From Rhodanobacter sp. (GTDB lineage: Bacteria; Pseudomonadota; Gammaproteobacteria; Xanthomonadales; Rhodanobacteraceae): a stretch of DNA of 64,000 bases. Shown piece by piece: positions 1 to 64,000 of the stretch; position 1 is the first letter of the stretch, and every line of letters starts with the position of its first letter. The DNA lies in assembly GCA_004298045.1 (NCBI GenBank), contig SCRM01000019.1:124001-188000 (forward strand), in the 5' to 3' direction. The notes below the pieces were generated by a model. The model worked only from the letters and a program-made list of their open reading frames with translations. It was not told the DNA's origin and searched no databases. A program made the position numbers and the translations under genes.

Positions 1-753
1 CTCGCGTGCCGAGGCAAAGCTGCGCCGCGTCGGGTGCGGCCGGTCACCAGGCAAGTCCAATACGCCCGGCGGCGCGGCATACTGCGCCACCCACCATGCC
101 TCGTCGGCGGCATCCGCGCCGCGCGCGGCCGGCTCGCCGAGCGCCAGGGCGTAATCGGCAAACGCCGGCGCTGACGCCAGCGTGGCGGTTGCCGCACCGG
201 CGCGCTGGGTATACAAGGCACCCAGCTCGCGCACGATCACCCACCACGACCAGCCATCGCACACCAGATGGTGGGCGCACAGCAGCAGCACGTGTTCGTC
301 CTCCCCCAGCTGCAGCAGCTCGGCACGCCAGAGCGGCCCATGTTCGAGGTCGAACGCGGTGGACACCATCGCCGTGCGGCGCGCGTCCAGCGCTGCGGCC
401 CGGGCGCTCGCATCCAGCGCGGAAAGGTCTGACCGGACTACCGCAAAGTGCAGCGCTTCCGCCACGCAAAACGTCTCGCCGTCCGGGCCGAAGGTGGCGC
501 GCAGGGAGTCGTGGCGATCCACCAGATCCTGCAGCGCATCCAGCAGTGCGTCGCGCCTGAGCGCGCCGCGCAGGGTGAGCGCCACCGCTTCGTTGTACGC
601 CAGCGACGCGGCGTCGCCCTGCTTGGCCGCCAGCCAGATCTCGCGTTGCGCCTCAGTGCTGGGTACCACGCGGGCCAGCGCCGGCGCCGCGAACGGGTCG
701 TAGTCGACCGCGGGCGCGCCGCTGCCGCGGGCGGGTTCGACCGGCGTGTTCAT
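1..753 (-). CDS. NRPS condensation-domain protein (N-terminal part, runs off window)
   Basis: This protein begins at an ATG overlapping the stop of the upstream NRPS/PKS gene (ATGA), and 251 codons are visible before the window edge. I translated it by hand. It contains a condensation domain: a C1-like PSTEAQREIW at residues 31-40 and the catalytic HHLVCDG at 161-167, matching HHxxxDG. In NRPSs this domain joins the upstream acyl or aminoacyl chain to the next aminoacyl-carrier protein. It directly follows an aminotransferase module, so it should accept the beta-amino intermediate made by the preceding protein. More modules probably lie to the left, outside the window. The family assignment is firm, but the substrate is unknown. 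Confidence 0.9.
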   Translation of the reverse strand, partial: MNTPVEPARGSGAPAVDYDPFAAPALARVVPSTEAQREIWLAAKQGDAASLAYNEAVALTLRGALRRDALLDALQDLVDRHDSLRATFGPDGETFCVAEALHFAVVRSDLSALDASARAAALDARRTAMVSTAFDLEHGPLWRAELLQLGEDEHVLLLCAHHLVCDGWSWWVIVRELGALYTQRAGAATATLASAPAFADYALALGEPAARGADAADEAWWVAQYAAPPGVLDLPGDRPHPTRRSFASARE

Positions 754-3700
754 GGTTCCACCTTGAGGTATTTGCCGGGCTGGGCGGGGTTGGGCACAAA
801 CCAGCACGGCGTGCCATCGGGCTCGCGTCCAAGCCGCGCGCCGGGCACCGGCGGGTGCGCGGCATCCATCGCGGTATGGGCAACAGCCGCCTTGCGCGGC
901 AGGAATTCGGCCTCCTGCAGCTCGACCACCGACGCCTTGAACGCCTGCGTGATGAGCCGGAAATCCGCCTCGCTGTGCGCGGTGGTGAAGAAACACGGAA
1001 AGTGGTCGAGGATGTGCACGCCGCGGCTGCGCATCATCGCGAACAGGAGATCCTGCAGCGGATGCTCTTCGAGAAACTGCGTGCGCCACAGCGAGGCGGA
1101 TTGCTTGATCGCGATCGGCGCCCCCACTTCCACGCAGAAGCCATTGAGCTCGTCGGCGAATGCCGCGGTGCGCGCGTTGAGCCGCTCCTGCAGCGCCGGG
1201 CCTTCGCGTTTCAGGTGTTCCAGCACAGCCTTCGCCGCGGCCAGCGCCAGCGGATGGCGCACGAAGGTGCCGGCGAAATAGGTGACGCCCACGGTGGGAA
1301 TCGAAGCATCCCCGTACTGCCACTGGCCGCCATCCAGCGCATCCATGTACTGCCGCTTGCCGGCGATCACGCCGATCTGATAACCGCCGCCGATCACCTT
1401 GCCGTAGGTGGCGAGATCGGCGTCGATGCCGAACAGGCCCTGGGTGCCGCGCGGGTGCGCGCGAAAGCCGGTGACGATCTCGTCGAAGATGCACAGCGCG
1501 CCCTGCTCGGCGGTGAGCCTGCGCACCTCGCGCAAGAACGCCACCGGCTGGAAATCCGGGCGCCGGCTCTGCACCGGCTCGATCAGCACGGCGGCCAGCT
1601 CGCCCGCATGCGCGGCAATCCAGGCGAGCGACTCCGGCGTGCCGTAGTCCAGCACGATCACGTGCTCGGCGGTGTTGCGCAAAATGCCCGGCGCCGCCGG
1701 CACCGCATGCAGCTTCCTGGTGCCGCGCACGATCACTTCGTCGACGATGCCGTGATACGAACCGCTGAACAGCACGATGGTTTCGCGCCCGGTCACCGTG
1801 CGCGCGATGCGGATCGCGCCCAGCACCGCCTCCGAGCCGGTATTGCACAGCGCCGCGCGCTCGTGCCCGGTGACTTCGCACACGAGGTCGGCCACCTCAC
1901 CGGCCAGCGGGTGCTGCGGGCCGATTTCGTAACCGAGGTCGAGCTGCCTGCGGATCGCCTCCAGCACGAAATCCGGCTGCCAGCCGAACAGGCTCATGCC
2001 AAAACCGTTCAACGCGTCGACGTAGTCGTTGCCGTCGAGGTCCCACAGGTGCGCGCCTTTCGAACGCTCCACCACCACCTGGTAGATGATCTCCTTGAGC
2101 AGCGGGCGGAAGCCGTTGACCACGCGCGGGTCGGCCATGCGCGCGCGATGCGCCTGGGTGTACGTCTTGGATTGCTGCGTGCGCGCCACATAGCGCGCGA
2201 TGAAGCGGTCCAGCAGGCCGCGCTGGCGCGGCGTGAGCGGATCGCGGTCGGTATGGATGCGCGCAATCGCGCCAAAGGCCTGCTTGACGTCGTAGTGCAC
2301 GTGCGCCGCACCAGGGTCGCCGGCAACGACCGGAGGCGCTACGACTGGCGCCGGGTTTGCGCTCGCTGCCGGAGCCGGCGCGGCGGGCACGGCCATCGGC
2401 GCCGCGCCGCCCAGCAACGCAAGCTGCTGCGCCATGAGCTGCATCTGCTGGGCGATCACCTGCTGCACGTAGCCACTTGGCGCGCCGGCCGCGATCGCCA
2501 GCGGCGCGGCAGCAGCGGCTACCGCCGGGACGACCGGCGTGGCAACAGCCGGCGGCGCGGCATCCGGCGGCAGCTTCGCATCCAGCAACGCGGCGAGGCT
2601 GGCGAAGCTCGCGGCGTCGCCCATCAGCTCGCGAAAACTCACCGGCGCGCCGAACGTTTTCGATACCTGCAATGCGAGCTGGGTGAGCATCAGGCTGTCC
2701 AGCCCCAACTCGATGAAGTTCGCGTTCGCGTCGGCGTCGGCGAGATCCAGCCCGGCCACATCCTCAAACGCGGACTTGAGCCTGGTGATCAGGGAAGCGG
2801 TGCGATCGGCGGCAGCAGCAACGGGCATGACGGTGTCTCCGGAAAACGGGGTGGCCGCGACCGCCGGTGGCGACGTCGATGCCGGCACGGCATCGACCCA
2901 ATGGCGTTCGCGCGCAAACGGATAGGTGGGCAGGCACAACCGCCGGCGTACGCGCCGACGATCCAGTGCGGCGAGGTCGACGGCGCAGCCGCGGCACCAC
3001 AGCACAGCCACGGCCCTGCGCACGGCTGCGGTTTCGTCGACCACGGTCGCATCCAACGACGCCACTGCGCTGCCGCCGTGCTGGCGCAGCAACGGCTGCT
3101 GGCGCACCACGGCGGTCAATACCGTGCGCGGGCCGACTTCCAGCACGACGCGGCCGGGGGTGGCGAGCACCGTCTGCGCCGCCGCGGAGAAACGCACCGG
3201 CGCGCGCAACTGGTTGGCCCAGTAATCGGCCGACTGCACCGTGGCGGGGTCCAGCAATTGCCCGGTCACGGTGGACACGATCGGCAGGCTCGGTACGTGG
3301 CGCGCCACCGCTTCGGCCGCGGCGTGGAACGGCGCCACCGCCGGTTCCATCAGGGCGGAATGGAACGCATGCGAGGTGTGCAGCGGGCGGCAGGCGATGC
3401 CGCGCGCCGCAAGGCTGGCGGCCAGTGCCGCGACGGCCTCGCTCGCGCCGGCGACGACACCGGCACCCGGCGCGTTTTCCACCGCCAGCGTGAGGTCGGC
3501 CGGCAACTGCGCGCGCAGTTCGTCGGCCGGCATGCGTACCGACAGCATCGCGCCGGGCGGTTGCGCCTGCATCAGGGCCGCACGCTGGATGACGAGCCGC
3601 ATCGCGTCTTCCGGCGTGAACACGCCGGCCAGCGCGGCCGCGGCGAATTCGCCGACGCTGTGGCCGACCAGCGCCACCGGTTCGGCACCGAGGCTGCGCC

Positions 3701-6700
3701 ACCATTGTGCCAGCGCGTATTCCATCGCAAAAATCGCCGGCTGCATCACCGCGGTGGGCAGCAGCGCATCAGGGTCGTCGCTCCACAGGCGTTCACGCAG
3801 GTCGAAACCCGCACTGCCCTGCGCCGCCGCCATGCAGGCATCGAACGCGTCGCGGAATACCGGCTCGGCGGCATGCAGCGCGCGCCCCATGCCAGGGTAG
3901 GTCGAACCCTGGCCGGGGAACGCGAACACGACCCCGCTCGCCGGAGCATCGCCCTGCTCGGGCACCGCCAGCGCGCGCAGCCGGGCCACCGCATCGGGCC
4001 CGTCCTGCGCCACCACGGCGACGCGCCGGGCAAATGCCTTGCGGCCAATGGCAAGCGTCCACGCCACGTCGGCCAGGTTCGCCTCGGGGTGGGTCTGCAA
4101 ATGCTCGGCGAGATTGGCGGCGGCCGCGCGCAAAGCCAGCGACGTGCGCGCCGACAGGCACAGCAGTTGCGGCCCGGCGGCCGGCTCGCTGGCCGCACGC
4201 AGCGGCGCCTCTTCCAGCACCACGTGCGCATTGGTGCCACCCACGCCGAACGCGCTGACGCCGGCGCGGCGCGGGACGTCGCGCCGCGGCCACGGCGTCG
4301 CGCGGTCATTGACGCAAAACGGCGAGGCAGCGAGATCGAATGCCGGGTTGGGCGTGTGGTAATGCAGGCTGGGCGGCAGCGTTTCGCGTTCGAGCGCCAG
4401 TGCGGTCTTGATCACGCTGGCAACGCCCGCGGCAATCACCATGTGGCCGACGTTGCTCTTGAGCGAGCCGATGCGGCAGTAGCCGGTGTCCGGCGTCTGC
4501 GCCTGGAACGCACGGGTCAGGCCTTCCAGCTCGATCGGGTCGCCAATCGGGGTGGCGGTACCGTGGCATTCGACGTAGTCGATGCTGCGCGCCGGCACGT
4601 CGGCGCGCGCCAGCGCCTTGGCGATGACCGCCGCCTGCCCGGCGCTGCTCGGCGCCATGAAACTCGCCTTGCCACCGCCGTCGTTGTTGACCGCGCCACC
4701 GCGGATTACGGCGATCACCGGGTCGCCATCGGCCAGCGCTTCCGACCAGCGCCGCAGCAGCACCACGCCGGCGCCGTCGCTGAACACCGTGCCGGCGGCC
4801 TGCGCATCGAAGCTGCGCGTGTGGCCATCCGGCGAAAGCATGCTGCCGGCCTGGGCCAGGTAACCGCTGCGCGGCGGACAGGTGATGGCGGCGCCGCCGG
4901 CCAGCGCCAGGTCGCAGCGGCCGCTGCGCAAGGCCTCGACCGCCTCGCAGATCGCCACCAGCGAGGTGGAGCACGCGGTATTCAGGCTGATCGCCGGACC
5001 GGTCAGGTCGAGCCGGTGGGCAATACGGGTGGCGACGTAGTCCTTCTCGTTCGCCAGCATGGTCTGGAACGCGCCGAAGCTCTCCACCAGTTCCGGGTGT
5101 GCGGCCAGCTGGTGTTGGAAATATGTGGCGTTGTGCATGCCGGCAAACACGCCGACCTCGGCATCATCCGCACCCGGCACGTGGCCGGCGCGCTCCATGC
5201 ACGCCCAGCACAATTCCAGCAGCACGCGCTGCTGCGGGTCGGTGAGCTCGGCCTCGCGCGGCGTCACGCCAAAAAACGCGGCGTCGAACTTGTCCACGTC
5301 GGCCAGCACGCCGCGCGCCGGCACGTAGGCCGGGTCGTTGCGCGTGGCCACGGGGATCGACGGATCGAGCTCGTCCGTCGCAAACCGCGTAATCGACTCG
5401 CGCCCGGCGCACAGGTTGTCCCAGAACGCCTCGACATCCGCCGCACCGGGAAAGCGCCCGGCCACGGCGATGATGGCGATCGGCTCCTCGGCGGATGCGT
5501 GGCGCTCCGCACGCGGCGCCGCCGGCGCGACAGCGGTCAGTGCACGCGCCAGGCCGGCTGGCGTCGGGTCGTCGAAAAACGCCGCGGGCGAGGGCGCGTC
5601 GCCATACGCGGCGCGGATCGCGGTGATCGCCTCAAGCGCCAGCAACGAGCTGCCGCCCAGCTCGAAAAAATGATCGTGCCGACCCACCGCGTCGAGCTCG
5701 AGCGTATCCGCAAACACGGCGCACAGCTTGGCTTCCAGCGCGTTGCGCGGCGCCGCGAACGGCTGCGCCAGCGCGGGCCGCTGGCGGTCCGGGGCCGGCA
5801 ACGCATGGCGATCGAGCTTGCCGTTGGCAGTGACCGGCAGGCGTTCGAGGCACACGATGCGCGCCGGCAGCATGAAATCGGGCAGCCGTTGCGCCAGCGC
5901 AGCGCGTACCGCTGGCGGCGACAGCGTCGACGCACCCACCACATAGGCCACGAGCTGTTTGCGTCCCGGGCGATCCTCGCGCACCAGCACCGCGCCGTCG
6001 CGCACGTCGGCCACGACGCGCAGCGCCGCTTCCACCTCGCCCGGCTCGATGCGGTGGCCGTTGATCTTCACCTGCGCGTCGAGGCGCCCGACAAACTCCA
6101 GCGCCCCATCCGGCAACCGGCGCACGCGATCGCCGGTGCGATAGCACCGCTCGTGGTGCTGCGGATCGAGGACGAAACGCTCCGCAGTCAGCGCCGGCTG
6201 ATGGCGGTAGCCGCGCGCCACGCCACCCCCGCCGATCAGGAGCTCGCCCACCGTGCCATCCGGCACTGCGGCACCCGCGGCATCGACGATGTGCAGCGTG
6301 GTGTCCGCGATCGGCCGGCCGATAGGAATGCTCGCGCCCTCGGCCGGCAGGTCGCGTGGGATGGCATAGGTGGCGGCGAACGTGGTGCATTCGGTCGGGC
6401 CGTAGCCGTTGATGATCGTCGTGCCCGGCAATGCCGCCAGCGCGCGCCGCACGTGCGCCACCGACAGTGCTTCCCCGCCGATCAGGAGCTGCCGCAACGG
6501 CGTCAGTTGCCGCACGTCCTCATCCACCACCGCGTTGAACAACGCGGCGGTCAGCCACGCGGTATCCACGCGTTGGCTTGCAAGGGTCGCGCCCAGCCCG
6601 TGCGCGGTCGGCACGCGCTCGGCGTGGATGACGCAGGTGCCGCCGTTGAGCAACGCGGCCCAGATCTCGAAGGTGGAGGCATCGAACCCCAGCGGCGCGG

Positions 6701-7316
6701 CGTGCAGCACCCGCGGCTGGCCGCCGAGCTGCACGTAATCCACACCGCGCACCAGCCGCAAGATGCCGCGATGGGTGATTTCCACACCCTTGGGCGTGCC
6801 AGTGGAGCCGGAGGTGAACATGACGTAGGCCAGCGCGTCGGCATTCGCCACCGGCGACGCAAGCCCGTTGTCCTCGCTGTCCAGCGCGGCCAATGCCGTG
6901 CATGCCACGCCGTCGGCACCGGGTACGCCGATGGTGAACGCCACCCCGGCATCGGCCAGCAGCTGGCGCAGGCGGGCGGGCGGGTCGCGTGGATCGAGCG
7001 GCAGGTACGCGGCGCCCGCCATGAGCACGCCAAGCAGCGCCACCAGCGCTTCCGGCGAGCGCTCCAGCAGCACGCCAACGAGGTCGCCGGCGGCCACGCC
7101 GTGGCGCCTGAGACCGGCCGCAACGCGCTGCGCGCGGCGGGCGAGTTCGCCGTAAGTCAGCGCACCGCCAAGCCAGGCCACGGCCTGCGCGTCGGGGTTG
7201 ACCGCCGCCACCCGGGCAAACGCGGCGTGCACGGTTGGCGCTTCGGCGTCCATGCCCGGCACTCCGGGCGCCGCCGGCAGCTCGTGCTCGGAAGCGGGCG
7301 CCATGGGATGGGTCAT
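750..7316 (-). CDS. Hybrid NRPS/PKS with integrated aminotransferase (A-PCP-KS-AT-ACP-AMT)
   Basis: This is a 2188-residue mega-enzyme. Its start is placed at the ATG overlapping the stop of the JmjC-like gene (ATGA); a longer upstream frame would run into that gene. Domains in order: adenylation (about 25-505, with FTSGSTGTPKG at 167-177, YGPTE at 305-309 and A10 lysine K500), PCP (Ser557 in LGGSS), ketosynthase (about 611-1040; Cys782, His918, His958), acyltransferase (about 1128-1440; GHSVGEF with Ser1220, and HAFH at 1316-1319, typical of malonyl-specific ATs), ACP (Ser1541), an Ala/Pro- and Gln-rich linker, and a class III PLP aminotransferase (about 1715-2145; Lys1973 in YGKVIGGG). No ketoreductase, dehydratase or enoylreductase is seen. 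The order resembles the KS-AT-ACP-AMT part of iturin/mycosubtilin synthetases, so a beta-keto intermediate is probably converted to a beta-amine. The substrate of the A domain was not decoded. Confidence 0.93.
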   Translation of the reverse strand: MTHPMAPASEHELPAAPGVPGMDAEAPTVHAAFARVAAVNPDAQAVAWLGGALTYGELARRAQRVAAGLRRHGVAAGDLVGVLLERSPEALVALLGVLMAGAAYLPLDPRDPPARLRQLLADAGVAFTIGVPGADGVACTALAALDSEDNGLASPVANADALAYVMFTSGSTGTPKGVEITHRGILRLVRGVDYVQLGGQPRVLHAAPLGFDASTFEIWAALLNGGTCVIHAERVPTAHGLGATLASQRVDTAWLTAALFNAVVDEDVRQLTPLRQLLIGGEALSVAHVRRALAALPGTTIINGYGPTECTTFAATYAIPRDLPAEGASIPIGRPIADTTLHIVDAAGAAVPDGTVGELLIGGGGVARGYRHQPALTAERFVLDPQHHERCYRTGDRVRRLPDGALEFVGRLDAQVKINGHRIEPGEVEAALRVVADVRDGAVLVREDRPGRKQLVAYVVGASTLSPPAVRAALAQRLPDFMLPARIVCLERLPVTANGKLDRHALPAPDRQRPALAQPFAAPRNALEAKLCAVFADTLELDAVGRHDHFFELGGSSLLALEAITAIRAAYGDAPSPAAFFDDPTPAGLARALTAVAPAAPRAERHASAEEPIAIIAVAGRFPGAADVEAFWDNLCAGRESITRFATDELDPSIPVATRNDPAYVPARGVLADVDKFDAAFFGVTPREAELTDPQQRVLLELCWACMERAGHVPGADDAEVGVFAGMHNATYFQHQLAAHPELVESFGAFQTMLANEKDYVATRIAHRLDLTGPAISLNTACSTSLVAICEAVEALRSGRCDLALAGGAAITCPPRSGYLAQAGSMLSPDGHTRSFDAQAAGTVFSDGAGVVLLRRWSEALADGDPVIAVIRGGAVNNDGGGKASFMAPSSAGQAAVIAKALARADVPARSIDYVECHGTATPIGDPIELEGLTRAFQAQTPDTGYCRIGSLKSNVGHMVIAAGVASVIKTALALERETLPPSLHYHTPNPAFDLAASPFCVNDRATPWPRRDVPRRAGVSAFGVGGTNAHVVLEEAPLRAASEPAAGPQLLCLSARTSLALRAAAANLAEHLQTHPEANLADVAWTLAIGRKAFARRVAVVAQDGPDAVARLRALAVPEQGDAPASGVVFAFPGQGSTYPGMGRALHAAEPVFRDAFDACMAAAQGSAGFDLRERLWSDDPDALLPTAVMQPAIFAMEYALAQWWRSLGAEPVALVGHSVGEFAAAALAGVFTPEDAMRLVIQRAALMQAQPPGAMLSVRMPADELRAQLPADLTLAVENAPGAGVVAGASEAVAALAASLAARGIACRPLHTSHAFHSALMEPAVAPFHAAAEAVARHVPSLPIVSTVTGQLLDPATVQSADYWANQLRAPVRFSAAAQTVLATPGRVVLEVGPRTVLTAVVRQQPLLRQHGGSAVASLDATVVDETAAVRRAVAVLWCRGCAVDLAALDRRRVRRRLCLPTYPFARERHWVDAVPASTSPPAVAATPFSGDTVMPVAAAADRTASLITRLKSAFEDVAGLDLADADANANFIELGLDSLMLTQLALQVSKTFGAPVSFRELMGDAASFASLAALLDAKLPPDAAPPAVATPVVPAVAAAAAPLAIAAGAPSGYVQQVIAQQMQLMAQQLALLGGAAPMAVPAAPAPAASANPAPVVAPPVVAGDPGAAHVHYDVKQAFGAIARIHTDRDPLTPRQRGLLDRFIARYVARTQQSKTYTQAHRARMADPRVVNGFRPLLKEIIYQVVVERSKGAHLWDLDGNDYVDALNGFGMSLFGWQPDFVLEAIRRQLDLGYEIGPQHPLAGEVADLVCEVTGHERAALCNTGSEAVLGAIRIARTVTGRETIVLFSGSYHGIVDEVIVRGTRKLHAVPAAPGILRNTAEHVIVLDYGTPESLAWIAAHAGELAAVLIEPVQSRRPDFQPVAFLREVRRLTAEQGALCIFDEIVTGFRAHPRGTQGLFGIDADLATYGKVIGGGYQIGVIAGKRQYMDALDGGQWQYGDASIPTVGVTYFAGTFVRHPLALAAAKAVLEHLKREGPALQERLNARTAAFADELNGFCVEVGAPIAIKQSASLWRTQFLEEHPLQDLLFAMMRSRGVHILDHFPCFFTTAHSEADFRLITQAFKASVVELQEAEFLPRKAAVAHTAMDAAHPPVPGARLGREPDGTPCWFVPNPAQPGKYLKVEP

Positions 7317-8242
7317 GACGGCACGCGCGGTGCTGGTGCATACGCCACGCGGTCCGACCGCGGCGGCAGCCCGCCGCCCAGGCGGGCCTGCCAGTGGCGC
7401 AGCACTCCCGCGGCACGAAAGCCGGCCAGCAACGCGGCATCCAGCACCGCGTTGCGTCCCACCGGCGGCGGCTCGACGCCCCATCCGCGTACCCGCTCGT
7501 GCGCCCGGTGCAGCAATGCATCACGCCGCGTGGCATCGGTGTAATAGGTAAAGCTGATCGTCACCGATGGCTCGTCGCCGTTTTCGACCAGGTGCGGACT
7601 GGTGGACGGCATGTAGGCGCCCATGCCCGGTTCGAGATGGAACACGTGGGCGCGCTCGCGCAGGGATTCCCGCCACTGCAGGCGGTCGCGGCTGTGGGTG
7701 GCGTGGAACAGGTCGCGCGAGGCTTCGCTGGCCGCTTCGGTGTCCTGCTTGTCCCACACGTACAGGGTCTTGCGGCCCTGCACCTGCAAGATGAAGTTGT
7801 GTTCCTTGTCGTAGTGGAACGGCGTGACGGTGTGCGGCGAGGTGAGAAAGATCCAGCCGGCGCGGTAGCCCATGCCGGGGTCGCGCTGCGCGATCCGCGG
7901 CGCGACGCCGTCGAGCACCGCATCCACCAAGGTGCGATACAGCCGATCGCCTTGCACATTGAGCAGTGACATCCACGCCTCGGCATGGGCGAGGTCGCCG
8001 AGCGTCGCCGCTGCGCCGGCACGGTTAGGATGCAGGCCGGGCGCGTCATTGAACGGGGTGCCCGCCGTCACCTGGTTGCTGTGCGTGCGCACGCTGTGCC
8101 GCTGCTCGAGTCGCTTGCCCAGCGCAATCAGCGCATCGCGTTGCAGCAACGGGTGCGCCATCAGGCGGTGGCGCACCGGCTGAACCTGCCACGGCGCAAA
8201 GGCACTCCAGTCAACTTCGATACCGCTCCAATCCTGTGCCAT
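7313..8242 (-). CDS. JmjC/cupin_8-like Fe(II)/2-oxoglutarate oxygenase
   Basis: This is a 309-residue protein. The start is the ATG giving MAQDWSG, because an AGGGGG element lies just upstream; an ATG 54 bases earlier has a poorly placed purine stretch. The centre holds an HxD iron-ligand motif (FHYDKEHN) and, further on, a distal histidine (SPHLVENG), both expected for cupin_8/JmjC-fold dioxygenases. Such enzymes hydroxylate amino-acid side chains, and in biosynthetic clusters often a carrier-bound residue. It is the first gene of the minus-strand operon and overlaps the NRPS/PKS gene by 4 bases, so it probably tailors that product. The substrate is inferred from context only. Confidence 0.82.
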   Translation of the reverse strand: MAQDWSGIEVDWSAFAPWQVQPVRHRLMAHPLLQRDALIALGKRLEQRHSVRTHSNQVTAGTPFNDAPGLHPNRAGAAATLGDLAHAEAWMSLLNVQGDRLYRTLVDAVLDGVAPRIAQRDPGMGYRAGWIFLTSPHTVTPFHYDKEHNFILQVQGRKTLYVWDKQDTEAASEASRDLFHATHSRDRLQWRESLRERAHVFHLEPGMGAYMPSTSPHLVENGDEPSVTISFTYYTDATRRDALLHRAHERVRGWGVEPPPVGRNAVLDAALLAGFRAAGVLRHWQARLGGGLPPRSDRVAYAPAPRVPS

Positions 8243-8576
8243 GCCAGCCCCCTGTAGCCTGTCGCGGCTGCCTGAAGCAGCCCCAAACATCTCCATCCGC
8301 GGTCATCAGGACCTTGTGCAGGCGGTTGCCCACGGCACCGCGATGGAAGGCGGAGTATTGCGCATTTCTGTGATGCACGTCACACTTTTGTTGCGCCCCA
8401 TACGCGCCTGGCCGCGGTGGGCGCACTGGCGACCATCGCAGACCGGCGTGAGACAGGGAGGCGGACGTGGCGTGGAACGTACCCAGGGCAAGCACTGGCG
8501 GGCGAGGTCGCAGGCCACGCATACGGCGTGCCGCCGCGCACGTGCGCCCCACCCTGCTTGCTGGCGCCTGAGCACG
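8243..8576. promoter_or_regulatory. Divergent promoter region between the two biosynthetic operons
   Basis: This 334-base gap separates the minus-strand oxygenase/NRPS operon from the plus-strand amidotransferase operon. It contains a CRP/Clp-like palindrome (listed separately). I see no open reading frame with a good ribosome-binding site and no confident -35/-10 pair. The plus-strand frame stays open through it, but the enzyme downstream needs an N-terminal Cys2, so that extension is not coding. Confidence 0.6.
8369..8384. promoter_or_regulatory. CRP/Clp-like operator
   Basis: The sequence TGTGATGCACGTCACA is a perfect TGTGA-N6-TCACA palindrome, the consensus of CRP-family regulators (Clp in xanthomonads). 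It sits about 127 bases upstream of the oxygenase start and about 190 bases upstream of the amidotransferase start. Two close relatives occur at 21695 and 24271, beside other genes of the same locus. Confidence 0.75.
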
Positions 8577-10517
8577 ATGTGCGGCGTCGCCGGTTTCTTT
8601 GGCATCGCGGATCAGGCAGATGCGGATCGCGCGCGGCTGACCCGCATGATCCACACGCTGCACCACCGGGGCCCGGACGGCTACGGTTTTCATCAGGCGC
8701 CGGGCATCGGGCTGGCGCATGCGCGGCTCGCGGTGATCGACTTCAAGACCGGCGCGCAGCCCATGGCCAACGAGGACGGCAGCGTGTGGACGGTATTCAA
8801 CGGCGAGGTGTTCAATTACCGCGCGCTGCGCACCCAACTCGTCGCGCACGGCCACCGGTTTGCCACCCGATCCGACACCGAAGTGATCGTGCACCTGTAC
8901 GAGGAGTACGGCGACGATTTCGTCCGGCACCTCAATGGCCAATTCGCGCTGGCCCTGTGGGACTCGCGCCGGCGGCGCCTGGTGCTGGCGCGCGACCGCT
9001 GTGGCGTACGGCCGCTGTTTTTCGCCCGCGCCGGCGGACGCCTGTGGTTCGCCTCCGAGATCAAGGCGCTGCTGGTCGGGGCGCCGATCACCGCGCGGCT
9101 CGACCCGTTCAGCCTGGCGCAGACATTTGCTTACTGGGGTCCGGTCGCACCGGGCAGCGTATTTGCCGGTATCGAAAGCCTGCCGCCGGGCCACCTGCTC
9201 GCGATCGAAGCCGACGGCCGCGAAACCCTCACCCGCTACTGGGACTGGACGTTCCCCGAGCGCGACGCGCCGACCACGCGCTGGACGAGCATCGAGCAAG
9301 CCGCCGGCGAGCTGCGCGAACTGCTGACCGATGCGGTGCGCCTGCGCCTGCAGGCCGACGTGCCGCTGGGCGCCTACCTCAGCGGCGGGCTGGATTCCTC
9401 GGCGGTGACCGCGCTGATGCGCACGGCCGGCAGCACGCAACTGCGCACCTACTCCGTGGCCTTCGACGAGGCGGAGTTCGATGAAAGCGCCGAACAGCAG
9501 ACGATGGTGCGTTATTTGGGCTGCGACCACGCCACGCTGCGCTGCACCCGGGCACAGATCGGCGAGGCCTTCCCGGCGTTCATCCGGCATGCCGAGATGC
9601 CGGTGCTGCGCACCGCCGGGGTGCCGTTGATGCTGCTGGCGCAACAGGTGCGTGCGGATGGCCGCAAGGTAGTACTGACCGGCGAGGGCGCCGACGAGGT
9701 GTTTGCCGGCTACGACTTGTTCAAGGAGGCCAAGGTGCGCCGGTTCTGGGCGCGCCAGCCGGGCTCCCACTTTCGCTCCGCCCTGCTCGGCCGTCTCTAC
9801 GGCTATCTCGACCACTCGCCGACCCGGCACGCGGCGCTGGCCACGGCGTTCTTCGGTCGCGGCATGGAGCACCTCGATCGCCCGATCTTCGCGCATGCGC
9901 CGCGCTGGTCCAGTTGGCAACATGCGCTGCGTTTTTTCGCACCCGACCTGCGCGCAAGCCTGGCCGACTGGAACCCGCCGGACTGGTACGAGGCGCGCCT
10001 GCCGGCCGCCATCGCGCGCTGGGCACCGCTGGCGCGCGACCAGTACGTGGAGGCCAAATCGCTGCTGGCGGATTATCTGCTGCCGGCGCAAGGGGATCGC
10101 CCGGCGATGGCGCACTCGGTGGAAGGCCGCTTCCCGTTTCTCGACCACCGCGTGATCGAGTTTGCCAACGCACTCCCCGCACGCTGGAAAATCCGCGGCC
10201 TGACCGAGAAGCACGTGCTGCGCAAGGCGCTGGACGGCCTGTTGCCGCCGGCGATCCAGGCGCGCACCAAGCAGCCGTATCGCGCGCCGGACCAGGCGAG
10301 CTTTTTCGCCAACGGCAAACCGCTCGACTACGTGGCCGAACTGCTGAGTCCGGAACGGCTTGCCGCCAGCGGCTATTTCGATCCGGTCGCGGTTGGATAC
10401 CTGGTGGAGAAATGCCGACGCGGCCACGCCATCGGCTTTGCCGACAACCAGGCCTTCGTCGGCATCCTGTCGACGATGCTGCTGGACGAGACTTTCGTGC
10501 GGCGGCGTGCCGCATGA
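8577..10517 (+). CDS. Asparagine synthase-like glutamine amidotransferase
   Basis: This is a 646-residue protein with class II glutamine amidotransferase and asparagine synthase domains. The start is fixed by MCGVAGFFG, because Cys2 is the glutaminase nucleophile exposed after Met removal. The synthetase half carries the PP-loop SGGLDSSAV and the later GEGADEVFAGYD, so both active sites look intact. Members either make asparagine or amidate a carboxylate on another molecule. Here the gene heads an operon with a free ACP and an acyl-AMP ligase, the combination I recall from exosortase-A-associated EPS loci, so amidation of a carrier-bound acyl group or a sugar acid is more likely than housekeeping asparagine synthesis. 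No exosortase gene is seen in this window. Confidence 0.88.
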   Translation: MCGVAGFFGIADQADADRARLTRMIHTLHHRGPDGYGFHQAPGIGLAHARLAVIDFKTGAQPMANEDGSVWTVFNGEVFNYRALRTQLVAHGHRFATRSDTEVIVHLYEEYGDDFVRHLNGQFALALWDSRRRRLVLARDRCGVRPLFFARAGGRLWFASEIKALLVGAPITARLDPFSLAQTFAYWGPVAPGSVFAGIESLPPGHLLAIEADGRETLTRYWDWTFPERDAPTTRWTSIEQAAGELRELLTDAVRLRLQADVPLGAYLSGGLDSSAVTALMRTAGSTQLRTYSVAFDEAEFDESAEQQTMVRYLGCDHATLRCTRAQIGEAFPAFIRHAEMPVLRTAGVPLMLLAQQVRADGRKVVLTGEGADEVFAGYDLFKEAKVRRFWARQPGSHFRSALLGRLYGYLDHSPTRHAALATAFFGRGMEHLDRPIFAHAPRWSSWQHALRFFAPDLRASLADWNPPDWYEARLPAAIARWAPLARDQYVEAKSLLADYLLPAQGDRPAMAHSVEGRFPFLDHRVIEFANALPARWKIRGLTEKHVLRKALDGLLPPAIQARTKQPYRAPDQASFFANGKPLDYVAELLSPERLAASGYFDPVAVGYLVEKCRRGHAIGFADNQAFVGILSTMLLDETFVRRRAA

Positions 10518-10535
10518 CGTTCAAGGGAACCACGC

Positions 10536-10805
10536 ATGTCCACCGAAATCACGGCCGTCAAGCCACGCGTACGCGATTACATCCTGCACAACCTGCTGTT
10601 CAGCGACGACGCCGCCGAACTGCCCGACGACACCTCGCTGCTCGACCGCGGCATCATCGACTCCACCGGCGTGCTCGAAGTGGTGATGTTCATCGAGGAA
10701 ACCTTCGGCCTGCACGTGAAGGCGAGCGACATGCTGCCGGAGAATTTCGACACCGTGAACGCCATCGCTGCCTTCGTCGAACGCCAACGGCAGGCCGTCG
10801 CGTGA
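10536..10805 (+). CDS. Free-standing acyl carrier protein
   Basis: This is an 89-residue acidic protein with the phosphopantetheine attachment motif GIIDSTGVLE, in which the serine is the modified residue. The length and the predicted four-helix layout match a discrete ACP/PCP. It lies 18 bases after the amidotransferase gene, and its stop overlaps the GTG start of the acyl-AMP ligase, so the ligase probably loads it. A role in fatty-acid synthesis is unlikely because no fab genes are nearby. Confidence 0.88.
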   Translation: MSTEITAVKPRVRDYILHNLLFSDDAAELPDDTSLLDRGIIDSTGVLEVVMFIEETFGLHVKASDMLPENFDTVNAIAAFVERQRQAVA

Positions 10806-12364
10806 CCACCGCACCGCGCCGGCTGCTGTTCGACGCGCTGTTCGAACCCGGCGCCGACCCGGCGTGGGCGGCACGCACCGCAGCGATCGTCGATGGCAAG
10901 GCGTACCGCTACGCGGAACTGGTGGATGCAGTGCAGCGCCTGGCCGCGGCCCTGACGGCACGCGGTGTCGGCCGCGGCGACCGCGTGGCGATCTACATGG
11001 ACAACACCTGGCCGTGCCTGGTCGCGATACTGGCCACGCTGGTCGCCGGCGGCGTGTTCGTGGTGGTGAATCCGCTGACCAAGCGCGACAAACTCGGCTT
11101 CGTGCTGGACGACAGCGGCGCGCGCGTGCTCATTACCGACGGCCACTTGGCACCCGAATTCCTGCCGCTGCTGCCCGCGCATCCGGCCCTGCACGTGATC
11201 GCCCCCGGCACCTTGCCGGAGGGCACGACCGGCATCGATAGCTACGCCGCAGTGCTCGCGCGCAGCACGCCTTGTGCAGCGCCGGCGCCGGCGATTGCGC
11301 TCGACCTTGCGGCGCTCATCTACACCTCCGGCTCAACCGGCGCGCCCAAGGGCGTGATGCACACCCACCAGTCGATGCTGTTTGCCGCGCAAAGCCTGAT
11401 CCAGTACCTGCGCCTGGGCGCGGACGACCGCATCGTGTGCGCACTGCCGCTGGCGTTCGACTACGGCCTGTACCAATGGCTGATGACGGTGCAACTCGGT
11501 GCCACGCTGGTGCTGGAGCGCTCCTTCGCCTTTCCCGCGAAGGTGTTCGCGCGCATGGTGGAGTTCGATGCCACCGTGTTTCCCGGCGTGCCCACCATCT
11601 TCGCGATGCTGCTTTCCGCGCACCGGCGCGAGCGGCTGTGCTTCCCGTCCGTCACCCGCGTCACCAACACCGCCGCCGCGCTGCCCGACGAGCAGGCGCT
11701 GCGCCTGCGCGAGATCTTCCCGAACGCGCTGATCTATAAGATGTACGGCCTCACCGAGTGCAAGCGCGTGTGCTATCTGGAACCCGAGCTGATGGAGGCC
11801 AAACCCGGCTCGGTGGGCAAGGCGATCCCCGGCACCGAAGTGTTCCTGCGCGCCCCGAACGGCGGCCCGGTGGCGCCCGGCGCCGCCGGCATTCTCCACG
11901 TGCGCGGGCCGCACGTGATGCTCGGCTACTGGAACCGCCCGGATCTTTCCGCATACATGCTGGTGCCCGGCAAGCTGCCCGGCGAGCGCGTGCTGTGCAC
12001 CCACGACTGGTTCCGCATGGATGCCGAAGGCTTTCTGTATTTCGTCGGCCGCAGCGACGACATCATCAAGACGCGCGGCGAAAAGGTCAGCCCGGTGGAA
12101 GTGGAAAACGTGCTGCAGGCACTCGACGGCGTGCGCGAGGCGGCCGTGGTCGGCGTGCCGGACGAGCTCTTGGGGCAGGCGATCCACGCCTACGTGGTGC
12201 TGGAGCCGGACGCCGCCTTGCGCCCGGCACAATTGCGCGCCTACTGCCTGAAACACCTGGAAAGTTTCATGGTGCCGCAGCAGATCACGCCCTGCGCGGC
12301 GCTGCCGCGCACCCAGACCGGCAAGGTCAGCCGCAAGGCCCTGCTGGAACATCCCCCGGTTTGA
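10802..12364 (+). CDS. Acyl-AMP ligase (ANL superfamily)
   Basis: This 520-residue enzyme probably begins at the GTG overlapping the ACP stop codon (GTGA). The frame is open further upstream, but that part is antisense-like sequence inside the amidotransferase gene. ANL hallmarks are YTSGSTGAPKGVMHTH, KMYGLTECK, a W(F)RMDAEGFLYFVGRSDD hinge region and a C-terminal QTGKVSRK lysine. It should activate a carboxylic or amino acid as an adenylate and pass it to the adjacent ACP. It resembles acyl-CoA/ACP ligases of EPS-linked clusters. The substrate is unknown. Confidence 0.87.
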   Translation: MTTAPRRLLFDALFEPGADPAWAARTAAIVDGKAYRYAELVDAVQRLAAALTARGVGRGDRVAIYMDNTWPCLVAILATLVAGGVFVVVNPLTKRDKLGFVLDDSGARVLITDGHLAPEFLPLLPAHPALHVIAPGTLPEGTTGIDSYAAVLARSTPCAAPAPAIALDLAALIYTSGSTGAPKGVMHTHQSMLFAAQSLIQYLRLGADDRIVCALPLAFDYGLYQWLMTVQLGATLVLERSFAFPAKVFARMVEFDATVFPGVPTIFAMLLSAHRRERLCFPSVTRVTNTAAALPDEQALRLREIFPNALIYKMYGLTECKRVCYLEPELMEAKPGSVGKAIPGTEVFLRAPNGGPVAPGAAGILHVRGPHVMLGYWNRPDLSAYMLVPGKLPGERVLCTHDWFRMDAEGFLYFVGRSDDIIKTRGEKVSPVEVENVLQALDGVREAAVVGVPDELLGQAIHAYVVLEPDAALRPAQLRAYCLKHLESFMVPQQITPCAALPRTQTGKVSRKALLEHPPV

Positions 12365-12367
12365 CCG

Positions 12368-13261
12368 ATGCCCATGAACGCCACTTACGCCACCTTGCAC
12401 CAGCGCCTTGCAGCCAGTCTGGAAACCGTGCCCGACAAACCGCTGGAAAACGCGGACACTGCACTGCGCGCGCTGTGGTTCGCCGCCGCCGGTGCGCCGT
12501 GCTCACTCGCCGCCGCGGCCATCGGTGAGTTGCCGCCACTGGCGGACGCCGCCGCACAGCGGCGGCTCGAAGCACTCGTCGGGCGCCGGCTGGCTGGTGA
12601 GCCGGTTGCCTACCTCACCGGCCGCAGCCGCTTCATGGGGCTCGATCTTTTGAGCGGCCCCGGCGCGCTGATCCCGCGGATCGAAACCGAATTGCTTGCG
12701 CAAGGCTGCATCGACCTGCTCGCGGCGCGCGATGCACACCAGGCCGCGCGCGTCATCGACGTGTGCACCGGCTCCGGCAACCTGGCCTTCGCCATCGCCC
12801 GGCAGGTGCCCGGCGCCGAGGTGTTCGGCGCGGACATCAGCGCCGACGCACTTGCGCTGGCCGCCCGCAACCGCGACTGGCTCAAGGCAGACAACGTCAG
12901 CCTGTGCGAAGGCGACCTGTTGACCCCCTTCGGCGCCGAATTCGACGCCACCGTCGATCTCGTGGCATGCGCGCCGCCGTACATCACCAGCGCCAAGGTA
13001 CCGCACATGGCCACGGAAATCGCCGCCCACGAACCGCGGCTGGCGTTCGACGGCGGCCCGCTCGGCGTCACCATCCTGCTCCGCCTGCTGGAAGAGGCCC
13101 CGCGCCTGCTCAAGCACGGCGGCTGGCTCGCCTTCGAAGCCGGGCTGGGCCAAGGCCCGGCCATGCAGCGTCGCCTGGCACGCGATCGCCACTACGACAC
13201 CGTACGGGCGCTGACTGACGCGCACGGCGACATCCGCGCCATCCTGGCGCATCGCGCCTGA
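12368..13261 (+). CDS. PrmC/HemK-like class I methyltransferase with APPY motif
   Basis: This is a 297-residue SAM-dependent methyltransferase, starting 3 bases after the ligase stop; an ATG two codons later is an alternative start. It has an N-terminal helical region and then VIDVCTGSGNLAFAIA (motif I) and an acidic GADIS. The signature NPPY of PrmC-type N5-glutamine methyltransferases is changed to APPY (in CAPPYITS). NPPY normally binds the amide or amine being methylated, so the change suggests an altered substrate. Its position in the amidotransferase operon supports tailoring of a small molecule or carrier-bound amide rather than release-factor methylation. Confidence 0.8.
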   Translation: MPMNATYATLHQRLAASLETVPDKPLENADTALRALWFAAAGAPCSLAAAAIGELPPLADAAAQRRLEALVGRRLAGEPVAYLTGRSRFMGLDLLSGPGALIPRIETELLAQGCIDLLAARDAHQAARVIDVCTGSGNLAFAIARQVPGAEVFGADISADALALAARNRDWLKADNVSLCEGDLLTPFGAEFDATVDLVACAPPYITSAKVPHMATEIAAHEPRLAFDGGPLGVTILLRLLEEAPRLLKHGGWLAFEAGLGQGPAMQRRLARDRHYDTVRALTDAHGDIRAILAHRA

Positions 13262-13282
13262 CCACGTGAAGCGGAGATCAGC

Positions 13283-14269
13283 GTGAGCCCACTCAACCCC
13301 GATGTGTTCGCCCTCGATGGCGCGGCCGAGACCGACCGCCTCGCCGCCGCCCTGCGCGAAACCACCGCGCGCGTGCTGCACAAGCGCGGGCTGGTGGTCG
13401 CGATCTCCGGCGGTGTCGACAGCTCGGTGTGCGCCGCGCTCGCGGTCAAGGCGCTGGGCGCGCAGCACGTGCTGGCGCTGATCCTGCCCGAGCGCGACTC
13501 CGCCAGCAGCAGCGCGGCGCATGCGCGCGTGCTCGCGGAACACCTGGGCGTGCGGGTCGAAACCGTGGACATTGCCCCCACGCTCGCCGCCATCGGCTGC
13601 TACCGTGCGCGCGACGAGGCCGTGCGCCGCCTGGTGCCCGAATACACCGCCGACTGGCGCATGAAGATCGTCATTGCCGGCGGCCGGCAAGGCGCGATCA
13701 ACCACTTCAACCTCGTCGCCGAATCGCCGGCCGGCGAGCGCCGCGAGTGCGCACTGCCACTGCCCGAATACCTGCAGATCGTCGCCGCCACCAACTTCAA
13801 GCAGCGCATCCGCAAGACGCTCGAGTACTACCACGCCGACCGCCTGAACTACGCCGTGGTCGGCACCCCGAACCGGCTCGAATACGACCAGGGCTTCTTC
13901 GTCAAGAACGGCGACGGCGCGGCCGACGTCAAGCCCATCGCGCATCTGTACAAGACGCAGGTCTACGCGCTGGCGAAATACCTCGGCCTGCCCGCCTGCG
14001 TCGCCACCGCCGAGCCCACCACCGACACCTACAGCCTTGCCCAAGGCCAGGACGAGTTCTATTTCGCCCTGCCGTGGGCCAAGATGGATCTTGCGCTGTG
14101 GGCGCTGGAACACGAGCGCCCGACCAGCGAACTCGCGGCCGCCCTGGGCCTCGACGCACCCCAGGCCGAAGCGATCTACGCCGACATCCGCAACAAGCGC
14201 CGCAGCACGCGTTACCTGCACCTGGCGCCGCAGATGTTCGGCGCCGTCGCCACCGGGGCACCGTCATGA
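13283..14269 (+). CDS. NAD synthase-like PP-loop amide ligase
   Basis: This 328-residue protein starts at GTG, with GGAGA 6-7 bases upstream. It has the N-type ATP pyrophosphatase loop AISGGVDSSVCAAL and overall resembles ammonia-dependent NAD synthetases (NadE), including GTPNRLEYDQGFFVKNGDGAADVKPIAHLYKTQV-type segments, of which only the first part is quoted in full elsewhere. No glutaminase domain is present, so ammonia would come from another protein, possibly the amidotransferase at the head of the operon. A true NAD synthase inside this operon would be odd. Adenylation and amidation of a pathway intermediate is my preferred reading, but this is an inference. Confidence 0.75.
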   Translation: MSPLNPDVFALDGAAETDRLAAALRETTARVLHKRGLVVAISGGVDSSVCAALAVKALGAQHVLALILPERDSASSSAAHARVLAEHLGVRVETVDIAPTLAAIGCYRARDEAVRRLVPEYTADWRMKIVIAGGRQGAINHFNLVAESPAGERRECALPLPEYLQIVAATNFKQRIRKTLEYYHADRLNYAVVGTPNRLEYDQGFFVKNGDGAADVKPIAHLYKTQVYALAKYLGLPACVATAEPTTDTYSLAQGQDEFYFALPWAKMDLALWALEHERPTSELAAALGLDAPQAEAIYADIRNKRRSTRYLHLAPQMFGAVATGAPS

Positions 14270-15330
14270 ACGCCGTCGCCGCCAGGCCAGCGGAACCCCG
14301 CGGTTATTGGACGCGACTCGCCGACCCCGAGCGTGATCGCGCTGCCGTCATTGCGCTATGGCAACGCAACCTCGGCGACGCGTCCCACCGGGCAGAAAAA
14401 TTCGACTGGTTCTACCGCAGCTGTCCGTTCGGCACGCCGCTCCTGATGCTGCTGTATCACGACGACGCCTTGATCGGTTGTAGCGGTGTCGCACCGCGCC
14501 GCATGCGGTGGCGTGGCAACGCGGTGCGCGCCGGCTTGCTGGCCGACATCGCGGTGGATGCGTCACACCGCACGCTGGGCCCGGCGTTGATGCTGCAACA
14601 AGCCTTGATTGCGGCCGCCGCCGGCCAATTCGACCTGCTCTACGGTTTTCCCAATCGCAAATCCCTGCCAGTCGCCACGCGTCTCGGCTACGCCAACATC
14701 GGTGAGCTGACGCGCCATTCCTATGTGTTGCGCCACACCACCTATTTGCGCCGCTACCTGCCCCGGTGGCTGGCCACCCCGATCGGCGCCGTGCTGGATC
14801 ACACGCGGATGGCCGTGCGTGCCTGCCGTCAACCGCGCAGCAACACGGTGGCAACGTGGTCGGAAGGCGTCGATCCGCGCATGGATGCGTTGTGGCAACG
14901 CCCGTTGCCCGACGCCGAACCCATCGGCGTGCGCGACACCACGACCAATCGCTGGCGTTTCGACGATTGCCCGCTGAACCACACCCGCTACCTGCTGCTG
15001 GCCGACCACCCGGAGGCGCCGCTGCGTGCGTGGTTTGCCTGCCAGGTCCACGGCACCGTCCTGCGCATATGCAGCTACTGGTCGGATCGCGGCAGCACCC
15101 ATGTGGATGCCAGCCTGGTGGCAACGCTGATACACGCGGCCCGCAGCAGCGGCCATACCTCCATCTCGTTCGCCTTCAGCGGTTGCGAGGCGCTCGCGGG
15201 CAGCTGGCAAAGCGCGGGCTTTGTCGCCCGTGAAAGCCAGCCCGCGATCGCGAAATGGCTGGACCACGAACCCGCCGGCACGAATCCGGATCGGCCCTGG
15301 TTCCTCACCGAGGCGGACGAGGATGAATAA
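14266..15330 (+). CDS. GNAT-family acyltransferase
   Basis: This 354-residue protein starts at an ATG overlapping the stop of the previous gene. The N-terminal 170 residues look like a GNAT N-acyltransferase: a beta-strand pair around LLMLLYHDDALIGCSG, then LLADIAVDASHRTLGPALMLQQ (CoA-binding motif A region) and YGFPNRKS. The C-terminal half is less familiar and may be a second, degenerate GNAT fold. It probably N-acylates an amino sugar or aminoacyl group. Proteins of this shape are common in polysaccharide and lipopeptide loci. Confidence 0.72.
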   Translation: MNAVAARPAEPRGYWTRLADPERDRAAVIALWQRNLGDASHRAEKFDWFYRSCPFGTPLLMLLYHDDALIGCSGVAPRRMRWRGNAVRAGLLADIAVDASHRTLGPALMLQQALIAAAAGQFDLLYGFPNRKSLPVATRLGYANIGELTRHSYVLRHTTYLRRYLPRWLATPIGAVLDHTRMAVRACRQPRSNTVATWSEGVDPRMDALWQRPLPDAEPIGVRDTTTNRWRFDDCPLNHTRYLLLADHPEAPLRAWFACQVHGTVLRICSYWSDRGSTHVDASLVATLIHAARSSGHTSISFAFSGCEALAGSWQSAGFVARESQPAIAKWLDHEPAGTNPDRPWFLTEADEDE

Positions 15331-15415
15331 GCCGACCTGCGGCCTTTCGGCGGCATCCTTGCTCCCCATCCGGGAACCTTCCTGCCCCAGGCACCCGACC
15401 GGAAACCCTTGACCC

Positions 15416-16597
15416 ATGCGCATCCTCTACCACCATCGCACCCAGGGACGGCAGGTCGAAGGTGTACACATTCGCGGCATCGTCGGCGCGCTGCGCGAAC
15501 TCGGGCACACGGTGGATATCCTTTCGTTTCCCGGCGCCGATCCGGAGCGCGAGCCGCCCGTCACGCCTGCCACCGGCGACGCACCGCGCAAGCGCAGCAT
15601 CGTTGCCTTGATGGCGCATGCCCCCGGCATCGCGTTCGAGTTTCTTGAGCTGGGCTACAACCTCGTCACCCGCTGGCGGGTGGGCCGGTACATCGCGCGC
15701 CAGCGGCCGCAGCTGGTGTACGAGCGCTATGCGTTGTTCCTGGGCGTCACCGTCTGGCTGTGCCGCCGTCGCGGCATCCCGATCGTGCTGGAAATCAACG
15801 ACTCGGCGTTGATGTCGCGGGTGCGTCCGCTGCACATGCAGCGCATCGCGCAACGCATCGAGGCATGGTGCTTCCGCAATGCCACCGGTCTGGTGTTCAT
15901 CTCCAGCTGGTTCCAGCAGCAGATCACGGCTGCCTACGGGAACGTGGCCCCCAGCGTGGTTTCGCCGAACGCCGCGGACTTGGCGCGCTTCGACCCCATG
16001 CGCCACGACCGGGCGACGCTGCGCGCCGCGAGGCACCTCGGCAACGGCGTGATTTGTGGCTACGTGGGGGCGTTCGTGTTCTGGCACGGCATTGCCGAGT
16101 TCGTGCGGCGCATCGCGCCCCGGCTCGACGAAGCACCGGGTTTGACGCTGCTGCTGGTCGGCGATGGCGTCGAGCTGCCAGCCGTGCGCGAGGCGATCGC
16201 CCAAGCCGGGCTGGAGCACCGCGTTTTATTGCCCGGCCGCGTGTCGCACACCGACATCCCGTCGTGGATTGCGTGCATGGACTACGCCCTGCTGGCCGAC
16301 TCCAACCAGTACGGCTCCCCGATGAAGCTGTTCGAGTTGATGGCGATGGGCGTCGGCGTAGTGGTGCCCGATTACGAACCGATCCGCGAAGTGGTGACGC
16401 CCGGCGTGGATGGCTGGCTGTTCCCGCGCAAGAACTTCGACGCCTGCGTGGATCAGGTACTCGCCCTGGCAGCGCGCCCCGACGAGCTGCAACGGGTCGG
16501 CGCCGAGGCGCGCGCCACCATCGTGCGCGCCCATCAATGGCGCAACAACGCCGAGCAACTGCTGTCGCTGGTACCCGGCAAGGACGCTGCGCCATGA
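15416..16597 (+). CDS. Family 4 glycosyltransferase
   Basis: This is a 393-residue GT-B enzyme. The N-terminal half starts with MRILYHHRT and contains a glycine-rich donor loop. The C-terminal Rossmann half has CGYVGAFVFWHGI, LLVGDG and GSPMKLFELMAMG, with the E-x7-E-like nucleotide-sugar site typical of GT4. It should transfer a sugar from a nucleotide donor to a lipid-linked acceptor on the cytoplasmic face. An 85-base gap separates it from the GNAT gene, and its stop overlaps the next start, so it remains in the same transcription unit. Confidence 0.85.
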   Translation: MRILYHHRTQGRQVEGVHIRGIVGALRELGHTVDILSFPGADPEREPPVTPATGDAPRKRSIVALMAHAPGIAFEFLELGYNLVTRWRVGRYIARQRPQLVYERYALFLGVTVWLCRRRGIPIVLEINDSALMSRVRPLHMQRIAQRIEAWCFRNATGLVFISSWFQQQITAAYGNVAPSVVSPNAADLARFDPMRHDRATLRAARHLGNGVICGYVGAFVFWHGIAEFVRRIAPRLDEAPGLTLLLVGDGVELPAVREAIAQAGLEHRVLLPGRVSHTDIPSWIACMDYALLADSNQYGSPMKLFELMAMGVGVVVPDYEPIREVVTPGVDGWLFPRKNFDACVDQVLALAARPDELQRVGAEARATIVRAHQWRNNAEQLLSLVPGKDAAP

Positions 16598-17115
16598 GCG
16601 TGCGCGCCGACCTGCACGCGAAGGCGCAGTGGTGCTACGGCAGCACGCGTCCCGCCACGCTGCTCAAGACCATCGCGACCGACGGCAGTTTCGCGATGGT
16701 CTGCTACCGCGCCATGGCATGGTGCGAGCGTCGCCGGCTGGCGCCGCTGGCGATGATCCTCAACAAGCTCAACGCGGTACTGGGCCAATGCATCATCGGC
16801 CGCGGCGCAACGTTCGGCGACGGTTTCGTGCTGGTGCACAGCCAGGGTGTCGTCATCAACGGCAGCGTGCGCGGCGGGCAACACGTCTACGTGGAACACC
16901 AGGTCACCATCGGCGCCGAAAAAGGCCGCTCGCCGATCATCGGCAACCATGTCTTCATCGGCGCCGGCGCCAAGATCGTCGGCGCGATCACCATCGGCGA
17001 CCACGCCCGCATCGGCGCCAATGCCGTCGTGGTGCATGATGTCCCTGCGGGCGCCACCGTGGGCGGCATCCCGGCCCGCATCCTCAGGCAGCGTGATCCG
17101 CAGACCGGCGAATGA
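16594..17115 (+). CDS. Left-handed beta-helix O-acetyltransferase (CysE/WcaB-like)
   Basis: This 173-residue protein starts at ATGA overlap with the glycosyltransferase. From about residue 65 it shows imperfect hexapeptide repeats (IIGRGATFGDG, VTIGAEKG, VFIGAGAKIVGAITIG, RIGANAVV) ending in GGIPARIL, the left-handed beta-helix of serine/sugar O-acetyltransferases. At 173 residues it is shorter than CysE (about 270), and it resembles polysaccharide acetyltransferases. In this locus it most likely O-acetylates an EPS sugar. It is the last gene of the operon and is convergent, with an 18-base gap, to the lyase-like gene. Confidence 0.82.
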   Translation: MSVRADLHAKAQWCYGSTRPATLLKTIATDGSFAMVCYRAMAWCERRRLAPLAMILNKLNAVLGQCIIGRGATFGDGFVLVHSQGVVINGSVRGGQHVYVEHQVTIGAEKGRSPIIGNHVFIGAGAKIVGAITIGDHARIGANAVVVHDVPAGATVGGIPARILRQRDPQTGE

Positions 17116-17133
17116 TCCCGGGCGACCGGGTGC

Positions 17134-20037
17134 TCAGGGGTTGTATGGCCTGGGGTAGCCCGCGACCGGCAAGTCCGACACCGGTGCGGTCAGTTTCACC
17201 GGGGCCTGCTGTTGCACGGCGCCACCGGCGTCCACGTAGAAATCGAGTATGCCCGCGGTGCTGCTCATGAAGGTGCCACCCTGGCTCACGGTGACGGTCA
17301 GGTTGCTGCCGCTGACACTAGTGGTGATGTTGTAGCCAACCCCCGGCGCCAGCTCGGTGATGAGGTGGTGGGTTTGCGACGCCGGCACCACGTAGCTGAT
17401 CGGGCCGGCCACCGCGGTACCGGCCGCCACGCCACTCTGCAGCACCACGTTGACGCCGGCACTCGAAGTCAGCCTTACACCAACCATGTTGCCCTGGGTC
17501 GCCGTAACCGGCGCCGCTGCGGCGACGGCGGCAGGCGTTGCCGCCGTGTCGAATACGGTCAACCACGTCTGGCTGGCACCCGCGCTGCCCGGGCGCTCCT
17601 GCACCTGCCAGACCTTGGTGGGGTTGCTCGTGGGGTACAACGCAATCGTGGTCAGCGCGGCGTTGACCGGGTAAACCGTGGTCATTGCACCGACATACAC
17701 GCCGTTGTAGGTGATATCCAACCGGTTCTGCCCACTGGCCGCTGCGCCGGCAACGGGCATCGCCGGGAAGTGCCACGCGAGAAACTGGTCGTGGCTGCTG
17801 CTGGAATTACTGGTGCGGTCGTACACGAGAAAGAGATTGGGCCGCAGGTAAACGATCTGCCGCGTCCAGCCGGTCACCGCCAGGCCAGCCTTGAACGGCC
17901 GGTACATGTCCGCCAGCCCGGTGGCCTGCACGTACACGTAATCCGGCTTGTCCTCGAACAAGGCGACTTTCGTGCTGGCGGAAGCAGGCGTGACCATGCC
18001 TTGCCCATAAGGCTCGACCAGGGTGCCGCCACTCATGTTGCGCACGTAGTAGATGTTGTAGATCTGCTTGTTGCCCTGATACACCGTACCAGTGAAAGCG
18101 CCATACAAGTCGTTGTAGAGCAGGTTTTCATCCGAACTGCCATTCGGCTCGTGCACCATCCAGCCCCAGGTATTGACCAGCAGTGGCGCATTGCCGCGCA
18201 CGATCGCAATGCTGCCTTCGTCAAACCCTTCCTCGCCCTGATTGGGGTTGTTCACGTAGGGGGCTGCACGAAACGACATCCAGCTCGCTGTGGTCGTCCA
18301 GTCGGACCGTGCGGCCACCATGCCCATGCCGCCGGCAAGGTACGCCAGCGGCAGCGAGGTGACCGGCGCCGTCGGCAACCGGGTGGCGTCGTCGAGAAAT
18401 GCGAGCCACGCCGGTGCGGGGTTGTAATTCGACGTCGCGGCACTGACGTTGTTCATGTATTGGTGAAACACCGCGACCTTGTGCGAGCCCCAGTAGTTGA
18501 GCGTCCCCAGCACCTGTTGAAAGAAGCTCATCCACGGCGTGCCAACGGGAGGCGTCGGGTTGCCATTCGAATGATTCATGTCGCGATCGTCGAAGTACGC
18601 CCGCGACGGCCAGGTAAGGTGCATCGCGTAATCCGCGTTTTCCAGCGGGAAAGTGAATGCCGGCTGCGTGTGCACCAGATCCGCCCCGGTGGCCGTTTTC
18701 ACTTCGCGCATCGGCAAACTCAGGTTGAGGATGGCTGGCGGCCCGTAATTGCCAAAACCCTCGGGCCAACCGCCGCCGGCCAGGTACTGGCTGTAATACG
18801 GCTGCACTTTCTGCGCAAACTGGTTGCTGTACCAATCATTCCATTCGGCCGGCGCATTGGGGTTGTCGCCGAATGTTGCCATGGCAATCACTGCCTTGGC
18901 GTGGAAATAGCCGGCGTAGTAATTGCTTTGCGGGTTCGGGTAGGCGAAGTAGGCGCAACCGGTAGACGTTTCCCACGGCACCAGCCACGAGTTGGCCGTG
19001 GTGTATACCTGCGCACGCTGCGCGGCTGTCAGCAGGTCGTACAGCCAGTCGTAGCCGAGCCCGAACCCCACGCCGTAGTTGCGGATGCCGTAGCCGGAAT
19101 CCGTGCACGGGTCCTGCCCCTGGTTGCCGCTGCCGGTCGAATACGGCGTGGACATCTTCATGAGGATGTCCACGCCCTTGGCGCCATACGTCGCCGCCGC
19201 GCTCGGGTTGCTCGCCTTGAGGGCCTGGTAGCACATGCCCTCGGCCAACACGGCGGGCAGGTACTCTTCCCCTTGATACCCGGACCCCAAGTTCGGCGGA
19301 TTCGGATACGCCGTACCGGTCGGATAGTTCACTTGCCCGCCGATGAAGCGATCGCAGTTGGCCTTGAGTGCCTGCCACGCCGGGGTGTTGGCAGCCACGT
19401 CCGCCTGCATTCTGGCTATCGTCGCAGGGTCGAGCAACAGCCGTGGGTGCCCCGCGATGACCGTCGGCAGCGCCGCCGCCGGCTGCACGGCAAACGGCAC
19501 CGGGGCAAACGCACCCTGCGCGAGCGGAACCGCCGAACCGGCGTTGCCGGTTGCGACCGCAACGGTCAGCGGCGGGACAAGGCAGGGCGACGGGCGCGCC
19601 CGGGGAGCCTCCAGCGACGAGACCGCAATAGCCGAGCCCACCCGGTAGCCGCAATCTTCCTGTGGGGTCGACACCACGGCAGGACGGCTCTCGAATCCTG
19701 CCGGCACCTCGCGCGGCCGCGCGAAGGTCATCGGCGCACCCGCAACAAAAGGGTCCTGCACGAGCCAGGGCGGCAGGGGGCTGGGGATGACGACCCGACC
19801 AACCGCGCCGCCTTCGGACGCGTCAAGCTCCGCGTCGCTCGGCACGGGCGCGGCAACCGGCGCTCGCGTCGCCCCGACAAAGTGCGTCAGGGCGATGCGC
19901 ACCTGAGGCACCGCGACACTCGCTGCCGCCAGCACCGTCGACACCAACAGGGCGATCATGCCCAAGGCGCGCAGGCGCCGCCTGCGTGGCGTGCGTTCCG
20001 CAGACACCGGCTCGGTCGCGTGGATGTCGTCTGCCAT
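17134..20037 (-). CDS. Membrane-anchored heparinase II/III-like polysaccharide lyase
   Basis: This is a 967-residue protein with a cytoplasmic Arg-rich start (TPRRRRLR) and one hydrophobic segment at about 25-45, so it is tethered to the inner membrane with a large periplasmic part. After a low-complexity spacer, HPRLLLDPATIARMQADV begins a region resembling the alpha/alpha-toroid of alginate lyase/heparinase II/III proteins, with aromatic-rich segments such as GYDWLYDL and HFHAKA-like YAGYFHAKA. The C-terminal part looks like a beta-sandwich. It probably cleaves or edits the polysaccharide made by this locus, as EPS loci often encode a cognate lyase. I did not identify the catalytic residues with certainty. 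Confidence 0.65.
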   Translation of the reverse strand: MADDIHATEPVSAERTPRRRRLRALGMIALLVSTVLAAASVAVPQVRIALTHFVGATRAPVAAPVPSDAELDASEGGAVGRVVIPSPLPPWLVQDPFVAGAPMTFARPREVPAGFESRPAVVSTPQEDCGYRVGSAIAVSSLEAPRARPSPCLVPPLTVAVATGNAGSAVPLAQGAFAPVPFAVQPAAALPTVIAGHPRLLLDPATIARMQADVAANTPAWQALKANCDRFIGGQVNYPTGTAYPNPPNLGSGYQGEEYLPAVLAEGMCYQALKASNPSAAATYGAKGVDILMKMSTPYSTGSGNQGQDPCTDSGYGIRNYGVGFGLGYDWLYDLLTAAQRAQVYTTANSWLVPWETSTGCAYFAYPNPQSNYYAGYFHAKAVIAMATFGDNPNAPAEWNDWYSNQFAQKVQPYYSQYLAGGGWPEGFGNYGPPAILNLSLPMREVKTATGADLVHTQPAFTFPLENADYAMHLTWPSRAYFDDRDMNHSNGNPTPPVGTPWMSFFQQVLGTLNYWGSHKVAVFHQYMNNVSAATSNYNPAPAWLAFLDDATRLPTAPVTSLPLAYLAGGMGMVAARSDWTTTASWMSFRAAPYVNNPNQGEEGFDEGSIAIVRGNAPLLVNTWGWMVHEPNGSSDENLLYNDLYGAFTGTVYQGNKQIYNIYYVRNMSGGTLVEPYGQGMVTPASASTKVALFEDKPDYVYVQATGLADMYRPFKAGLAVTGWTRQIVYLRPNLFLVYDRTSNSSSSHDQFLAWHFPAMPVAGAAASGQNRLDITYNGVYVGAMTTVYPVNAALTTIALYPTSNPTKVWQVQERPGSAGASQTWLTVFDTAATPAAVAAAAPVTATQGNMVGVRLTSSAGVNVVLQSGVAAGTAVAGPISYVVPASQTHHLITELAPGVGYNITTSVSGSNLTVTVSQGGTFMSSTAGILDFYVDAGGAVQQQAPVKLTAPVSDLPVAGYPRPYNP

Positions 20038-20208
20038 GGTCGCGGACTCGTGTGGTTCAGAGCGTTATGATGACATGCTGCCAACTCCCAGGCCGTAGCA
20101 ACCGCGCCCACCGCGACTGGAACGCCGCCAAGGCCATCCGAACGCCTTTCGCACCATGCATGGCAACACCCGGTCGATCGGCGTACGCCACCCGGCACAC
20201 CGGAGGTC
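20038..20208. other. Intergenic region upstream of the lyase-like gene
   Basis: These 171 bases lie between the sugar transferase stop and the lyase start, both on the minus strand. I see no clear promoter, hairpin or RNA gene in them. Confidence 0.4.
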
Positions 20209-21594
20209 TCACCGAGCGCCGCGTCCAAATACCACCACTTCCAGCGTCTGGATCAGGATCAGCAGATCAAACACGAGATTGTGGTTCTTGACGTAGTAAA
20301 GGTCGTATTTGAGCTTTTCCGCAGCATCTTCTTCGGAGGCGCCGTAGGGGTAGCGCAGTTGGGCCCAGCCGGCGAGGCCGGGCTTCAAGGTGTGGCGCAG
20401 GCTGTAGTAGTCGATCTTCTTGGTCAGGTTGGCGACAAACTGCGGACGCTCCGGGCGTGGGCCGATGAAGCTCATTTCGCCCTTGAGCACGTTCCACAAT
20501 TGCGGTAGTTCGTCCAGGCGAACCTTGCGGATGAAGCGACCCACGCGGGTCACGCGGTTGTCGTGCTTGGCCGCCCAGCGTGCAATGCCATCGCGCTCGG
20601 CGTCGGTGCGCATGCTGCGGAACTTGATGAGCTGGAATGTCTTGCCGCGCACGCCGACGCGCTCCTGCCGGTACAGCACGGGTTGCCCCGCACCCGACTC
20701 GATGCGGATGGCCAGCGCGGTCAGCAGCATCAACGGCCAGGTCAGCGCCAGCACCAGTACAGCGGCGGCAAGATCGAACCCGCGCTTGGTCAGCTTGCGC
20801 ATGGGTGTGCTGTCGAAGCCGCCTGAATACACCAGCCACGAGGGGTGGGTAAGCGAAAGCTGCACGCGGCCGGATTCGCGCTCGAAGAACGTGGTGAGGT
20901 CAGTGACGGCAATGCCGAGCTGACGGCATTGCAGCAGCTCTTCCATCAGCAGGTTGCCGCGGCGGTCGTCCACGCCAACGATGATCTCGTCGATGTGTTG
21001 CGCCTCGGCCCACGCATCGAGCGGCGAGTCCAGACTCAGCAGGCGGTCTGCCGGCACCTCGACCGGCTCGCCGTCGCGCGCGACAAAACCGACCACGACG
21101 AAACCGCGCCGATCCGATTGGCGCCGCAGGCGGCTATGGACTTGCGAAGCGCGCACGCCCGCACCCAGCACGAGGATGCGGCGCTTGAACGCTTCCACTT
21201 CCACCAGGCGAATGAACGCCGCACGGAACGCGGTGACGGCCAGGAAACCAAGCACCAGCGCAATGCCCAGCACACCGCGCCCGACAAATGTCTGCGGCAC
21301 CACATAAAACGCGACGGCCAGGCCCAGCGCACCGAGCAGGAAACCAATGGCCTGCCGCGCGAGCAGGCCAAACCAGGTCGTGCGCATGTGCAGCTGGTAC
21401 TGCCCCATCGCGGCAAGGCCGAGCATGATCATGCCGGCGAACATCAGCGAGCGTTCGGGCAGGTGTCCCAAGGCGTTGATGCTGCCAAAACGCAGCCAGG
21501 TGGCCATGTTCAGCGCGACGCCCAGGCACAACAACTCACCAAGCGCCAGCAGCAACAACCAGCGGGTGGACTGCCGATGCAGAGAACGCCACAT
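20209..21594 (-). CDS. Undecaprenyl-phosphate sugar transferase (initiating EPS glycosyltransferase)
   Basis: This is a 461-residue polytopic polyprenyl glycosylphosphotransferase. The start is the ATG giving MWRSLHRQ, which follows a strong GGGAAGGGAAG ribosome-binding site. It has four or five N-terminal membrane segments (to about 130), a CoA-binding-like Rossmann segment (RRILVLGAGVRASQ), a further membrane helix (about 265-290), and the C-terminal sugar-transferase domain with KFRSMRTDAE, KVRLDELPQLWNVLKG and SFIGPRPERP. It transfers the first sugar-1-phosphate to undecaprenyl phosphate. It resembles the family associated with exosortase-A (EpsH1) EPS systems. A CRP-like site lies upstream. 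Confidence 0.9.
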   Translation of the reverse strand: MWRSLHRQSTRWLLLLALGELLCLGVALNMATWLRFGSINALGHLPERSLMFAGMIMLGLAAMGQYQLHMRTTWFGLLARQAIGFLLGALGLAVAFYVVPQTFVGRGVLGIALVLGFLAVTAFRAAFIRLVEVEAFKRRILVLGAGVRASQVHSRLRRQSDRRGFVVVGFVARDGEPVEVPADRLLSLDSPLDAWAEAQHIDEIIVGVDDRRGNLLMEELLQCRQLGIAVTDLTTFFERESGRVQLSLTHPSWLVYSGGFDSTPMRKLTKRGFDLAAAVLVLALTWPLMLLTALAIRIESGAGQPVLYRQERVGVRGKTFQLIKFRSMRTDAERDGIARWAAKHDNRVTRVGRFIRKVRLDELPQLWNVLKGEMSFIGPRPERPQFVANLTKKIDYYSLRHTLKPGLAGWAQLRYPYGASEEDAAEKLKYDLYYVKNHNLVFDLLILIQTLEVVVFGRGAR

Positions 21595-21694
21595 GCCGCT
21601 TCCCTTCCCTGATGACCGAAGTGGAGCGGAAAGCCTAGCCGCAACGGCAGCGCGTGTCCATAGCACCAGATATCGTTTTCTGCAATACGAGTTA

Positions 21695-21710
21695 CGTGAT
21701 GTGCGTCACA
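21695..21710. promoter_or_regulatory. CRP/Clp-like operator upstream of sugar transferase
   Basis: CGTGATGTGCGTCACA matches TGTGA-N6-TCACA at 9 of 10 conserved positions. It is centred about 108 bases upstream of the sugar transferase start, in the 163-base gap after the epimerase gene, so this gene may have its own Clp-type promoter. Confidence 0.68.
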
Positions 21711-21757
21711 TTCCTAACACATATTTCACGACAACTGATTCGTCGTGGCCCGTGGTC

Positions 21758-22813
21758 TCACGAACCGGGTTGGCTGGCGATAAAGCCGAGATACCACGGC
21801 ATGGCAACGTCCAGCCCCTGCAGCAGGGTGTGGGTGGGCGCGTAGCCCAGGCGGGCGTGCGCGCGGCTGATGTCGGCCAGCGAGTGGCGCACGTCGCCGG
21901 GGCGGAAGTCGCGGTACACCGCCGGCAGGTCGTAGTGCACGTCGGCGGCGGCGAGGCCATCGACCAGCCCGGCAAAAAGCTCGTTCAGGCTGGTGCGCTG
22001 GCCCACCGCCACGTTGTAGACGAGGTTGCGCTGCTCCTCGTCCGCCAGCGCCGCGAGCAGGTTGGCCTGCACCGCGTTGGCGACGAAGCAGAAATCGCGC
22101 GTGGTTTCGCCGTCGCCGTTGATGTAGACGTGCTCGCGCTTGATCATCGTCGCCAGCCACTGCGGAATCACCGCCGCATAGGCGCCGTCCGGGTCCTGGC
22201 GCGGACCGAACACGTTGAAGTAGCGCAGGCCGATGGCCTTGAAGCCGTAGCAGCGGGTGAACACGTCGGCGTAGATTTCGTCGAGCAGCTTGGTCACCGC
22301 ATAAGGCGACAGCGCATGGCCGATCTTGTCCTCCACCTTGGGCAGGCTCGGCTCGTCGCCGTAGGTGGAACTGGACGCCGCATAGGTGAAGGTTTGCACC
22401 TTGGCGTCGCGCGCGGCCACCAGCATGTTGAGGAACCCGGTGGCGTTCGCGGCGTGGGTGGCGAGCGGGTCTTCGATCGAGCGCGGCACCGAGCCGAGCG
22501 CTGCCTGATGCAGCACGTAGTGCACGTCGCGGCAGGCTGCCTGGCAGTCTTCCAGCTTGCGGATGTCGTGCTCGAGGAAGGTGAAGCGCGACCAGGCCTC
22601 GGGCCCGACCAGGCGTTCCACCTCGTCCAGGTTGCGCTGGTAGCCGGTGGCGAAGTTGTCCAGCCCGACCACGGTCTGTCCGAGTGCGAGCAGCGCCTCG
22701 ACCAGGTTGGAGCCGATGAAGCCGGCGGCGCCGGTCACCAGCCACTTGTGTCCGGCCTGCGCGCGCACGCGTTCCTGCACGGTTTGCGGCAGCAGGGTGT
22801 CGATCGTTGCCAT
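21758..22813 (-). CDS. tviC: NAD-dependent UDP-GlcNAc(A) C4-epimerase (TviC/WbpP-like)
   Basis: This is a 351-residue extended SDR. The start is the ATG in TGATG, overlapping the dehydrogenase stop by one base, with GGGAGG 5 bases upstream. It has a [10 protein letters not shown] Rossmann motif, a catalytic SSS..YAVTK segment (AASSSTYG and [11 protein letters not shown]) and [14 protein letters not shown], matching the TviC/VipB/WbpP group of UDP-N-acetylglucosamine (uronic acid) 4-epimerases. Together with the adjacent dehydrogenase it should make UDP-GalNAcA or a related uronic acid for the exopolysaccharide. Confidence 0.88.
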
Positions 22814-24090
22814 CACAGCCTCCCGTCCACCGCGTCGCGCGGCAGCACGTACTTAACGTCGTACACCACCGACTGCGGCTTGCCGAACGTGCGCACGCCA
22901 GCGGCGCCCAGCTCCACGAACTGCTGGTGCGCCACCGCGATGACGACGGCGTCGTAGTCGCCCGCTTTGGGGGCGGCGATCGGCGTAATGCCGTATTCGT
23001 GCTTGGCCGCCGCCGCATCCACCCACGGGTCGTACACGTCCACCGCGAGGTTGTAGTCGGTGAGCGTGTGCACGATGTCGACCACCCGCGTGTTGCGCAG
23101 GTCCGGGCAGTTCTCCTTGAACGCGAGGCCGAGCATCAGCACCTTCGCATGCACCGGGTTGATGCCCTTGCGCAGCATCAGGCGCACGACCTCGTCGGCC
23201 ACGTACGGGCCCATGCCGTCGTTGGTGCGGCGACCGGCGAGGATCACGTCGGGGTGATGGCCGACCTCCTGCGCCTTGTGGGTGAGGTAATACGGATCGA
23301 CGCTGATGCAGTGCCCGCCCACCAGGCCCGGGCGGAACGGCAGGAAGTTCCACTTGGTGCCGGCCGCCTCCAGCACTTCCAGGGTGTCGATGCCGAGTTT
23401 GTTGAACAACTTGGCAAGGTCGTTGACCAGCGCGATGTTCAGGTCGCGCTGGGTGTTCTCGATCACCTTGGCGGCCTCGGCCACCTTGATGCTGCTGGCC
23501 TTGTGGGTGCCGGCGGTGATGATCGAGGCGTACAGCGCATTGACGAACTCGGCCACTTCCGGCGTGGAGCCGGAGGTGACCTTGCGGATGCCGGTGACGC
23601 GGTGCTGCTTGTCGCCGGGGTTGATCCGCTCCGGGCTGTAGCCGGCGAAGAAATCCCGGTTGAAGACCAGGCCGGAACCCTTGGCCAGGATCGGCACGCA
23701 CACCTCTTCGGTGCAGCCCGGATACACGGTGGATTCGTACACCACGATGTCGCCCTTTTTCAGCACCTTCGCCAGCGTCTCGCTGGCCTTGACCAGCGGC
23801 GTCAGATCGGGGCGCTTGGCCGTGTCGATCGGGGTCGGCACGGTGACGATGTAGAAGTTTGCGCCGCGCAGGTCCTCCAGTGCGGAGGAGAACCGCAACC
23901 GCGGTGCCGCGCCGAGTTCGGCAGAGGTGACTTCCAGCGTGCGATCCCTGCCCGCGCGCAACTCGCCGACGCGCGCCTCGTTGATGTCGAAGCCGAGCGT
24001 GTCGTAGTGCTTGCCGTATTCCACCGCGAGCGGCAGGCCGACGTAGCCCAGGCCAACGATCGCGATCTTGGTGTCTTGCAGATTTCGCAT
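22813..24090 (-). CDS. tviB: UDP-N-acetyl-hexosamine 6-dehydrogenase (TviB/WbpA-like)
   Basis: This 425-residue nucleotide-sugar dehydrogenase has an N-terminal Rossmann motif ([18 protein letters not shown]), a central domain containing YESTVYPGC, and the catalytic cysteine in [12 protein letters not shown]. It oxidises the C6 hydroxyl of UDP-HexNAc twice to give the uronic acid. The sequence fits the TviB/WbpO-like branch rather than UDP-glucose dehydrogenase. It is the first gene of the minus-strand pair, and a CRP-like site lies 181 bases upstream. Confidence 0.9.
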
Positions 24091-24270
24091 GCGCGCATCC
24101 CTGATATCGAACCAACGATGGTCGCCAAGGAGGGCGGCCGACCTGGTGCACAGGCAGGAAAACCCGAGACGCTTGGTTGCGCTCGCCCGGTTTCCTTCAC
24201 CCGCGTCCCGAGCGCGTCATCGTAGCGGCTGCAGGGTTGTGGCGCCTAGCGCCGCTCGTGTGTCTTAAAC

Positions 24271-24286
24271 CGTGACGCACATCACA
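24271..24286. promoter_or_regulatory. CRP/Clp-like operator upstream of tviB
   Basis: CGTGACGCACATCACA matches TGTGA-N6-TCACA at 9 of 10 conserved positions and is the third such site in this locus. It lies between tviB on the minus strand and the glutamate dehydrogenase leader on the plus strand; its spacing to the gdh -35 box (about 88 bases) makes tviB the likelier target. Confidence 0.65.
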
Positions 24287-24373
24287 GCACTAACATTTAT
24301 TCCGTCCATGTCACGTGCTCCAACTATCGCCATCATGCGCCAAAACCCGGATCGCCCCATCGCAAGAAACCGC

Positions 24374-24403
24374 TTGACAGCGTTGCCGGTTGCGCCCTAG
24401 GGT
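24374..24403 (+). promoter_or_regulatory. Promoter of the glutamate dehydrogenase leader
   Basis: The -35 box is TTGACA (24374-24379) and the -10 box is TAGGGT (24398-24403), with an 18-base spacer. The ATG of the leader ORF is 6 bases after the -10 box, so transcription should begin at or next to the ATG. The arrangement is almost identical to the leu/ilv promoter at 26185. Confidence 0.75.
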
Positions 24404-24409
24404 CAATTC

Positions 24410-24547
24410 ATGCCGCACCGCATCATGCCATCCGTAGCCGCACCGAAGCGTTTTGACGGCACGCATGCGGCGCCGCGCAAACTTCGCACAAAAAATCGTC
24501 ACGCCATCCACTTCGACCCTCTCGCGATTCGCGGGGATACGGGCTGA
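24410..24547 (+). CDS. Putative leader peptide upstream of glutamate dehydrogenase
   Basis: This is a 45-codon ORF beginning MPHRIMPSVAA and ending IRGDTG, positioned like the ilv leader peptide: directly after a TTGACA/TAGGGT promoter, apparently leaderless, and before an intrinsic terminator. It has no run of a single regulatory amino acid. Arg and His codons are frequent (6 and 4), but too scattered for a confident attenuation signal. It may be a translated regulator of transcription termination, or a fortuitous ORF in a non-coding leader. Confidence 0.45.
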   Translation: MPHRIMPSVAAPKRFDGTHAAPRKLRTKNRHAIHFDPLAIRGDTG

Positions 24548-24590
24548 AGGCTGCGCCGGGACGGAACCAACCACCTGAGCCAAGCCATGA

Positions 24591-24621
24591 GCCCTGCACC
24601 CCACCGGATGCGGGGCTTTTT
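24591..24621 (+). terminator. Intrinsic terminator/attenuator before glutamate dehydrogenase
   Basis: GCCCTGCA pairs with TGCGGGGC to give an 8-bp stem (one G-U) around a 10-base loop, followed by TTTTT. It lies 43 bases after the leader ORF stop and 58 bases before the gene start, so it would stop leader transcripts unless antitermination occurs. It shares AACCACCTGA and CACCGGA elements with the ilv attenuator. Confidence 0.72.
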
Positions 24622-24679
24622 CATGGTCGGCTTGCCGCGACTTGTTTGACCACCACCAGCCAATGGGGAGACACCAACC

Positions 24680-26026
24680 ATGAGCACACCCGGTTCCAGG
24701 ACCGAATTTCTTGCACGCCTAGAGCGACGCGATCCGCACCAGCCGGAGTTTTTGCAGGCGGTGGGCGAAGTCACCGCGAGCCTGTGGCCGTTTCTTGCCG
24801 CGCACCCGGAATACCTGCGCGATGGCCTGCTGGAGCGTCTGGTGGAACCCGAGCGCGCGATCCAGTTTCGCGTGGCCTGGGTGGACGATCGCGGCCAGGT
24901 GCAGGTGAACCGCGGCTGGCGGGTGCAGCACAGCTCGGCGATCGGGCCGTTCAAGGGCGGCATGCGCCTGCACCCGTCGGTGACGCTCTCGATCCTCAAG
25001 TTTCTCGCCTTCGAGCAAACGCTCAAGAACGCGCTCACCACGCTGCCGATGGGCGGCGGCAAGGGCGGTTCGGACTTCGACCCCAAGGGCAAGAGCGACG
25101 GTGAAGTGATGCGATTTTGTCAGGCGCTGATGCTGGAGCTGTACCGCCATCTGGGGCCGGACACCGACGTGCCGGCCGGCGACATCGGCGTGGGTGCACG
25201 CGAGGTCGGGTTCATGACCGGCATGATGAAAAAGCTCGCGAACCACGCCGGCAGCGTGTTCACCGGCAAGGGCATCGCCTTTGGCGGCAGCCAGATGCGG
25301 CCGGAAGCCACCGGCTATGGCCTGGTGTATTTCGTCGAGGAAATGCAGCAGCACGCCAAACGGCAGACCCACGGCGCACGGGTACTGATCTCCGGCTCCG
25401 GCAACGTCGCCCAGTACGCCGCGCTCAAGATTCGTGAACTGGGCGGCTACGTGCTGACGCTGTCCGATTCCGGTGGCACGCTCTACGCGCCGCACGGCTT
25501 CGATGCCGAGGCGCTGGACGCGATCTGCGCATTGAAGAACGTGCGCCGCGGCCGGCTGGCCGAGCTGGCCGGTGACCAGCGCTTCGAGTATCTGCCCGGC
25601 AAGCGCCCATGGCACATCCCGGCCGAGATCGCGCTGCCCTGTGCCACCCAGAACGAGCTCGACGGCGACGACGCGCGCACGCTGGTGAAAAACGGTGTGC
25701 GCTGCGTGGCCGAGGGCGCCAACATGCCCTCCACGCTGGAGGCAGTCGAAGTGTTCGAAGCCAGCGACGCGCTCTACGCGCCGGGCAAGGCCTCGAACGC
25801 CGGTGGCGTTGCGGTCTCCGGGCTGGAGATGAGCCAGAACGCGATGCGCCTGGCGTGGAGCCATGCCGAGGTGGACGAACGCCTGCACGCGATCATGCAG
25901 GACATCCACGGCAACTGCGTGCGCCACGGCCGGCGCAAGGACGGCACGGTGAACTACGTCGACGGCGCCAACATCGCCGGTTTCGTCAAGGTGGCCGACG
26001 CGATGCTGGCGCAAGGGGTGTATTGA
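24680..26026 (+). CDS. gdhA: NADP-type glutamate dehydrogenase
   Basis: This is a 448-residue hexameric-type glutamate dehydrogenase, close to the length of E. coli GdhA (447). The start has GGGGAG 8-9 bases upstream. Substrate-site segments GPFKGGMRLHPSV and LPMGGGKGGSDFDPKG contain the glutamate-binding and catalytic lysines, followed by VPAGDIGVGAREVGFM and the dinucleotide-binding SGSGNVAQYA. It aminates 2-oxoglutarate to glutamate in the cytoplasm. It is monocistronic, with its own leader, and supplies the glutamate used by the IlvE aminotransferase encoded just downstream. Confidence 0.95.
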   Translation: MSTPGSRTEFLARLERRDPHQPEFLQAVGEVTASLWPFLAAHPEYLRDGLLERLVEPERAIQFRVAWVDDRGQVQVNRGWRVQHSSAIGPFKGGMRLHPSVTLSILKFLAFEQTLKNALTTLPMGGGKGGSDFDPKGKSDGEVMRFCQALMLELYRHLGPDTDVPAGDIGVGAREVGFMTGMMKKLANHAGSVFTGKGIAFGGSQMRPEATGYGLVYFVEEMQQHAKRQTHGARVLISGSGNVAQYAALKIRELGGYVLTLSDSGGTLYAPHGFDAEALDAICALKNVRRGRLAELAGDQRFEYLPGKRPWHIPAEIALPCATQNELDGDDARTLVKNGVRCVAEGANMPSTLEAVEVFEASDALYAPGKASNAGGVAVSGLEMSQNAMRLAWSHAEVDERLHAIMQDIHGNCVRHGRRKDGTVNYVDGANIAGFVKVADAMLAQGVY

Positions 26027-26118
26027 GCGCCAGGGCAAACCGCCTGCCGATCCGAAGCCCGAAACGTGAACGACGATCGCCGGGCTTGCCCCGCAAGCCT
26101 TGTCTCACCCCGGATTCT

Positions 26119-26144
26119 GGTTCGGACGTCCAGCCGTCCGAACC
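26119..26144. repeat. Inverted repeat downstream of gdhA
   Basis: GGTTCGGACG and CGTCCGAACC form a perfect 10-bp inverted repeat around a 6-base loop, 92 bases after the gdhA stop. No T-run follows on the plus strand, so it is at best a weak terminator or an mRNA-stabilising hairpin separating gdhA from the leu/ilv promoter. Confidence 0.5.
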
Positions 26145-26184
26145 AAACACAGCCTCGCTGCCGCGATACTTTCAAAAAAAACTG

Positions 26185-26214
26185 TTGACAGCCGTCAATT
26201 GCTTGCCTTAGGGT
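26185..26214 (+). promoter_or_regulatory. leu/ilv operon promoter
   Basis: TTGACA (26185-26190) and TAGGGT (26209-26214) are separated by 18 bases. An A-rich stretch (26174-26181) just upstream may act as an UP element. The leader-peptide ATG is 7 bases after the -10 box, which predicts a leaderless transcript. Confidence 0.8.
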
Positions 26215-26221
26215 CGGTGTC

Positions 26222-26362
26222 ATGTCGCAGCGCAACAGCCACCACAACAGCATCGCCACCGATCGCCTCAAGGGTGTCGGCGGTGGTCTGCGGCTGCACG
26301 GCAACCTTCTTATTGGCCTTCTCGTACTCGTCCTCCTCATTACCAACGGGGGTGCGGGCTGA
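26222..26362 (+). CDS. leu/ilv leader peptide (attenuation)
   Basis: This 46-residue ORF starts MSQRNSHHNS and carries the branched-chain run LLIGLLVLVLLIT near its end, followed by NGGAG and a stop 49 bases before an intrinsic terminator. Six Leu, two Val and two Ile codons in 12 are a classic attenuation signal for Leu/Ile/Val supply. The run uses CTT, CTC, GTA and ATT, while neighbouring genes mostly use CTG, GTG and ATC, so it may also be sensitive to minor tRNAs. The start codon lies at the predicted transcription start, so translation is probably leaderless. Confidence 0.85.
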   Translation: MSQRNSHHNSIATDRLKGVGGGLRLHGNLLIGLLVLVLLITNGGAG

Positions 26363-26411
26363 GGGCATGTTTCCGGGTAGCTAGCAACAAGACCTGAAAC
26401 CACCTGAAGAA

Positions 26412-26441
26412 CCCCGCACCGGAAACGGCGCGGGGTTTTTT
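26412..26441 (+). terminator. leu/ilv attenuator terminator
   Basis: CCCCGC pairs with GCGGGG, then an A-C mismatch, then CCG pairs with CGG around a GAAA tetraloop, followed by TTTTTT. It lies 49 bases after the leader-peptide stop and 36 bases before leuA, where ribosome stalling in the Leu/Val/Ile run could favour an alternative antiterminator fold. Confidence 0.88.
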
Positions 26442-26477
26442 CTTGGCAAGAACAGGCAAATCCAAGCGGAGTCAGTA

Positions 26478-28064
26478 ATGGCAAACCAGCAGCACAGCGG
26501 GCACGACGACGGCGGCAAGACTGCCGTCGACCACGTACGCATTTTCGACACCACCTTGCGCGACGGCGAACAGACGCCGGGGTTCTCGATGGACCGGCGC
26601 GCGAAGCTGCGCATGGCGCAGATGCTCGAAGCGCTTGGCGTGGACGTGCTCGAAGCGGGTTTCCCGCAGGCTTCGCCGGATGATTTTGCTGCGGTCGCAC
26701 AGATTGCCGAGACCCTGAAGACCACCACCGTATGCGCGCTGGCGCGCTGCCAGCGCGGCGACATCGAGAGCGCCGGGCGCGCGCTGGAAAAAGCGCACCA
26801 CTCGCGCATCCACGTGTTCATTTCCACCAGCCCGCTGCACCGCGAGTTCAAACTCGGCATGTCGAAGCAGCAGGTGCTGGACGCCAGCATCGCCGCGGTC
26901 GAACAGGCGCGCGGGCTGTGCGACGAGGTGGAGTTCTCCGCCGAGGACGCGACGCGCACCGAACCGGAATACCTGGCCGAAGTGTTCAGCGCCGCCGCCG
27001 CCGCCGGCGCGACCACGCTGAACGCGCCGGACACCGTGGGCTACCTCACCCCGACGGAAATCGCCGAGCGGTTCACCTGGCTGCGCGCGCACGTGAAAGG
27101 TGCCGAAAACGTGGTGTTTTCCGCGCATTGCCACGACGACCTCGGCCTGGCCGTGGCCAACAGCCTGGCCGCCGTCGGCGCCGGCGCTCGCCAGGTGGAG
27201 TGCACCATCAACGGCATCGGCGAACGCGCCGGCAACGCGGCGCTGGAAGAGATCGTGATGGCGCTCAAGGTGCGCGGCGCGTGGTTTGGCGCCGACAGCC
27301 GCATCCGCACCCCGCAGCTCTACCCCGCTTCGCGCCTGCTGGCGCAGCTCACCGGCCAGCCGGTGCCGCGCAACAAGGCCATCGTCGGCGCCAACGCGTT
27401 TGCGCATGAGTCCGGCATCCACCAGCACGGCATGCTGAAGCACCGCGGCACCTACGAGATCATGCGCCCGCAGGACGTCGGCATTGCCGAAACTACGCTG
27501 GTATTGGGCAAGCACTCCGGTCGCGCCGCGCTGCGTCAGCGGCTGGAGGTGCTCGGCCACCCGCTGGACGATGCCGCGCTCGACGCCCTGTTCCCGCGCT
27601 TCAAGGCGCTGGCCGACCAGCAACGCGAAGTGACCGATGACGATCTGGAAGCCCTCGCGCTGGGCAAGGAGCCGCGCGCGCTCGGTCCGTGGCATCTGGT
27701 GCAGCTCGATACCAGCACGCACCTTGGCGGCGCGTCGGCCTCGGTCAAGCTGCGCCACGACGACGGCCGCACCGCCGCCGAGGCGGCCATCGGCGATGGC
27801 CCGGTGGACGCCGTGCTGCGCGCGATCGAGCGCGCCACCGGCCAGCCGCTGGACGTGGCCGAATTCCAGGTGCGCGCGATCGGCGCCGGTGGCGACGCCC
27901 GCGGCCAGGCGCATCTCGTCGCCCGCCACGACGCACGCGAATGGCGCGGCCACGGCACCTCGACCGACATCGTCGAAGCCACCGCGCACGCCGCGCTGTC
28001 CATCGTCAACCACATCGAACGCCATGCGCCGCACGCCGCGGCCGCGGCTGCCGCCAACCTGTAA
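26478..28064 (+). CDS. leuA: 2-isopropylmalate synthase
   Basis: This is a 528-residue enzyme catalysing the first step of leucine synthesis, condensing acetyl-CoA with 2-oxoisovalerate. The TIM barrel starts with [15 protein letters not shown] and contains the metal-binding [15 protein letters not shown] and [13 protein letters not shown]. The C-terminal regulatory (LeuA dimer) domain gives leucine feedback inhibition. It is the first gene of the operon, behind the attenuator, with GGAG at a good distance from the ATG. Confidence 0.95.
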
Positions 28065-28080
28065 CCACGGAATCCTCCCG

Positions 28081-29019
28081 ATGAACCACACCGCTTTCGT
28101 CTGGCACAACGGCCAACTCAAACCGTGGAACGAGGCGACCGTCCACGTCAGCACGCATGCGCTGCATTACGGCTCCTCCGTGTTCGAGGGTGAGCGCGTC
28201 TACGCCACGCCGGACGGCCCGGCCTTCTTCCGCCTCGCCGACCACACCCAGCGCCTGTTCGAATCGGCCAAGGTGTACGAGATCGACGTGGGCTACAGCG
28301 AGGCCGAGATCAACGCGGCCAGCCACGCTGTCATCGACGCCAACCAGCTGCCCTCGGCTTACGTGCGCCCCATCGTGTTCCGCGGCGCCGGCGGACTGGG
28401 CGTGCTGCCGCGCGGCGAAGCGCCGGTGGACGTGGCGATCATGGCGCTGGAGTGGGGCAAGTACCTGGGCGAGGCCGCCGAACGTGGCGCCGACGTGTGC
28501 GTCTCGTCGTGGCACCGGCCAGCACCGAACACGTTTCCGAGCTGGGCGAAGGCCGGCGGCAATTACCTGTCGAGCCAGTTGATCGGGCTCGAAGCGCGTC
28601 GCGGCGGCTACGACGAAGGCATCGCGCTGGGGCCGAACGGACTGCTCTCCGAGGGCTCGGGCGAGAACCTGTTCCTGGTCAAGCGCGGCAAGCTGATGAC
28701 CCCGCCGACCAGCGCCGGCATCCTCGCCGGCATCACCCGCGACAGCGTGCTGACGCTGGCCGCCGAGCTGGGCATCGCGGTGGAGGAGCGCGACCTGCCG
28801 CGCGAGGCGCTGTATAGCGCCGACGAGGTGTTCATGACCGGCACCGCGGCCGAGATCACCCCGGTGCGCTCGGTCGACCGCAAACAGGTCGGCGGCGGCA
28901 AGCCGGGCGAAATCACGCGCGCGCTGCAAAAGGCCTTCTTCGGCTTGTTCGACGGCAGTACCACCGACAAGTGGGGCTGGCTGAGCAGGGTCGAGGAACG
29001 CCAGCAGGAGGCCGCGTGA
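28081..29019 (+). CDS. ilvE: Branched-chain amino acid aminotransferase
   Basis: This is a 312-residue fold-type IV PLP enzyme. The N-terminal [22 protein letters not shown] pattern and [10 protein letters not shown] (PLP and glutamate-arm region) identify a BCAT; the family's catalytic lysine should lie in the AKAGGNYL segment. It performs the last transamination to Leu, Ile and Val using glutamate. It lies 16 bases after leuA and its stop overlaps the leuC start. Confidence 0.92.
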
Positions 29020-30428
29020 TGAGCAAGACGCTGTTCGAAAAGATCTGGGACGCGCACGTGGTGGCGCCGGAAACCGCCGACACCCCAGCCACGCTGTACA
29101 TCGACCTGCACCTGGTGCACGAGGTGACGTCGCCGCAGGCGTTCGACGAGCTGCGCGCGCGCGGCATCAAGCTGCGCCGGCCGGAACGCACGCTGGCCAC
29201 GCTCGACCACTCCACGCCCACGCTGCCACCGGATGCCACCGGCGAGCGCCCGTACGGCACGCCGGCCGCGAAGGCGCAGGTCGCGCAACTGGAGAAGAAC
29301 ACCAGCGCGTTCGGCGTCACGCTGCACGGCTGGAACAGCGCCAACCGCGGCATCGTGCACGTGATCGGGCCGGAGCTCGGCGCGACGCAGCCGGGCATGA
29401 CCATCGTCTGCGGCGACAGCCACACCTCCACGCATGGTGCGTTTGGAGCATTGGCGTTCGGCATCGGCACCACCGAGGTCGGCCACGTGCTGGCCACCCA
29501 GTGCCTCCTGCAGCGCAAGCCGAAGACGCTCGCCATCGTGGTCGACGGCAAGCTGCCCGACGGCGTCGCCGCCAAGGACCTGATCCTGCACATCATCGGC
29601 GTGATCGGCATCAACGGCGGCACCGGCCACGTCATCGAATACCGCGGCGCGGCGATCGAAGCGCTGACGATGGAAGAGCGCATGACGGTGTGCAACATGT
29701 CGATCGAAGCCGGCGCACGCGCCGGGCTGATCGCGCCGGATGCGACCACGTTCGCCTGGCTCAAGGGCCGCCCGCGCGCGCCGCAAGGTGCCGACTGGGA
29801 TGCCGCTGTCGCGCACTGGAAACAGCTCCACACCGACCCCGGCGCGCACTACGACCGCGAGGTGCACATCGACGCCGCCGACGTGGTGCCCACCGTCACC
29901 TGGGGCACGCATCCGGGCACGGCGATTGCCATGAACGCGCCGGTGCCGGCACCGCGCAACGCGGTGGACCAGCGCGCGCAAACCTACATGCACAGCGTGC
30001 CCGGCAAGCCGATGCAGGGCACCCCGGTCAACGTGGTGTTTGTCGGCAGTTGCACCAACGCGCGGTTGTCCGACCTGCGCGTCGCCGCCCGCATCCTGCG
30101 CGGCCGGCACATCGCCACTGGGATCCGCATGCTGGTGGTGCCCGGCTCCGAACAGGTACGCCACGACGCCGAGGCCGAAGGCCTGCACCAGGTGTTTCTC
30201 GCCGCCGGCGCCGAATGGCGCCTGCCCGGCTGCTCGATGTGCATCGCCATGAACGGCGACAGCGCGAAGCCCGGCGAGCTGGTGGTCTCCACCTCCAACC
30301 GCAATTTCGAAGGCCGCCAGGGCAAGGGCGTGCGCACCGTACTGGCCAGCCCCGCCACCGCCGCCGCCAGTGCCGTGGCCGGCGTGATCGCCGATCCGCG
30401 CGAGTACCTGAAGGAGGCGGCAGCATGA
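29019..30428 (+). CDS. leuC: 3-isopropylmalate dehydratase large subunit
   Basis: This is a 469-residue aconitase-family protein. The ATG in TGATG, with AGGAGG upstream, is the start. Cluster-binding and active-site segments include [30 protein letters not shown] and [11 protein letters not shown], which carry the [4Fe-4S] cysteines. With LeuD it isomerises 2- to 3-isopropylmalate. Translation is coupled to ilvE and to leuD by stop-start overlaps. Confidence 0.95.
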
Positions 30429-31006
30429 ATCCGGTCACCCGCATCACCTCGCGCACCGCCGTGCTGGTCGACGAGAACATCGACACCGACCGCATCATTC
30501 CGGCGCGTTTTCTCACCACCACCACGCGCGAAGGGCTGGGCCAGCGCTGCTTCAACGACTGGCGCTACCTCGCCGACGGCAGCGACAACCCCGAGTTTCC
30601 GCTCAACCGGCCCGAGGCGAAGGGCTGCGCGATCCTCGTCGCCGGACGCAATTTCGGCTGCGGCTCCTCGCGCGAGCACGCGCCATGGGCACTGCTGGAC
30701 TACGGCATCAAGGCCGTGCTGTGCAGCGAGATCGCCGACATCTTCCGCAACAACGCACTGAAGAACGGCCTGGTCGCGATCGTGCTCACGGCAGACGAGA
30801 ACCGCTGGCTGCTGGCGCACCCCGGCATCGAGCTGACGGTGGATGTGGCAGGCCAGTTCATCGCCCTGCCGGACGGCACCCGCATGCACTTCACGCTGGA
30901 ACCGTTCGCCCGCCACTGCCTGCTCGAAGGCGTCGACCAGCTCGGCTACCTCCTGCAGCGCAGCGACGCCATCACCCGTTACGAACACCAGGAGCACGCC
31001 GCATGA
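30425..31006 (+). CDS. leuD: 3-isopropylmalate dehydratase small subunit
   Basis: This 193-residue swivel-domain partner of LeuC has [13 protein letters not shown] near the N-terminus and [17 protein letters not shown], the usual LeuD signatures. The start overlaps the leuC stop and the end overlaps the leuB start (ATGA), which should keep subunit stoichiometry through translational coupling. Confidence 0.95.
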
Positions 31007-32103
31007 AGGCAAACATCGTCACGCTTTCCGGCGACGGCGTCGGCCCGGAAGTCACCAAGGCGGCGGTGGCCGTGCTGAAGGCGGTGGCCGCGCACTACGG
31101 CCACGAGTTCACGTTTGCCGAGCACCTGCTCGGCGGCTGCGCGATCGACGCCACCGGCGAGCCCTTGCCGGCCGCCACACTGACCGCGGCGCAGGCCGCC
31201 GATGCCGTGCTGCTGGGCGCGGTCGGCGGACCGAAGTGGTCCGACCCCAATGCCCGGGTGCGCCCGGAACAGGGCCTGCTCGCGCTGCGCAAGGCGCTCG
31301 GCGTGTACGCCAACCTGCGCCCGCTCAAGGTGCACGCGCCGCTCGCCGCGCTGTCGCCGCTGAAGAATGAAAAGCTCGCCGGCGTGGACGTGCTGTTCGT
31401 GCGCGAGCTGACCGGCGGCATGTACTTCGGCGCGCGCAGCCGCAGCGCCGAGGTCGCCACCGACGAGTGCAAATACACCGTGGGCGAAATCGAGCGCGTG
31501 GTGCGCCGCGCCTTCGAGCTGGCGCGCGGGCGGCGCAAGCACCTGACCAGCGTGGACAAGGCGAACGTGCTGGACACCTCGCGCCTGTGGCGCAGCACGG
31601 TCAATCGCATCGCCGCCGATTATCCCGACGTCAAGGTCGAGCACCAGCTGGTCGATTCGATGGCGATGCTGCTGCTGACCCGCCCGTCCAGCTACGACGT
31701 GGTGGTGACCGAAAACCTGTTCGGCGACATCCTCACCGACGAGGCGGCCGCGATCGCCGGCTCGCTCGGCTTGTTGCCCTCGGCTTCGCTGGGCGAAGGC
31801 CGGCGCGGGGTGTACGAGCCGATCCACGGCTCGGCGCCCGACATTGCCGGCCAATGCGTGGCCAACCCGACCGGCGCGATCCTCTCTGCCGTCCTGCTGC
31901 TGCGCCATTCGCTCGGGCTGGAAACCGAAGCGGCAGCGGTCGAGGCCGCGGTCGAGCGCGTGCTGCGCGACGGCCCGCATACGCGCGACCTCGGCGGCAG
32001 CGCGTCGACGGCCAAAGTGTGCGACGCGGTGCTGGCCGCGGTTGCCGGCAGCGCCACCGCCGCCGACATGTATGCCGATCTGGCGAACTCATGCTGCGGC
32101 TGA
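31003..32103 (+). CDS. leuB: 3-isopropylmalate dehydrogenase
   Basis: This 366-residue NAD-dependent oxidative decarboxylase has [12 protein letters not shown] at the N-terminus, [10 protein letters not shown], the catalytic lysine/aspartate region [16 protein letters not shown], and [13 protein letters not shown] near the cofactor site. It makes 2-oxoisocaproate for IlvE. A 181-base gap follows before ilvD, the longest within this operon. Confidence 0.95.
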
Positions 32104-32284
32104 GCGCCCCTGTTCATGGCGAACGCCACGCTGGCTTCGCCGCCTTTGTCCTCCCCTGCGCGTTGCGCGTGGCGGTGGAAGCGACGACTGCCGACGACTC
32201 CCCGGCTTTCCTTCGCGCCCCCCGGACCATCGCCACCGCACGCGCAAGGGAGGCATCTCTCTTGTTTCCACCATGGGGATATCC

Positions 32285-33997
32285 ATGCGCAGTGATCTGA
32301 TCAAAACCGGCCCCGACCGCGCCCCCGCCCGCGCCATGCTGCGCGCCACCGGCATGAACGACGACGCGCTGAAAAAGCCGCTGGTGGCGGTGGTGCACAA
32401 CTGGTCCAACGTCAGCCCGTGCAACTTGAACCACCGCGAGCTGGCCGACCAGGTGGCCGCCGGCGTGCGCGCGGCCGGCGGCACGCCGGTGGAATTCAAC
32501 ACCATCGCGGTCACCGACGGCATCGCCATGGGCACGCCCGGCATGCGCTACTCGCTGGTCAGCCGCGAGGTCATCACCGACTCGATCGAGGCCGCGGTCG
32601 AAGGCCACCTGTGCGATGCGATGGTGATCCTGTGCGGCTGCGACAAGACTATCCCCGCCGCGGCGATGGCGATGGCGCGGCTCGACATCCCGGCGGTGGC
32701 GCTGTACGGCGGCACCATCGCGCACGGTCTGCACAAGAACCGGCCGATCACCATCCAGCAGGTGTTCGAAGCGGTCGGCGCGCATGGCGCCGGCAAGATG
32801 GACGACAGCGAGCTGCACTCGGTCGAATGCGACGCCTGCGGCGGCGCCGGCGCCTGCGGTGGCCAGTTCACCGCCAACACCATGGCGATGGTCATCACCA
32901 CGCTGGGGCTGTCGCCGATGGGCGCCAACGACATCCCGGCCACGCATCCGGAAAAACTCAAGGCCGCGTTCCGCTGCGGCGAGCTGGTGATGGATTGCCT
33001 GCGCAAGAAGCGCACGCCGCGCGCGCTGATCAACCGCACCTCGCTGCGCAACGCCGCGCGCATGGTCGCCGCCACCGCTGGTTCCACCAACTCGGTGCTG
33101 CACATGCTGGCGATCGCGCGCGAGGCCGGGGTGGATTGGAAGCTGGAGGATTTCCAGCCGGAAACCGAGGAAACCCCGGTGATCGCCGACCTCATGCCCT
33201 CCGGCCGCTACACGGCAGTGGAGATGTACGACGCCGGCGGCATCGCGCGCGTCGCGCAGGAGCTGATCGCCGCGGAGCGGCTCGAAGACACCCCGACCGT
33301 CACCGGCCGCACGCTGTTCGAGGAAGCCGCGGCCGCGCCACGGTTCGAAGACCAGCACGTGATCTACCCGGTCGCCAACCCGATCAAGCCGCACGGCGGG
33401 TATTCCATCCTGTACGGCAACGTCGCGCCGGAAGGCTGCGTGCTGAAGATCCCCGGCAAGAACAGCGCCGGCCACGGCGCGACCCACTTCGAAGGCACCG
33501 CCAAGGTGTTCGAGAGCGAAGAGGACGCGTTTGCCGCCGTGCAGGACGGCCGCGTCGGCAAGGGCGATGTCGTCGTCATCCGCAACGAAGGCCCGGCCGG
33601 CGGCCCCGGCATGCGCGAAATGCTCGGCGTCACCGCCGCGCTGATCGGCCGCGGCCTCGGCGACGACGTGGCGCTCATCACCGATGGTCGTTTCAGCGGC
33701 GCCACGCACGGCTTCATGGTGGGCCACATCGCGCCGGAAGCCGCGCGCGGCGGCCCGATCGCGCTGTTGCGCGACGGCGATCCGCTGCGCATCGACGCCA
33801 TCAGCCGCGAAATTTCCACCAGCGCCGATCTCGAAGCCCGGCGCGCCGACTGGCAGCCGCCGGCACCGAAAGCCACCCGTGGCCTGTTGGCGAAATTCGC
33901 GGTGCTGGTCAGCTCCGCCTCCGACGGCGCCACCACCTCCGCCGCCAACGTCACCCGCCGCACCACCCATACCACCACCCAGGGAGTCATCGCATGA
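32285..33997 (+). CDS. ilvD: Dihydroxy-acid dehydratase
   Basis: This 570-residue IlvD/Edd-family Fe-S dehydratase makes 2-oxo acids for valine/leucine and isoleucine. Cluster cysteines are in [17 protein letters not shown] and [15 protein letters not shown]. The chosen start is the ATG with GGGGAT 6 bases upstream; an ATG 12 bases earlier is in frame and also possible. The preceding gap shows no clear terminator, so I place it in the same operon. Confidence 0.93.
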
Positions 33998-35004
33998 GCA
34001 CCACCATCCTCGCTTCATCCCGCATCGCCGTGCTTGGCTATGGCAGCCAGGGCCGCGCGCACGCGCAGAACCTGCGCGACTCCGGCCTCGACGTCGTCGT
34101 CGGCCTGCGCAAGAACGGCCCGTCGTGGCAGAAGGCCAAGGCCGAAGGCTTTGCCGTGGCCGAACCCGCCGAGGCGGTGAAAGGCGCCGACCTGGTCGCC
34201 GTGCTGGTGCCGGACATGGTGCAGCCGGCGCTCTACGAGCAGGCCATCGCCCCCAACCTCAAACCGAATGGCGCGCTGCTGTTCGCGCACGGTTTCAACA
34301 TCCACTTCAAGCAGATCGCGCCGCGCGCGGACATCGACGTGATCATGGTCGCGCCCAAGGGCCCGGGCGCGCTGGTGCGCACCGAGTACGAGCGCGGCCG
34401 CGGCGTGCCGGACATCTGGGCGGTGCACCAGGACGTCAGCGACCACGCCGAGGACAAGGCGCTGGCCTATGCCGACGGCATCGGCGGCGCGCGCGCGATG
34501 CTGATCAAGACCACCTTCAAGGAAGAGACCGAGACCGATCTGTTCGGCGAGCAGGCCGTGCTGTGCGGCGGTGCGAGCTCCCTGGTGCAGGCCGGTTTCG
34601 AGACCCTGGTGGAAGCCGGCTACCAGCCCGAGATCGCTTATTACGAGGTGTTCCACGAGCTCAAGCTGATCGTCGACCTGTTCTACGAAGGCGGCATCGC
34701 CAAGATGCTCAAGTACGTGTCCGAAACCGCGCAGTACGGCGATTTCGTCAGCGGCCCGCGGGTGATCGACGCCGGCGTCAAGGCTCGCATGAAAGACGTG
34801 CTGACCGACATCCAGAACGGCACCTTCGCCAGGAACTGGACGGCCGAATACAAGGCCGGCCTGCCCAACTACAACAAGTTCAAGCAGGCCGATCTCGACC
34901 ACCCGCTGGAGCAGGTCGGCGCCAAGCTGCGCGCGCGCATGACCTGGCTGCAGGGCGACGCCCCGGTGGCCGCCGCGCCGCAGAAAAAGCAAGCCGTCGG
35001 CTGA
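33994..35004 (+). CDS. ilvC: Ketol-acid reductoisomerase
   Basis: This 336-residue class I KARI has [21 protein letters not shown] as the cofactor Rossmann loop, [17 protein letters not shown] and the knotted C-terminal domain with [12 protein letters not shown]. It converts acetolactate and acetohydroxybutyrate to dihydroxy acids. The start overlaps the ilvD stop and has AGGGAG upstream. Confidence 0.95.
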
Positions 35005-35012
35005 GGCCGACC

Positions 35013-35040
35013 GCGGGCCGTGGCACTTGCCGCGGCCCGC
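35013..35040 (+). repeat. Intra-operon hairpin after ilvC
   Basis: GCGGGCCG and CGGCCCGC form an 8-bp stem in the 63-base gap between ilvC and the VOC gene. There is no T-run. It may shield the upstream mRNA from exonucleases or modulate downstream expression. Confidence 0.45.
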
Positions 35041-35067
35041 TCACCTACTGATCGAACGAGGTACGCC

Positions 35068-35409
35068 ATGAAACGCTTTCACATCGCCCTGATCGTTGCC
35101 GACCTGGACACCGCCATCGCCGACTACAGCAAACGCCTCGGCCAGCACCCGCAAGCCGTGGTTGCGGACACCTACGCGATGTGGCGCACCGAGCTGCTCA
35201 ATTTCTCGATCAGCCAGGACCCCGCGCGCGCCGGCCAGGTGCGCAACCTCGGTTTCGAGGAGGACGAGGCCGAAGGCTTCCGCAGCGAAACCGACAGCAA
35301 CGGCATCGCGTGGGAGCGCTTCTCCGCGCTCACCCAGGATCTGGAAGTGATCCGCACCTACGGCATCCCGGTGCATCCGGCCCACTCCGAGGAGCTGATC
35401 CGCAACTGA
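35068..35409 (+). CDS. VOC-fold protein of unknown function in the ilv operon
   Basis: This 113-residue protein resembles the glyoxalase/bleomycin-resistance (VOC) superfamily: FHIALIVADLDTAIADYSKRLG at the start is a typical first beta-alpha-beta module, and later His/Glu residues (WERFSAL, HPAHSEE) could hold a metal. It lies between ilvC and ilvG in the same direction. From memory, xanthomonads have a small gene at this place, which suggests a conserved but unassigned role. It is not a known step in branched-chain synthesis. Confidence 0.7.
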   Translation: MKRFHIALIVADLDTAIADYSKRLGQHPQAVVADTYAMWRTELLNFSISQDPARAGQVRNLGFEEDEAEGFRSETDSNGIAWERFSALTQDLEVIRTYGIPVHPAHSEELIRN

Positions 35410-35450
35410 CATTCGCAGCGCCCGCCCCTACCCACCACCAGGATTCGATC

Positions 35451-37313
35451 GTGACCACCCCCATGCAGACTGCCCTTGCGGCACCCACCATCCCCACCCA
35501 CCCGCTTGCCGGGCAAGCCATGAGCGGCGCGGAGATCGTGGTACAGGTGCTTGCGGACGAGCACGGTGGCGTCGTGTTCGGCTACTCCGGCGGCGCGATC
35601 CTGCCGGTGTATGACGCGGTGTTCCGCTACAACGCCGAACACCGCGACGCCGCCGGCCATGAGCCGTTGCCGCTGGTGGTGCCGGCGAACGAGCAAGGCG
35701 CGGGCTTCATGGCCGCCGGCTATGCGCGCGCCTCGGGCAAGGTCGGCGTGGCGCTGGTCACCTCCGGGCCGGGCGCGACCAATCTCGTCACCCCGATCCG
35801 CGACGCGATGGCCGACTCGGTGCCGTTCGTCGCGATCTGCGGCCAGGTGCCCACATCGGCGCTCGGCAGCGACGCCTTCCAGGAGGCGCCGGTCGCCAAC
35901 ATCATGGGCGCGTGCGCCAAGCACGTGTTCCTGGTGTCCGATCCGCAAAAACTCGAAGCCACGTTGCGCACGGCGTTCGAGATCGCGCGCAGCGGGCGCC
36001 CCGGTCCGGTGGTGGTCGATATTCCCAAGGACGTGCAGAACACAACGCTGAAGTTCGACGGCAACAGCCACTTGCCGATCCCCGGCTACCGCGCGCGGCT
36101 CAACGCGGTGGCAGCGGCGAAACTCGGCGACGAGGCCTGCGCCAGTTTGTTTACCGCACTGGCGCAGGCCAAACGCCCATTGATCTACGCCGGCGGCGGC
36201 GTCGTCTCCGCCGCCGCCGCACCGGCGCTCACCACGTTTGCGGAAACCTTCGGCATCCCGGTCGTGACCTCGCTGATGGGGCTGGGCGATTACGACACCA
36301 CCAGGCCGCTGGCGCTGCACATGCTTGGCATGCACGGCACGGCGTACGCCAACTACGCGGTGGAGGATTGCGATTTCCTCATCGCGCTGGGCGCACGCTT
36401 CGACGACCGCGTGGCCGGCGTGCCCGACCAGTTCGCCGCGCATGCGCGCTTCATCGCGCAGATCGACATCGACCCGGCCGAGATCGGCAAGGTCAAGACG
36501 GTGGACTGGCACCACATCGGTCCGCTCGTTGCCGCACTGGAAAAGCTGACGGCCTGGGGCCGCAGCCACGCGTTCCACTCCGACCTCTCCGCCTGGCACG
36601 CGCACCTCGCGCAGCTCAAGCACGACTACGCGATGAACTACAACCGCGACAGCCCGCTGATCCAGCCGGAAGCCGTGATCGAGGCGATCAACCGCCAAAC
36701 CCAAGGTCGCGCGATCGTTGCCACCGGCGTCGGCCAGCACCAGATGTGGGCCGCGCAGTATTTCGATTTCCGTGCGCCGCGGCATTGGCTCACCTCCGGC
36801 TCGATGGGCACCATGGGTTTCGGCCTGCCCTCCGCCATCGGCGCGCAGTTCGCGCGCCCGGATGCACTGGTGATCGACGTCGACGGCGACGGCTCGATCC
36901 GCATGAACGTGGGCGAGCTGGAAACCGTCACCACCTACGAGCTGCCACTCAAGATCCTGCTGCTCAACAACGGCGTCGACGGCATGGTGCGGCAGTGGCA
37001 GAAGCTGTTCTTCAAGGGCCGCTTTTCCGCCACCGACAAGAGCCTGCGCAAGAAGGATTTCGTCGCCGCGGCCAAGGCCGACGGCTTCGAGTGGGCGCAG
37101 CGGCTCGAGCGCAAGGCCGACATCGAGACGACCATCGCCGCCTTCCTCGCCCACCGCGGCCCGACCTTCCTCGAAGTGATGATCGACCCGGACGCCGGCG
37201 TGTACCCGATGGTCAGCCCCGGCGCGAGCTACGCGCAGATGATCACCGGCCCGTTCATCCCTTCGCGCAGTGCGCCGATAACGCCGGAACTCGCCCCCAC
37301 CCACATGTTCTGA
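35451..37313 (+). CDS. ilvG: Acetolactate synthase large subunit
   Basis: This 620-residue ThDP enzyme starts at GTG, with GGA 7 bases upstream; an ATG four codons later is an alternative. It has the ThDP-activating glutamate in VVPANEQGAGFMAAGYAR, ALVTSGPGATN, and the C-terminal ThDP/Mg motif DVDGDGSIRMN. It condenses two pyruvates, or pyruvate with 2-oxobutyrate. The downstream small subunit and threonine dehydratase complete the ilvGMA order; ilvB would be an equally acceptable name. Confidence 0.93.
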   Translation: MTTPMQTALAAPTIPTHPLAGQAMSGAEIVVQVLADEHGGVVFGYSGGAILPVYDAVFRYNAEHRDAAGHEPLPLVVPANEQGAGFMAAGYARASGKVGVALVTSGPGATNLVTPIRDAMADSVPFVAICGQVPTSALGSDAFQEAPVANIMGACAKHVFLVSDPQKLEATLRTAFEIARSGRPGPVVVDIPKDVQNTTLKFDGNSHLPIPGYRARLNAVAAAKLGDEACASLFTALAQAKRPLIYAGGGVVSAAAAPALTTFAETFGIPVVTSLMGLGDYDTTRPLALHMLGMHGTAYANYAVEDCDFLIALGARFDDRVAGVPDQFAAHARFIAQIDIDPAEIGKVKTVDWHHIGPLVAALEKLTAWGRSHAFHSDLSAWHAHLAQLKHDYAMNYNRDSPLIQPEAVIEAINRQTQGRAIVATGVGQHQMWAAQYFDFRAPRHWLTSGSMGTMGFGLPSAIGAQFARPDALVIDVDGDGSIRMNVGELETVTTYELPLKILLLNNGVDGMVRQWQKLFFKGRFSATDKSLRKKDFVAAAKADGFEWAQRLERKADIETTIAAFLAHRGPTFLEVMIDPDAGVYPMVSPGASYAQMITGPFIPSRSAPITPELAPTHMF

Positions 37314-37342
37314 GCCGGCGCCATGCGCCGCTGGAGAGTGCC

Positions 37343-37621
37343 ATGAAACACACGCTTTCGATCCTGCTGCAAAACGAATCCGGCGCGCTGGTGCGCGTGG
37401 CCGGCCTGTTCGCCGCGCGCCACGTCAACATCGACGCGCTCACCGTGGCGGCCACCCACGACCCGGCGGTGTCGCAACTGACGCTGGTGCTGCACGGCGA
37501 CGAGGGCACGTTGCAGCAGATCCTGCGCCAGGTGCGCAAACTGGTGGACGTGCTCGATGCCAGCAGCCTGTCGGTGGTGGGCAGCGGCATGCGCAGCCAT
37601 CTGGTGGCCACCCCGGCATGA
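37343..37621 (+). CDS. ilvM: Acetolactate synthase small (regulatory) subunit
   Basis: This 92-residue protein has a single ACT domain (LSILLQNESGALVRVAGLFAAR), as in short AHAS small subunits such as IlvM (87) and IlvN (96). It activates the large subunit and binds valine for feedback. It sits 29 bases after ilvG and overlaps the ilvA start by ATGA. Confidence 0.9.
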   Translation: MKHTLSILLQNESGALVRVAGLFAARHVNIDALTVAATHDPAVSQLTLVLHGDEGTLQQILRQVRKLVDVLDASSLSVVGSGMRSHLVATPA

Positions 37622-39180
37622 ACGCCCAGCTCGCCGAAGGCGCAGCCGATGCCGCGCCCTCCGATCTGGAACTCCTGCGCCACACGCTCGCCGCACGCGT
37701 CTACGACGTGGCGCAGGAGACGCCGCTGGAAGACGCCAGGCTGCTTTCCGCGCGCCTCGGCAACCGCGTGCTGCTGAAGCGCGAAGACCTGCAAAGCGTG
37801 TTCTCGTTCAAGCTGCGCGGCGCCTACAACAAGATCGCCTCGCTCGATGCCGCGCAGCGCGCGCGCGGAGTGATCGCGGCCTCGGCCGGCAACCACGCGC
37901 AAGGCGTCGCGCTGGCCGCGGTGCGGCTCGGCACCCGCGCGGTGATCGTGATGCCGCTCACCACGCCGCGGGTGAAAGTGGACGCAGTGCGCCGGATCGG
38001 CGGTGACGCGGTGGAGATCGTGCTGGCGGGCGACTCCTACAGCGATGCGCAAACCGCGGCCGCGCGCATCCAGGGCGAACGCGGCCTGGTGTTCGTGCAT
38101 CCGTTCGACGACCTCGACGTGATCGCCGGACAAGCCACGGTGGGCATGGAGATCCTGCGCCAGTGTCCGGCGCCGGATGCGGTGTTCGTGCCGGTCGGCG
38201 GCGGCGGCCTGCTGGCCGGCATCGCCAGCTACATCAAGACCATCTCGCCGCAGACCAAGGTCATCGGTGTGCAGGCGGACGACTCCGACGCGATGGCGCA
38301 ATCGCTCGAACGCGGCGAGCGCGTGTACCTGCCCGATGTCGGCCTGTTTGCCGACGGCACCGCGGTCAAGCAGGTCGGCGCGCTCACCTTTGCGCTGTGC
38401 CAGCGGCACGTGGATGCGATGGTGCGCGTGGACGGCGACGCGCTGTGCGCGGCGATCCGCGACGTCTACCAGGAAACCCGCAGCATTCCGGAACCCGCTG
38501 GCGCGCTCGCCGTCGCCGGGCTAAAGCAGTATGCGGCGAAACACGCACTCAAGGGCGCGACGCTCGCGGCGGTGATCTCCGGCGCCAACATGAACTTCGA
38601 GCGCCTGCGCTTTGTCGCCGAGCGCGCCGAGGCCGGCGAACAGTGCGAGGCGCTGTTCGCGGTGACTATCCCCGAGGAGCGCGGCACCTTCCGCCGCTTC
38701 TGCGCCGCACTCGGCCGTCACCAGATCACCGAGTTCAACTACCGCATCGGCGACGCGCGGCACGCGCACATCTTCGTCGGCGTGCAGACGCGCAGCCGCG
38801 ACGAGCGCGCGCTGCTGGCCGAACGCTTCCGCGCCGAACGCTTCGAGGTGCTGGATCTGTCCGAGGACGAGCTGGCGAAGCTGCACCTGCGCTACATGGT
38901 CGGCGGGCGCACGCCGCTCGCGGATGACGAGCACCTGTTCCGCTTCGACTTCCCGGAACGCCCCGGCGCACTGCCGGAGTTTCTCGCCCACCTGCACCCG
39001 GACTGGAACGTCAGCCTGTTCCACTACCGCAACCACGGCGCCGACCACGGCCGCATCCTGGTCGGCATCCAGGTGCCCGACATCGAATGCGCGCTGCTGC
39101 AGCGTTTTCTCGACACGCTGGGTTACCCCTACGCGGACGAAAGCGCGAACCCGGCGTACCGGCTGCTGCTGCGCCAGTAG
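37618..39180 (+). CDS. ilvA: Threonine dehydratase, biosynthetic
   Basis: This 520-residue PLP enzyme forms 2-oxobutyrate from threonine, the committed step to isoleucine. The PLP lysine is K65 in SFKLRGAYNK and the phosphate-binding loop is PVGGGGLLAG. Two C-terminal ACT-like regulatory repeats (about 330-510) match the long, isoleucine-inhibited form. It is the last gene of the operon and is convergent to cysH across only 21 bases. Confidence 0.95.
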   Translation: MNAQLAEGAADAAPSDLELLRHTLAARVYDVAQETPLEDARLLSARLGNRVLLKREDLQSVFSFKLRGAYNKIASLDAAQRARGVIAASAGNHAQGVALAAVRLGTRAVIVMPLTTPRVKVDAVRRIGGDAVEIVLAGDSYSDAQTAAARIQGERGLVFVHPFDDLDVIAGQATVGMEILRQCPAPDAVFVPVGGGGLLAGIASYIKTISPQTKVIGVQADDSDAMAQSLERGERVYLPDVGLFADGTAVKQVGALTFALCQRHVDAMVRVDGDALCAAIRDVYQETRSIPEPAGALAVAGLKQYAAKHALKGATLAAVISGANMNFERLRFVAERAEAGEQCEALFAVTIPEERGTFRRFCAALGRHQITEFNYRIGDARHAHIFVGVQTRSRDERALLAERFRAERFEVLDLSEDELAKLHLRYMVGGRTPLADDEHLFRFDFPERPGALPEFLAHLHPDWNVSLFHYRNHGADHGRILVGIQVPDIECALLQRFLDTLGYPYADESANPAYRLLLRQ

Positions 39181-39201
39181 CCGACAGGCCGCGGGGCGGA
39201 C

Positions 39202-39951
39202 TCACGCCGCCGACACATCCGAATGCCCGAGGTCGGCATGCAGGCCGCATTCGCGATGCAGGCCGAAAAAGCGGGTGTCTTCCTCGCGCATGCCGGGCTG
39301 CCAGCGGCGGGTGGTGTGGGTATCGCCGATCGACACGTAGCCGGCGTGCCACAGCGGGTGGTACGGCAGATCGTGCGCATGCAGGTAGCGCCACACGTCG
39401 TGGTCGTTCCAGTCGACGATGGGATGCAGTTTCCAGCGTCCTTCGTGGCGTTCGAGGATGTCGGCGTGCGCGCGGCTTGCGGACTGGCTGCGGCGGATGC
39501 CTGCGATCCACGTCTGTACGCCGAGTTCTGTCAGCGCCCGCTGCATCGGCACCAGCTTGCGCAGCTCGTTGTAGCGGCGGATGCCGTCCACGCCCTGCTC
39601 CCACAGTTTGCCGAAGCGTGCCTCCATCCACGCCGCGCCCATGTCGGCGCGGTACACCTTGAGGTTGAGGTCGAGGCGCGCGCGCAGCTCGTCGATGAAG
39701 CGGTAGGTTTCGGCAAACAGGTATCCGGTGTCGATCAGCACCACCGGGATGTCCGCCTTCGCCTGCACCGTCAGGTGCAGCGACACGGCGGCCTGCGCGC
39801 CGAAACTCGACGACAGCATATGCTCGCCGGGCAAGGTTTCCAGCGCCCAGGCGATGCGCTCGGGTGCGCTGCGCGTGGCAAGCCAGCGGTTGAGCTCGGC
39901 GAGCCTGGCCTGCGAATGCGCGGCCTGTTCGATCTCCACCGCGCTGCTCAC
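39202..39951 (-). CDS. cysH: Phosphoadenylyl-sulfate (PAPS) reductase
   Basis: This 249-residue protein starts at the GTG overlapping the cysI stop (GTGA); a longer in-frame extension lies inside cysI and is rejected. It has the PP-loop-like [14 protein letters not shown] and the catalytic C-terminal RECGLH. The two cysteine pairs that bind the Fe-S cluster in APS reductases are absent, so PAPS is the predicted substrate. It reduces PAPS to sulfite with thioredoxin. Confidence 0.92.
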
Positions 39952-41639
39952 GGCGTCACCTCGCGTTCGGCCGGCGGCGTGACCACGTTGGTGCGCGCGC
40001 AGAAATCGCCGAAGTGTTCGCCGCCCTCGCGCTCGGCCGCAAAGCGCACAAACAGCGCATCGAGCTCGGTCAGGATCGCCGGCTCGTCGATGTTTTCGCG
40101 GTACACCGCGTTCATCCGCTGACCGCGGTGGTCGCCGGCCAGCATCAGGTTGTAGCGGCCCGGCGCCTTGCCGATCAGCGCGATCTCCGCGAGGTAGGGG
40201 CGCGAGCAACCATTCGGGCAGCCGCTGACGCGCACGTCGAGCGGCTCGTCATGCAGGCCGTGCTGGTCCAGCAGCCCTTGCAGTTTGGGCACCAGGTGCG
40301 GCATCCAGCGTTCCGATTCAGCCATCGCCAGCCCGCAGGTGGGGAACGCCACGCAGGCGATCACGTTCAAGCCCAGCGGCGTCTCGCTGCGGTACAGATC
40401 CAGATCGTGCTTGGCGGTGATCGCGTCGATCGCCGCGCGCAGCTCGCCCGGCACGCCGGCAATGAACGCGTTCTGGTTCGGCGTGAGGCGGATCTGCGCA
40501 TCCGGCGCGTGCTCGGCAAGCAGCGCTGCGATCTCGCGCATGCCGGCCTGGCGCGTGGTCTTGCCGTCGTCGTGCACGCGTCCAAACGGAATGCGCAGGC
40601 CGAGATGCCAGCGTCCGTCGTCGCCCTCGCGCCAGCCGAAGCGGTCGCCACGCTGGGTGAAGCGGAACGGCCGCTGGCGTTGCAAAGTGAACCCCGCGCG
40701 GCGTTCGATCTCGGCCTTGATCCATGGCAGGCCCTTGTCGTCCACCGTGTACTTGAAGCGCGCGTGCTTGCGATCGCTGCGGTCGCCGTGATCGCGCTGG
40801 ATGGTGAGCGTGGCGACCGACAGGGCGGTGACCTGGTCGGGGGTGATGAAGCCGATCAGGCTCGCCATGCGCGGATAGGTTTTCGCGTCGCCGTGGCTGG
40901 CGCCCATGCCGCCGCCGACCAGCACGTTGTAGCCGGCGAGCTGGCCGTCCTCGATGATCGCGACCAGACCCACGTCCTGCGAATACACGTCGATGTCGTT
41001 TTCCGGCGGCACCGCAAACCCGATCTTGAACTTGCGCGGCATGTAGGCGTCGCCCAGCAGCGGCTCCGGCTCGCTGCCATCGGTGGCCGGCTCGCCCAGC
41101 CAGGTTTCGAACCACGCCCGCGACTGCGGCCGCAGGTGCAGCGACAGGGCCTGTGCCTGCTCATGGATCTGCGCGTGCACGGCCGACAGCAGCGGGTTGA
41201 CTGCCGCCACCACGTTGCGGTTGTCGTCGCCGCAGGCGGCAATCGTGTCCAGCCCACTGGCGTGGATGTTCTGCACCGCCGCGCGCAGGTTGCGCTTGTC
41301 GATGCCGTGCACCTGGATCGTCTGCCGTGAGGTCATGCGGATGCCGTGCGTACCGAACCGGCGCGCGGTGTCGTCCATCGCCAGCCACTGCCGCGGCGTC
41401 AGCACGCCGCCGGGCAAACGCAGGCGCACGAAGAAGATATACGCCGGTTCCAGCTTGGCAACGCGGCGCGCTTCGCGCACGTCGCGGTCGTCCTGCTGGT
41501 AGCCACCGTGGAATTTCAGGAGCTGCACGTCGTCCACGCGCAGCGCGCCGGTGATCGGGTTGGCGAGGCTCTCCAGCAGGGTGCCACGCAGGTGGCGGCT
41601 CGCGCTCTTGATGCGTTCGATATCGGAAGGCTTGCCCAT
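39948..41639 (-). CDS. cysI: Sulfite reductase hemoprotein subunit
   Basis: This 563-residue protein starts at [10 protein letters not shown], one base after the cysJ stop; an ATG seven codons upstream is less suitable. It binds siroheme and a [4Fe-4S] cluster through [13 protein letters not shown] and [23 protein letters not shown] and RHKARFKYT-like segments (here [10 protein letters not shown]) are the substrate/siroheme arginine and lysine regions. It reduces sulfite to sulfide using electrons from CysJ. Confidence 0.95.
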
Positions 41640-41640
41640 C

Positions 41641-43464
41641 TCAGTACACGTCCCTTGCATAACGGTGCTGCTCGCGCAGCGCGTTCAGGTATTCGTCCGC
41701 GGTTTCCGGCGTGCGGCCGCCGTGAGTCACCAGCACGTCGCGCACCGCGGCTTCGGCATCGCGGGCCATCGAGATCGCGCCGCAGACGTAGAGGTGCGCG
41801 CCGCCTTCGAGCCAGGCGTAGAGCTCCTTGCCCCGCTCGCGCACGCGCTGCTGCACATAGACCTTTTCCGCCTGGTCGCGCGAGAAAGCCACGTCCATGC
41901 GCGTGAGGGAGCCGTCCTTCAGCGCCGCCTGCCATTCGAGCTGGTAGAGGAAATCGGTGTGGAAATGCGGGTTGCCGAAGAACAGCCAGTTGCGCCCGGT
42001 CGCCCCGGCCGCGGCACGCTCCTGCACGAAGCCGCGGAACGGCGCCACGCCGGTGCCGGGACCGATCATGATGACGTCGCGCGCGCCATCCGCCGGCAAG
42101 CGGAAGCGCTCGTTGCGCTCCAGATACACCTCGATCTGCGCCCCCTCGCCACGCGTGGCGAGCCAATGCGACGCCGCGCCCCAGCGCGTGCCGGCCGGCG
42201 TGGGGTATTCCACGTGTGCCACGGTGAGGTGCGCCTCGTCCTCCACTGCGGCACGGCTGGAGGCGATCGAGTACAGCCGCGGCACCAGCGGGCGCAACGC
42301 GGTCACCAACGCCTCGGGTGTCCATTCGGCGCCGTAGCGCTGCAACAGGTCGATTGGCTGCGAGGCCTCCAGCAGCGCCCGCAGCGCCTCGCCCTGCGCG
42401 GGATCGAGCAGCGCCTTGAGCTCCGCATCGCCGCTGCGCTCGGCGAGCGCGGCGACGAACGGCCGGTTCAGGCGTGTGATCTCGCGCTTGGCATACAGCC
42501 ACTCGCGCAACTCGCGCGTAACGTCACCCACGCTGACCGCCGCGGTGCCATCCAGGTGCACGGTTTCCAGCAGCGCGTCCACCAGCGGCTCGGGGTTGCG
42601 TTCCACCACGCCAAGGGAATCGCCGGGCTGGTAATCCAGCCTCGACTCGGCCAGATTCACTTCGATGTGGCGCACATCCTTCGCGCTGTCGGCGGTGGTG
42701 ATGCGCTGGGCGGCGAGGATCTCGGCGGTGAACGGATGCGTGGCCGACCAGCTTGCCGCCTCCGCCACTTCCAGATGCGGGCGCAGCGGTGTGACGCGAG
42801 CCTCCGCGGGCTGCCCCGAAGCCTTCAGCACGTCGCGCGCAATGCCCAACGCCTGCTTGGCCCACGGCACCGCCACAGTGTCGAGATCGAGGTCGGCTTC
42901 GCCAAAGGCAAACAGCCGCTTGCCGCCCAGCTCGGCGAGGCGCGCGTCAAGCTTGCGCCCGATCACGCAGAATTGCGGGTAGCTGGTATCGCCCAGGCCA
43001 AGCACCGCGAACGAGAGCGCATCCAGCTTCGGTGCGCGGCGGCTGGCGAGAAAATCGAGCAGGCCGCGCGCGTCGTCCGGCGCATCGCCGTCGCCCTGCG
43101 TGCTGATAACCGCGTACAGCAGGCGCTCCTGCGCCAACTCGCGCTGCGGGTAGGCATCGGCACGCAACAGGCGCACGGCAAGCCCGCCGGTTTCGGCTTG
43201 TTGCGCCAGTTGCTCGGCCAGCCGTTTGGCGTTGCCGGTCTGGCTGCCGTAGACCACGGTAAGCCGCGCACCCGCATCAGGCTCCGCCGCCGCACGTACC
43301 GGCATCGGGACGTCCGGGCCCGGTGCCACTCTTCGCGCCAGGCCAGCCGTGTAGCCCGACAACCACCACAGGCTTGCGGTATCCAATCCTTCGGTCAGCA
43401 GGTCCAGGTGCTGAAACCGATCCTTCGGCAAAGGCAAACGTGACAGACTCGCGGTAGCTGGCAT
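41641..43464 (-). CDS. cysJ: Sulfite reductase flavoprotein subunit
   Basis: This 607-residue protein (E. coli CysJ is 599) has an N-terminal FMN-binding flavodoxin domain (TVVYGSQTGNAKRLAEQL, STQGDGDAPDDA), then FAD (RLYSIASSRA) and NADPH (MIGPGTGVAPFRGF) domains, ending in the canonical DVY. The ATG at MPATASLS gives the usual length, although no strong ribosome-binding site is seen; in-frame ATGs up to 81 bases upstream exist. It heads the cysJIH operon. Confidence 0.93.
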   Translation of the reverse strand: MPATASLSRLPLPKDRFQHLDLLTEGLDTASLWWLSGYTAGLARRVAPGPDVPMPVRAAAEPDAGARLTVVYGSQTGNAKRLAEQLAQQAETGGLAVRLLRADAYPQRELAQERLLYAVISTQGDGDAPDDARGLLDFLASRRAPKLDALSFAVLGLGDTSYPQFCVIGRKLDARLAELGGKRLFAFGEADLDLDTVAVPWAKQALGIARDVLKASGQPAEARVTPLRPHLEVAEAASWSATHPFTAEILAAQRITTADSAKDVRHIEVNLAESRLDYQPGDSLGVVERNPEPLVDALLETVHLDGTAAVSVGDVTRELREWLYAKREITRLNRPFVAALAERSGDAELKALLDPAQGEALRALLEASQPIDLLQRYGAEWTPEALVTALRPLVPRLYSIASSRAAVEDEAHLTVAHVEYPTPAGTRWGAASHWLATRGEGAQIEVYLERNERFRLPADGARDVIMIGPGTGVAPFRGFVQERAAAGATGRNWLFFGNPHFHTDFLYQLEWQAALKDGSLTRMDVAFSRDQAEKVYVQQRVRERGKELYAWLEGGAHLYVCGAISMARDAEAAVRDVLVTHGGRTPETADEYLNALREQHRYARDVY

Positions 43465-43811
43465 GGTTCGAATGACGTGCAGCGGCGGAAGACTGCAACG
43501 TAAAGCCATGCATGCCGCCAGCGGAAATGACGGCGCCATGTGCACATATGGCGCATAAGCGAAAAGCGGCGACTTCTATCGGAATGCGGGACGTCATTTC
43601 ACTAGCGATGGATTCAACTCCGCGGTGCCATGCAGCTCTGGCGGAATTCGATAAAGAGGCGCGGCTCCACACGCGCTTACTCCCTCTCTCCTATGGGGAG
43701 AGGAAATAGACACATGGCAATATGACGGCCTTGACACCTTTCCAAGTTGAAACCATTGGAGCCACTCATAGCCGAGGAATATCGCTAATCAGGTTCCTGA
43801 ATGGCCCGCAT
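43465..43811. other. Intergenic region upstream of cysJ
   Basis: This stretch has visibly lower GC than cysJ. It should contain the cysJIH promoter, but I could not pick out a convincing -35/-10 pair or CysB site, and no ORF here has supporting features. Confidence 0.35.
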
Positions 43812-43844
43812 AAAAACAGGCGGCGCGATTGCTCGCGCCGCCTG
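43812..43844 (-). terminator. Intrinsic terminator of the peroxiredoxin gene
   Basis: CAGGCGGCGCG and CGCGCCGCCTG form a perfect 11-bp stem with a 6-base loop. Read on the minus strand it is followed immediately by TTTTT, 98 bases after the peroxiredoxin stop. Confidence 0.88.
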
Positions 43845-43941
43845 CCAGTCAGCCATCCTTGTTCACCAGGCATTCCGTGGTCCGGCACTCACACCCAATG
43901 CGTGCTGCGAACAGGCATCACGCACCCGGGATACATCACCG

Positions 43942-44574
43942 TCAGGCCTTGGCGGCCTTCGCATAGCGCAAGTACGGCTTGACCTTGCGCACGCCGGTGA
44001 ACTTCTGTTCCACCTCGGCATCGGAGAGCTTCGCGGACACCACGAAATCGTCGCCCGGCTTCCAATCCACCGGCGTCGCCACCGGGCCCTTGTCGGTAAG
44101 CTGCAGCGCATCGATCGTGCGCAAAATCTCGTCGATATTGCGGCCGACGGACGGCGGGTAGGTGAGGATGGTGCGCACTTTGCGCTGCGGATCGATGATG
44201 AACACCGAGCGCACGGTGACGGTCGGGTCGGCTTGCGGATGGAACATGCCGTACTGCTTGGCGATATCCAGGTTCGGGTCGGCAAGAATCGGATACCCCA
44301 CTTCGCTGCCGCCCACCTCGGCAATGTCCTTCGCCCACGCCTTGTGCTCCGTCACCGAATCCACCGAAAGGCCGAGCAGCTTCGTGCCGCGCTGCTCGAA
44401 CTCCGCCTTGCGATGCGCAAACGCACCCAGCTCAGTAGTGCAGATCGGGGTGAAGTCCTTCGGGTGCGAGAAGAACACCAGCCAGTGGTCACGGGCGTAA
44501 TCCGCCAAATGCAGCGGGCCCTGGGTGGAATCGAGGGTGAAATCGGGGGCGACCTGACCAAGTTGCAGACTCAT
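43942..44574 (-). CDS. 1-Cys (Prx6-type) peroxiredoxin
   Basis: This 210-residue thiol peroxidase has the peroxidatic cysteine in DFTPICTTELG (about residue 45) and a long C-terminal extension with GRNIDEILRTIDALQ and FVVSAKLSDAEVEQKF, typical of Prx6/AhpC-TSA 1-Cys enzymes. It reduces hydrogen and organic peroxides in the cytoplasm. AGGAG lies 9 bases before the ATG. It is monocistronic, with a strong terminator. Confidence 0.92.
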   Translation of the reverse strand: MSLQLGQVAPDFTLDSTQGPLHLADYARDHWLVFFSHPKDFTPICTTELGAFAHRKAEFEQRGTKLLGLSVDSVTEHKAWAKDIAEVGGSEVGYPILADPNLDIAKQYGMFHPQADPTVTVRSVFIIDPQRKVRTILTYPPSVGRNIDEILRTIDALQLTDKGPVATPVDWKPGDDFVVSAKLSDAEVEQKFTGVRKVKPYLRYAKAAKA

Positions 44575-44820
44575 GTTTGCTTACTCCTGATGGTGGTTTG
44601 TCTCGACGGGTGATGCGCAACCGGCAACGGCCGGCTACATCGCCCACGGCGCCGCCAAACCGGCGACACCGTGAGAGCGGACAAACGGGAAACGTGCGAC
44701 ACCATGCCAAGGATTCTGGCCAGCGCCGGCCGCCGACAGAAATGGGGATAAGCCGTACGCTTATGCCGGCCGCGCATAAGTAAGGACAGCGGCGTCCCAC
44801 TGGGGTACTCGGGGCCATTG

Positions 44821-44946
44821 TCACAACGGCTCACACCTTGCCGAGCTGACGCCGTGCCGCCGACACAGCTCGGCAACCGGGCTGCGTCCCTCAGCCTGCT
44901 TCAATGCCGCGATGATCTGGCTGTCGCTGAATCGTGACGTCTTCAT
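44821..44946 (-). pseudogene. IS3-family transposase OrfA fragment
   Basis: A 41-codon remnant begins MKTSRFSDSQIIAALKQAEG with a perfect GAGGAGG ribosome-binding site and continues to PVAELCRRHGVSSA, the N-terminal helix-turn-helix of IS3 OrfA proteins. After that it diverges and stops (RCEPL). The rest of the element is absent. It is one of two transposon scars bounding a lower-GC segment. Confidence 0.85.
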
Positions 44947-45093
44947 GGAACCTCCTCGGGTCAGACTACGAGAAAATTCCACTTCTGGGTGCCGCTACTT
45001 TCTGAGGGGATTACCCTATCCTGTCACCGCGCGCAAGCGCTTTCTCATTATCCAAGGATTCGCCAGTGCGAACTGGCACCTTCACTTGGATAC
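44947..45093. other. Gap between the IS3 remnant and the porin gene
   Basis: This gap probably carries the left end of the former insertion sequence (around TAGTCTGACCC on the plus strand). I saw no second terminal repeat, so the element boundary is not defined. No terminator for the porin gene was found here. Confidence 0.3.
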
Positions 45094-46590
45094 CTAAAAG
45101 TAGAATGCTCCGTAAATGGCGACGAACTGACCATCACTCCCGTGCGCTTCGTGGATCGCTCCGCCGGCGTGCATGTACTGATACGCCGCATCAAAGGTCA
45201 AATATTTGGCAGCAGCCCACCGAACAAACATGATGTAAGAGGTTCCGATATAGGAAGAGTGAGTGTTCGCGCTTCCCGGCAACGGGGCGCCAAGCCCTCC
45301 TACATAAACCGCGTCTGTCCGCGTTTCCTTCCAGTTCCCCAACACGCTCACCGACACCGTCACTGGCTCAACGGCCGTGATGGACGCTTTCGGGCCAACG
45401 GAGATGAGGTTGGACAGATGCCCGTACAATCCAAAGCCGTATCGCAGCCCATCCGAAGGAAACAAAGGATCGAAGGTTTCGGTGGTGTGATCGCCCTTGT
45501 TGCCGTCACCACTACCTACGTCCGCCTGCAAGCCGACGCTCGAACGCCACATCCAGCGGGGCAGGTTGACCCCGATGGTATTGGCGGTTGCCCATGCTCG
45601 TATGTTGTCGTGGCCGAAGTGACCGGTCTGGAACATCGCCTCGTTGCTGTAGAATAACGGGCCGGCATTGCCAAACGCACGCGTCCCCATTGTGTACCGC
45701 TCGTCGTTACCGTGTACGCCGAATGCACGTCGTCCATTCCTGCGGTAGTACAGCACGTAGAGATCCTGGCTGAACGTTTTTGGCATCCAGGCAACAGTGC
45801 CATAGATACCCGCAAACCGACCGGTACCGGCAGACGAATCGTTGAACGAACCATAATGGTTGGCGACATCCTGCACGGCAAAGGCGTTGAGCGTTACACG
45901 TTGCCCTAGCCGCACAGTGCCGCGGATGCCGTCGTACACCTCACGCACCGGAAAGCCTTCACGCACACGAAACAGCACCCCCGATCCGAACTTCATCTCT
46001 TGCCGTCCCATCCTTACAAAACCACGGGCAGCGGTTCCAACGTGGAAGTTCACGTCCGCGAACAGTTGATGCAGCTCAAAATCCGACTCGAACACCGGGA
46101 ATTTCCCGCCCTTCTGCCGACCAGCGCTGAGGGTATCGCTCACCTCTCCGAATACCCGTACCGTGTTGTCGAACAAGTGAAGGTCTGCATGTACCTCTGC
46201 ACGATGAGAATAGAAGCTCATGTGAGAAAGTGGGCCTTGGGGGGTTGGGTTTACGCCAAAGAACATGTTCCGCTGGTTGGTGTAAATCCCCTTGTAGCCG
46301 CCCCCCAGGCTCAAGTAAGCACCCTTTGACAGCGGCAGATAATGGATCTTGTCCAGGAAGGCCACACGATCTGTATTGGCCAGGGCGCTATAATCGTCGA
46401 GGTAGCGTGGTGGCCCTGGTCGTGGGCCCAGGTTTTTGTTGCCAGGGTGGACTTCTCCCAGGTCAAAGTTATCGGCCGCCCTGGCGTTGCCCGTCACCGC
46501 CAATAGAACGACCCCTACAGCGAGAATGCCAGCTGCGGTAGCCCTTTTCCATCGTGGGACAAAGGAGCCACACTTGATACCTGCTGACAT
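45094..46590 (-). CDS. AlgE-like outer-membrane porin (alginate-export family)
   Basis: This 498-residue protein starts at MSAGIKCGS (GGGAG about 11 bases upstream) and has a signal peptide with cleavage probable after GNARA (about residue 39). The rest shows alternating amphipathic strands, many Tyr/Phe/Gly residues and a C-terminal ...AIYGAFYF aromatic end, as in outer-membrane beta-barrels. DDYSALAN and HRAEVHADLHLFDNTVRVFGE resemble the alginate_exp family. It lies downstream of the MBL hydrolase, probably in the same operon, suggesting uptake or release of that enzyme's substrate. Confidence 0.78.
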   Translation of the reverse strand: MSAGIKCGSFVPRWKRATAAGILAVGVVLLAVTGNARAADNFDLGEVHPGNKNLGPRPGPPRYLDDYSALANTDRVAFLDKIHYLPLSKGAYLSLGGGYKGIYTNQRNMFFGVNPTPQGPLSHMSFYSHRAEVHADLHLFDNTVRVFGEVSDTLSAGRQKGGKFPVFESDFELHQLFADVNFHVGTAARGFVRMGRQEMKFGSGVLFRVREGFPVREVYDGIRGTVRLGQRVTLNAFAVQDVANHYGSFNDSSAGTGRFAGIYGTVAWMPKTFSQDLYVLYYRRNGRRAFGVHGNDERYTMGTRAFGNAGPLFYSNEAMFQTGHFGHDNIRAWATANTIGVNLPRWMWRSSVGLQADVGSGDGNKGDHTTETFDPLFPSDGLRYGFGLYGHLSNLISVGPKASITAVEPVTVSVSVLGNWKETRTDAVYVGGLGAPLPGSANTHSSYIGTSYIMFVRWAAAKYLTFDAAYQYMHAGGAIHEAHGSDGQFVAIYGAFYF

Positions 46591-46693
46591 GATTCCGTCA
46601 CTCCCAGAGTTTCCATCCGCAGTGTCGTAGCAACACGGACGCAAGCAACACGCCTATCCGTGTAGGACGAATCGGTATAGCCAAAGGAAAAAC

Positions 46694-46737
46694 GGAGCCG
46701 AACTGACCACACACACCTGCGGGGTCAGTCGGCCTCC
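46694..46737 (-). terminator. Hairpin between the MBL hydrolase and porin genes
   Basis: GGAGCCGAACTGACC and GGTCAGTCGGCCTCC form a stem of about 14 bp with two bulges. On the minus strand it is followed, after C and G, by TTTTT (46688-46692). It lies just after the MBL gene, so it may be a partial terminator that lowers porin expression. Confidence 0.6.
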
Positions 46738-46746
46738 GCGGTGCTT

Positions 46747-47868
46747 TTATTTCTTTACCAACGTGTATTGGGTCAAATCATGCCCAAACAGGACGGTGCC
46801 AGAAAAATATTTCTTGACCGCAGTAACATAGTCCACTCCATACGTGAGTGGCGCATCCCCGGGCACGACATGATACAGAAGAACTGTCTTCACACCCGCT
46901 TTCTTGGCCATCTCCCCTACCGCTTGAGGCGAGAGGTGTTGGTGCAACATGTGGTGACGTATTTGCTCTTTGTTGGGCGCCTTGCTGACACCAACGCCTT
47001 CGCGAGATACTTTCGGATTCAACATGAGGTCAAAGTCGAGGACTTCCGCCACTAGTACATCCGCTCCAGTCGCCAGTTTCGTCACGTTTTCGCTGGGTCC
47101 GGTGTCTCCAGTGAATACGATACTTCCTGCCGGTGTATCGAAGCGATAGGAATAGCTGAAAGAGCCCGCCTCGCGCAAGCGCTCCGGCTCCGGGTCTCCG
47201 AAATGATTATTTTCGACGGCCGTGACCTTCACGGCGCCATCATCGTAGAAAGTCACTGGCTCGTCATGCGCAATAACCGTATGCACGCCGAAAACGTGAC
47301 TTGGCGGCTTCATGGTGCCGGCACCAGTATCGTCGGCATTGAAGATGTGAGCCGATACGCTCAGGAACTGCATGGCGCCGTCGAACAAGCCTTGAGTGTC
47401 CGGTGGACCGTAGATCGTAGTGAACGGCTTTTGCGTGCTGCGATCCATGTACAACGGGTCGTGGTAGTACCAGCCATTGAACCAGCTCTCAGCAAGCAAC
47501 GAAACGAGCCCTGCCGTGTGGTCAAGATGATTGTGCGTGATGAAGATGCGATTCACCTTGTAGGGTGGCAATCCATATTTCATCAGTCGTCGCGTCACGC
47601 CGGTACCCGCATCAATCAGATATTGATGGTCGCCGACTGTAAGCAAGGTGGAACTTTCGGCACGCTCGGAATGAATGTCCAGTGGCGGGCCACCCATCGT
47701 GCCCAGCAGCGTGATGGTGGCACTGGTGGCGACCGTGGCATTGGGGTTCACCACTGCATCATTGGCGCCGGTTCCGACCGCTGCGGCACCGTTTGCATAC
47801 AGGAACATCCCAAGCGCCAGCACGCCACATCCCAACGATAAGGGTCTAAAGCCAGTAACATGTCTCAT
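46747..47868 (-). CDS. Exported metallo-beta-lactamase-fold hydrolase
   Basis: This 373-residue protein has a signal peptide (hydrophobic core LSLGCGVLALGMFLYA, cleavage near GAAA-VG). The MBL zinc site THNHLDH (HxHxDH) is present, with later ligand candidates in FTGDTGPSE and ENNHFGD. TVIAHDEPVTFYDDGAVKVTAVE resembles RNase Z/arylsulfatase-like MBLs. It is periplasmic or secreted and the substrate is unknown. GGGGGATG lies before the start. A LysR regulator is divergently encoded. Confidence 0.85.
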   Translation of the reverse strand: MRHVTGFRPLSLGCGVLALGMFLYANGAAAVGTGANDAVVNPNATVATSATITLLGTMGGPPLDIHSERAESSTLLTVGDHQYLIDAGTGVTRRLMKYGLPPYKVNRIFITHNHLDHTAGLVSLLAESWFNGWYYHDPLYMDRSTQKPFTTIYGPPDTQGLFDGAMQFLSVSAHIFNADDTGAGTMKPPSHVFGVHTVIAHDEPVTFYDDGAVKVTAVENNHFGDPEPERLREAGSFSYSYRFDTPAGSIVFTGDTGPSENVTKLATGADVLVAEVLDFDLMLNPKVSREGVGVSKAPNKEQIRHHMLHQHLSPQAVGEMAKKAGVKTVLLYHVVPGDAPLTYGVDYVTAVKKYFSGTVLFGHDLTQYTLVKK

Positions 47869-48281
47869 TTGTCATCCCCCATGCGTACGAGGTTCAGGCT
47901 ATTGCCGTTGCTTCGGTCGCAGCGGATCCGCGCTGCTCGGTGGCCGTATCGGCCGTCGCTTGTCTCTTCTCCCGGTAACTCCCGGTGCCCGCACCACCGC
48001 CGATACCGCCGGCGTAAACCATGCACGAGGTGCGGCCCTTCCCCTTCCTTAGCAGTCATCTGCAGGTCGAACGTCGCCTCGTCGTACCGCGACGCAGGCT
48101 TGTCGTCACCCGGTCGCGCGCGGCGTCGTTTGAAAATCGTCTTCCCCCCCCCCGGACCCAGGCGATGGTCGTGATCGCTCGGACACCGCGAGGTTTGTTC
48201 GAGATCGCTGGTGCTGTCCAATACAATTTTGTCGATACCGTATTACCGTACAGGTATCGGTCGTACCCTCGGAGCCGGCCC
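47869..48281. promoter_or_regulatory. Divergent regulatory region between MBL hydrolase and LysR genes
   Basis: This 413-base region has no credible gene. It holds a good -10 element TACAAT at 48222-48227 for the LysR gene, with no clear -35, and the inverted repeat listed separately. The open plus-strand frame through it is not translated from a convincing start. Confidence 0.55.
48233..48259. promoter_or_regulatory. Putative LysR operator
   Basis: CGATACC and GGTATCG form a perfect 7-bp inverted repeat with a 13-base spacer. It contains ATAC/GTAT dyads compatible with the T-N11-A LysR-box pattern. It is 23 bases upstream of the lysR start and just downstream of TACAAT, well placed for autorepression and divergent activation. 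Confidence 0.6.
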
Positions 48282-49274
48282 GTGAACCTGTCAGCCATCG
48301 ATCTTCGCCACCTTCGCTACTTCGTCGCGGTCGTGGAGCAGGGGAGTTTCCGTGCGGCCGCGTTGAAACTGCACATTTCGCAACCCCCACTGACGCGGCA
48401 GATCCAACAATTGGAGGGTGCGGCGCAGGCCACCTTGTTGATCCGCAAACCTCGCGGGGCCGAGTTGACTGAGGCCGGACGGGTGTTCTACCGCGAAGCG
48501 CGCAACATCCTGATGCTGATGGACCGCGCGATAACCCACACCCATCTCACTGCCAGCGGCCAGGTCGGCCGGGTGGACGTCGGAATCTTCGGATCTGCCG
48601 TATTCGGCGCTATCCCGCGCATCACACGCGCCTTCCAGAATCGCTACCCGCGGGCCGAGGTGGCGCTGTACACCATGGGGCGCGTCGAACTGCTCCAGGC
48701 CCTGCGCGAGCGTCGGCTGACCGTCGGATTCAATCGTTTCTTCCAGCGTGAACCCGACCTCACTTGGGAACGGGTGCAGACCGAACGCATCAACGTCGCA
48801 CTGGACCGGACGCACCCGCTTGCATCGGAGCGGGTGCTATCTCTTGCCAAGATCGCATCGGCGCCGCTGGTGCTGTACCCCCGCGCACCACGTCCGAGCT
48901 ACATCGACCACGTCCTCACGCTGTTCAGGCGGCGTAATCTGGTTCCGAAGCAGGTTCTGGAAGTGGATGACGTCCCCACCGCTGTTGCGTTAGTGGCGAG
49001 CGGCATCGGCCTGTCTTTGGTTCCCGATTCTGCCCGCAGCCTCCAGCTCCCGAACGTGCTGTACGTCCCGCTCGACAAAAAAGACCACGCAGTGGTCGAT
49101 CTGTGTGTCATCCATCGCACCGACGACGATTCGGCGCTGCTCGGCAGGTTTCTTGAGGTCGTGCGGGAGCTAGCTCCGAACCAACCACTCGCTCGCGCTG
49201 GGGCACACCAAGCGTCACACCAGTCGCAGCGCAGGACCGGAGAGAAAGAGGAGAAGTCTGATGATCCGTCCTGA
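48282..49274 (+). CDS. LysR-family transcriptional regulator
   Basis: This 330-residue regulator starts at GTG (VNLSAIDLRHLRYF), with GGAG 8 bases upstream; the upstream open frame lacks similarity. The N-terminal winged helix-turn-helix (residues 5-64) includes VVEQGSFRAAALKLHISQPPLTRQI. The C-terminal periplasmic-binding-like domain follows, and after about 300 there is a polar tail. Its divergent position suggests control of the MBL hydrolase-porin operon, with an unknown co-inducer. Confidence 0.9.
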   Translation: MNLSAIDLRHLRYFVAVVEQGSFRAAALKLHISQPPLTRQIQQLEGAAQATLLIRKPRGAELTEAGRVFYREARNILMLMDRAITHTHLTASGQVGRVDVGIFGSAVFGAIPRITRAFQNRYPRAEVALYTMGRVELLQALRERRLTVGFNRFFQREPDLTWERVQTERINVALDRTHPLASERVLSLAKIASAPLVLYPRAPRPSYIDHVLTLFRRRNLVPKQVLEVDDVPTAVALVASGIGLSLVPDSARSLQLPNVLYVPLDKKDHAVVDLCVIHRTDDDSALLGRFLEVVRELAPNQPLARAGAHQASHQSQRRTGEKEEKSDDPS

Positions 49275-49317
49275 TTCTTCCGTAAGAGCTCACCAATAAA
49301 TAAGTAGCTGATTATCC

Positions 49318-49563
49318 CTAGTGACTGCCCGCCCGAGTCTCGACGTTCCCTGCTTGTCCCTCCACCTCAGCCATGGAAATCGTCGGTGGTGTGCGGGACT
49401 GGTCCGGGCAAGACCCGCGCAGCATCATCGCGGCGAACTGAAAGCGACGGTTGAACCGGTACTGGGCTTCGGCCAAACACTGGCGTGCATACTTGGCCCG
49501 CTTGATCGCATAATGGCGCCAGCGGCAGAGATTCGCCATTTGGCGCCACGGCAAACGGCTCAA
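49318..49563 (-). pseudogene. Transposase remnant (IS1595-like C-terminus)
   Basis: The short minus-strand frame contains AKYARQCLAEAQYRFNRRFQFAAMM, of which LAEAQYRFNRRF resembles the conserved C-terminal YLxEFxYRFNRR of IS1595/ISXO2-type transposases. No catalytic region is present upstream in any frame that I can recognise, so it is a decayed 3' end. Confidence 0.55.
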
Positions 49564-49711
49564 GGCACTACCGTTCCGCTCATTCGACAGCTACCAGCCC
49601 TGCCACGGAATGCGCCGGTGAGCTTCCGCGCTCGTGCCGGTCGGGCTGCCCAGGCCAAACGACGCGGCTGGTCGCCACCGCTGGGGGATTCGCAGCGCGA
49701 CAGCGGGGCCG

Positions 49712-50203
49712 CTATGCCACTGGTCGGTCGCCTGGATCACCCAGCGCATCGGGCGCGCGCAAGCAGCGCCAGCCGGCGGGAATTTCCGTGCTGGCGAACA
49801 TTTCCGCCAACGGCGGCTGCCCGCCCGCGGCGACGTAACGGTCGGCGACCGAGTAGATGGCTTCTTCTTCTTTGCGGTCGTGCGCGTGGAGCAGACGTTC
49901 CATGGCTGCCGCATCGTCCAGCATCGCTTCCAGATCCGCGCGTGCCTCCAGCAACGCCAGCGCCGACTCGATGTGCGGCCACATGTCGCCATGCTCGTAA
50001 CGCATCTGCGCCAGCGCCATCCAGCGCGCGCGATCACGGTCGATCACCGGAAACAGCGCGACTTCTTCCACGTAGATGTGTTTGCGCAGCAGCAGCACCG
50101 CGGCGTGGAACTCCGCGCGGCTGCCCGAACCATCCACCAGCCCGGCAATGCCCAGCTCCATCTCGCGGTGCTGATCGGTGAGCAGAATGTTGTCGGACAG
50201 CAT
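49712..50203 (-). CDS. Hemerythrin (HHE) domain protein
   Basis: This 163-residue, mainly helical protein has the HHE iron-ligand pattern: DQHREMELG (helix 1), RKHIYVEEVALFP (HxxxE, helix 2), and LLHAHDRKEEEAIYS (HxxxE, helix 4), with another His in YEHGDMWPH. Such proteins bind a di-iron centre for O2, NO or peroxide sensing. The last 25 residues are dissimilar and may result from joining to foreign DNA, because the transposase remnant follows directly. Confidence 0.82.
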   Translation of the reverse strand: MLSDNILLTDQHREMELGIAGLVDGSGSRAEFHAAVLLLRKHIYVEEVALFPVIDRDRARWMALAQMRYEHGDMWPHIESALALLEARADLEAMLDDAAAMERLLHAHDRKEEEAIYSVADRYVAAGGQPPLAEMFASTEIPAGWRCLRAPDALGDPGDRPVA

Positions 50204-50270
50204 GGTCGGTAACCCGGGGGAGGTACGGAAAGTCTACCCGCACGCCCTCGGGCCCCACCGCGCCACGGCG

Positions 50271-50687
50271 CTACAAGCCGGCGAACAGCAGCCGGGCGGC
50301 CCAGTACAGTCCAATCACCATCTGCACGGTAAACGCGCTGAACCGCGCGGTGACGGCTGTCGGTGAGATCGACACCAGGTGGATCGAGGACTGCGCGATC
50401 CGCGCCGCCAGCAGCCAGTACGCGAGCGGGTCGGTCAGTGCGGAACGGCCAGTGGCGATGGCCAGGATGAGCAGCCCGCCAAAGATCGGCAGCCCCTCGA
50501 TGCAGTTGGCGTGTGCCCGCGCCAGCCGCTGCATGAAGGCGGAAAGATTCGCGTTGTCCGGCACGAAACCGTTGGCCGGAACCTTGCCGCCCAGCACCAG
50601 CCCCGAGCGCAGGATCTCCATCCATGCGAGCAGCAACAATGCCCAAGTGATGAACCCGGCCAGCGCCATGGAACTTTGGGTAAGCAT
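50271..50687 (-). CDS. MAPEG-family membrane protein
   Basis: This 138-residue protein has four predicted membrane helices. The ATG giving MLTQSSMALAG is chosen because AAGGGGG precedes it. RLARAHANCIEGLPIFGGLL matches the conserved RAxxNxxE loop of MAPEG proteins (membrane glutathione/eicosanoid metabolism). The physiological substrate in bacteria is unknown. Confidence 0.85.
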   Translation of the reverse strand: MLTQSSMALAGFITWALLLLAWMEILRSGLVLGGKVPANGFVPDNANLSAFMQRLARAHANCIEGLPIFGGLLILAIATGRSALTDPLAYWLLAARIAQSSIHLVSISPTAVTARFSAFTVQMVIGLYWAARLLFAGL

Positions 50688-50759
50688 CGTGACCCCCTTC
50701 TGCAAGAACCGGCGCCGGGATCGCGCCGCGCCGAAAAACGGTTTCGGCATGCTCCACGA

Positions 50760-51137
50760 TCAGGCGCGCAACCAGTGCCACACCCACCAGCCGGACACTA
50801 CCGCCGCGGCCAGCCAGATCAGCACCACCATCGCCGCCACGCCGCGGCAAGTCGGCCGCTCCGCAGACTCGGCCGCCTTGGCCTGCGCCGATGCCAGCAC
50901 CTCCACCGGCAACATCCGCAACACCAGCAACATGCCCAGCGGGACGATGACCAGGTCGTCCAGGTAGCCAAGCACCGGGATGAAATCCGGGATCAGGTCG
51001 ATCGGGCTGAGCGCATAGGCGGCAACAGCAAACGCCAGCAACCGGGCCAACCGTGGCGTGCGCGGGTCCCGCGCGGCAAAGTACACCACCAGCGTCTGCC
51101 GCTTGAGTTCTCTCGCCCACCTGCGAAGACGTGACAT
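50760..51137 (-). CDS. DUF1232 membrane protein
   Basis: This 125-residue protein starts at MSRLRRWARELK after GAGGTATCC. It contains the DUF1232 signature YALSPIDLIPDFIPVLGYLDDLVIVP and a C-terminal transmembrane helix (VLIWLAAAVVSGWWVW). Family members are membrane-associated and of unknown function. Confidence 0.88.
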   Translation of the reverse strand: MSRLRRWARELKRQTLVVYFAARDPRTPRLARLLAFAVAAYALSPIDLIPDFIPVLGYLDDLVIVPLGMLLVLRMLPVEVLASAQAKAAESAERPTCRGVAAMVVLIWLAAAVVSGWWVWHWLRA

Positions 51138-51513
51138 GGATACCTCGCGCCTGACTGGAGCCGACCGGAACCAGCAGGCAGTCACCCGGCGCGGTCGGCG
51201 GCGGACAGCCATAGCTTGGCACGACCGCGTCCACGCCAGGAGCGTGGGCGGCGGAAACCAGGCCGGTGCGAGTGGCCGGGCCGAGTGCTCCCGCGCTCCA
51301 TCGATCCATCAACCGGCCGCGGGTATCGGCGCACCATGATCGCGGCACGGCGGGTGCCGGGCCGGAACAGGTGCGGTAGCTTCGAAACCCGACCGCCGCC
51401 AGCCGTCGCCGTCGCTACCAGCAGCGGGCGTCATCGGAAGGCCGCGGGTCCGATCATCCGACGTCGGTCGATGCACCACGCGGCTTGCCACCGTCACCGC
51501 GAGGGTGCACGCC
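51138..51513. other. Intergenic region with no recognised gene
   Basis: This GC-rich stretch upstream of the DUF1232 gene contains only unsupported overlapping frames. No convincing promoter or RNA was identified. Confidence 0.4.
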
Positions 51514-51545
51514 AAAAACGACGGAGCCCCGTTGTCCGGGGCTCC
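51514..51545 (-). terminator. Intrinsic terminator of the Ala/Gly-rich protein gene
   Basis: GGAGCCCCG and CGGGGCTCC form a perfect 9-bp stem with a 5-base loop. On the minus strand TTTTT follows after 4 bases. It lies 27 bases after the stop of the gene at 51572. Confidence 0.82.
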
Positions 51546-51571
51546 ATGGCTTGCCGCATGGGCGACCCAAC

Positions 51572-52555
51572 TCAGTGCTGCTGGGCACCTGCATTGGCGC
51601 TGCCATCGGCCTGCGCCGAGGCGGAAATACCACCATTGGTCGAACCCTGGGCGCCAGCCTGCAAGCCGCCCTGGCCACTCGCCGCGGCCGACCCCTGGCG
51701 GGTACCCGACGGTGAAGCGGCACTGCCTTGCGCGTTACCGTTGCCGGCGGCCGCGCCCGAGGCATTGACCGAACGATTGCCGTCATGGCCCACGATGTTG
51801 GACACCCCCGTCGATGATACCGACTGGCTGCCCGCGGACTGGCCCGCGGCGCTCGAACCGACCGACCCCGCCTGCGAAGACGCGCTGCCCGCCGCCTTCG
51901 ACGCCAACGCGCCGGTGCCCGCGGCCGAGACGGCGCCGCCACTGATGGCCTGCCCGGCCGCGCCTTCGGCATTCGCGGCCGCCTTGCCCGCCGCGTTGCC
52001 AGCGGCATCGCGCGCACCCTGCAAGGCACCGCGGGTTCCGCTCACCGCCGACGAAGCGGTGGAACGCGCCCGGCCCGCGGCCTGTCCGGCCGCACCGGCC
52101 GCGGCATCCCGCACGCCGGAGCCATCCACGCCACTCGCTGCATCGGCGCCAAGATTGGCGGCGCCGTTGGCGAGCCCACCGACGTTGCCAGTGCTCCCCG
52201 CCACGCTGCCCGCGAGGCCGGCAACGCCACTGGCGTTTGCCTGACCATTCACCGGGACAGTGGCCTGCGTCGCAGTTTGTGCCGCCGCGGCAGCGCGCTG
52301 GCGCAGGCGTTCAGCCCGACGCTCCGCCGCCACACGATTGATGTCGGGCAGGTTGCCGGGCAGACCGACGTTGCCCATGCCGCGTGCGGAACCGCCGATC
52401 TGGCCACCGATCTGGCCGCCCATTTGCCCGGTCATCGCGGGGATCTGGCCGCCCAGCTGTCCAAGGCCGCCCAGGACCTGGGCATGGACCGGCGTCAGTG
52501 CGGCCAGGGCCAGGCCGCCGGCGAACAGAGCGATATGGAGTGTCGTGTTGCGCAT
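51572..52555 (-). CDS. Exported Ala/Gly/Ser-rich low-complexity protein
   Basis: This 327-residue protein has a signal peptide (MRNTTLHIALFAGGLALAAL, cleavage near PVHA-QV). The mature part is dominated by Ala, Gly, Ser, Gln and Asn, with GGQIGGQIGG-like repeats, one charged helix (INRVAAERRAERLRQRA) and AGQAAG/AGNAAG repeats resembling late-embryogenesis or surface-fibre proteins. I do not recognise a family. It is next to an exported protease and an ECF sigma/anti-sigma pair. It may be a surface or matrix protein. Confidence 0.7.
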   Translation of the reverse strand: MRNTTLHIALFAGGLALAALTPVHAQVLGGLGQLGGQIPAMTGQMGGQIGGQIGGSARGMGNVGLPGNLPDINRVAAERRAERLRQRAAAAAQTATQATVPVNGQANASGVAGLAGSVAGSTGNVGGLANGAANLGADAASGVDGSGVRDAAAGAAGQAAGRARSTASSAVSGTRGALQGARDAAGNAAGKAAANAEGAAGQAISGGAVSAAGTGALASKAAGSASSQAGSVGSSAAGQSAGSQSVSSTGVSNIVGHDGNRSVNASGAAAGNGNAQGSAASPSGTRQGSAAASGQGGLQAGAQGSTNGGISASAQADGSANAGAQQH

Positions 52556-52655
52556 GGGAGGATCTCCTGCCGGCGGCGAATCCGCGGCTTGCAGGGTCCA
52601 TTACGTGCCGGCCCCAAAGATCCTTCCGCGCCGCCCGGGTGCGGTTGGAAAACGT

Positions 52656-53894
52656 TCAGGTTCCCGATGCCAGCAAACCATGGCCGCAGCGCGGGCCAAG
52701 GGCGTGGGCATCGCCGACCAGGGACTGCATCACCTGTGCCGCAGCGCCCGGATGCGGCGCGTCCAGCAGGCCGCTGGCCAGGTGCGCCACGATCGGCGCG
52801 GCGAATGAGGTGCCGCGCAGCAGGTTGCGGCCGTGACCAACCACGCCGGACGCGCAGAACGCCACCTGTTCGCCGCTGGCCGCCTCGGGCAGCACGCGGT
52901 CGTGCGCATCGACGCCACTGACGCCGATCACGCCGGGATAGGCCGCCGGGAACAGCGGCGGCGCCGCCGGCCCGTCGTTGCCGACCGCGGCGACCAGCAC
53001 GTGGCCGCGCGCGATCATCGCCTGCACCGCACGCGCCAGCACCGGGTTGTCGGGACCGACCAGACTGATGTTGATCACCGGCACGCCTGCGCCCGCCATC
53101 CACGCGAGCGCATCGACCAGGCCCGAGGTGGTGCCGCCGACCGCGGCGCCGCACCACAGGTCGGCGGCGTACAAGGTGTCCGGACTGCCGGCGACGAGGC
53201 GCGCGGCCACCGCCGTGCCGTGCCGCGACGGGCTGGGCTGCGCGCAGCCGCGGCGTTCGATGCGCGCCCGCGCCAGCGCGGGATCGGCCGCGTCGACCCC
53301 GCCGTCGATCAGCCCCACGCGGCGTTCGGGTGCGGTTGCCGCCGCAGTGTCCAGTTCCGCTGCAGCCGCCGTACCGTCACCCGCCGGCAGATAAAGGTGC
53401 TGATAGGCAAACGCCGCATTGGGCGCGGCTTGCCGCAGGGCGCGCATCTCCGCCGCCGCGCCGCGGTGACGGGTGTCGTGCACGACCGCAAAGTCCAGCC
53501 CCAGCGACGCATCCGCGGCCGCGTCGGGTTCCACCTCGAAGCCCAGCGCGCGCACGGCGTCGAGCGATGCCCCCGCCAGGCCGATGACCAGGAATTCATC
53601 GCGCAGGATCGGCGCGCCCTGCGGGTCCACGTCCACCTGGCGTGGCGCACTGCGCAGCAGGTTGCGGATCTGCAGCTTGCGGGTGAGCGTCTGCGTCTGC
53701 TGCAGCAGGTCATCCACACTGCGCAGGTTCGTCGTCGGCAACCCGATGGGCAGTGGCGTGGCGGGCAGCGACAGGCTGCCGGGCAAGCGCTGCACCGGGC
53801 CAAGCAACTGCGCCTGCGCCGGCGCGGCATGGCCCAGCGCCAGCAGCGCGAGCAAGGCCGACACGCAGACTACGGAAACACGGCACGAAGGCAT
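52656..53894 (-). CDS. Exported subtilisin-like (S8) serine peptidase
   Basis: This 412-residue protein has a signal peptide (cleavage near PAQA-QL, residue 29) and a pro-region to about 185. The catalytic triad is Asp197 (VGLIDGGVD), His225 (SRHGTAVAA) and Ser363 (RGTSFAAPIVA), with oxyanion-hole Asn306 (AVGNDGPA). It should be active in the periplasm or outside the cell. It is divergent from an ECF sigma/anti-sigma operon, with 121 bases between, and may be a member of that regulon or act in its signalling. Confidence 0.9.
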   Translation of the reverse strand: MPSCRVSVVCVSALLALLALGHAAPAQAQLLGPVQRLPGSLSLPATPLPIGLPTTNLRSVDDLLQQTQTLTRKLQIRNLLRSAPRQVDVDPQGAPILRDEFLVIGLAGASLDAVRALGFEVEPDAAADASLGLDFAVVHDTRHRGAAAEMRALRQAAPNAAFAYQHLYLPAGDGTAAAAELDTAAATAPERRVGLIDGGVDAADPALARARIERRGCAQPSPSRHGTAVAARLVAGSPDTLYAADLWCGAAVGGTTSGLVDALAWMAGAGVPVINISLVGPDNPVLARAVQAMIARGHVLVAAVGNDGPAAPPLFPAAYPGVIGVSGVDAHDRVLPEAASGEQVAFCASGVVGHGRNLLRGTSFAAPIVAHLASGLLDAPHPGAAAQVMQSLVGDAHALGPRCGHGLLASGT

Positions 53895-54015
53895 GACCGG
53901 ACACCTCGGAGACGACCGGGCCGGATGCTAGCATTGCGATGATTTACGCCTTCGAACCGCGTTGCCGCGCACGCGGGAAGGAATCGGCCCCGCCAGACGT
54001 AATGGAAGGTGATGC

Positions 54016-54507
54016 GTGGATTCGAGCGATGCCGTACGCGAAGGACTGATCCCGCTGCTACCGCGCCTGCGCCGTCTCGCGCGGGCGCTGGCGGGCCAGG
54101 TTGCCGATGCCGACGACCTGGTGCAGATCGTGCTGGAGCGTGCGCTCGCCCGGGCCACGCAGTGGCGGCCGGATTCACCACTGGACAAGTGGGTGTTCGC
54201 GATTGCGCGCAACGCCTGGCGTGACGAGTTGCGTGCACGTGGACGCACGGCGAAGCTGTTCGCGTCCGAGGAAGCCGGCGAGACGGTAGCCGACCCCACC
54301 GGCACGCAGCCGGCGCAGCAACTGGAACTGGCGGCGGCACTGGCCACGCTGTCGCCGGATCAACGCGAGGTGGTGGCATTGGTGCTGGTCGAAGGCCTCT
54401 CCTACGACGAAGCGGCGGCCCTGCTGGAGGTGCCGGTTGGCACGGTCACCAGCCGCCTCGCACGGGCGCGCACCGCCTTGCAGGCGTTACTTGGAAACGA
54501 CGCATGA
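54016..54507 (+). CDS. ECF-type RNA polymerase sigma factor
   Basis: This 163-residue protein starts at GTG with GGAAGG upstream. Region 2 includes ADADDLVQIVLERALA and WVFAIARNAWRDELR. Region 4 is LSPDQREVVALVLVEGLSYDEAAALLEVPVGTVTSRLARAR, the -35-binding helix-turn-helix. It probably directs transcription of neighbouring envelope genes and is controlled by the anti-sigma factor with which it overlaps by 4 bases. Confidence 0.92.
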   Translation: MDSSDAVREGLIPLLPRLRRLARALAGQVADADDLVQIVLERALARATQWRPDSPLDKWVFAIARNAWRDELRARGRTAKLFASEEAGETVADPTGTQPAQQLELAAALATLSPDQREVVALVLVEGLSYDEAAALLEVPVGTVTSRLARARTALQALLGNDA

Positions 54508-55247
54508 ACCCGATCGACGACGCAACCTTGCAGGCTTACGTGGACGGCGAACTCGATGCCGCGGCCCGCGCGCGCGTCGACGCCTTGCTGGCGCAGGACC
54601 CTGCCCAGGCTCATCGCGTGCAGCAACTGCAAGCCCTGAATGCGCAACTGCGCGCCGCGTTCGATCCGGTGCTGGACGAACCGGTGCCCGCGCACCTGAC
54701 CGCCATGCTGCAACCACGCACCACGGCGGCCGCCACGCCCACGTCACTGGCCGGCCGGCGCCGCACGCACGCTGCCCCTCACCACCGGCCGCGCCGCTGG
54801 ATGCTGCCAGGCGCCGCCCTCGCGGCATCGGTGGCCCTGCTTGCCGTCGGCCTGTGGTGGCACGCCGGCAACGGGTTGGTACGTACGCACAACGGCGAAT
54901 CCTACGCTGCCGGCGCCCTCGTCCGTGCACTCGACCAGTCGCTGGCGAGCGAGCCGGATGCGCAGGCTCCGGTCGCCATCGGCCTGAGCTTCCGCGCGGC
55001 CGACGGCCACATCTGCCGCACCTTCACCATCCGCACGCCGCCGTCGCGCAGCGGCTTGGCGTGCCGCGCTGCTACCGGTTGGGCGCTGCCGGTGATCGCG
55101 CCAATGGCTCCGGTCGAAAGCGGCGAGCTGCGCCAAGCCGCGAGTGACCTGCCGCCCACCGTGCAGGCCGCCGTCGACGCCCGGCTGCACGGCAACGTCT
55201 TCAATGCAAGGCAGGAACGCGCCGCACGCGCGGCCGGGTGGCGATAA
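54504..55247 (+). CDS. Membrane anti-sigma factor
   Basis: This 247-residue protein begins with DDATLQAYVDGELDAAARARVDALLAQD, the short cytoplasmic sigma-binding helix region of ZAS-like anti-sigma factors without the zinc cysteines. It has one transmembrane helix (about 99-117, ALAASVALLAVGLWW) and a periplasmic domain with CRTF and LACRA cysteines that could pair. It is translationally coupled to the sigma factor. The inducing signal is unknown. Confidence 0.85.
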   Translation: MNPIDDATLQAYVDGELDAAARARVDALLAQDPAQAHRVQQLQALNAQLRAAFDPVLDEPVPAHLTAMLQPRTTAAATPTSLAGRRRTHAAPHHRPRRWMLPGAALAASVALLAVGLWWHAGNGLVRTHNGESYAAGALVRALDQSLASEPDAQAPVAIGLSFRAADGHICRTFTIRTPPSRSGLACRAATGWALPVIAPMAPVESGELRQAASDLPPTVQAAVDARLHGNVFNARQERAARAAGWR

Positions 55248-55284
55248 GCGCCAGTCACCACGCGACCAGCGGCGGCGAAAAGGC

Positions 55285-55752
55285 TCAGAACCCGAAATCG
55301 CTCAGGCCGGGGTGATCGTCCGGACGCCGGCCAAGCGGCCAGAAAAACTTGCGCTCGGCGGCAGCAATCGGCACGTCGTTGATGCTGGCATGCCGGCGCG
55401 CCAAGAGCCCGTGCGCGTCGAACTCCCAGTTTTCGTTGCCGTAGCTGCGGAACCAATGCTCGGAGTCGTCGTGCCATTCGTAGGCGAAACGCACCGCGAT
55501 GCGCGGCCCGTCGAACGCCCACATTTCCTTGATCAGCCGGTAGTCGAGCTCCTTGTTCCACTTGCGCTGCAGAAAGGCCAACGCCGTGGCGCGATTGGTG
55601 ACGAACTCGGCGCGGTTGCGCCAAGAGGTGTCCTCCGAATAACCCAGCACGACACGCTGCGGGTCGCGCGAGTTCCAGGCGTCCTCGGCCAGGCGCACCT
55701 TCTGGATGGCGGTTTCGCGCGTGAACGGCGGTAGCGGTGATTTGTTTTCCAA
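55285..55752 (-). CDS. DUF1348 (SnoaL/NTF2-like) protein
   Basis: This 155-residue NTF2-like alpha+beta protein has the family pattern [44 protein letters not shown] and [29 protein letters not shown]1348 proteins are widespread and of unknown function, probably small-molecule-binding or isomerase-like. It is divergent from a TetR regulator and likely its target. Confidence 0.88.
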
Positions 55753-55776
55753 GGGAATCTCCAGCTCAAGCGATGA

Positions 55777-55796
55777 GGTAGACAGATCTGTCTACC
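55777..55796. promoter_or_regulatory. TetR operator, perfect 20-bp palindrome
   Basis: GGTAGACAGATCTGTCTACC is perfectly palindromic and lies midway between the DUF1348 and tetR starts. A further half-site, CTGTCTAC, is at 55823-55830 and overlaps the likely -10 element TACACT (55828-55833) of tetR. This points to autorepression and divergent repression. Confidence 0.88.
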
Positions 55797-55839
55797 CGAC
55801 ACGCTAGTCCCCCGCGGCAAACCTGTCTACACTGCTTGC

Positions 55840-56520
55840 ATGCCCACCACGGTCCCACTCAAGCTCGAGGGTCGCCCGGCACGCGAGCGCATCCTGCTGG
55901 CCGCGCACGCGCTGTTCTACTGCGAAGGCATCCGTGCTACCGGCGTCGACCGCGTGATCGCCACGGCCGAAGTCGCCAAGCTGACGTTCTATCGCCACTT
56001 CCCCGGCAAGAACGACCTGGTGCTGGCCTACCTCGAACGCCAACACGAAAACTGGATCGCCTGGTTCACCGCGGCACTGGTGCGTCATCGCCCACGCCGC
56101 GGCAACCCGCTCGCGGCGCTCGTCCCCACCATCGCCGAATGGCTGGCCGATCCCCGCTTCCGCGGCTGCGCTTTCCTCAACACCGTGGTCGAACTCGGCA
56201 CCACCCTGCCCGCGGCCACCGCGCTCTGCCGCCGCAACAAACAAGCCATGACTGCCGCCATCGCCGACCTGCTGCCGCCATCCCGTCAGCGCCCGCGCCA
56301 GGCCCGCGCCATCGCCACCGCCATCGACGGCGTGGTGATGCACGCCCAATTCGAGCCGGACGCCAAGGCACCGCTACAAGCCCTGCGCGATCTGCTACGG
56401 CCGCTCCTCGTCGAGGCCGCGGACGGAGGTCGCAAAACGGTACCGACCCCGTCAACCGGTGTAATCGCCACCGAAGCCACTCCGGTGCCGCGTACGCGCA
56501 AGCTGCGCGCCAAGAAGTGA
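55840..56520 (+). CDS. TetR-family transcriptional repressor
   Basis: This 226-residue regulator has an N-terminal helix-turn-helix (residues 14-60: RERILLAAHALFYCEGIRATG, then VAKLTFYRHFPGKNDLVLAYL). The ligand-binding domain has GCAFLNTVVEL, common in the AcrR/NemR-like branch. The ATG lies 6 bases after the predicted -10 box, so the mRNA may be leaderless. The extra C-terminal tail (about 200-226) is basic and Pro/Thr-rich. Confidence 0.9.
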   Translation: MPTTVPLKLEGRPARERILLAAHALFYCEGIRATGVDRVIATAEVAKLTFYRHFPGKNDLVLAYLERQHENWIAWFTAALVRHRPRRGNPLAALVPTIAEWLADPRFRGCAFLNTVVELGTTLPAATALCRRNKQAMTAAIADLLPPSRQRPRQARAIATAIDGVVMHAQFEPDAKAPLQALRDLLRPLLVEAADGGRKTVPTPSTGVIATEATPVPRTRKLRAKK

Positions 56521-56597
56521 ACCTGAAACCGCTCGTCGCAACACCGCCTCAAATAAAAGCGGCCCCATGACCGGCACCGACTCAACGGCCTCAGGCG
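56521..56597. other. Possible degenerate attC remnant
   Basis: The gap between tetR and the convergent GNAT gene has CTGAAACCG on the left and a CTCAACGG..TCAGGCG end overlapping the GNAT stop, like the attC at 58305. The pairing arms are weak, so this is only a candidate for the outer boundary of the old cassette array. Confidence 0.25.
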
Positions 56598-57028
56598 CCG
56601 TCACTGGCCACCTTTTTGAACCCCATGCCTACGCTCGCGGGTGCGGTCATCTCAAATCCGTACTGCTGATAGAGACGGTACGCTTGGCCATCCGCCAGCA
56701 GGCTGACGTAGCCTGACTCGGGCACTTCACGGGCAATGAAACCGGCAATCTCCGCCATGATGACCTTGCCGAGCCCACGTCCCTGATACTTGGGCAACAC
56801 GGCGATATCCACGACCTGGAAAAACGTGCCGCCGTCACCGACCACCCGCCCCATGCCAACGGTTTCATCCCCAATCAGCAACTGGACCGCGAACAGCGTA
56901 TTGGGCAAGCCGCGTTCGGACGCCTCAACCGTCTTGGGGCTGAGCCCCGCGGCCACACGAAGACGCCGGTACGTCTCCACCGTAGGCGTTTGGTTGACGA
57001 TCGTGTACGCGAAACTTGCGTCACCCAT
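56591..57028 (-). CDS. GNAT-family N-acetyltransferase
   Basis: This 145-residue protein starts at MGDASFAYTI after GGAGATTTC. It has GNAT motif A (VVDIAVLPKYQGRGLGKVIMAEI, with Q-x-x-G-x-G/A acetyl-CoA loop) and motif B (YVSLLADGQAYRLYQQYGFE). It probably acetylates a small molecule or peptide. It is flanked by attC-like remnants and GNATs are frequent integron cargo, so it may be a former cassette. Confidence 0.88.
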   Translation of the reverse strand: MGDASFAYTIVNQTPTVETYRRLRVAAGLSPKTVEASERGLPNTLFAVQLLIGDETVGMGRVVGDGGTFFQVVDIAVLPKYQGRGLGKVIMAEIAGFIAREVPESGYVSLLADGQAYRLYQQYGFEMTAPASVGMGFKKVASDGA

Positions 57029-57048
57029 TTTGAAATCTCCTTCGGTGC

Positions 57049-57107
57049 ATGACGTCAGAATCAAGCCATGCCGCGAAGCGGTGCCCGCTTGAATCAAGAA
57101 GTGAACC
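57049..57107. other. Degenerate attC-like site
   Basis: The sequence closely parallels the attC at 59170: GACGTCAGAATCAAGCC, then CCGCGAAGCGG, then GCTTGAATCAAGAAGTGAAC. The inner arms (ATCAAGC/GCTTGAAT) are kept, but the right core GTTRRRY is lost, so recombination is unlikely. Confidence 0.5.
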
Positions 57108-57270
57108 TGGAACCGTTCTTCTCATGCCAACACTGGAGTCAAGCAGCGGCGCGCAACCAGTTCAGCCTGCCAACGATCTCTCCCGACCGCGCATCGTCCG
57201 CGAGTTCCGGCGCCGTTGCCGACCTGGTCAGCGTTGCTTCGGCATGCCGGGCCCGACGGTCTGCGCACCG

Positions 57271-57750
57271 TCAATGGGCATGTCCGTGGCCATGCCCATG
57301 GTGGCCGCCGCCCATGACCGCGGTCAGCGAAACCGCGTCGGACTCCACCAGCAACGGCAGGATGATGTCGTTCTCCTTGCGCTGGTGACTGTCGAAAATC
57401 TCGAGCAGCGCCCGCGCATAGGCCCCGGCCGCCACCGGGTTCTTCGCCGTGGCCACGTGCGCGCCGGTTTGGCGGATCAACACATGCTCGTCCAGCATCG
57501 ATCGAATCAGCAGCCGCCCCTCCGGCAGTTCGCCGGCGGCCCGGTAGGTCGTGGCTTCCTCTTCCTCGGCGTGCGGGATCAGGACATTGTGGATCCACGT
57601 CTCCAGCGCGGCCCTGGCCGACGCTGCGCCGGTGCCGGACTCTGCCGCGGTCATCAGGCCGGCGCTCAGGCGATCCAGCTCCTTGATCATCGCCGCGTGG
57701 TGCGCTTTCAGTTTCCCTGCCAGTACCGCATCTTCAGGGTGGGCGCTCAT
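57271..57750 (-). CDS. Hemerythrin-domain protein with His-rich tail
   Basis: This 159-residue helical protein has HHE ligands in LKAHHAAMIKELD, VLIPHAEEEEATTY, MLDEHVLIRQTG and IFDSHQRKENDIILP. It ends in GGGHHGHGHGHAH, a histidine-rich tail that could bind Ni, Zn or Cu. AGGAGAACGTC precedes the ATG. Hemerythrins of this kind handle O2, NO or iron in the cytoplasm. A similar but distinct protein is at 49712. Confidence 0.87.
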   Translation of the reverse strand: MSAHPEDAVLAGKLKAHHAAMIKELDRLSAGLMTAAESGTGAASARAALETWIHNVLIPHAEEEEATTYRAAGELPEGRLLIRSMLDEHVLIRQTGAHVATAKNPVAAGAYARALLEIFDSHQRKENDIILPLLVESDAVSLTAVMGGGHHGHGHGHAH

Positions 57751-57924
57751 GACGTTCTCCTGACCGAGTTGGGGCGGAGTCCTTTCCGGGAACGACTGAT
57801 CGTAGCAACGCTGTCGGTTGCGGCGACCATCCGTGGCTCATGACGGCCGGGCGCCAGAGTGAAACAGTCCGCGGCCTTTTGCACGTCCGCCCGAAGGGAA
57901 CATGAGCCCGCGACGCGACGGGCG

Positions 57925-58257
57925 CTATTTGTTGAACGGGCCGCGGAGCAGCAGCGCACCGTAGGACACCGCAAGCACCGCACTCACCAGGAACGCTGGC
58001 CGGATCCACGGTTGTGCCGCGTCGCCACGCAACACCCGCATCAAGCTAAGGGCGCTCACGAAGTACAGCGCGAGATTTGCGGGCACGATCGGCCTACCGT
58101 AAATGCCGCCCAACGTCGCGCGGCGTTGGAGCCAGTTGAGGACCGCCACGCCAAGCCATGCAGCCGCAAGCAGCTGCCCGAGCCAAACCGCGCCAATAGG
58201 GAACCCCGACGCCATGGAAGGCAACAACACGTCCGGCCCTCGTGGTCCTGAATTCAT
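57925..58257 (-). CDS. Small membrane protein of unknown function
   Basis: This 110-residue protein has three predicted membrane helices (around VWLGQLLAAAWLGVAVL, LALYFVSALSLM and AFLVSAVLAVSYGALLL) and ends LRGPFNK. An ATG at MASGFPIG is an alternative start. A probable attC lies to its right, so it could be the most distal recognisable cassette, but no clear attC is seen on its left. Confidence 0.6.
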   Translation of the reverse strand: MNSGPRGPDVLLPSMASGFPIGAVWLGQLLAAAWLGVAVLNWLQRRATLGGIYGRPIVPANLALYFVSALSLMRVLRGDAAQPWIRPAFLVSAVLAVSYGALLLRGPFNK

Positions 58258-58304
58258 CGCTGTAACGGGTGCTCGTCATCGGACTTGGTTCGGCATTGGA
58301 CACT

Positions 58305-58375
58305 CCTGAAACGTCAGGTCGGGGTGCCCACTAAACCGCAGGAACTATCGCGTCCCCTGAATCGAATTGTCAGGC
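58305..58375. other. attC recombination site (58 kb)
   Basis: Left CTGAAACGTCAGGTCGGGG and right CCCCTGAATCGAATTGTCAGGC form the folded arms. The right core GTCAGGC overlaps the stop of the pyrimidine-dimer glycosylase gene, as in other cassettes of this array. Confidence 0.6.
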
Positions 58376-58810
58376 GCCGCCCTGCCCCCGCTCCCATGGC
58401 GCCACCCGCCCAGCCCGGCGGCGAAACAGTGGATGACAGGCCAAGACCGCCGTGCCTTGCAATTGCGCAAACCGCTCGGGGCTGCGAACTGCCAGTTTGC
58501 GCAGCAAGTGCTGCCACTCGAACGCGAGTTGGCCGGAGGTTACCGCGATGGGCTGTGCATACTGCGCCGGGCCAAGCTTGGACTTGTTGAACGCATAACC
58601 GCGTGCGACAGCCTCGGCATAGACGGCGGCCAAGTACGAATTGATGGCAGCCCGCGGATGCGCGTGAGCCCGAAACCGCTCAAGTTGCGGATGGTGAAGG
58701 TACCCCCGCGTTTCGCCCCGCAACACTGCCCTGGCAAGCAGGGACTCACGCCACAAGGCAACCAGGCCTTGTGGATCGAGGTACTTGGGATGCAGTGACC
58801 ATAAACGCAT
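58370..58810 (-). CDS. Pyrimidine dimer DNA glycosylase-like protein (integron cassette)
   Basis: This 146-residue protein starts at MRLWSLHPKYLD. The N-terminus with Arg2, LVALWRESLLAR and GYLHHPQLERF, and later AINSYLAAVYAEAVARGY, match the pyrimidine-dimer glycosylase/endonuclease V-like family (Pyr_excise). These remove UV photoproducts or act as small nucleases. Phage T4 endonuclease V uses the N-terminal amine after Met removal; here Thr is replaced by Arg, as I recall for the bacterial branch. It is carried between two attC sites. Confidence 0.75.
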   Translation of the reverse strand: MRLWSLHPKYLDPQGLVALWRESLLARAVLRGETRGYLHHPQLERFRAHAHPRAAINSYLAAVYAEAVARGYAFNKSKLGPAQYAQPIAVTSGQLAFEWQHLLRKLAVRSPERFAQLQGTAVLACHPLFRRRAGRVAPWERGQGGA

Positions 58811-58818
58811 TCTGTGGT

Positions 58819-58870
58819 GCCCAATGCTTGAATTCAGCGGCGCACAGCGCATCCGCTGGAATGGCCCGCC
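58819..58870. other. Degenerate attC site
   Basis: GCCCAATGCTTGAATTCAGCGG and CATCCGCTGGAATGGCCCGCC match the layout of the attC at 62192 (GTCTAACGC-TTGAGTTAAGCGG). The right core has decayed from GTTAGGC to CCCGCC. It ends at the stop codon of the next cassette gene. Confidence 0.5.
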
Positions 58871-59169
58871 TACCGTCGGCGCTCGGGATACACCCGACGT
58901 TTGCGCCGGAGAGGACGAGCCCCACCCTCGATCAACTCCACGACCGCGCCGCAGATGTGGCGGCGTCGCGCATGGGGTTGCCGGGCGCTGCATAGTGTCA
59001 CACCAATGGCCGCAACGGCCTCCGAATCAAGCTGCATGAGCGTGACCGCCGCCTCCGGCTCGCCGTACGCCACCAGCTCCCGCACCATCCACTTCGGCTT
59101 GAAGGAGACAGTGGAGCGTGCACCCGAAATGATGACCTTGGGGTCGAGCACGGCAAAAGTCCGAGGCAA
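58870..59169 (-). CDS. Cassette gene, unknown protein
   Basis: This is a 99-residue basic protein, possibly starting at TTG beside the attC (an internal Met at WMVRELVAYG is an alternative). MVRELVAYGEPEAAVTLMQL and VVELIEGGARPLRRKRRVYPE look like a genuine helical protein with a basic tail. I do not recognise a family. Its position exactly between two attC-type sites supports its being a real cassette gene. Confidence 0.55.
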   Translation of the reverse strand: MPRTFAVLDPKVIISGARSTVSFKPKWMVRELVAYGEPEAAVTLMQLDSEAVAAIGVTLCSARQPHARRRHICGAVVELIEGGARPLRRKRRVYPERRR

Positions 59170-59230
59170 GGTCTGACGCGTGAGTCAAGCCGAGCCGCGA
59201 AGTGGGCTCGGCTTGAATGAACAGTTAGCC
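59170..59230. other. attC recombination site (59.2 kb)
   Basis: Left half GGTCTGACGCGTGAGTCAAG and right half GCTTGAATGAACAGTTAGCC, with CCGAGC/GCTCGG pairing around CGCGAAGTGG. The core GTTAGCC (59224-59230) fits GTTRRRY. Confidence 0.82.
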
Positions 59231-59242
59231 CGCAACCTCCAG

Positions 59243-59604
59243 TTACGTATCTGCTTTTCGCAATAGATTGATGCTGAAGCAGATCAAGCCAACAAGAAGC
59301 GTGGTTGCTCCAACTACAGCCAACCAAGTCATGCTGTCTCTACCAGTCAGAATCAGACCCAATCCAGCCATGAAAACGGGCAGACCGATGTTGTGAAGCC
59401 AGAAGTGAGCCCTTGCGAGCCTGGTCTCAGCGCAAGCCGGATAGAGGCGATAAATGATGCCCATCACGGCCAAGGACAGCCAGCCAGCAATAGGTGGGCG
59501 TGCACGGGAGCCAGGGCAAAATTATGTGCAACCCCCATGTACAGACCCAAACCTGCGCCAACAATTAGGTAGATGGCAGCAATGCGCAAAAGCTGTTTTG
59601 ACAT
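59243..59604 (-). pseudogene. Cassette gene with one-base frameshift, small membrane protein
   Basis: Starting at ATG with GAGGGG upstream, the frame reads MSKQLLRIAAIYLIVGAGLG and on to VHAHLLL, then hits a stop. Adding one base near 59480-59488 continues it as GWLSLAVMGIIYRLYPACAE through ICFSINLLRKADT, giving about 120 residues with four membrane helices and a His-x-His-LLLGW motif reminiscent of heme-copper oxidase subunit I-like proteins. The gene appears inactivated, unless the missing base is a sequencing error. Confidence 0.75.
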
Positions 59605-59679
59605 GTCATTCCCCTCAGTTGATACGACGTCAACAATGGTGCGGCGCGGACAAGGAGATAAAGATCAGGGTCTACTTCT

Positions 59680-59791
59680 GGCTAACACCTGAATTAAGCC
59701 GATTTGCGTGATGAAGGCAGAAGGCGGTTACGCCTTTTGTAACCGGCTTCTGCTGTGACGAAGCGAGTTCGACTTGAATGAATTGTCAGGC
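59680..59791. other. attC recombination site (59.7 kb), long loop
   Basis: Left half GGCTAACACCTGAATTAAGC and right half TTCGACTTGAATGAATTGTC followed by AGGC, with an 80-base central loop holding secondary pairing (AGAAGGCGGTTACGCC, GTAACCGGCTTCT). The core is GTCAGGC at 59785-59791. Confidence 0.75.
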
Positions 59792-60184
59792 CGCTTGAGC
59801 AAGAGCAGAGTTCTTTGCTTTCGGAGTCAGGACTGCGAGTACGGCTGCCACGATGAAGAGTGCAGGAACGTCCCCCACGAGATGGCCGTAATTCATGGAG
59901 CTGGCCAATGCTTGGAAAGTCATGATCCCGCCATGCACCAAACTGGACCAGATCGTGAACCAGATGAGGCTGAGATGAGCAAGAGGATTACGGGAAGCCA
60001 AAAGCAAAAACACACCAAGCGTTGCGTAAATCCCCACGATCATCAGAGGGTAATCGGAGTGACCAGTGTGCCATGTCCAACCGGATGGCCAGACGGTCAT
60101 CAGCAGATAGATGCCAACGATGAATGTGACACCAACCAATACCAGCGCAATGCGAAGGTATTTAAGACGAATCGACTCATTCAC
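59786..60184 (-). CDS. Cassette gene, four-helix membrane protein
   Basis: This 132-residue protein starts at GTG, with AAGGGGA 8 bases upstream; the nearby ATG is out of frame. It has four predicted membrane helices (IALVLVGVTFIVGIYLL, YPLMIVGIYATLGVFLLL, LSLIWFTIWSSLVHGG, LFIVAAVLAVL). I do not recognise a family. Its stop lies in the attC to its left, so it is a cassette gene. Confidence 0.78.
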   Translation of the reverse strand: MNESIRLKYLRIALVLVGVTFIVGIYLLMTVWPSGWTWHTGHSDYPLMIVGIYATLGVFLLLASRNPLAHLSLIWFTIWSSLVHGGIMTFQALASSMNYGHLVGDVPALFIVAAVLAVLTPKAKNSALAQAA

Positions 60185-60261
60185 AGTGTTCCCCTTTTCA
60201 GTGATGGCCTTGTGGCCGTTGGTTCAGCTGTTGAACAAAGTTGATGAGGATCTCAGGCTGC

Positions 60262-60290
60262 GGTCTGACGCTGACGTTAAGCGTCGTGCG
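60262..60290. other. attC half-site adjoining an IS110-type remnant
   Basis: GGTCTGACGCTGACGTTAAG resembles the left half of the attCs at 59170 and 61740. The expected right half (TTGAACGAxxxGTTRRRY) is missing. GTCCCCTTGAACGGGTAAAA follows at about 60313, then an IS110-like transposase remnant. The site seems to have been disrupted by that insertion. Confidence 0.5.
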
Positions 60291-60400
60291 GATTGTTTTG
60301 CGCGTCCCCTTGAACGGGTAAAAAGAGACTTCCCCTCCCTTCGGCCACGCGGGCCATGATGGTGTTGCGATACGACCGTCACTGCGAAGAGGAAGTTCCC

Positions 60401-61090
60401 ATGAGCACTATAACCATCGCTGTGGACTTGGCGAAGAGCGTGTTCTCCGTGTGTGAGATGGATGACACTGGGCACGTGCGGCGTCGGCAGGACTTGAAGC
60501 GCGAGCCTTTCGGGTTGTGGTTGGCGCAGTTGCCGGCGTGAACTGTGGTGGCGATAGAGGCGTGCAGCGGTGCAACCGCTGGGCGTGCCTGCACGAGGCC
60601 GTCGACGCGTGCAGCGCGCGCATCGCCCCCCCACGTGCGCGCGGACGAGCATTGCCGGCGGCTTTGCGCCCTGATCGGCGTCGGCCCCACCGCCGCCGAC
60701 GCGGCCGTGGCCACGGTCACCGACACCCGCGAGTTCAAGAACGGCCGGCAGCTTGCCGCGTGGCTCGGTCTGGTGCCCACCCAACACTCCAGCGGCGGCC
60801 ACGCCAAGCTGGGCGGCATCAGTTGCCGGGGCGACGCCTACCTGCGCACCTTGCTGATTCAGGGCGCCCGTTCCAGCCTGCAGCGCGCCAAGGCCGTCGC
60901 CATCGAGATGGCTACGCCCGAACAACGCTGGATACGCACGCTCGATGCGCGCCTGCCCTTCCGCAAGCTGCTGGTGGCCATTGCCAACAAACACGCCCGA
61001 CAAATCTGGGCCATGCTCGCGCACGACGTCGACTACGACCCGCACGCCTGCCTGGCCCACTCGATGCACCGGCAGGCCGCCACCACCTGA
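60401..61090 (+). pseudogene. IS110/IS1111-type transposase, degenerate
   Basis: MSTITIAVDLAKSVFSVCEM and GLWLAQLPA match the N-terminal DEDD domain of IS110-family transposases. A TGA at 60539-60541 interrupts the frame, which then reads TVVAIEACSGA. After about 20 unrelated residues it rejoins the family at DEHCRRLCALIGVGPTAADA and continues through the C-terminal serine domain (LAAWLGLVPTQHSSGG, RTLLIQGARS) to a normal end. About 110 residues of the middle are missing, so it is inactive. Confidence 0.88.
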
Positions 61091-61495
61091 ACACTGCTTC
61101 GCAGCACGCTTTGGCTTCACCGTTTTCGTTCCACGTCAGCGCAGCACGGTAACGACGGGTCAGACCCACCCGGAGAGAACCTGACTAACTATTCGGATGT
61201 CCCAACGATGTGCCGGCCGATCCCCGACCCTCGACGATACCTCTGAATGAACGCGGTCCCCGGCGGGGTTTATACCCTGGTCCGCACCAGCTCCACCGGT
61301 GCAACAAGACCGTCTACGGAAATGCCGTCTGACACACGTTGCTCCCACACTCAACGCTGACTGCAACACCGCACCAATGTCAACAACACCACGACCAGCA
61401 ACAGCTCGAAAGCTCAAGGCACGGACGTTATGCACTTCGAGTTGACGGGGAGTCTCCTACCGAGATGTTTGGCGGCAACCGCTGCGCCGAAATTT
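61091..61495. other. Gap after the IS110 remnant with a possible attC core
   Basis: No supported gene was seen. A core-like CGAGATGTTTGGC (61461-61473) resembles the right end of the attC at 61740 (CGAGATGTTAGAC), and CTCAACGCTGACTGC (61347-61361) could be the left end. The arms pair poorly, so this is at best an eroded attC. Confidence 0.3.
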
Positions 61496-61657
61496 TCATT
61501 TCTTGTCTGGTACCCAGTAATACTCTTTCCCAATTGGTGCAATCGGCTTGATTGGTCGTATTGGCTGGATTGGTTTGATTGGTTGGATCGGCTTGATAGG
61601 CTTAATCGGAGAAATTTTCTTGATGCCAGTCGGCTTATTCCGTAGGTGCCAAGCCAT
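61496..61657 (-). CDS. Cassette microprotein with X-Pro-Ile tripeptide repeats
   Basis: This 53-residue protein starts at ATG with AGGAGAAGG upstream. After MAWHLRNKPTGIKKI come nine consecutive X-P-I units (X = S, K, K, Q, K, Q, R, K, A), then GKEYYWVPDKK. The basic Pro/Ile pattern suggests a polyproline-like extended rod. No family is recognised. The DNA encoding the repeat is itself an imperfect short tandem repeat. It is placed one attC from the next cassette. Confidence 0.6.
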   Translation of the reverse strand: MAWHLRNKPTGIKKISPIKPIKPIQPIKPIQPIRPIKPIAPIGKEYYWVPDKK

Positions 61658-61739
61658 ATACCTTCTCCTGAGCGGGTGAACGAACGATTGAAAGCTGGTG
61701 CGAAGTGCGAGCATCTCGTCCGGCGATGTAATGACTGTC

Positions 61740-61797
61740 GCCTAACGCTGGAGTTAAGCGGCGGCGAAGCCGTCGGCCTTGAACGAGATGTTAGACG
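61740..61797. other. attC recombination site (61.7 kb)
   Basis: Left GCCTAACGCTGGAGTTAAGC and right CGGCCTTGAACGAGATGTTAGAC, with GGCGGCGAAGCCGTC as the loop. The left core GCCTAAC and right core GTTAGAC fit RYYYAAC/GTTRRRY. Confidence 0.92.
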
Positions 61798-61798
61798 C

Positions 61799-62179
61799 CT
61801 ACGGTGAGCTGTGCGCCTTGGCTGGTTGTGAAGCCGCTTCGCGTGCCTTAGCTTTGAGATAGAAGGCAGTCGTAAATAGGGCTTGCTGCTCTTTCTCCGG
61901 AGTATCCTTTTGAAGAAAGATGACTTCGCCATCGCTGGAAACTTGAGCGGTTCCGTCTGATGGTTTAGCCAACATCACAATTTGTAGAGTCGTGGGGTCG
62001 GAGTCTTCTTGGAAGGTGCCCGGAGTGGCTCCCGAGCCATCAACCATCACGACCTTGGAATGGACGGCTATATCTTGCATTGCAGCCTGAAGTTCTTGTG
62101 TGATCGTTACTTCCTTGGCTGAGGCGGTGAAGGTGCAGATGGCTACGGTAGCTACGAGCAGCTTCGAAACATGACGCAT
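61799..62179 (-). CDS. Cassette gene, exported protein of unknown function
   Basis: This 126-residue protein starts at MRHVSKLLVATVAIC after AGGGGGCAAC. The signal peptide probably ends after TASA (residue 19). The mature part (EVTITQELQAAMQDIAVHSKV, and a C-terminal KAREAASQ helix) shows no known family. The upstream part of the longer open frame would run through an attC and is rejected. Confidence 0.8.
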   Translation of the reverse strand: MRHVSKLLVATVAICTFTASAKEVTITQELQAAMQDIAVHSKVVMVDGSGATPGTFQEDSDPTTLQIVMLAKPSDGTAQVSSDGEVIFLQKDTPEKEQQALFTTAFYLKAKAREAASQPAKAHSSP

Positions 62180-62191
62180 GTTGCCCCCTAT

Positions 62192-62249
62192 GTCTAACGC
62201 TTGAGTTAAGCGGTGCCGGTACGGCGTCCGCTTGGACGAACAGTTAGAT
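62192..62249. other. attC recombination site (62.2 kb)
   Basis: Left GTCTAACGCTTGAGTTAAGC and right GTCCGCTTGGACGAACAGTTAGAT around GGTGCCGGTACGGC. The core GTTAGAT is at 62243-62249 and overlaps the stop of the next cassette gene. Confidence 0.9.
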
Positions 62250-62525
62250 GTTCGCTCCGACCCACATGAGGCCGATGACAAGCAACTGCACAACTACCAC
62301 GCCGAGATAGAACCGCCAACCAGGTTGCCGCCTAACTTTGGCTTGGACATTGTTGTAAGCCAGCACGTAGAAGTATGAATACGGAAGAAGCGCAACGAGT
62401 GCAAAAAGAACGTACCAGATAGGGCTGAAGCTTTGAAAGCAGAGCAGCGTGGTCACAAGCCACGGAATGCCCAACAGCAGCATACGACGTACTTCGCGCT
62501 TGTTGAGCCCTGCCACAACGATCAT
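62244..62525 (-). CDS. Cassette gene, three-helix membrane protein
   Basis: This 93-residue protein has membrane helices around LLLGIPWLVTTLLCF, IWYVLFALVALLPYSYFYVL and FYLGVVVVQLLVIGLMWV. The ribosome-binding site is weak. No family is recognised. The stop codon lies in the attC core. Confidence 0.75.
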   Translation of the reverse strand: MIVVAGLNKREVRRMLLLGIPWLVTTLLCFQSFSPIWYVLFALVALLPYSYFYVLAYNNVQAKVRRQPGWRFYLGVVVVQLLVIGLMWVGANI

Positions 62526-62539
62526 GTGCGATCCATTGC

Positions 62540-62640
62540 CATCTAACGATCGAGTTGAGGGGCGCGGTGGACTGGCGCCCAGTTTGCCACCGCAAACTGG
62601 GTGACAGGCCGCCGCGTCCCTTCGAATGAGTGGTTAGGCG
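62540..62640. other. attC recombination site (62.6 kb), long loop
   Basis: Left ATCTAACGATCGAGTTGAGG and right CCTTCGAATGAGTGGTTAGGC, with an inner CAGTTTGCC..GCAAACTGG hairpin. The core GTTAGGC is at 62633-62639. Confidence 0.88.
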
Positions 62641-63054
62641 TCATTCCGGGAGGCCAAGGGCTTTGCCTTTCCAACTGCGGCTGACTCCTTCGCGACCCTC
62701 GGCTGTGACAGTAACCGAGAAGCACGATTTGGCATCGGCGTCAGACGGAACTCGAACTCCGATGACGCCGCTCCATTCCGTCAACGAGACCGCCGCAGCC
62801 CCGAGTCGAGGCCGTGCCTCCAGTAGGTTCTGCGTTGGCATGTCGTATCCCATCTCGACGTCGTAAAGCTCTGGCACGCCTTGTAGCGACGCAATCCAGC
62901 TGCAGTTGACCGTGACGTTGAGTCTGTCGATCTGCCCTAGCGCCTCGACGTCGGACTTTGGGAAGGTCAAGAAGTGCACTTGCGATTGCGCAACTGCTAG
63001 ACACGGGGCAGTTGCGAGCGAGATGAAGGCGATGATTCGAAGTACGGAGCTCAT
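62641..63054 (-). CDS. Cassette gene, exported protein of unknown function
   Basis: This 137-residue protein has a signal peptide (MSSVLRIIAFISLATAPCLA, cleavage near VAQ). The mature part has two cysteines (VNCSWIAS, KSCFSVTV) that may form a disulfide in a beta-rich fold. The ATG is only 4 bases from the attC, and the TTAGG of the attC core is the only purine-rich element upstream. No family is recognised. Confidence 0.78.
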   Translation of the reverse strand: MSSVLRIIAFISLATAPCLAVAQSQVHFLTFPKSDVEALGQIDRLNVTVNCSWIASLQGVPELYDVEMGYDMPTQNLLEARPRLGAAAVSLTEWSGVIGVRVPSDADAKSCFSVTVTAEGREGVSRSWKGKALGLPE

Positions 63055-63057
63055 GAT

Positions 63058-63114
63058 GCCTAACGCTTTATTTGAGCGTCGGCGTAGCCGTCCGCCTCGA
63101 ATGATTTGTTAGGC
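63058..63114. other. attC recombination site (63.1 kb)
   Basis: Left GCCTAACGCTTTATTTGAGC and right GCCTCGAATGATTTGTTAGGC, with GTCGGCGTAGCCGTCC between. The outer cores are exactly complementary (GCCTAAC/GTTAGGC). This is the attC closest to the integrase. Confidence 0.93.
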
Positions 63115-63117
63115 AGG

Positions 63118-63516
63118 TCACGGGGCGCCTACGGCCAAGGCGGCTGCACGCACCATAAAAATAAGACCGATAACAAAGGTTGCGAACCCAAGCAAACCAA
63201 GCGACCACCCTATACGATTGAATGCCGCGATGTGTCGATTTAGGAACGCGCCATTGAACTGCAACGTGTATGCCTGAAAGATCAAATGCCCCTTAAGCAG
63301 CAGGAATAAAATTATAGAAGCAAGCAACGCATACCAAGCACTGATTGCCAAACCTGCGACATGTAGAGTGATGAGGCCAGACGCCTTGTTGCCCAGCATG
63401 ACGGAGATGGATAGTGACAGCGCTCCTCCCCCAATGAGAAATACGGCATTGGCGATCGAGTCGGCGCGCGACCGAATTTCACGCCAGTCATCATTGTTGT
63501 TCTCAGCTGAAGTCAA
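63118..63516 (-). CDS. First cassette gene, membrane protein of unknown function
   Basis: This 132-residue protein starts at TTG, with AGGA 8 bases upstream; the nearby ATG is out of frame. A polar N-terminus (TSAENNNDDWREI) is followed by four membrane helices (FLIGGGALSLSISVML, LAISAWYALLASIILFLLL, and two after NRIGWSLG). No family is recognised. It is the cassette next to the integrase and thus the most recently gained in a normal array. Confidence 0.75.
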   Translation of the reverse strand: MTSAENNNDDWREIRSRADSIANAVFLIGGGALSLSISVMLGNKASGLITLHVAGLAISAWYALLASIILFLLLKGHLIFQAYTLQFNGAFLNRHIAAFNRIGWSLGLLGFATFVIGLIFMVRAAALAVGAP

Positions 63517-63531
63517 TCTTCATCCTTTGTT

Positions 63532-63570
63532 GGCCTAACGCTTAGTAGACCCCGAAACCGGGGTATAGCG
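63532..63570 (-). other. Probable attI-cassette junction
   Basis: On the minus strand GCGTTAGGCC gives a GTT^RRRY crossover point just before the first cassette gene. To the right there is no matching attC half; instead there is a short hairpin (ACCCCGAAACCGGGGT, 63549-63564) and then the region leading to intI. This is the expected attI position. Confidence 0.6.
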
Positions 63571-63699
63571 CCGATATTCGTTGGTCGGCGAAGCGTAGTC
63601 AAGGCGGTGGAATCCTACGTTGCGACAAGGGCTTACCCGATTCCACGGGGTCCAACCGGGCCACATGCTGCGGCGGATATCCCCTCGAACGAGGTCGTT
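63571..63699. promoter_or_regulatory. attI/intI upstream region
   Basis: This should hold the integrase promoter, the cassette promoter and the rest of attI. I could not assign -35/-10 boxes with confidence. Confidence 0.35.
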
Positions 63700-64000
63700 A
63701 TGGGTTATCAGCCCGAAATCACCGATATGCACGGCGCCGGCAGACCGCCGCGGTTGCTGGACGAGGTGCGGCGGGTGTTGCGGACGCGGCACCACATCTT
63801 GCGTACCGAGGAGGTGTACGTGGGGTGGACTCGCCGCTACATCCTGGCCAACGGCAGGCGTCATCCGCGCGGGATGGGTGCGGAGAAAGTGGAGGCGTTC
63901 CTGTCGCGACTGGCGGTGCATGACCAGGTTGCGGCCAGCACCCAGAACCAGGCGTTGTCCGCCCTGCTGTTTTGTACCGGGAAGTATTGGGCGTGGAATT
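63700..64000 (+). pseudogene. intI: Integron integrase IntI (5' part, apparent frameshift, runs off window)
   Basis: Translated by hand from the ATG at 63700 (GAGG 6 bases upstream), it reads GRPPRLLDEVRRVLRTRHH, TEEVYVGWTRRYILANGRRH, PRGMGAEKVEAFLSRLAV and ASTQNQALSALLF, the N-terminal SAM-like DNA-binding domain of integron tyrosine recombinases. At TTTTG (63970-63974) the family sequence would continue as LYREVLGVE only if one more T were present; as given the frame changes to CTGKYWAW. The gene is therefore probably inactive, unless the missing base is a sequencing error. It diverges from the cassette genes, as expected. The catalytic domain is outside the window. Confidence 0.85.

Follow-up and report, generated by a model that had tools for sequence, protein, structure and literature searches.

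The DNA analysed here, a 64,000-nucleotide window of a Rhodanobacter sp. genome, carries roughly one half of an exopolysaccharide (EPS) locus of the Wzx/Wzy type, the remainder of which reaches some 19 kb upstream, and an NRPS/PKS operon is built into it. Because the NRPS/PKS lies within the EPS operon and the two are kept together in many related genomes, it probably makes a custom amino-acid unit for the slime. We regard as evenly balanced the fuller reading, namely that the locus makes a Wzx/Wzy-type aminouronic-acid EPS supplied by TviB/TviC and that the built-in NRPS/PKS makes a short amino-acyl unit for that EPS. The original prediction had placed an NRPS/PKS-aminotransferase protein and a condensation-domain protein divergently from an amidotransferase-ACP-ligase operon, which was convergent with EPS initiation and TviB/TviC genes; profile searches and open reading frames recovered every gene that it named, in the orientation given. 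Its 'PP-loop ligase' could be specified as NadE-like and its 'methyltransferase' as PrmC/HemK-like (NCBIfam), and the condensation-domain protein, although present, is a gene cut by the window edge, the full protein being a C-A-T-C-T NRPS of ~1629 aa. The genes are:

1..753, minus strand: second NRPS, 5' part (C-A-T-C-T, ~1629 aa; Pfam), the gene extending to ~4.1 kb upstream of the window
750..7316, minus strand: NRPS/PKS, A-T-KS-AT-T-aminotransferase (Pfam, domain map, family relatives)
7313..8242, minus strand: JmjC/cupin-type putative oxygenase heading the NRPS operon (PF13621, PF08007)
8577..10517, plus strand: AsnB-type glutamine amidotransferase (PF00733, GATase_7)
10536..10805, plus strand: stand-alone acyl carrier protein (NCBIfam ACP models, each under its cut-off)
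10802..12364, plus strand: AMP-forming acyl ligase (PF00501, 291 bits)
12374..13261, plus strand: PrmC/HemK-like methyltransferase (TIGR00536, 154.3 bits, cut-off 115.5)
13283..14269, plus strand: NadE-like PP-loop amide ligase (NF002048, 465.9 bits, cut-off 313)
14266..15330, plus strand: tandem-GNAT acyltransferase (Acetyltransf_9/_1)
15416..16597, plus strand: GT4 glycosyltransferase (Glyco_trans_1_4, 76.8 bits)
16594..17115, plus strand: hexapeptide-repeat (serine-acetyltransferase-like) acetyltransferase (PF00132, 38.8 bits)
17134..20037, minus strand: 967-aa protein, family unassigned, between the plus-strand operon and the glycosyl-1-phosphate transferase
20209..21594, minus strand: initiating polyprenyl glycosyl-1-phosphate transferase, EpsB_2 (TIGR03013, 556 bits, cut-off 393)
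21758..22810, minus strand: TviC-like UDP-sugar 4-epimerase (NF011728, 455 bits, cut-off 760)
22813..24090, minus strand: TviB, UDP-N-acetylglucosamine 6-dehydrogenase (NF011729, 638 bits, cut-off 592)

The NRPS operon runs in the order JmjC, NRPS/PKS, NRPS and polysaccharide deacetylase, followed by polymerase and flippase, and in the window's locus 4-base overlaps link the first four genes. The NRPS/PKS start was assigned to the ATGA that spans the stop codon of JmjC, and the ATG of the second NRPS overlaps the NRPS/PKS stop, an overlap retained in 70/79 pairs. An identical arrangement recurs in relatives, so the gene association is not due to chance. The next ORF, counted by distance alone whatever its identity, lay ≤100 bases after the NRPS in 67/74 cases, a figure on which we place no weight. 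Scans of the window gave no Rfam match, no tRNA and no promoter-like site, and predicted terminators were fewer than in shuffled sequences. The JmjC/cupin protein exceeded the cut-offs of PF13621 (30.7 bits, cut-off 27.4) and PF08007 (26.9 bits, cut-off 22) and matched JMJD5 chains weakly by sequence; of the 100 NRPS/PKS stretches fetched, 41 contained a relative.

The A, C, KS, AT and carrier domains were present with their active-site residues, as in a modular NRPS/PKS hybrid. The initial A domain of the NRPS/PKS scored 399.9 bits against the amino-acid adenylation model TIGR01733 (cut-off 317), and the second NRPS (L085:7864-12750, 1628 aa with the initial Met excluded) contained two Condensation, one AMP-binding and two PP-binding domains by Pfam. 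Key residues of the KS, AT, aminotransferase and terminal carrier were unchanged in 76/76 relatives, as was the aminotransferase lysine, which we take to be the PLP-lysine; the terminal A domain was decayed or absent in 52 of the 76. The aminotransferase matched mycosubtilin synthase A by sequence (6kfu, E 3e-121; 6kfm also matched), the solved chains listed over it were those of mycosubtilin synthase, and its placement after KS-AT-ACP with a putative PLP-lysine predicts beta-amination of the mycosubtilin type. We take the A-domain substrate codes, read from specificity tables, as valine-like and glycine; the pocket residues of solved linear gramicidin A domains differ from those here. Pfam found no thioesterase or reductase release domain in the two window proteins or in the relatives L181 and L130.

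The original prediction had proposed searching related genomes for this neighbourhood, and had held that NRPS/PKS genes found regularly without EPS genes would count against it. Among 233 genomes of the family, an NRPS/PKS relative was present in 104, and 97 of these also had the EPS chain-length gene, compared with 37 of the 129 genomes without NRPS/PKS; regular occurrence without EPS genes was thus not seen among close relatives. Where both genes lay on one contig, they were within 60 kb in 74 of 78 genomes, across 17 genera, so that the search was clearly positive; in the other 4 they were 79–467 kb apart. Fisher co-occurrence tests treat genomes as independent although they are related, and are descriptive only. 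A polysaccharide gene of this locus was found in 76 of the 100 fetched stretches, while 7 more had only a hydrolase 1/2 relative and 3 more only a relative of the 967-aa protein; the 14 stretches without an EPS gene were each accounted for except L180. Other families of the order yielded 14 NRPS/PKS matches, and of the 13 fetched, 10 had an EpsB, TviB or EpsA relative nearby and 12 a hydrolase 1/2 relative. EPS neighbours were often absent around more distant relatives: outside the order this held for 7/12 fetched stretches (these 7 at 42–51% identity), and within the family for the NRPS/PKS of G084, G090, G225, G229 and G230 (43–49% identity). The 37 EPS genomes without NRPS/PKS indicate that EPS as such does not require it.

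Upstream of the window, the EPS genes encode an export protein, a chain-length determinant, a tyrosine kinase, a beta-barrel, two hydrolases, glycosyltransferases, deacetylases, a flippase-like protein and a polymerase. The locus has the initiating transferase (TIGR03013), polymerase (Wzy_C PF04932, 64.3 bits, cut-off 31.7), co-polymerase (chain-length protein, TIGR03007, 371.5 bits, cut-off 278.9) and export protein (TIGR03027, 207.5 bits, cut-off 180) of a Wzx/Wzy system; the 518-aa flippase-like protein matched flippase models no more than weakly (NF050818, 36.4 bits against a cut-off of 700). As in XrtA/PEP-CTERM loci, TIGR03027, TIGR03007 and TIGR03013 each exceeded their curated cut-offs, and the hydrolases, ligase (409.5 bits to TIGR03098, exosortase-A-associated ligase, cut-off 592), amidotransferase (441.5 bits to TIGR03108, cut-off 816.9), tyrosine kinase and glycosyltransferases resembled their XrtA counterparts below cut-off. 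Unlike those loci, the window's genome (G000, 95.9% complete) had no match to exosortase PF09721 and none to FemAB TIGR03019 at E ≤ 1e-15, and has the NRPS/PKS operon instead; a classical exosortase system was rejected accordingly. TviB exceeded its equivalog cut-off, as for the Vi capsule, but identity with that capsule was rejected because the TviC-like protein fell under its cut-off; the other genes are XrtA-type, with the NRPS/PKS in addition. The 967-aa protein, conserved across related loci, had no Pfam or NCBIfam match and is possibly a polysaccharide lyase; its structural model (pLDDT 34) was too poor to read, and we therefore make no claim for its fold.

Exosortase was found in 20 and FemAB in 22 of the 233 family genomes, and neither co-occurred with NRPS/PKS. 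Within one genus (g23), 12 of 27 EPS genomes had NRPS/PKS and 13 had exosortase with an overlap of 0, a within-genus count that lessens but does not remove the relatedness problem of co-occurrence statistics. We tentatively propose, with less than even confidence, that there are two mutually exclusive versions of the EPS chassis, one with exosortase and FemAB and the other with a thioesterase-less NRPS/PKS that would pass a vicinal-diamino-acyl-glycine directly to an amino sugar of the growing polysaccharide, and thus would be an assembly line for polysaccharide decoration replacing the exosortase branch. If true, this would bear on the question of the targets to which exosortase loci attach proteins, since across the 233 genomes the chassis has either exosortase/FemAB or NRPS/PKS, never both.

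For the amino-acyl unit, the first A domain, with its valine-like pocket, would load an amino acid that KS and AT would extend with malonate; the aminotransferase would convert the beta-keto to a beta-amino group, giving a 3,4-diamino acid, and the following module would append glycine. The last module (C-T), having lost its own A domain, would probably receive its residue in trans; the glycine A domain that remains may supply it with a second glycine. The JmjC protein may hydroxylate a residue. Because the window's line has no thioesterase, the simplest release route would be for the last carrier to hand the peptidyl chain to a free sugar amine of the lipid-linked repeat, and the deacetylase encoded by the overlapping gene could provide that amine. 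No evident peptidyl-to-sugar transferase was noticed among the locus genes; release or editing could fall to the two XrtA-type hydrolases. This architecture gives no support to the 'lipopeptide-like' unit first suggested, and a lipopeptide start module was rejected, because the line begins with an amino-acid A domain (TIGR01733) and not an acyl ligase. If this preferred reading of a unit destined for the EPS is true, a class of 'orphan' hybrid clusters of this order is cell-surface chemistry misfiled as secondary metabolism, and the product is to be sought in the EPS rather than the culture broth.

It is possible, though rather unlikely, that the product is instead a small peptide, secreted free and never sugar-bound, which acts as a biofilm signal, metallophore or antimicrobial, its position in the EPS operon reflecting a common biofilm state. 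The domain order is that of an ordinary hybrid assembly line, a co-regulated metabolite would likewise produce linkage, and hybrid NRPS/PKS clusters without an assigned product, which may be counterparts of this line, are reported within the family by antiSMASH-based papers on Luteibacter mycovicinus (PMC11165876), Dyella jiangningensis (PMC6082245) and Dyella terrae (PMC9169046). However, the window's line lacks a thioesterase, the genes between JmjC and polymerase abut or overlap and include no transporter, regulator or resistance gene, and a free peptide leaves both the EPS-operon position and the mutual exclusion with exosortase/FemAB unexplained.

We consider it improbable that the peptide is an anchor tying EPS or a lipid precursor to protein or the outer membrane, as an alternative to the exosortase/FemAB route for PEP-CTERM proteins: strict alternation on one EPS chassis fits this, as do the aminoacyl-sugar linkers through which, according to PMC7468200, proteins are attached in P. 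gingivalis and T. forsythia, but no transpeptidase-like gene was noticed among the annotated locus genes, and the alternation may merely mark two lineages of locus. Even less credible is that the NRPS/PKS is an incidental neighbour, a biosynthetic cluster, whether mobile or inherited, which happened to end up in the EPS island and was carried along, since linkage is retained over 17 genera, the NRPS of the window's operon overlaps an EPS gene and active sites are invariant, even though EPS loci are variable and 37/134 EPS-marker genomes have no NRPS/PKS. A chance neighbourhood was rejected on same-contig proximity and the 17-genus spread.

No described EPS-NRPS linked system was found among the papers listed by searches of one open-access library. 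Mycosubtilin lines start from a fatty acid with a fatty-acyl ligase. The window's line shares with mycosubtilin/iturin lines a class-III aminotransferase fused after KS-AT-ACP, but it begins with an amino acid, stops one or two modules later, lacks a thioesterase and lies inside an EPS operon. In Dlt-type D-alanylation, adenylation and carrier-protein chemistry decorates surface polymers with a single amino acid through a dedicated membrane transferase; similar chemistry is proposed here for a surface polymer, but with a modular NRPS/PKS and no dedicated membrane transferase noticed. A precedent for amino-acyl sugars comes from Bacteroidetes, in which PMC7468200 describes seryl- and glycyl-uronic linking sugars. 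According to the same paper, VimA/VimE/WbpS of Porphyromonas/Tannerella place an aminoacyl group on an amino-uronic sugar alongside an AsnB-type uronamide enzyme; the window has AsnB-type, GNAT and TviB/TviC genes, but there one GNAT/FemAB-like enzyme sets one amino acid, whereas here an assembly line would build a longer unit.

The amidotransferase-ACP-ligase operon, originally joined with the NRPS/PKS as one system, proved separable from it. Its NadE-like marker was present in 28/233 family genomes; among the 104 with NRPS/PKS, only 20 had it. Some Rhodanobacter and Dyella stretches contained the operon with no EPS genes nearby. The window's tandem-GNAT belongs to this operon, the marker of which is missing from 84/104 NRPS/PKS genomes. 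No FemX-like fold was among the 50 matches listed for its AlphaFold model (pLDDT 92.3), which matched 2hv2 (Z 22.3) and Eis2 (Z 21.2) over the whole length.

The window spans positions 124001-188000 of C6, a contig of a 3.26-Mb draft genome; the 40 kb upstream were also examined and are numbered in window coordinates, with negative numbers lying upstream of the window. The features were as follows.

Features of the locus (coordinates, strand, description)
from -19340, plus, export protein (TIGR03027, above cut-off), first of a plus-strand series
next, plus, chain-length protein (TIGR03007, above cut-off)
next, plus, tyrosine kinase (TIGR03018, below cut-off)
next, plus, outer-membrane barrel (TIGR03016, below cut-off)
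next, plus, two alpha/beta hydrolases, hydrolases 1 and 2 (TIGR03101 and TIGR03100, below cut-off)
start 8242, minus, JmjC/cupin protein, head of a minus-strand series
directly downstream, minus, NRPS/PKS, then NRPS
next, minus, polysaccharide deacetylase (PF01522)
next, minus, polymerase (Wzy_C)
-6747 to -8303, minus, flippase-like protein (weak by profile)
next, minus, two GT4 proteins, second deacetylase, unannotated protein and GT2, in that order
from 8577, plus, AsnB-type amidotransferase, divergent from the JmjC series
next, plus, ACP, ligase, PrmC-like methyltransferase, NadE-like ligase, GNAT, GT4 and hexapeptide acetyltransferase, in that order
17134-20037, minus, 967-aa protein of unrecognised family (neither Pfam nor NCBIfam gave a match), convergent with the AsnB operon
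beside the 967-aa gene, minus, initiating transferase (TIGR03013), convergent with the AsnB operon
listed next, minus, TviC-like protein and TviB, convergent with the AsnB operon

Together these genes appear to make up a complete locus of the Wzx/Wzy type, with a flippase assignment that is weak by profile. The JmjC stop overlaps the NRPS/PKS start by 4 bases, as do the NRPS/PKS stop and the NRPS start, and the NRPS stop and the GTG start of the deacetylase; thus, in this genome the assembly line is co-directional and overlapping with a polysaccharide gene. Of 79 locus pairs, 70 retain the 4-base NRPS/PKS-NRPS overlap.

The original prediction that the NRPS/PKS is embedded in an exopolysaccharide (EPS) locus was right, and the conserved linkage proposed as its check proved real. 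Among 233 Rhodanobacteraceae genomes, the NRPS/PKS (match to the aminotransferase region, E ≤ 1e-60) was found in 104, the window's own included, and the chain-length gene (E ≤ 1e-40), our EPS marker, in 134 (130 above its cut-off). Both occurred in 97 genomes, only the NRPS/PKS in 7, only the EPS marker in 37 and neither in 92. Four of the 7 (G084, G090, G225, G230) carried weak relatives (43–47% identity), and three (G005, G114, G220) were fragmented drafts of ~220, 510 and 270 contigs, respectively. One contig carried both genes in 78 of the 97, at a median distance of 29 kb; 74 of these pairs, from 17 genera, lay within 60 kb, and the other four were 79, 91, 401 and 467 kb apart.

Stretches were fetched around 100 of the 104 matches (the window itself, G139, G140 and G220 were left out) and searched by tblastn. 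A polysaccharide gene of the locus (deacetylase, polymerase, transferase, TviB, etc.) was present in 76; a further 7 matched hydrolase 1/2 alone and a further 3 the 967-aa protein alone, and 14 had no EPS-locus gene by tblastn. Among these 14, EPS genes were located just beyond two stretches (L139, L156), the 967-aa gene and transferase lay across AsnB on the other side in two (L131 and L198, apparently the same records as L009 and L010), the chain-length gene was 44 kb away in L123, three (L145, L211, L214) were short contigs of 4–11 kb, five (L206–L210) were distant relatives with a different architecture, and L180 (from G005) lacked an EPS gene in the 16.9 kb seen of a 32-kb contig. In other families of the order, 14 further genomes had the line (overall count 54 of 299), and the 13 stretches fetched from these held a relative of EpsB, TviB or EpsA in 10 cases and of hydrolase 1/2 in 12. 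Linkage fades further out: outside the order, 7 of 12 fetched stretches showed none of the EPS genes searched for. In one stretch with a related line from another family of the class (L226), an ORF at 2152-2853 (minus) that by eye resembles a phosphopantetheinyl transferase adjoins the NRPS; a relative of hydrolase 1 lies farther on.

The EPS locus appears to exist in two forms, one with exosortase/FemAB and the other with the NRPS/PKS. Exosortase (PF09721, E ≤ 1e-10) was found in 20 of the 233 genomes, all among the 37 EPS genomes lacking the NRPS/PKS, and FemAB (TIGR03019, E ≤ 1e-15) in 22, namely these 20 plus G006 and G014; at these thresholds, neither was detected in any of the 104 NRPS/PKS genomes. 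Within genus g23, 12 of 27 EPS genomes had the NRPS/PKS and 13 the exosortase, with no overlap. Since the genomes are kin to one another, P values on co-occurrence serve as description, and exosortase and FemAB do not count as two independent signals.

Domain architecture was scored over 101 loci (the window plus 100). The first protein was A-T-KS-AT-T-aminotransferase in 74, and the second was C-A-T-C-A-T in 62 and C-A-T-C-T in 13; a second type of line, fused KS-AT-T-aminotransferase-C-A-T, occurred in 11, and Pfam detected no thioesterase in any protein scanned. Alignment showed the KS Cys/His/His, aminotransferase Lys and terminal carrier Ser to be invariant (76/76), recovering some KS and carrier motifs that stricter text patterns had missed; by text pattern alone, the first NRPS carrier fitted in 71 of 80. 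HHxxxDG was present in 80/80 C1 and 79/80 C2 domains, and the AT motifs GHSxGE and HAFH in 76/76, HAFH usually indicating malonyl-CoA. In the window, the first A domain has the pocket DAFWLGGTF and the first NRPS A domain DILQ-GLVW, which we take from the Stachelhaus tables to be valine and glycine types, respectively; across the loci, 64 of 83 first A domains read either DAFWLGGTF or DALWLGGTF. The nearest solved A domains, from linear gramicidin synthase, have different pocket residues and so do not confirm this reading; for the aminotransferase, the solved structures among the matches listed were chains of mycosubtilin synthase (best E 3e-121).

The terminal module is decaying. In 76 complete NRPSs, among them the window's (L085:7864-12750, minus), the second A domain was absent in 13, the window's included, lacked all three core motifs in 39, kept two in 1 and all three in 23, while the adjacent C and carrier domains stayed intact beside lost or decayed copies. 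The pocket was glycine-like (DILQ) in all 24 second A domains keeping the first motif, and the leading Asp was found in none of the 39 decayed ones. A glycine-like first A domain (DILQ/DIMQ) accompanied loss of the second in 13 of 13 NRPSs and its decay in at least 37 of 39; the two NRPSs with a DVWH pocket, presumably serine-like, both had an intact second A domain. These few contrasts would be most simply explained if the first glycine A domain loads both carriers.

A line without thioesterase whose last gene overlaps a deacetylase gene, followed by a polymerase and flippase, suggests that the peptidyl unit would be passed on to an amino sugar within the repeat. There is chemical precedent for an aminoacyl group on a sugar: passages of PMC7468200 describe how, in P. 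gingivalis and T. forsythia, a GNAT/FemAB-like enzyme places N-seryl or N-glycyl groups on the aminouronic sugar through which sortase links proteins, as well as a P. gingivalis uronamide formed by an AsnB-type enzyme, and its authors speculate that exosortase loci use the same chemistry. An EpsB2 transferase gene of the kind found in this locus was disrupted in several floc-deficient Aquincola mutants, according to a passage of PMC9850573. The alternation of FemAB/exosortase with the NRPS/PKS is compatible with the line filling the aminoacylating role suggested for exosortase loci, without proving it. Decoration of the polysaccharide by the product is the best-supported reading, which we regard as an evenly balanced call; its main rival, a free metabolite co-regulated with the EPS genes, appears rather unlikely. 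The hybrid NRPS/PKS clusters without assigned product found by antiSMASH in Luteibacter mycovicinus (PMC11165876), Dyella jiangningensis (PMC6082245) and D. terrae (PMC9169046) may be the same line; the passages concerned make no link to EPS, and we found no description of a comparable EPS-NRPS system in the open-access library searched.

The proposal that both halves of the locus form one system held for co-location in the window but not for general coupling, as the AsnB half is separable. The NadE-like protein (E ≤ 1e-60) was found in 28 of 233 genomes, 20 of them with the NRPS/PKS, and was absent from 84 of the 104 NRPS/PKS genomes. The closest relatives of the AsnB protein among the matches listed came from Rhodanobacter. 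By eye, the operon lay among non-EPS genes in two Rhodanobacter stretches (L006, L007) and in L023 and L026, the latter from Dyella; the AsnB-ACP-ligase-methyltransferase-NadE operon is transcribed divergently from a deacetylase gene in L006 and L007. Lysobacter, Luteimonas and Pseudoxanthomonas loci often have it too, in most cases with no NRPS/PKS within the stretch, although the line can lie just past its edge: G828, apparently the same record as L022, has the line. The tandem-GNAT protein of this operon resembles Eis-type and N-myristoyl transferases and could act as an acyl transferase, yet it is no general feature of NRPS/PKS genomes; in L136–L139, from the window's genus, a GNAT relative (33–35% identity) adjoins JmjC.

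The 967-aa protein showed 53–57% identity in five related loci and is possibly a new polysaccharide lyase family. Elsewhere in the window, an Alginate_exp porin adjoins a metallo-beta-lactamase-fold protein (45094-47868, minus), divergent from a LysR regulator at 48021-49274. Finally, GC falls to 0.57–0.59 among the small ORFs of 58000-64000, where three of four ORFs scanned had no Pfam match and one was a Pyr_excise relative; this region is possibly acquired DNA.
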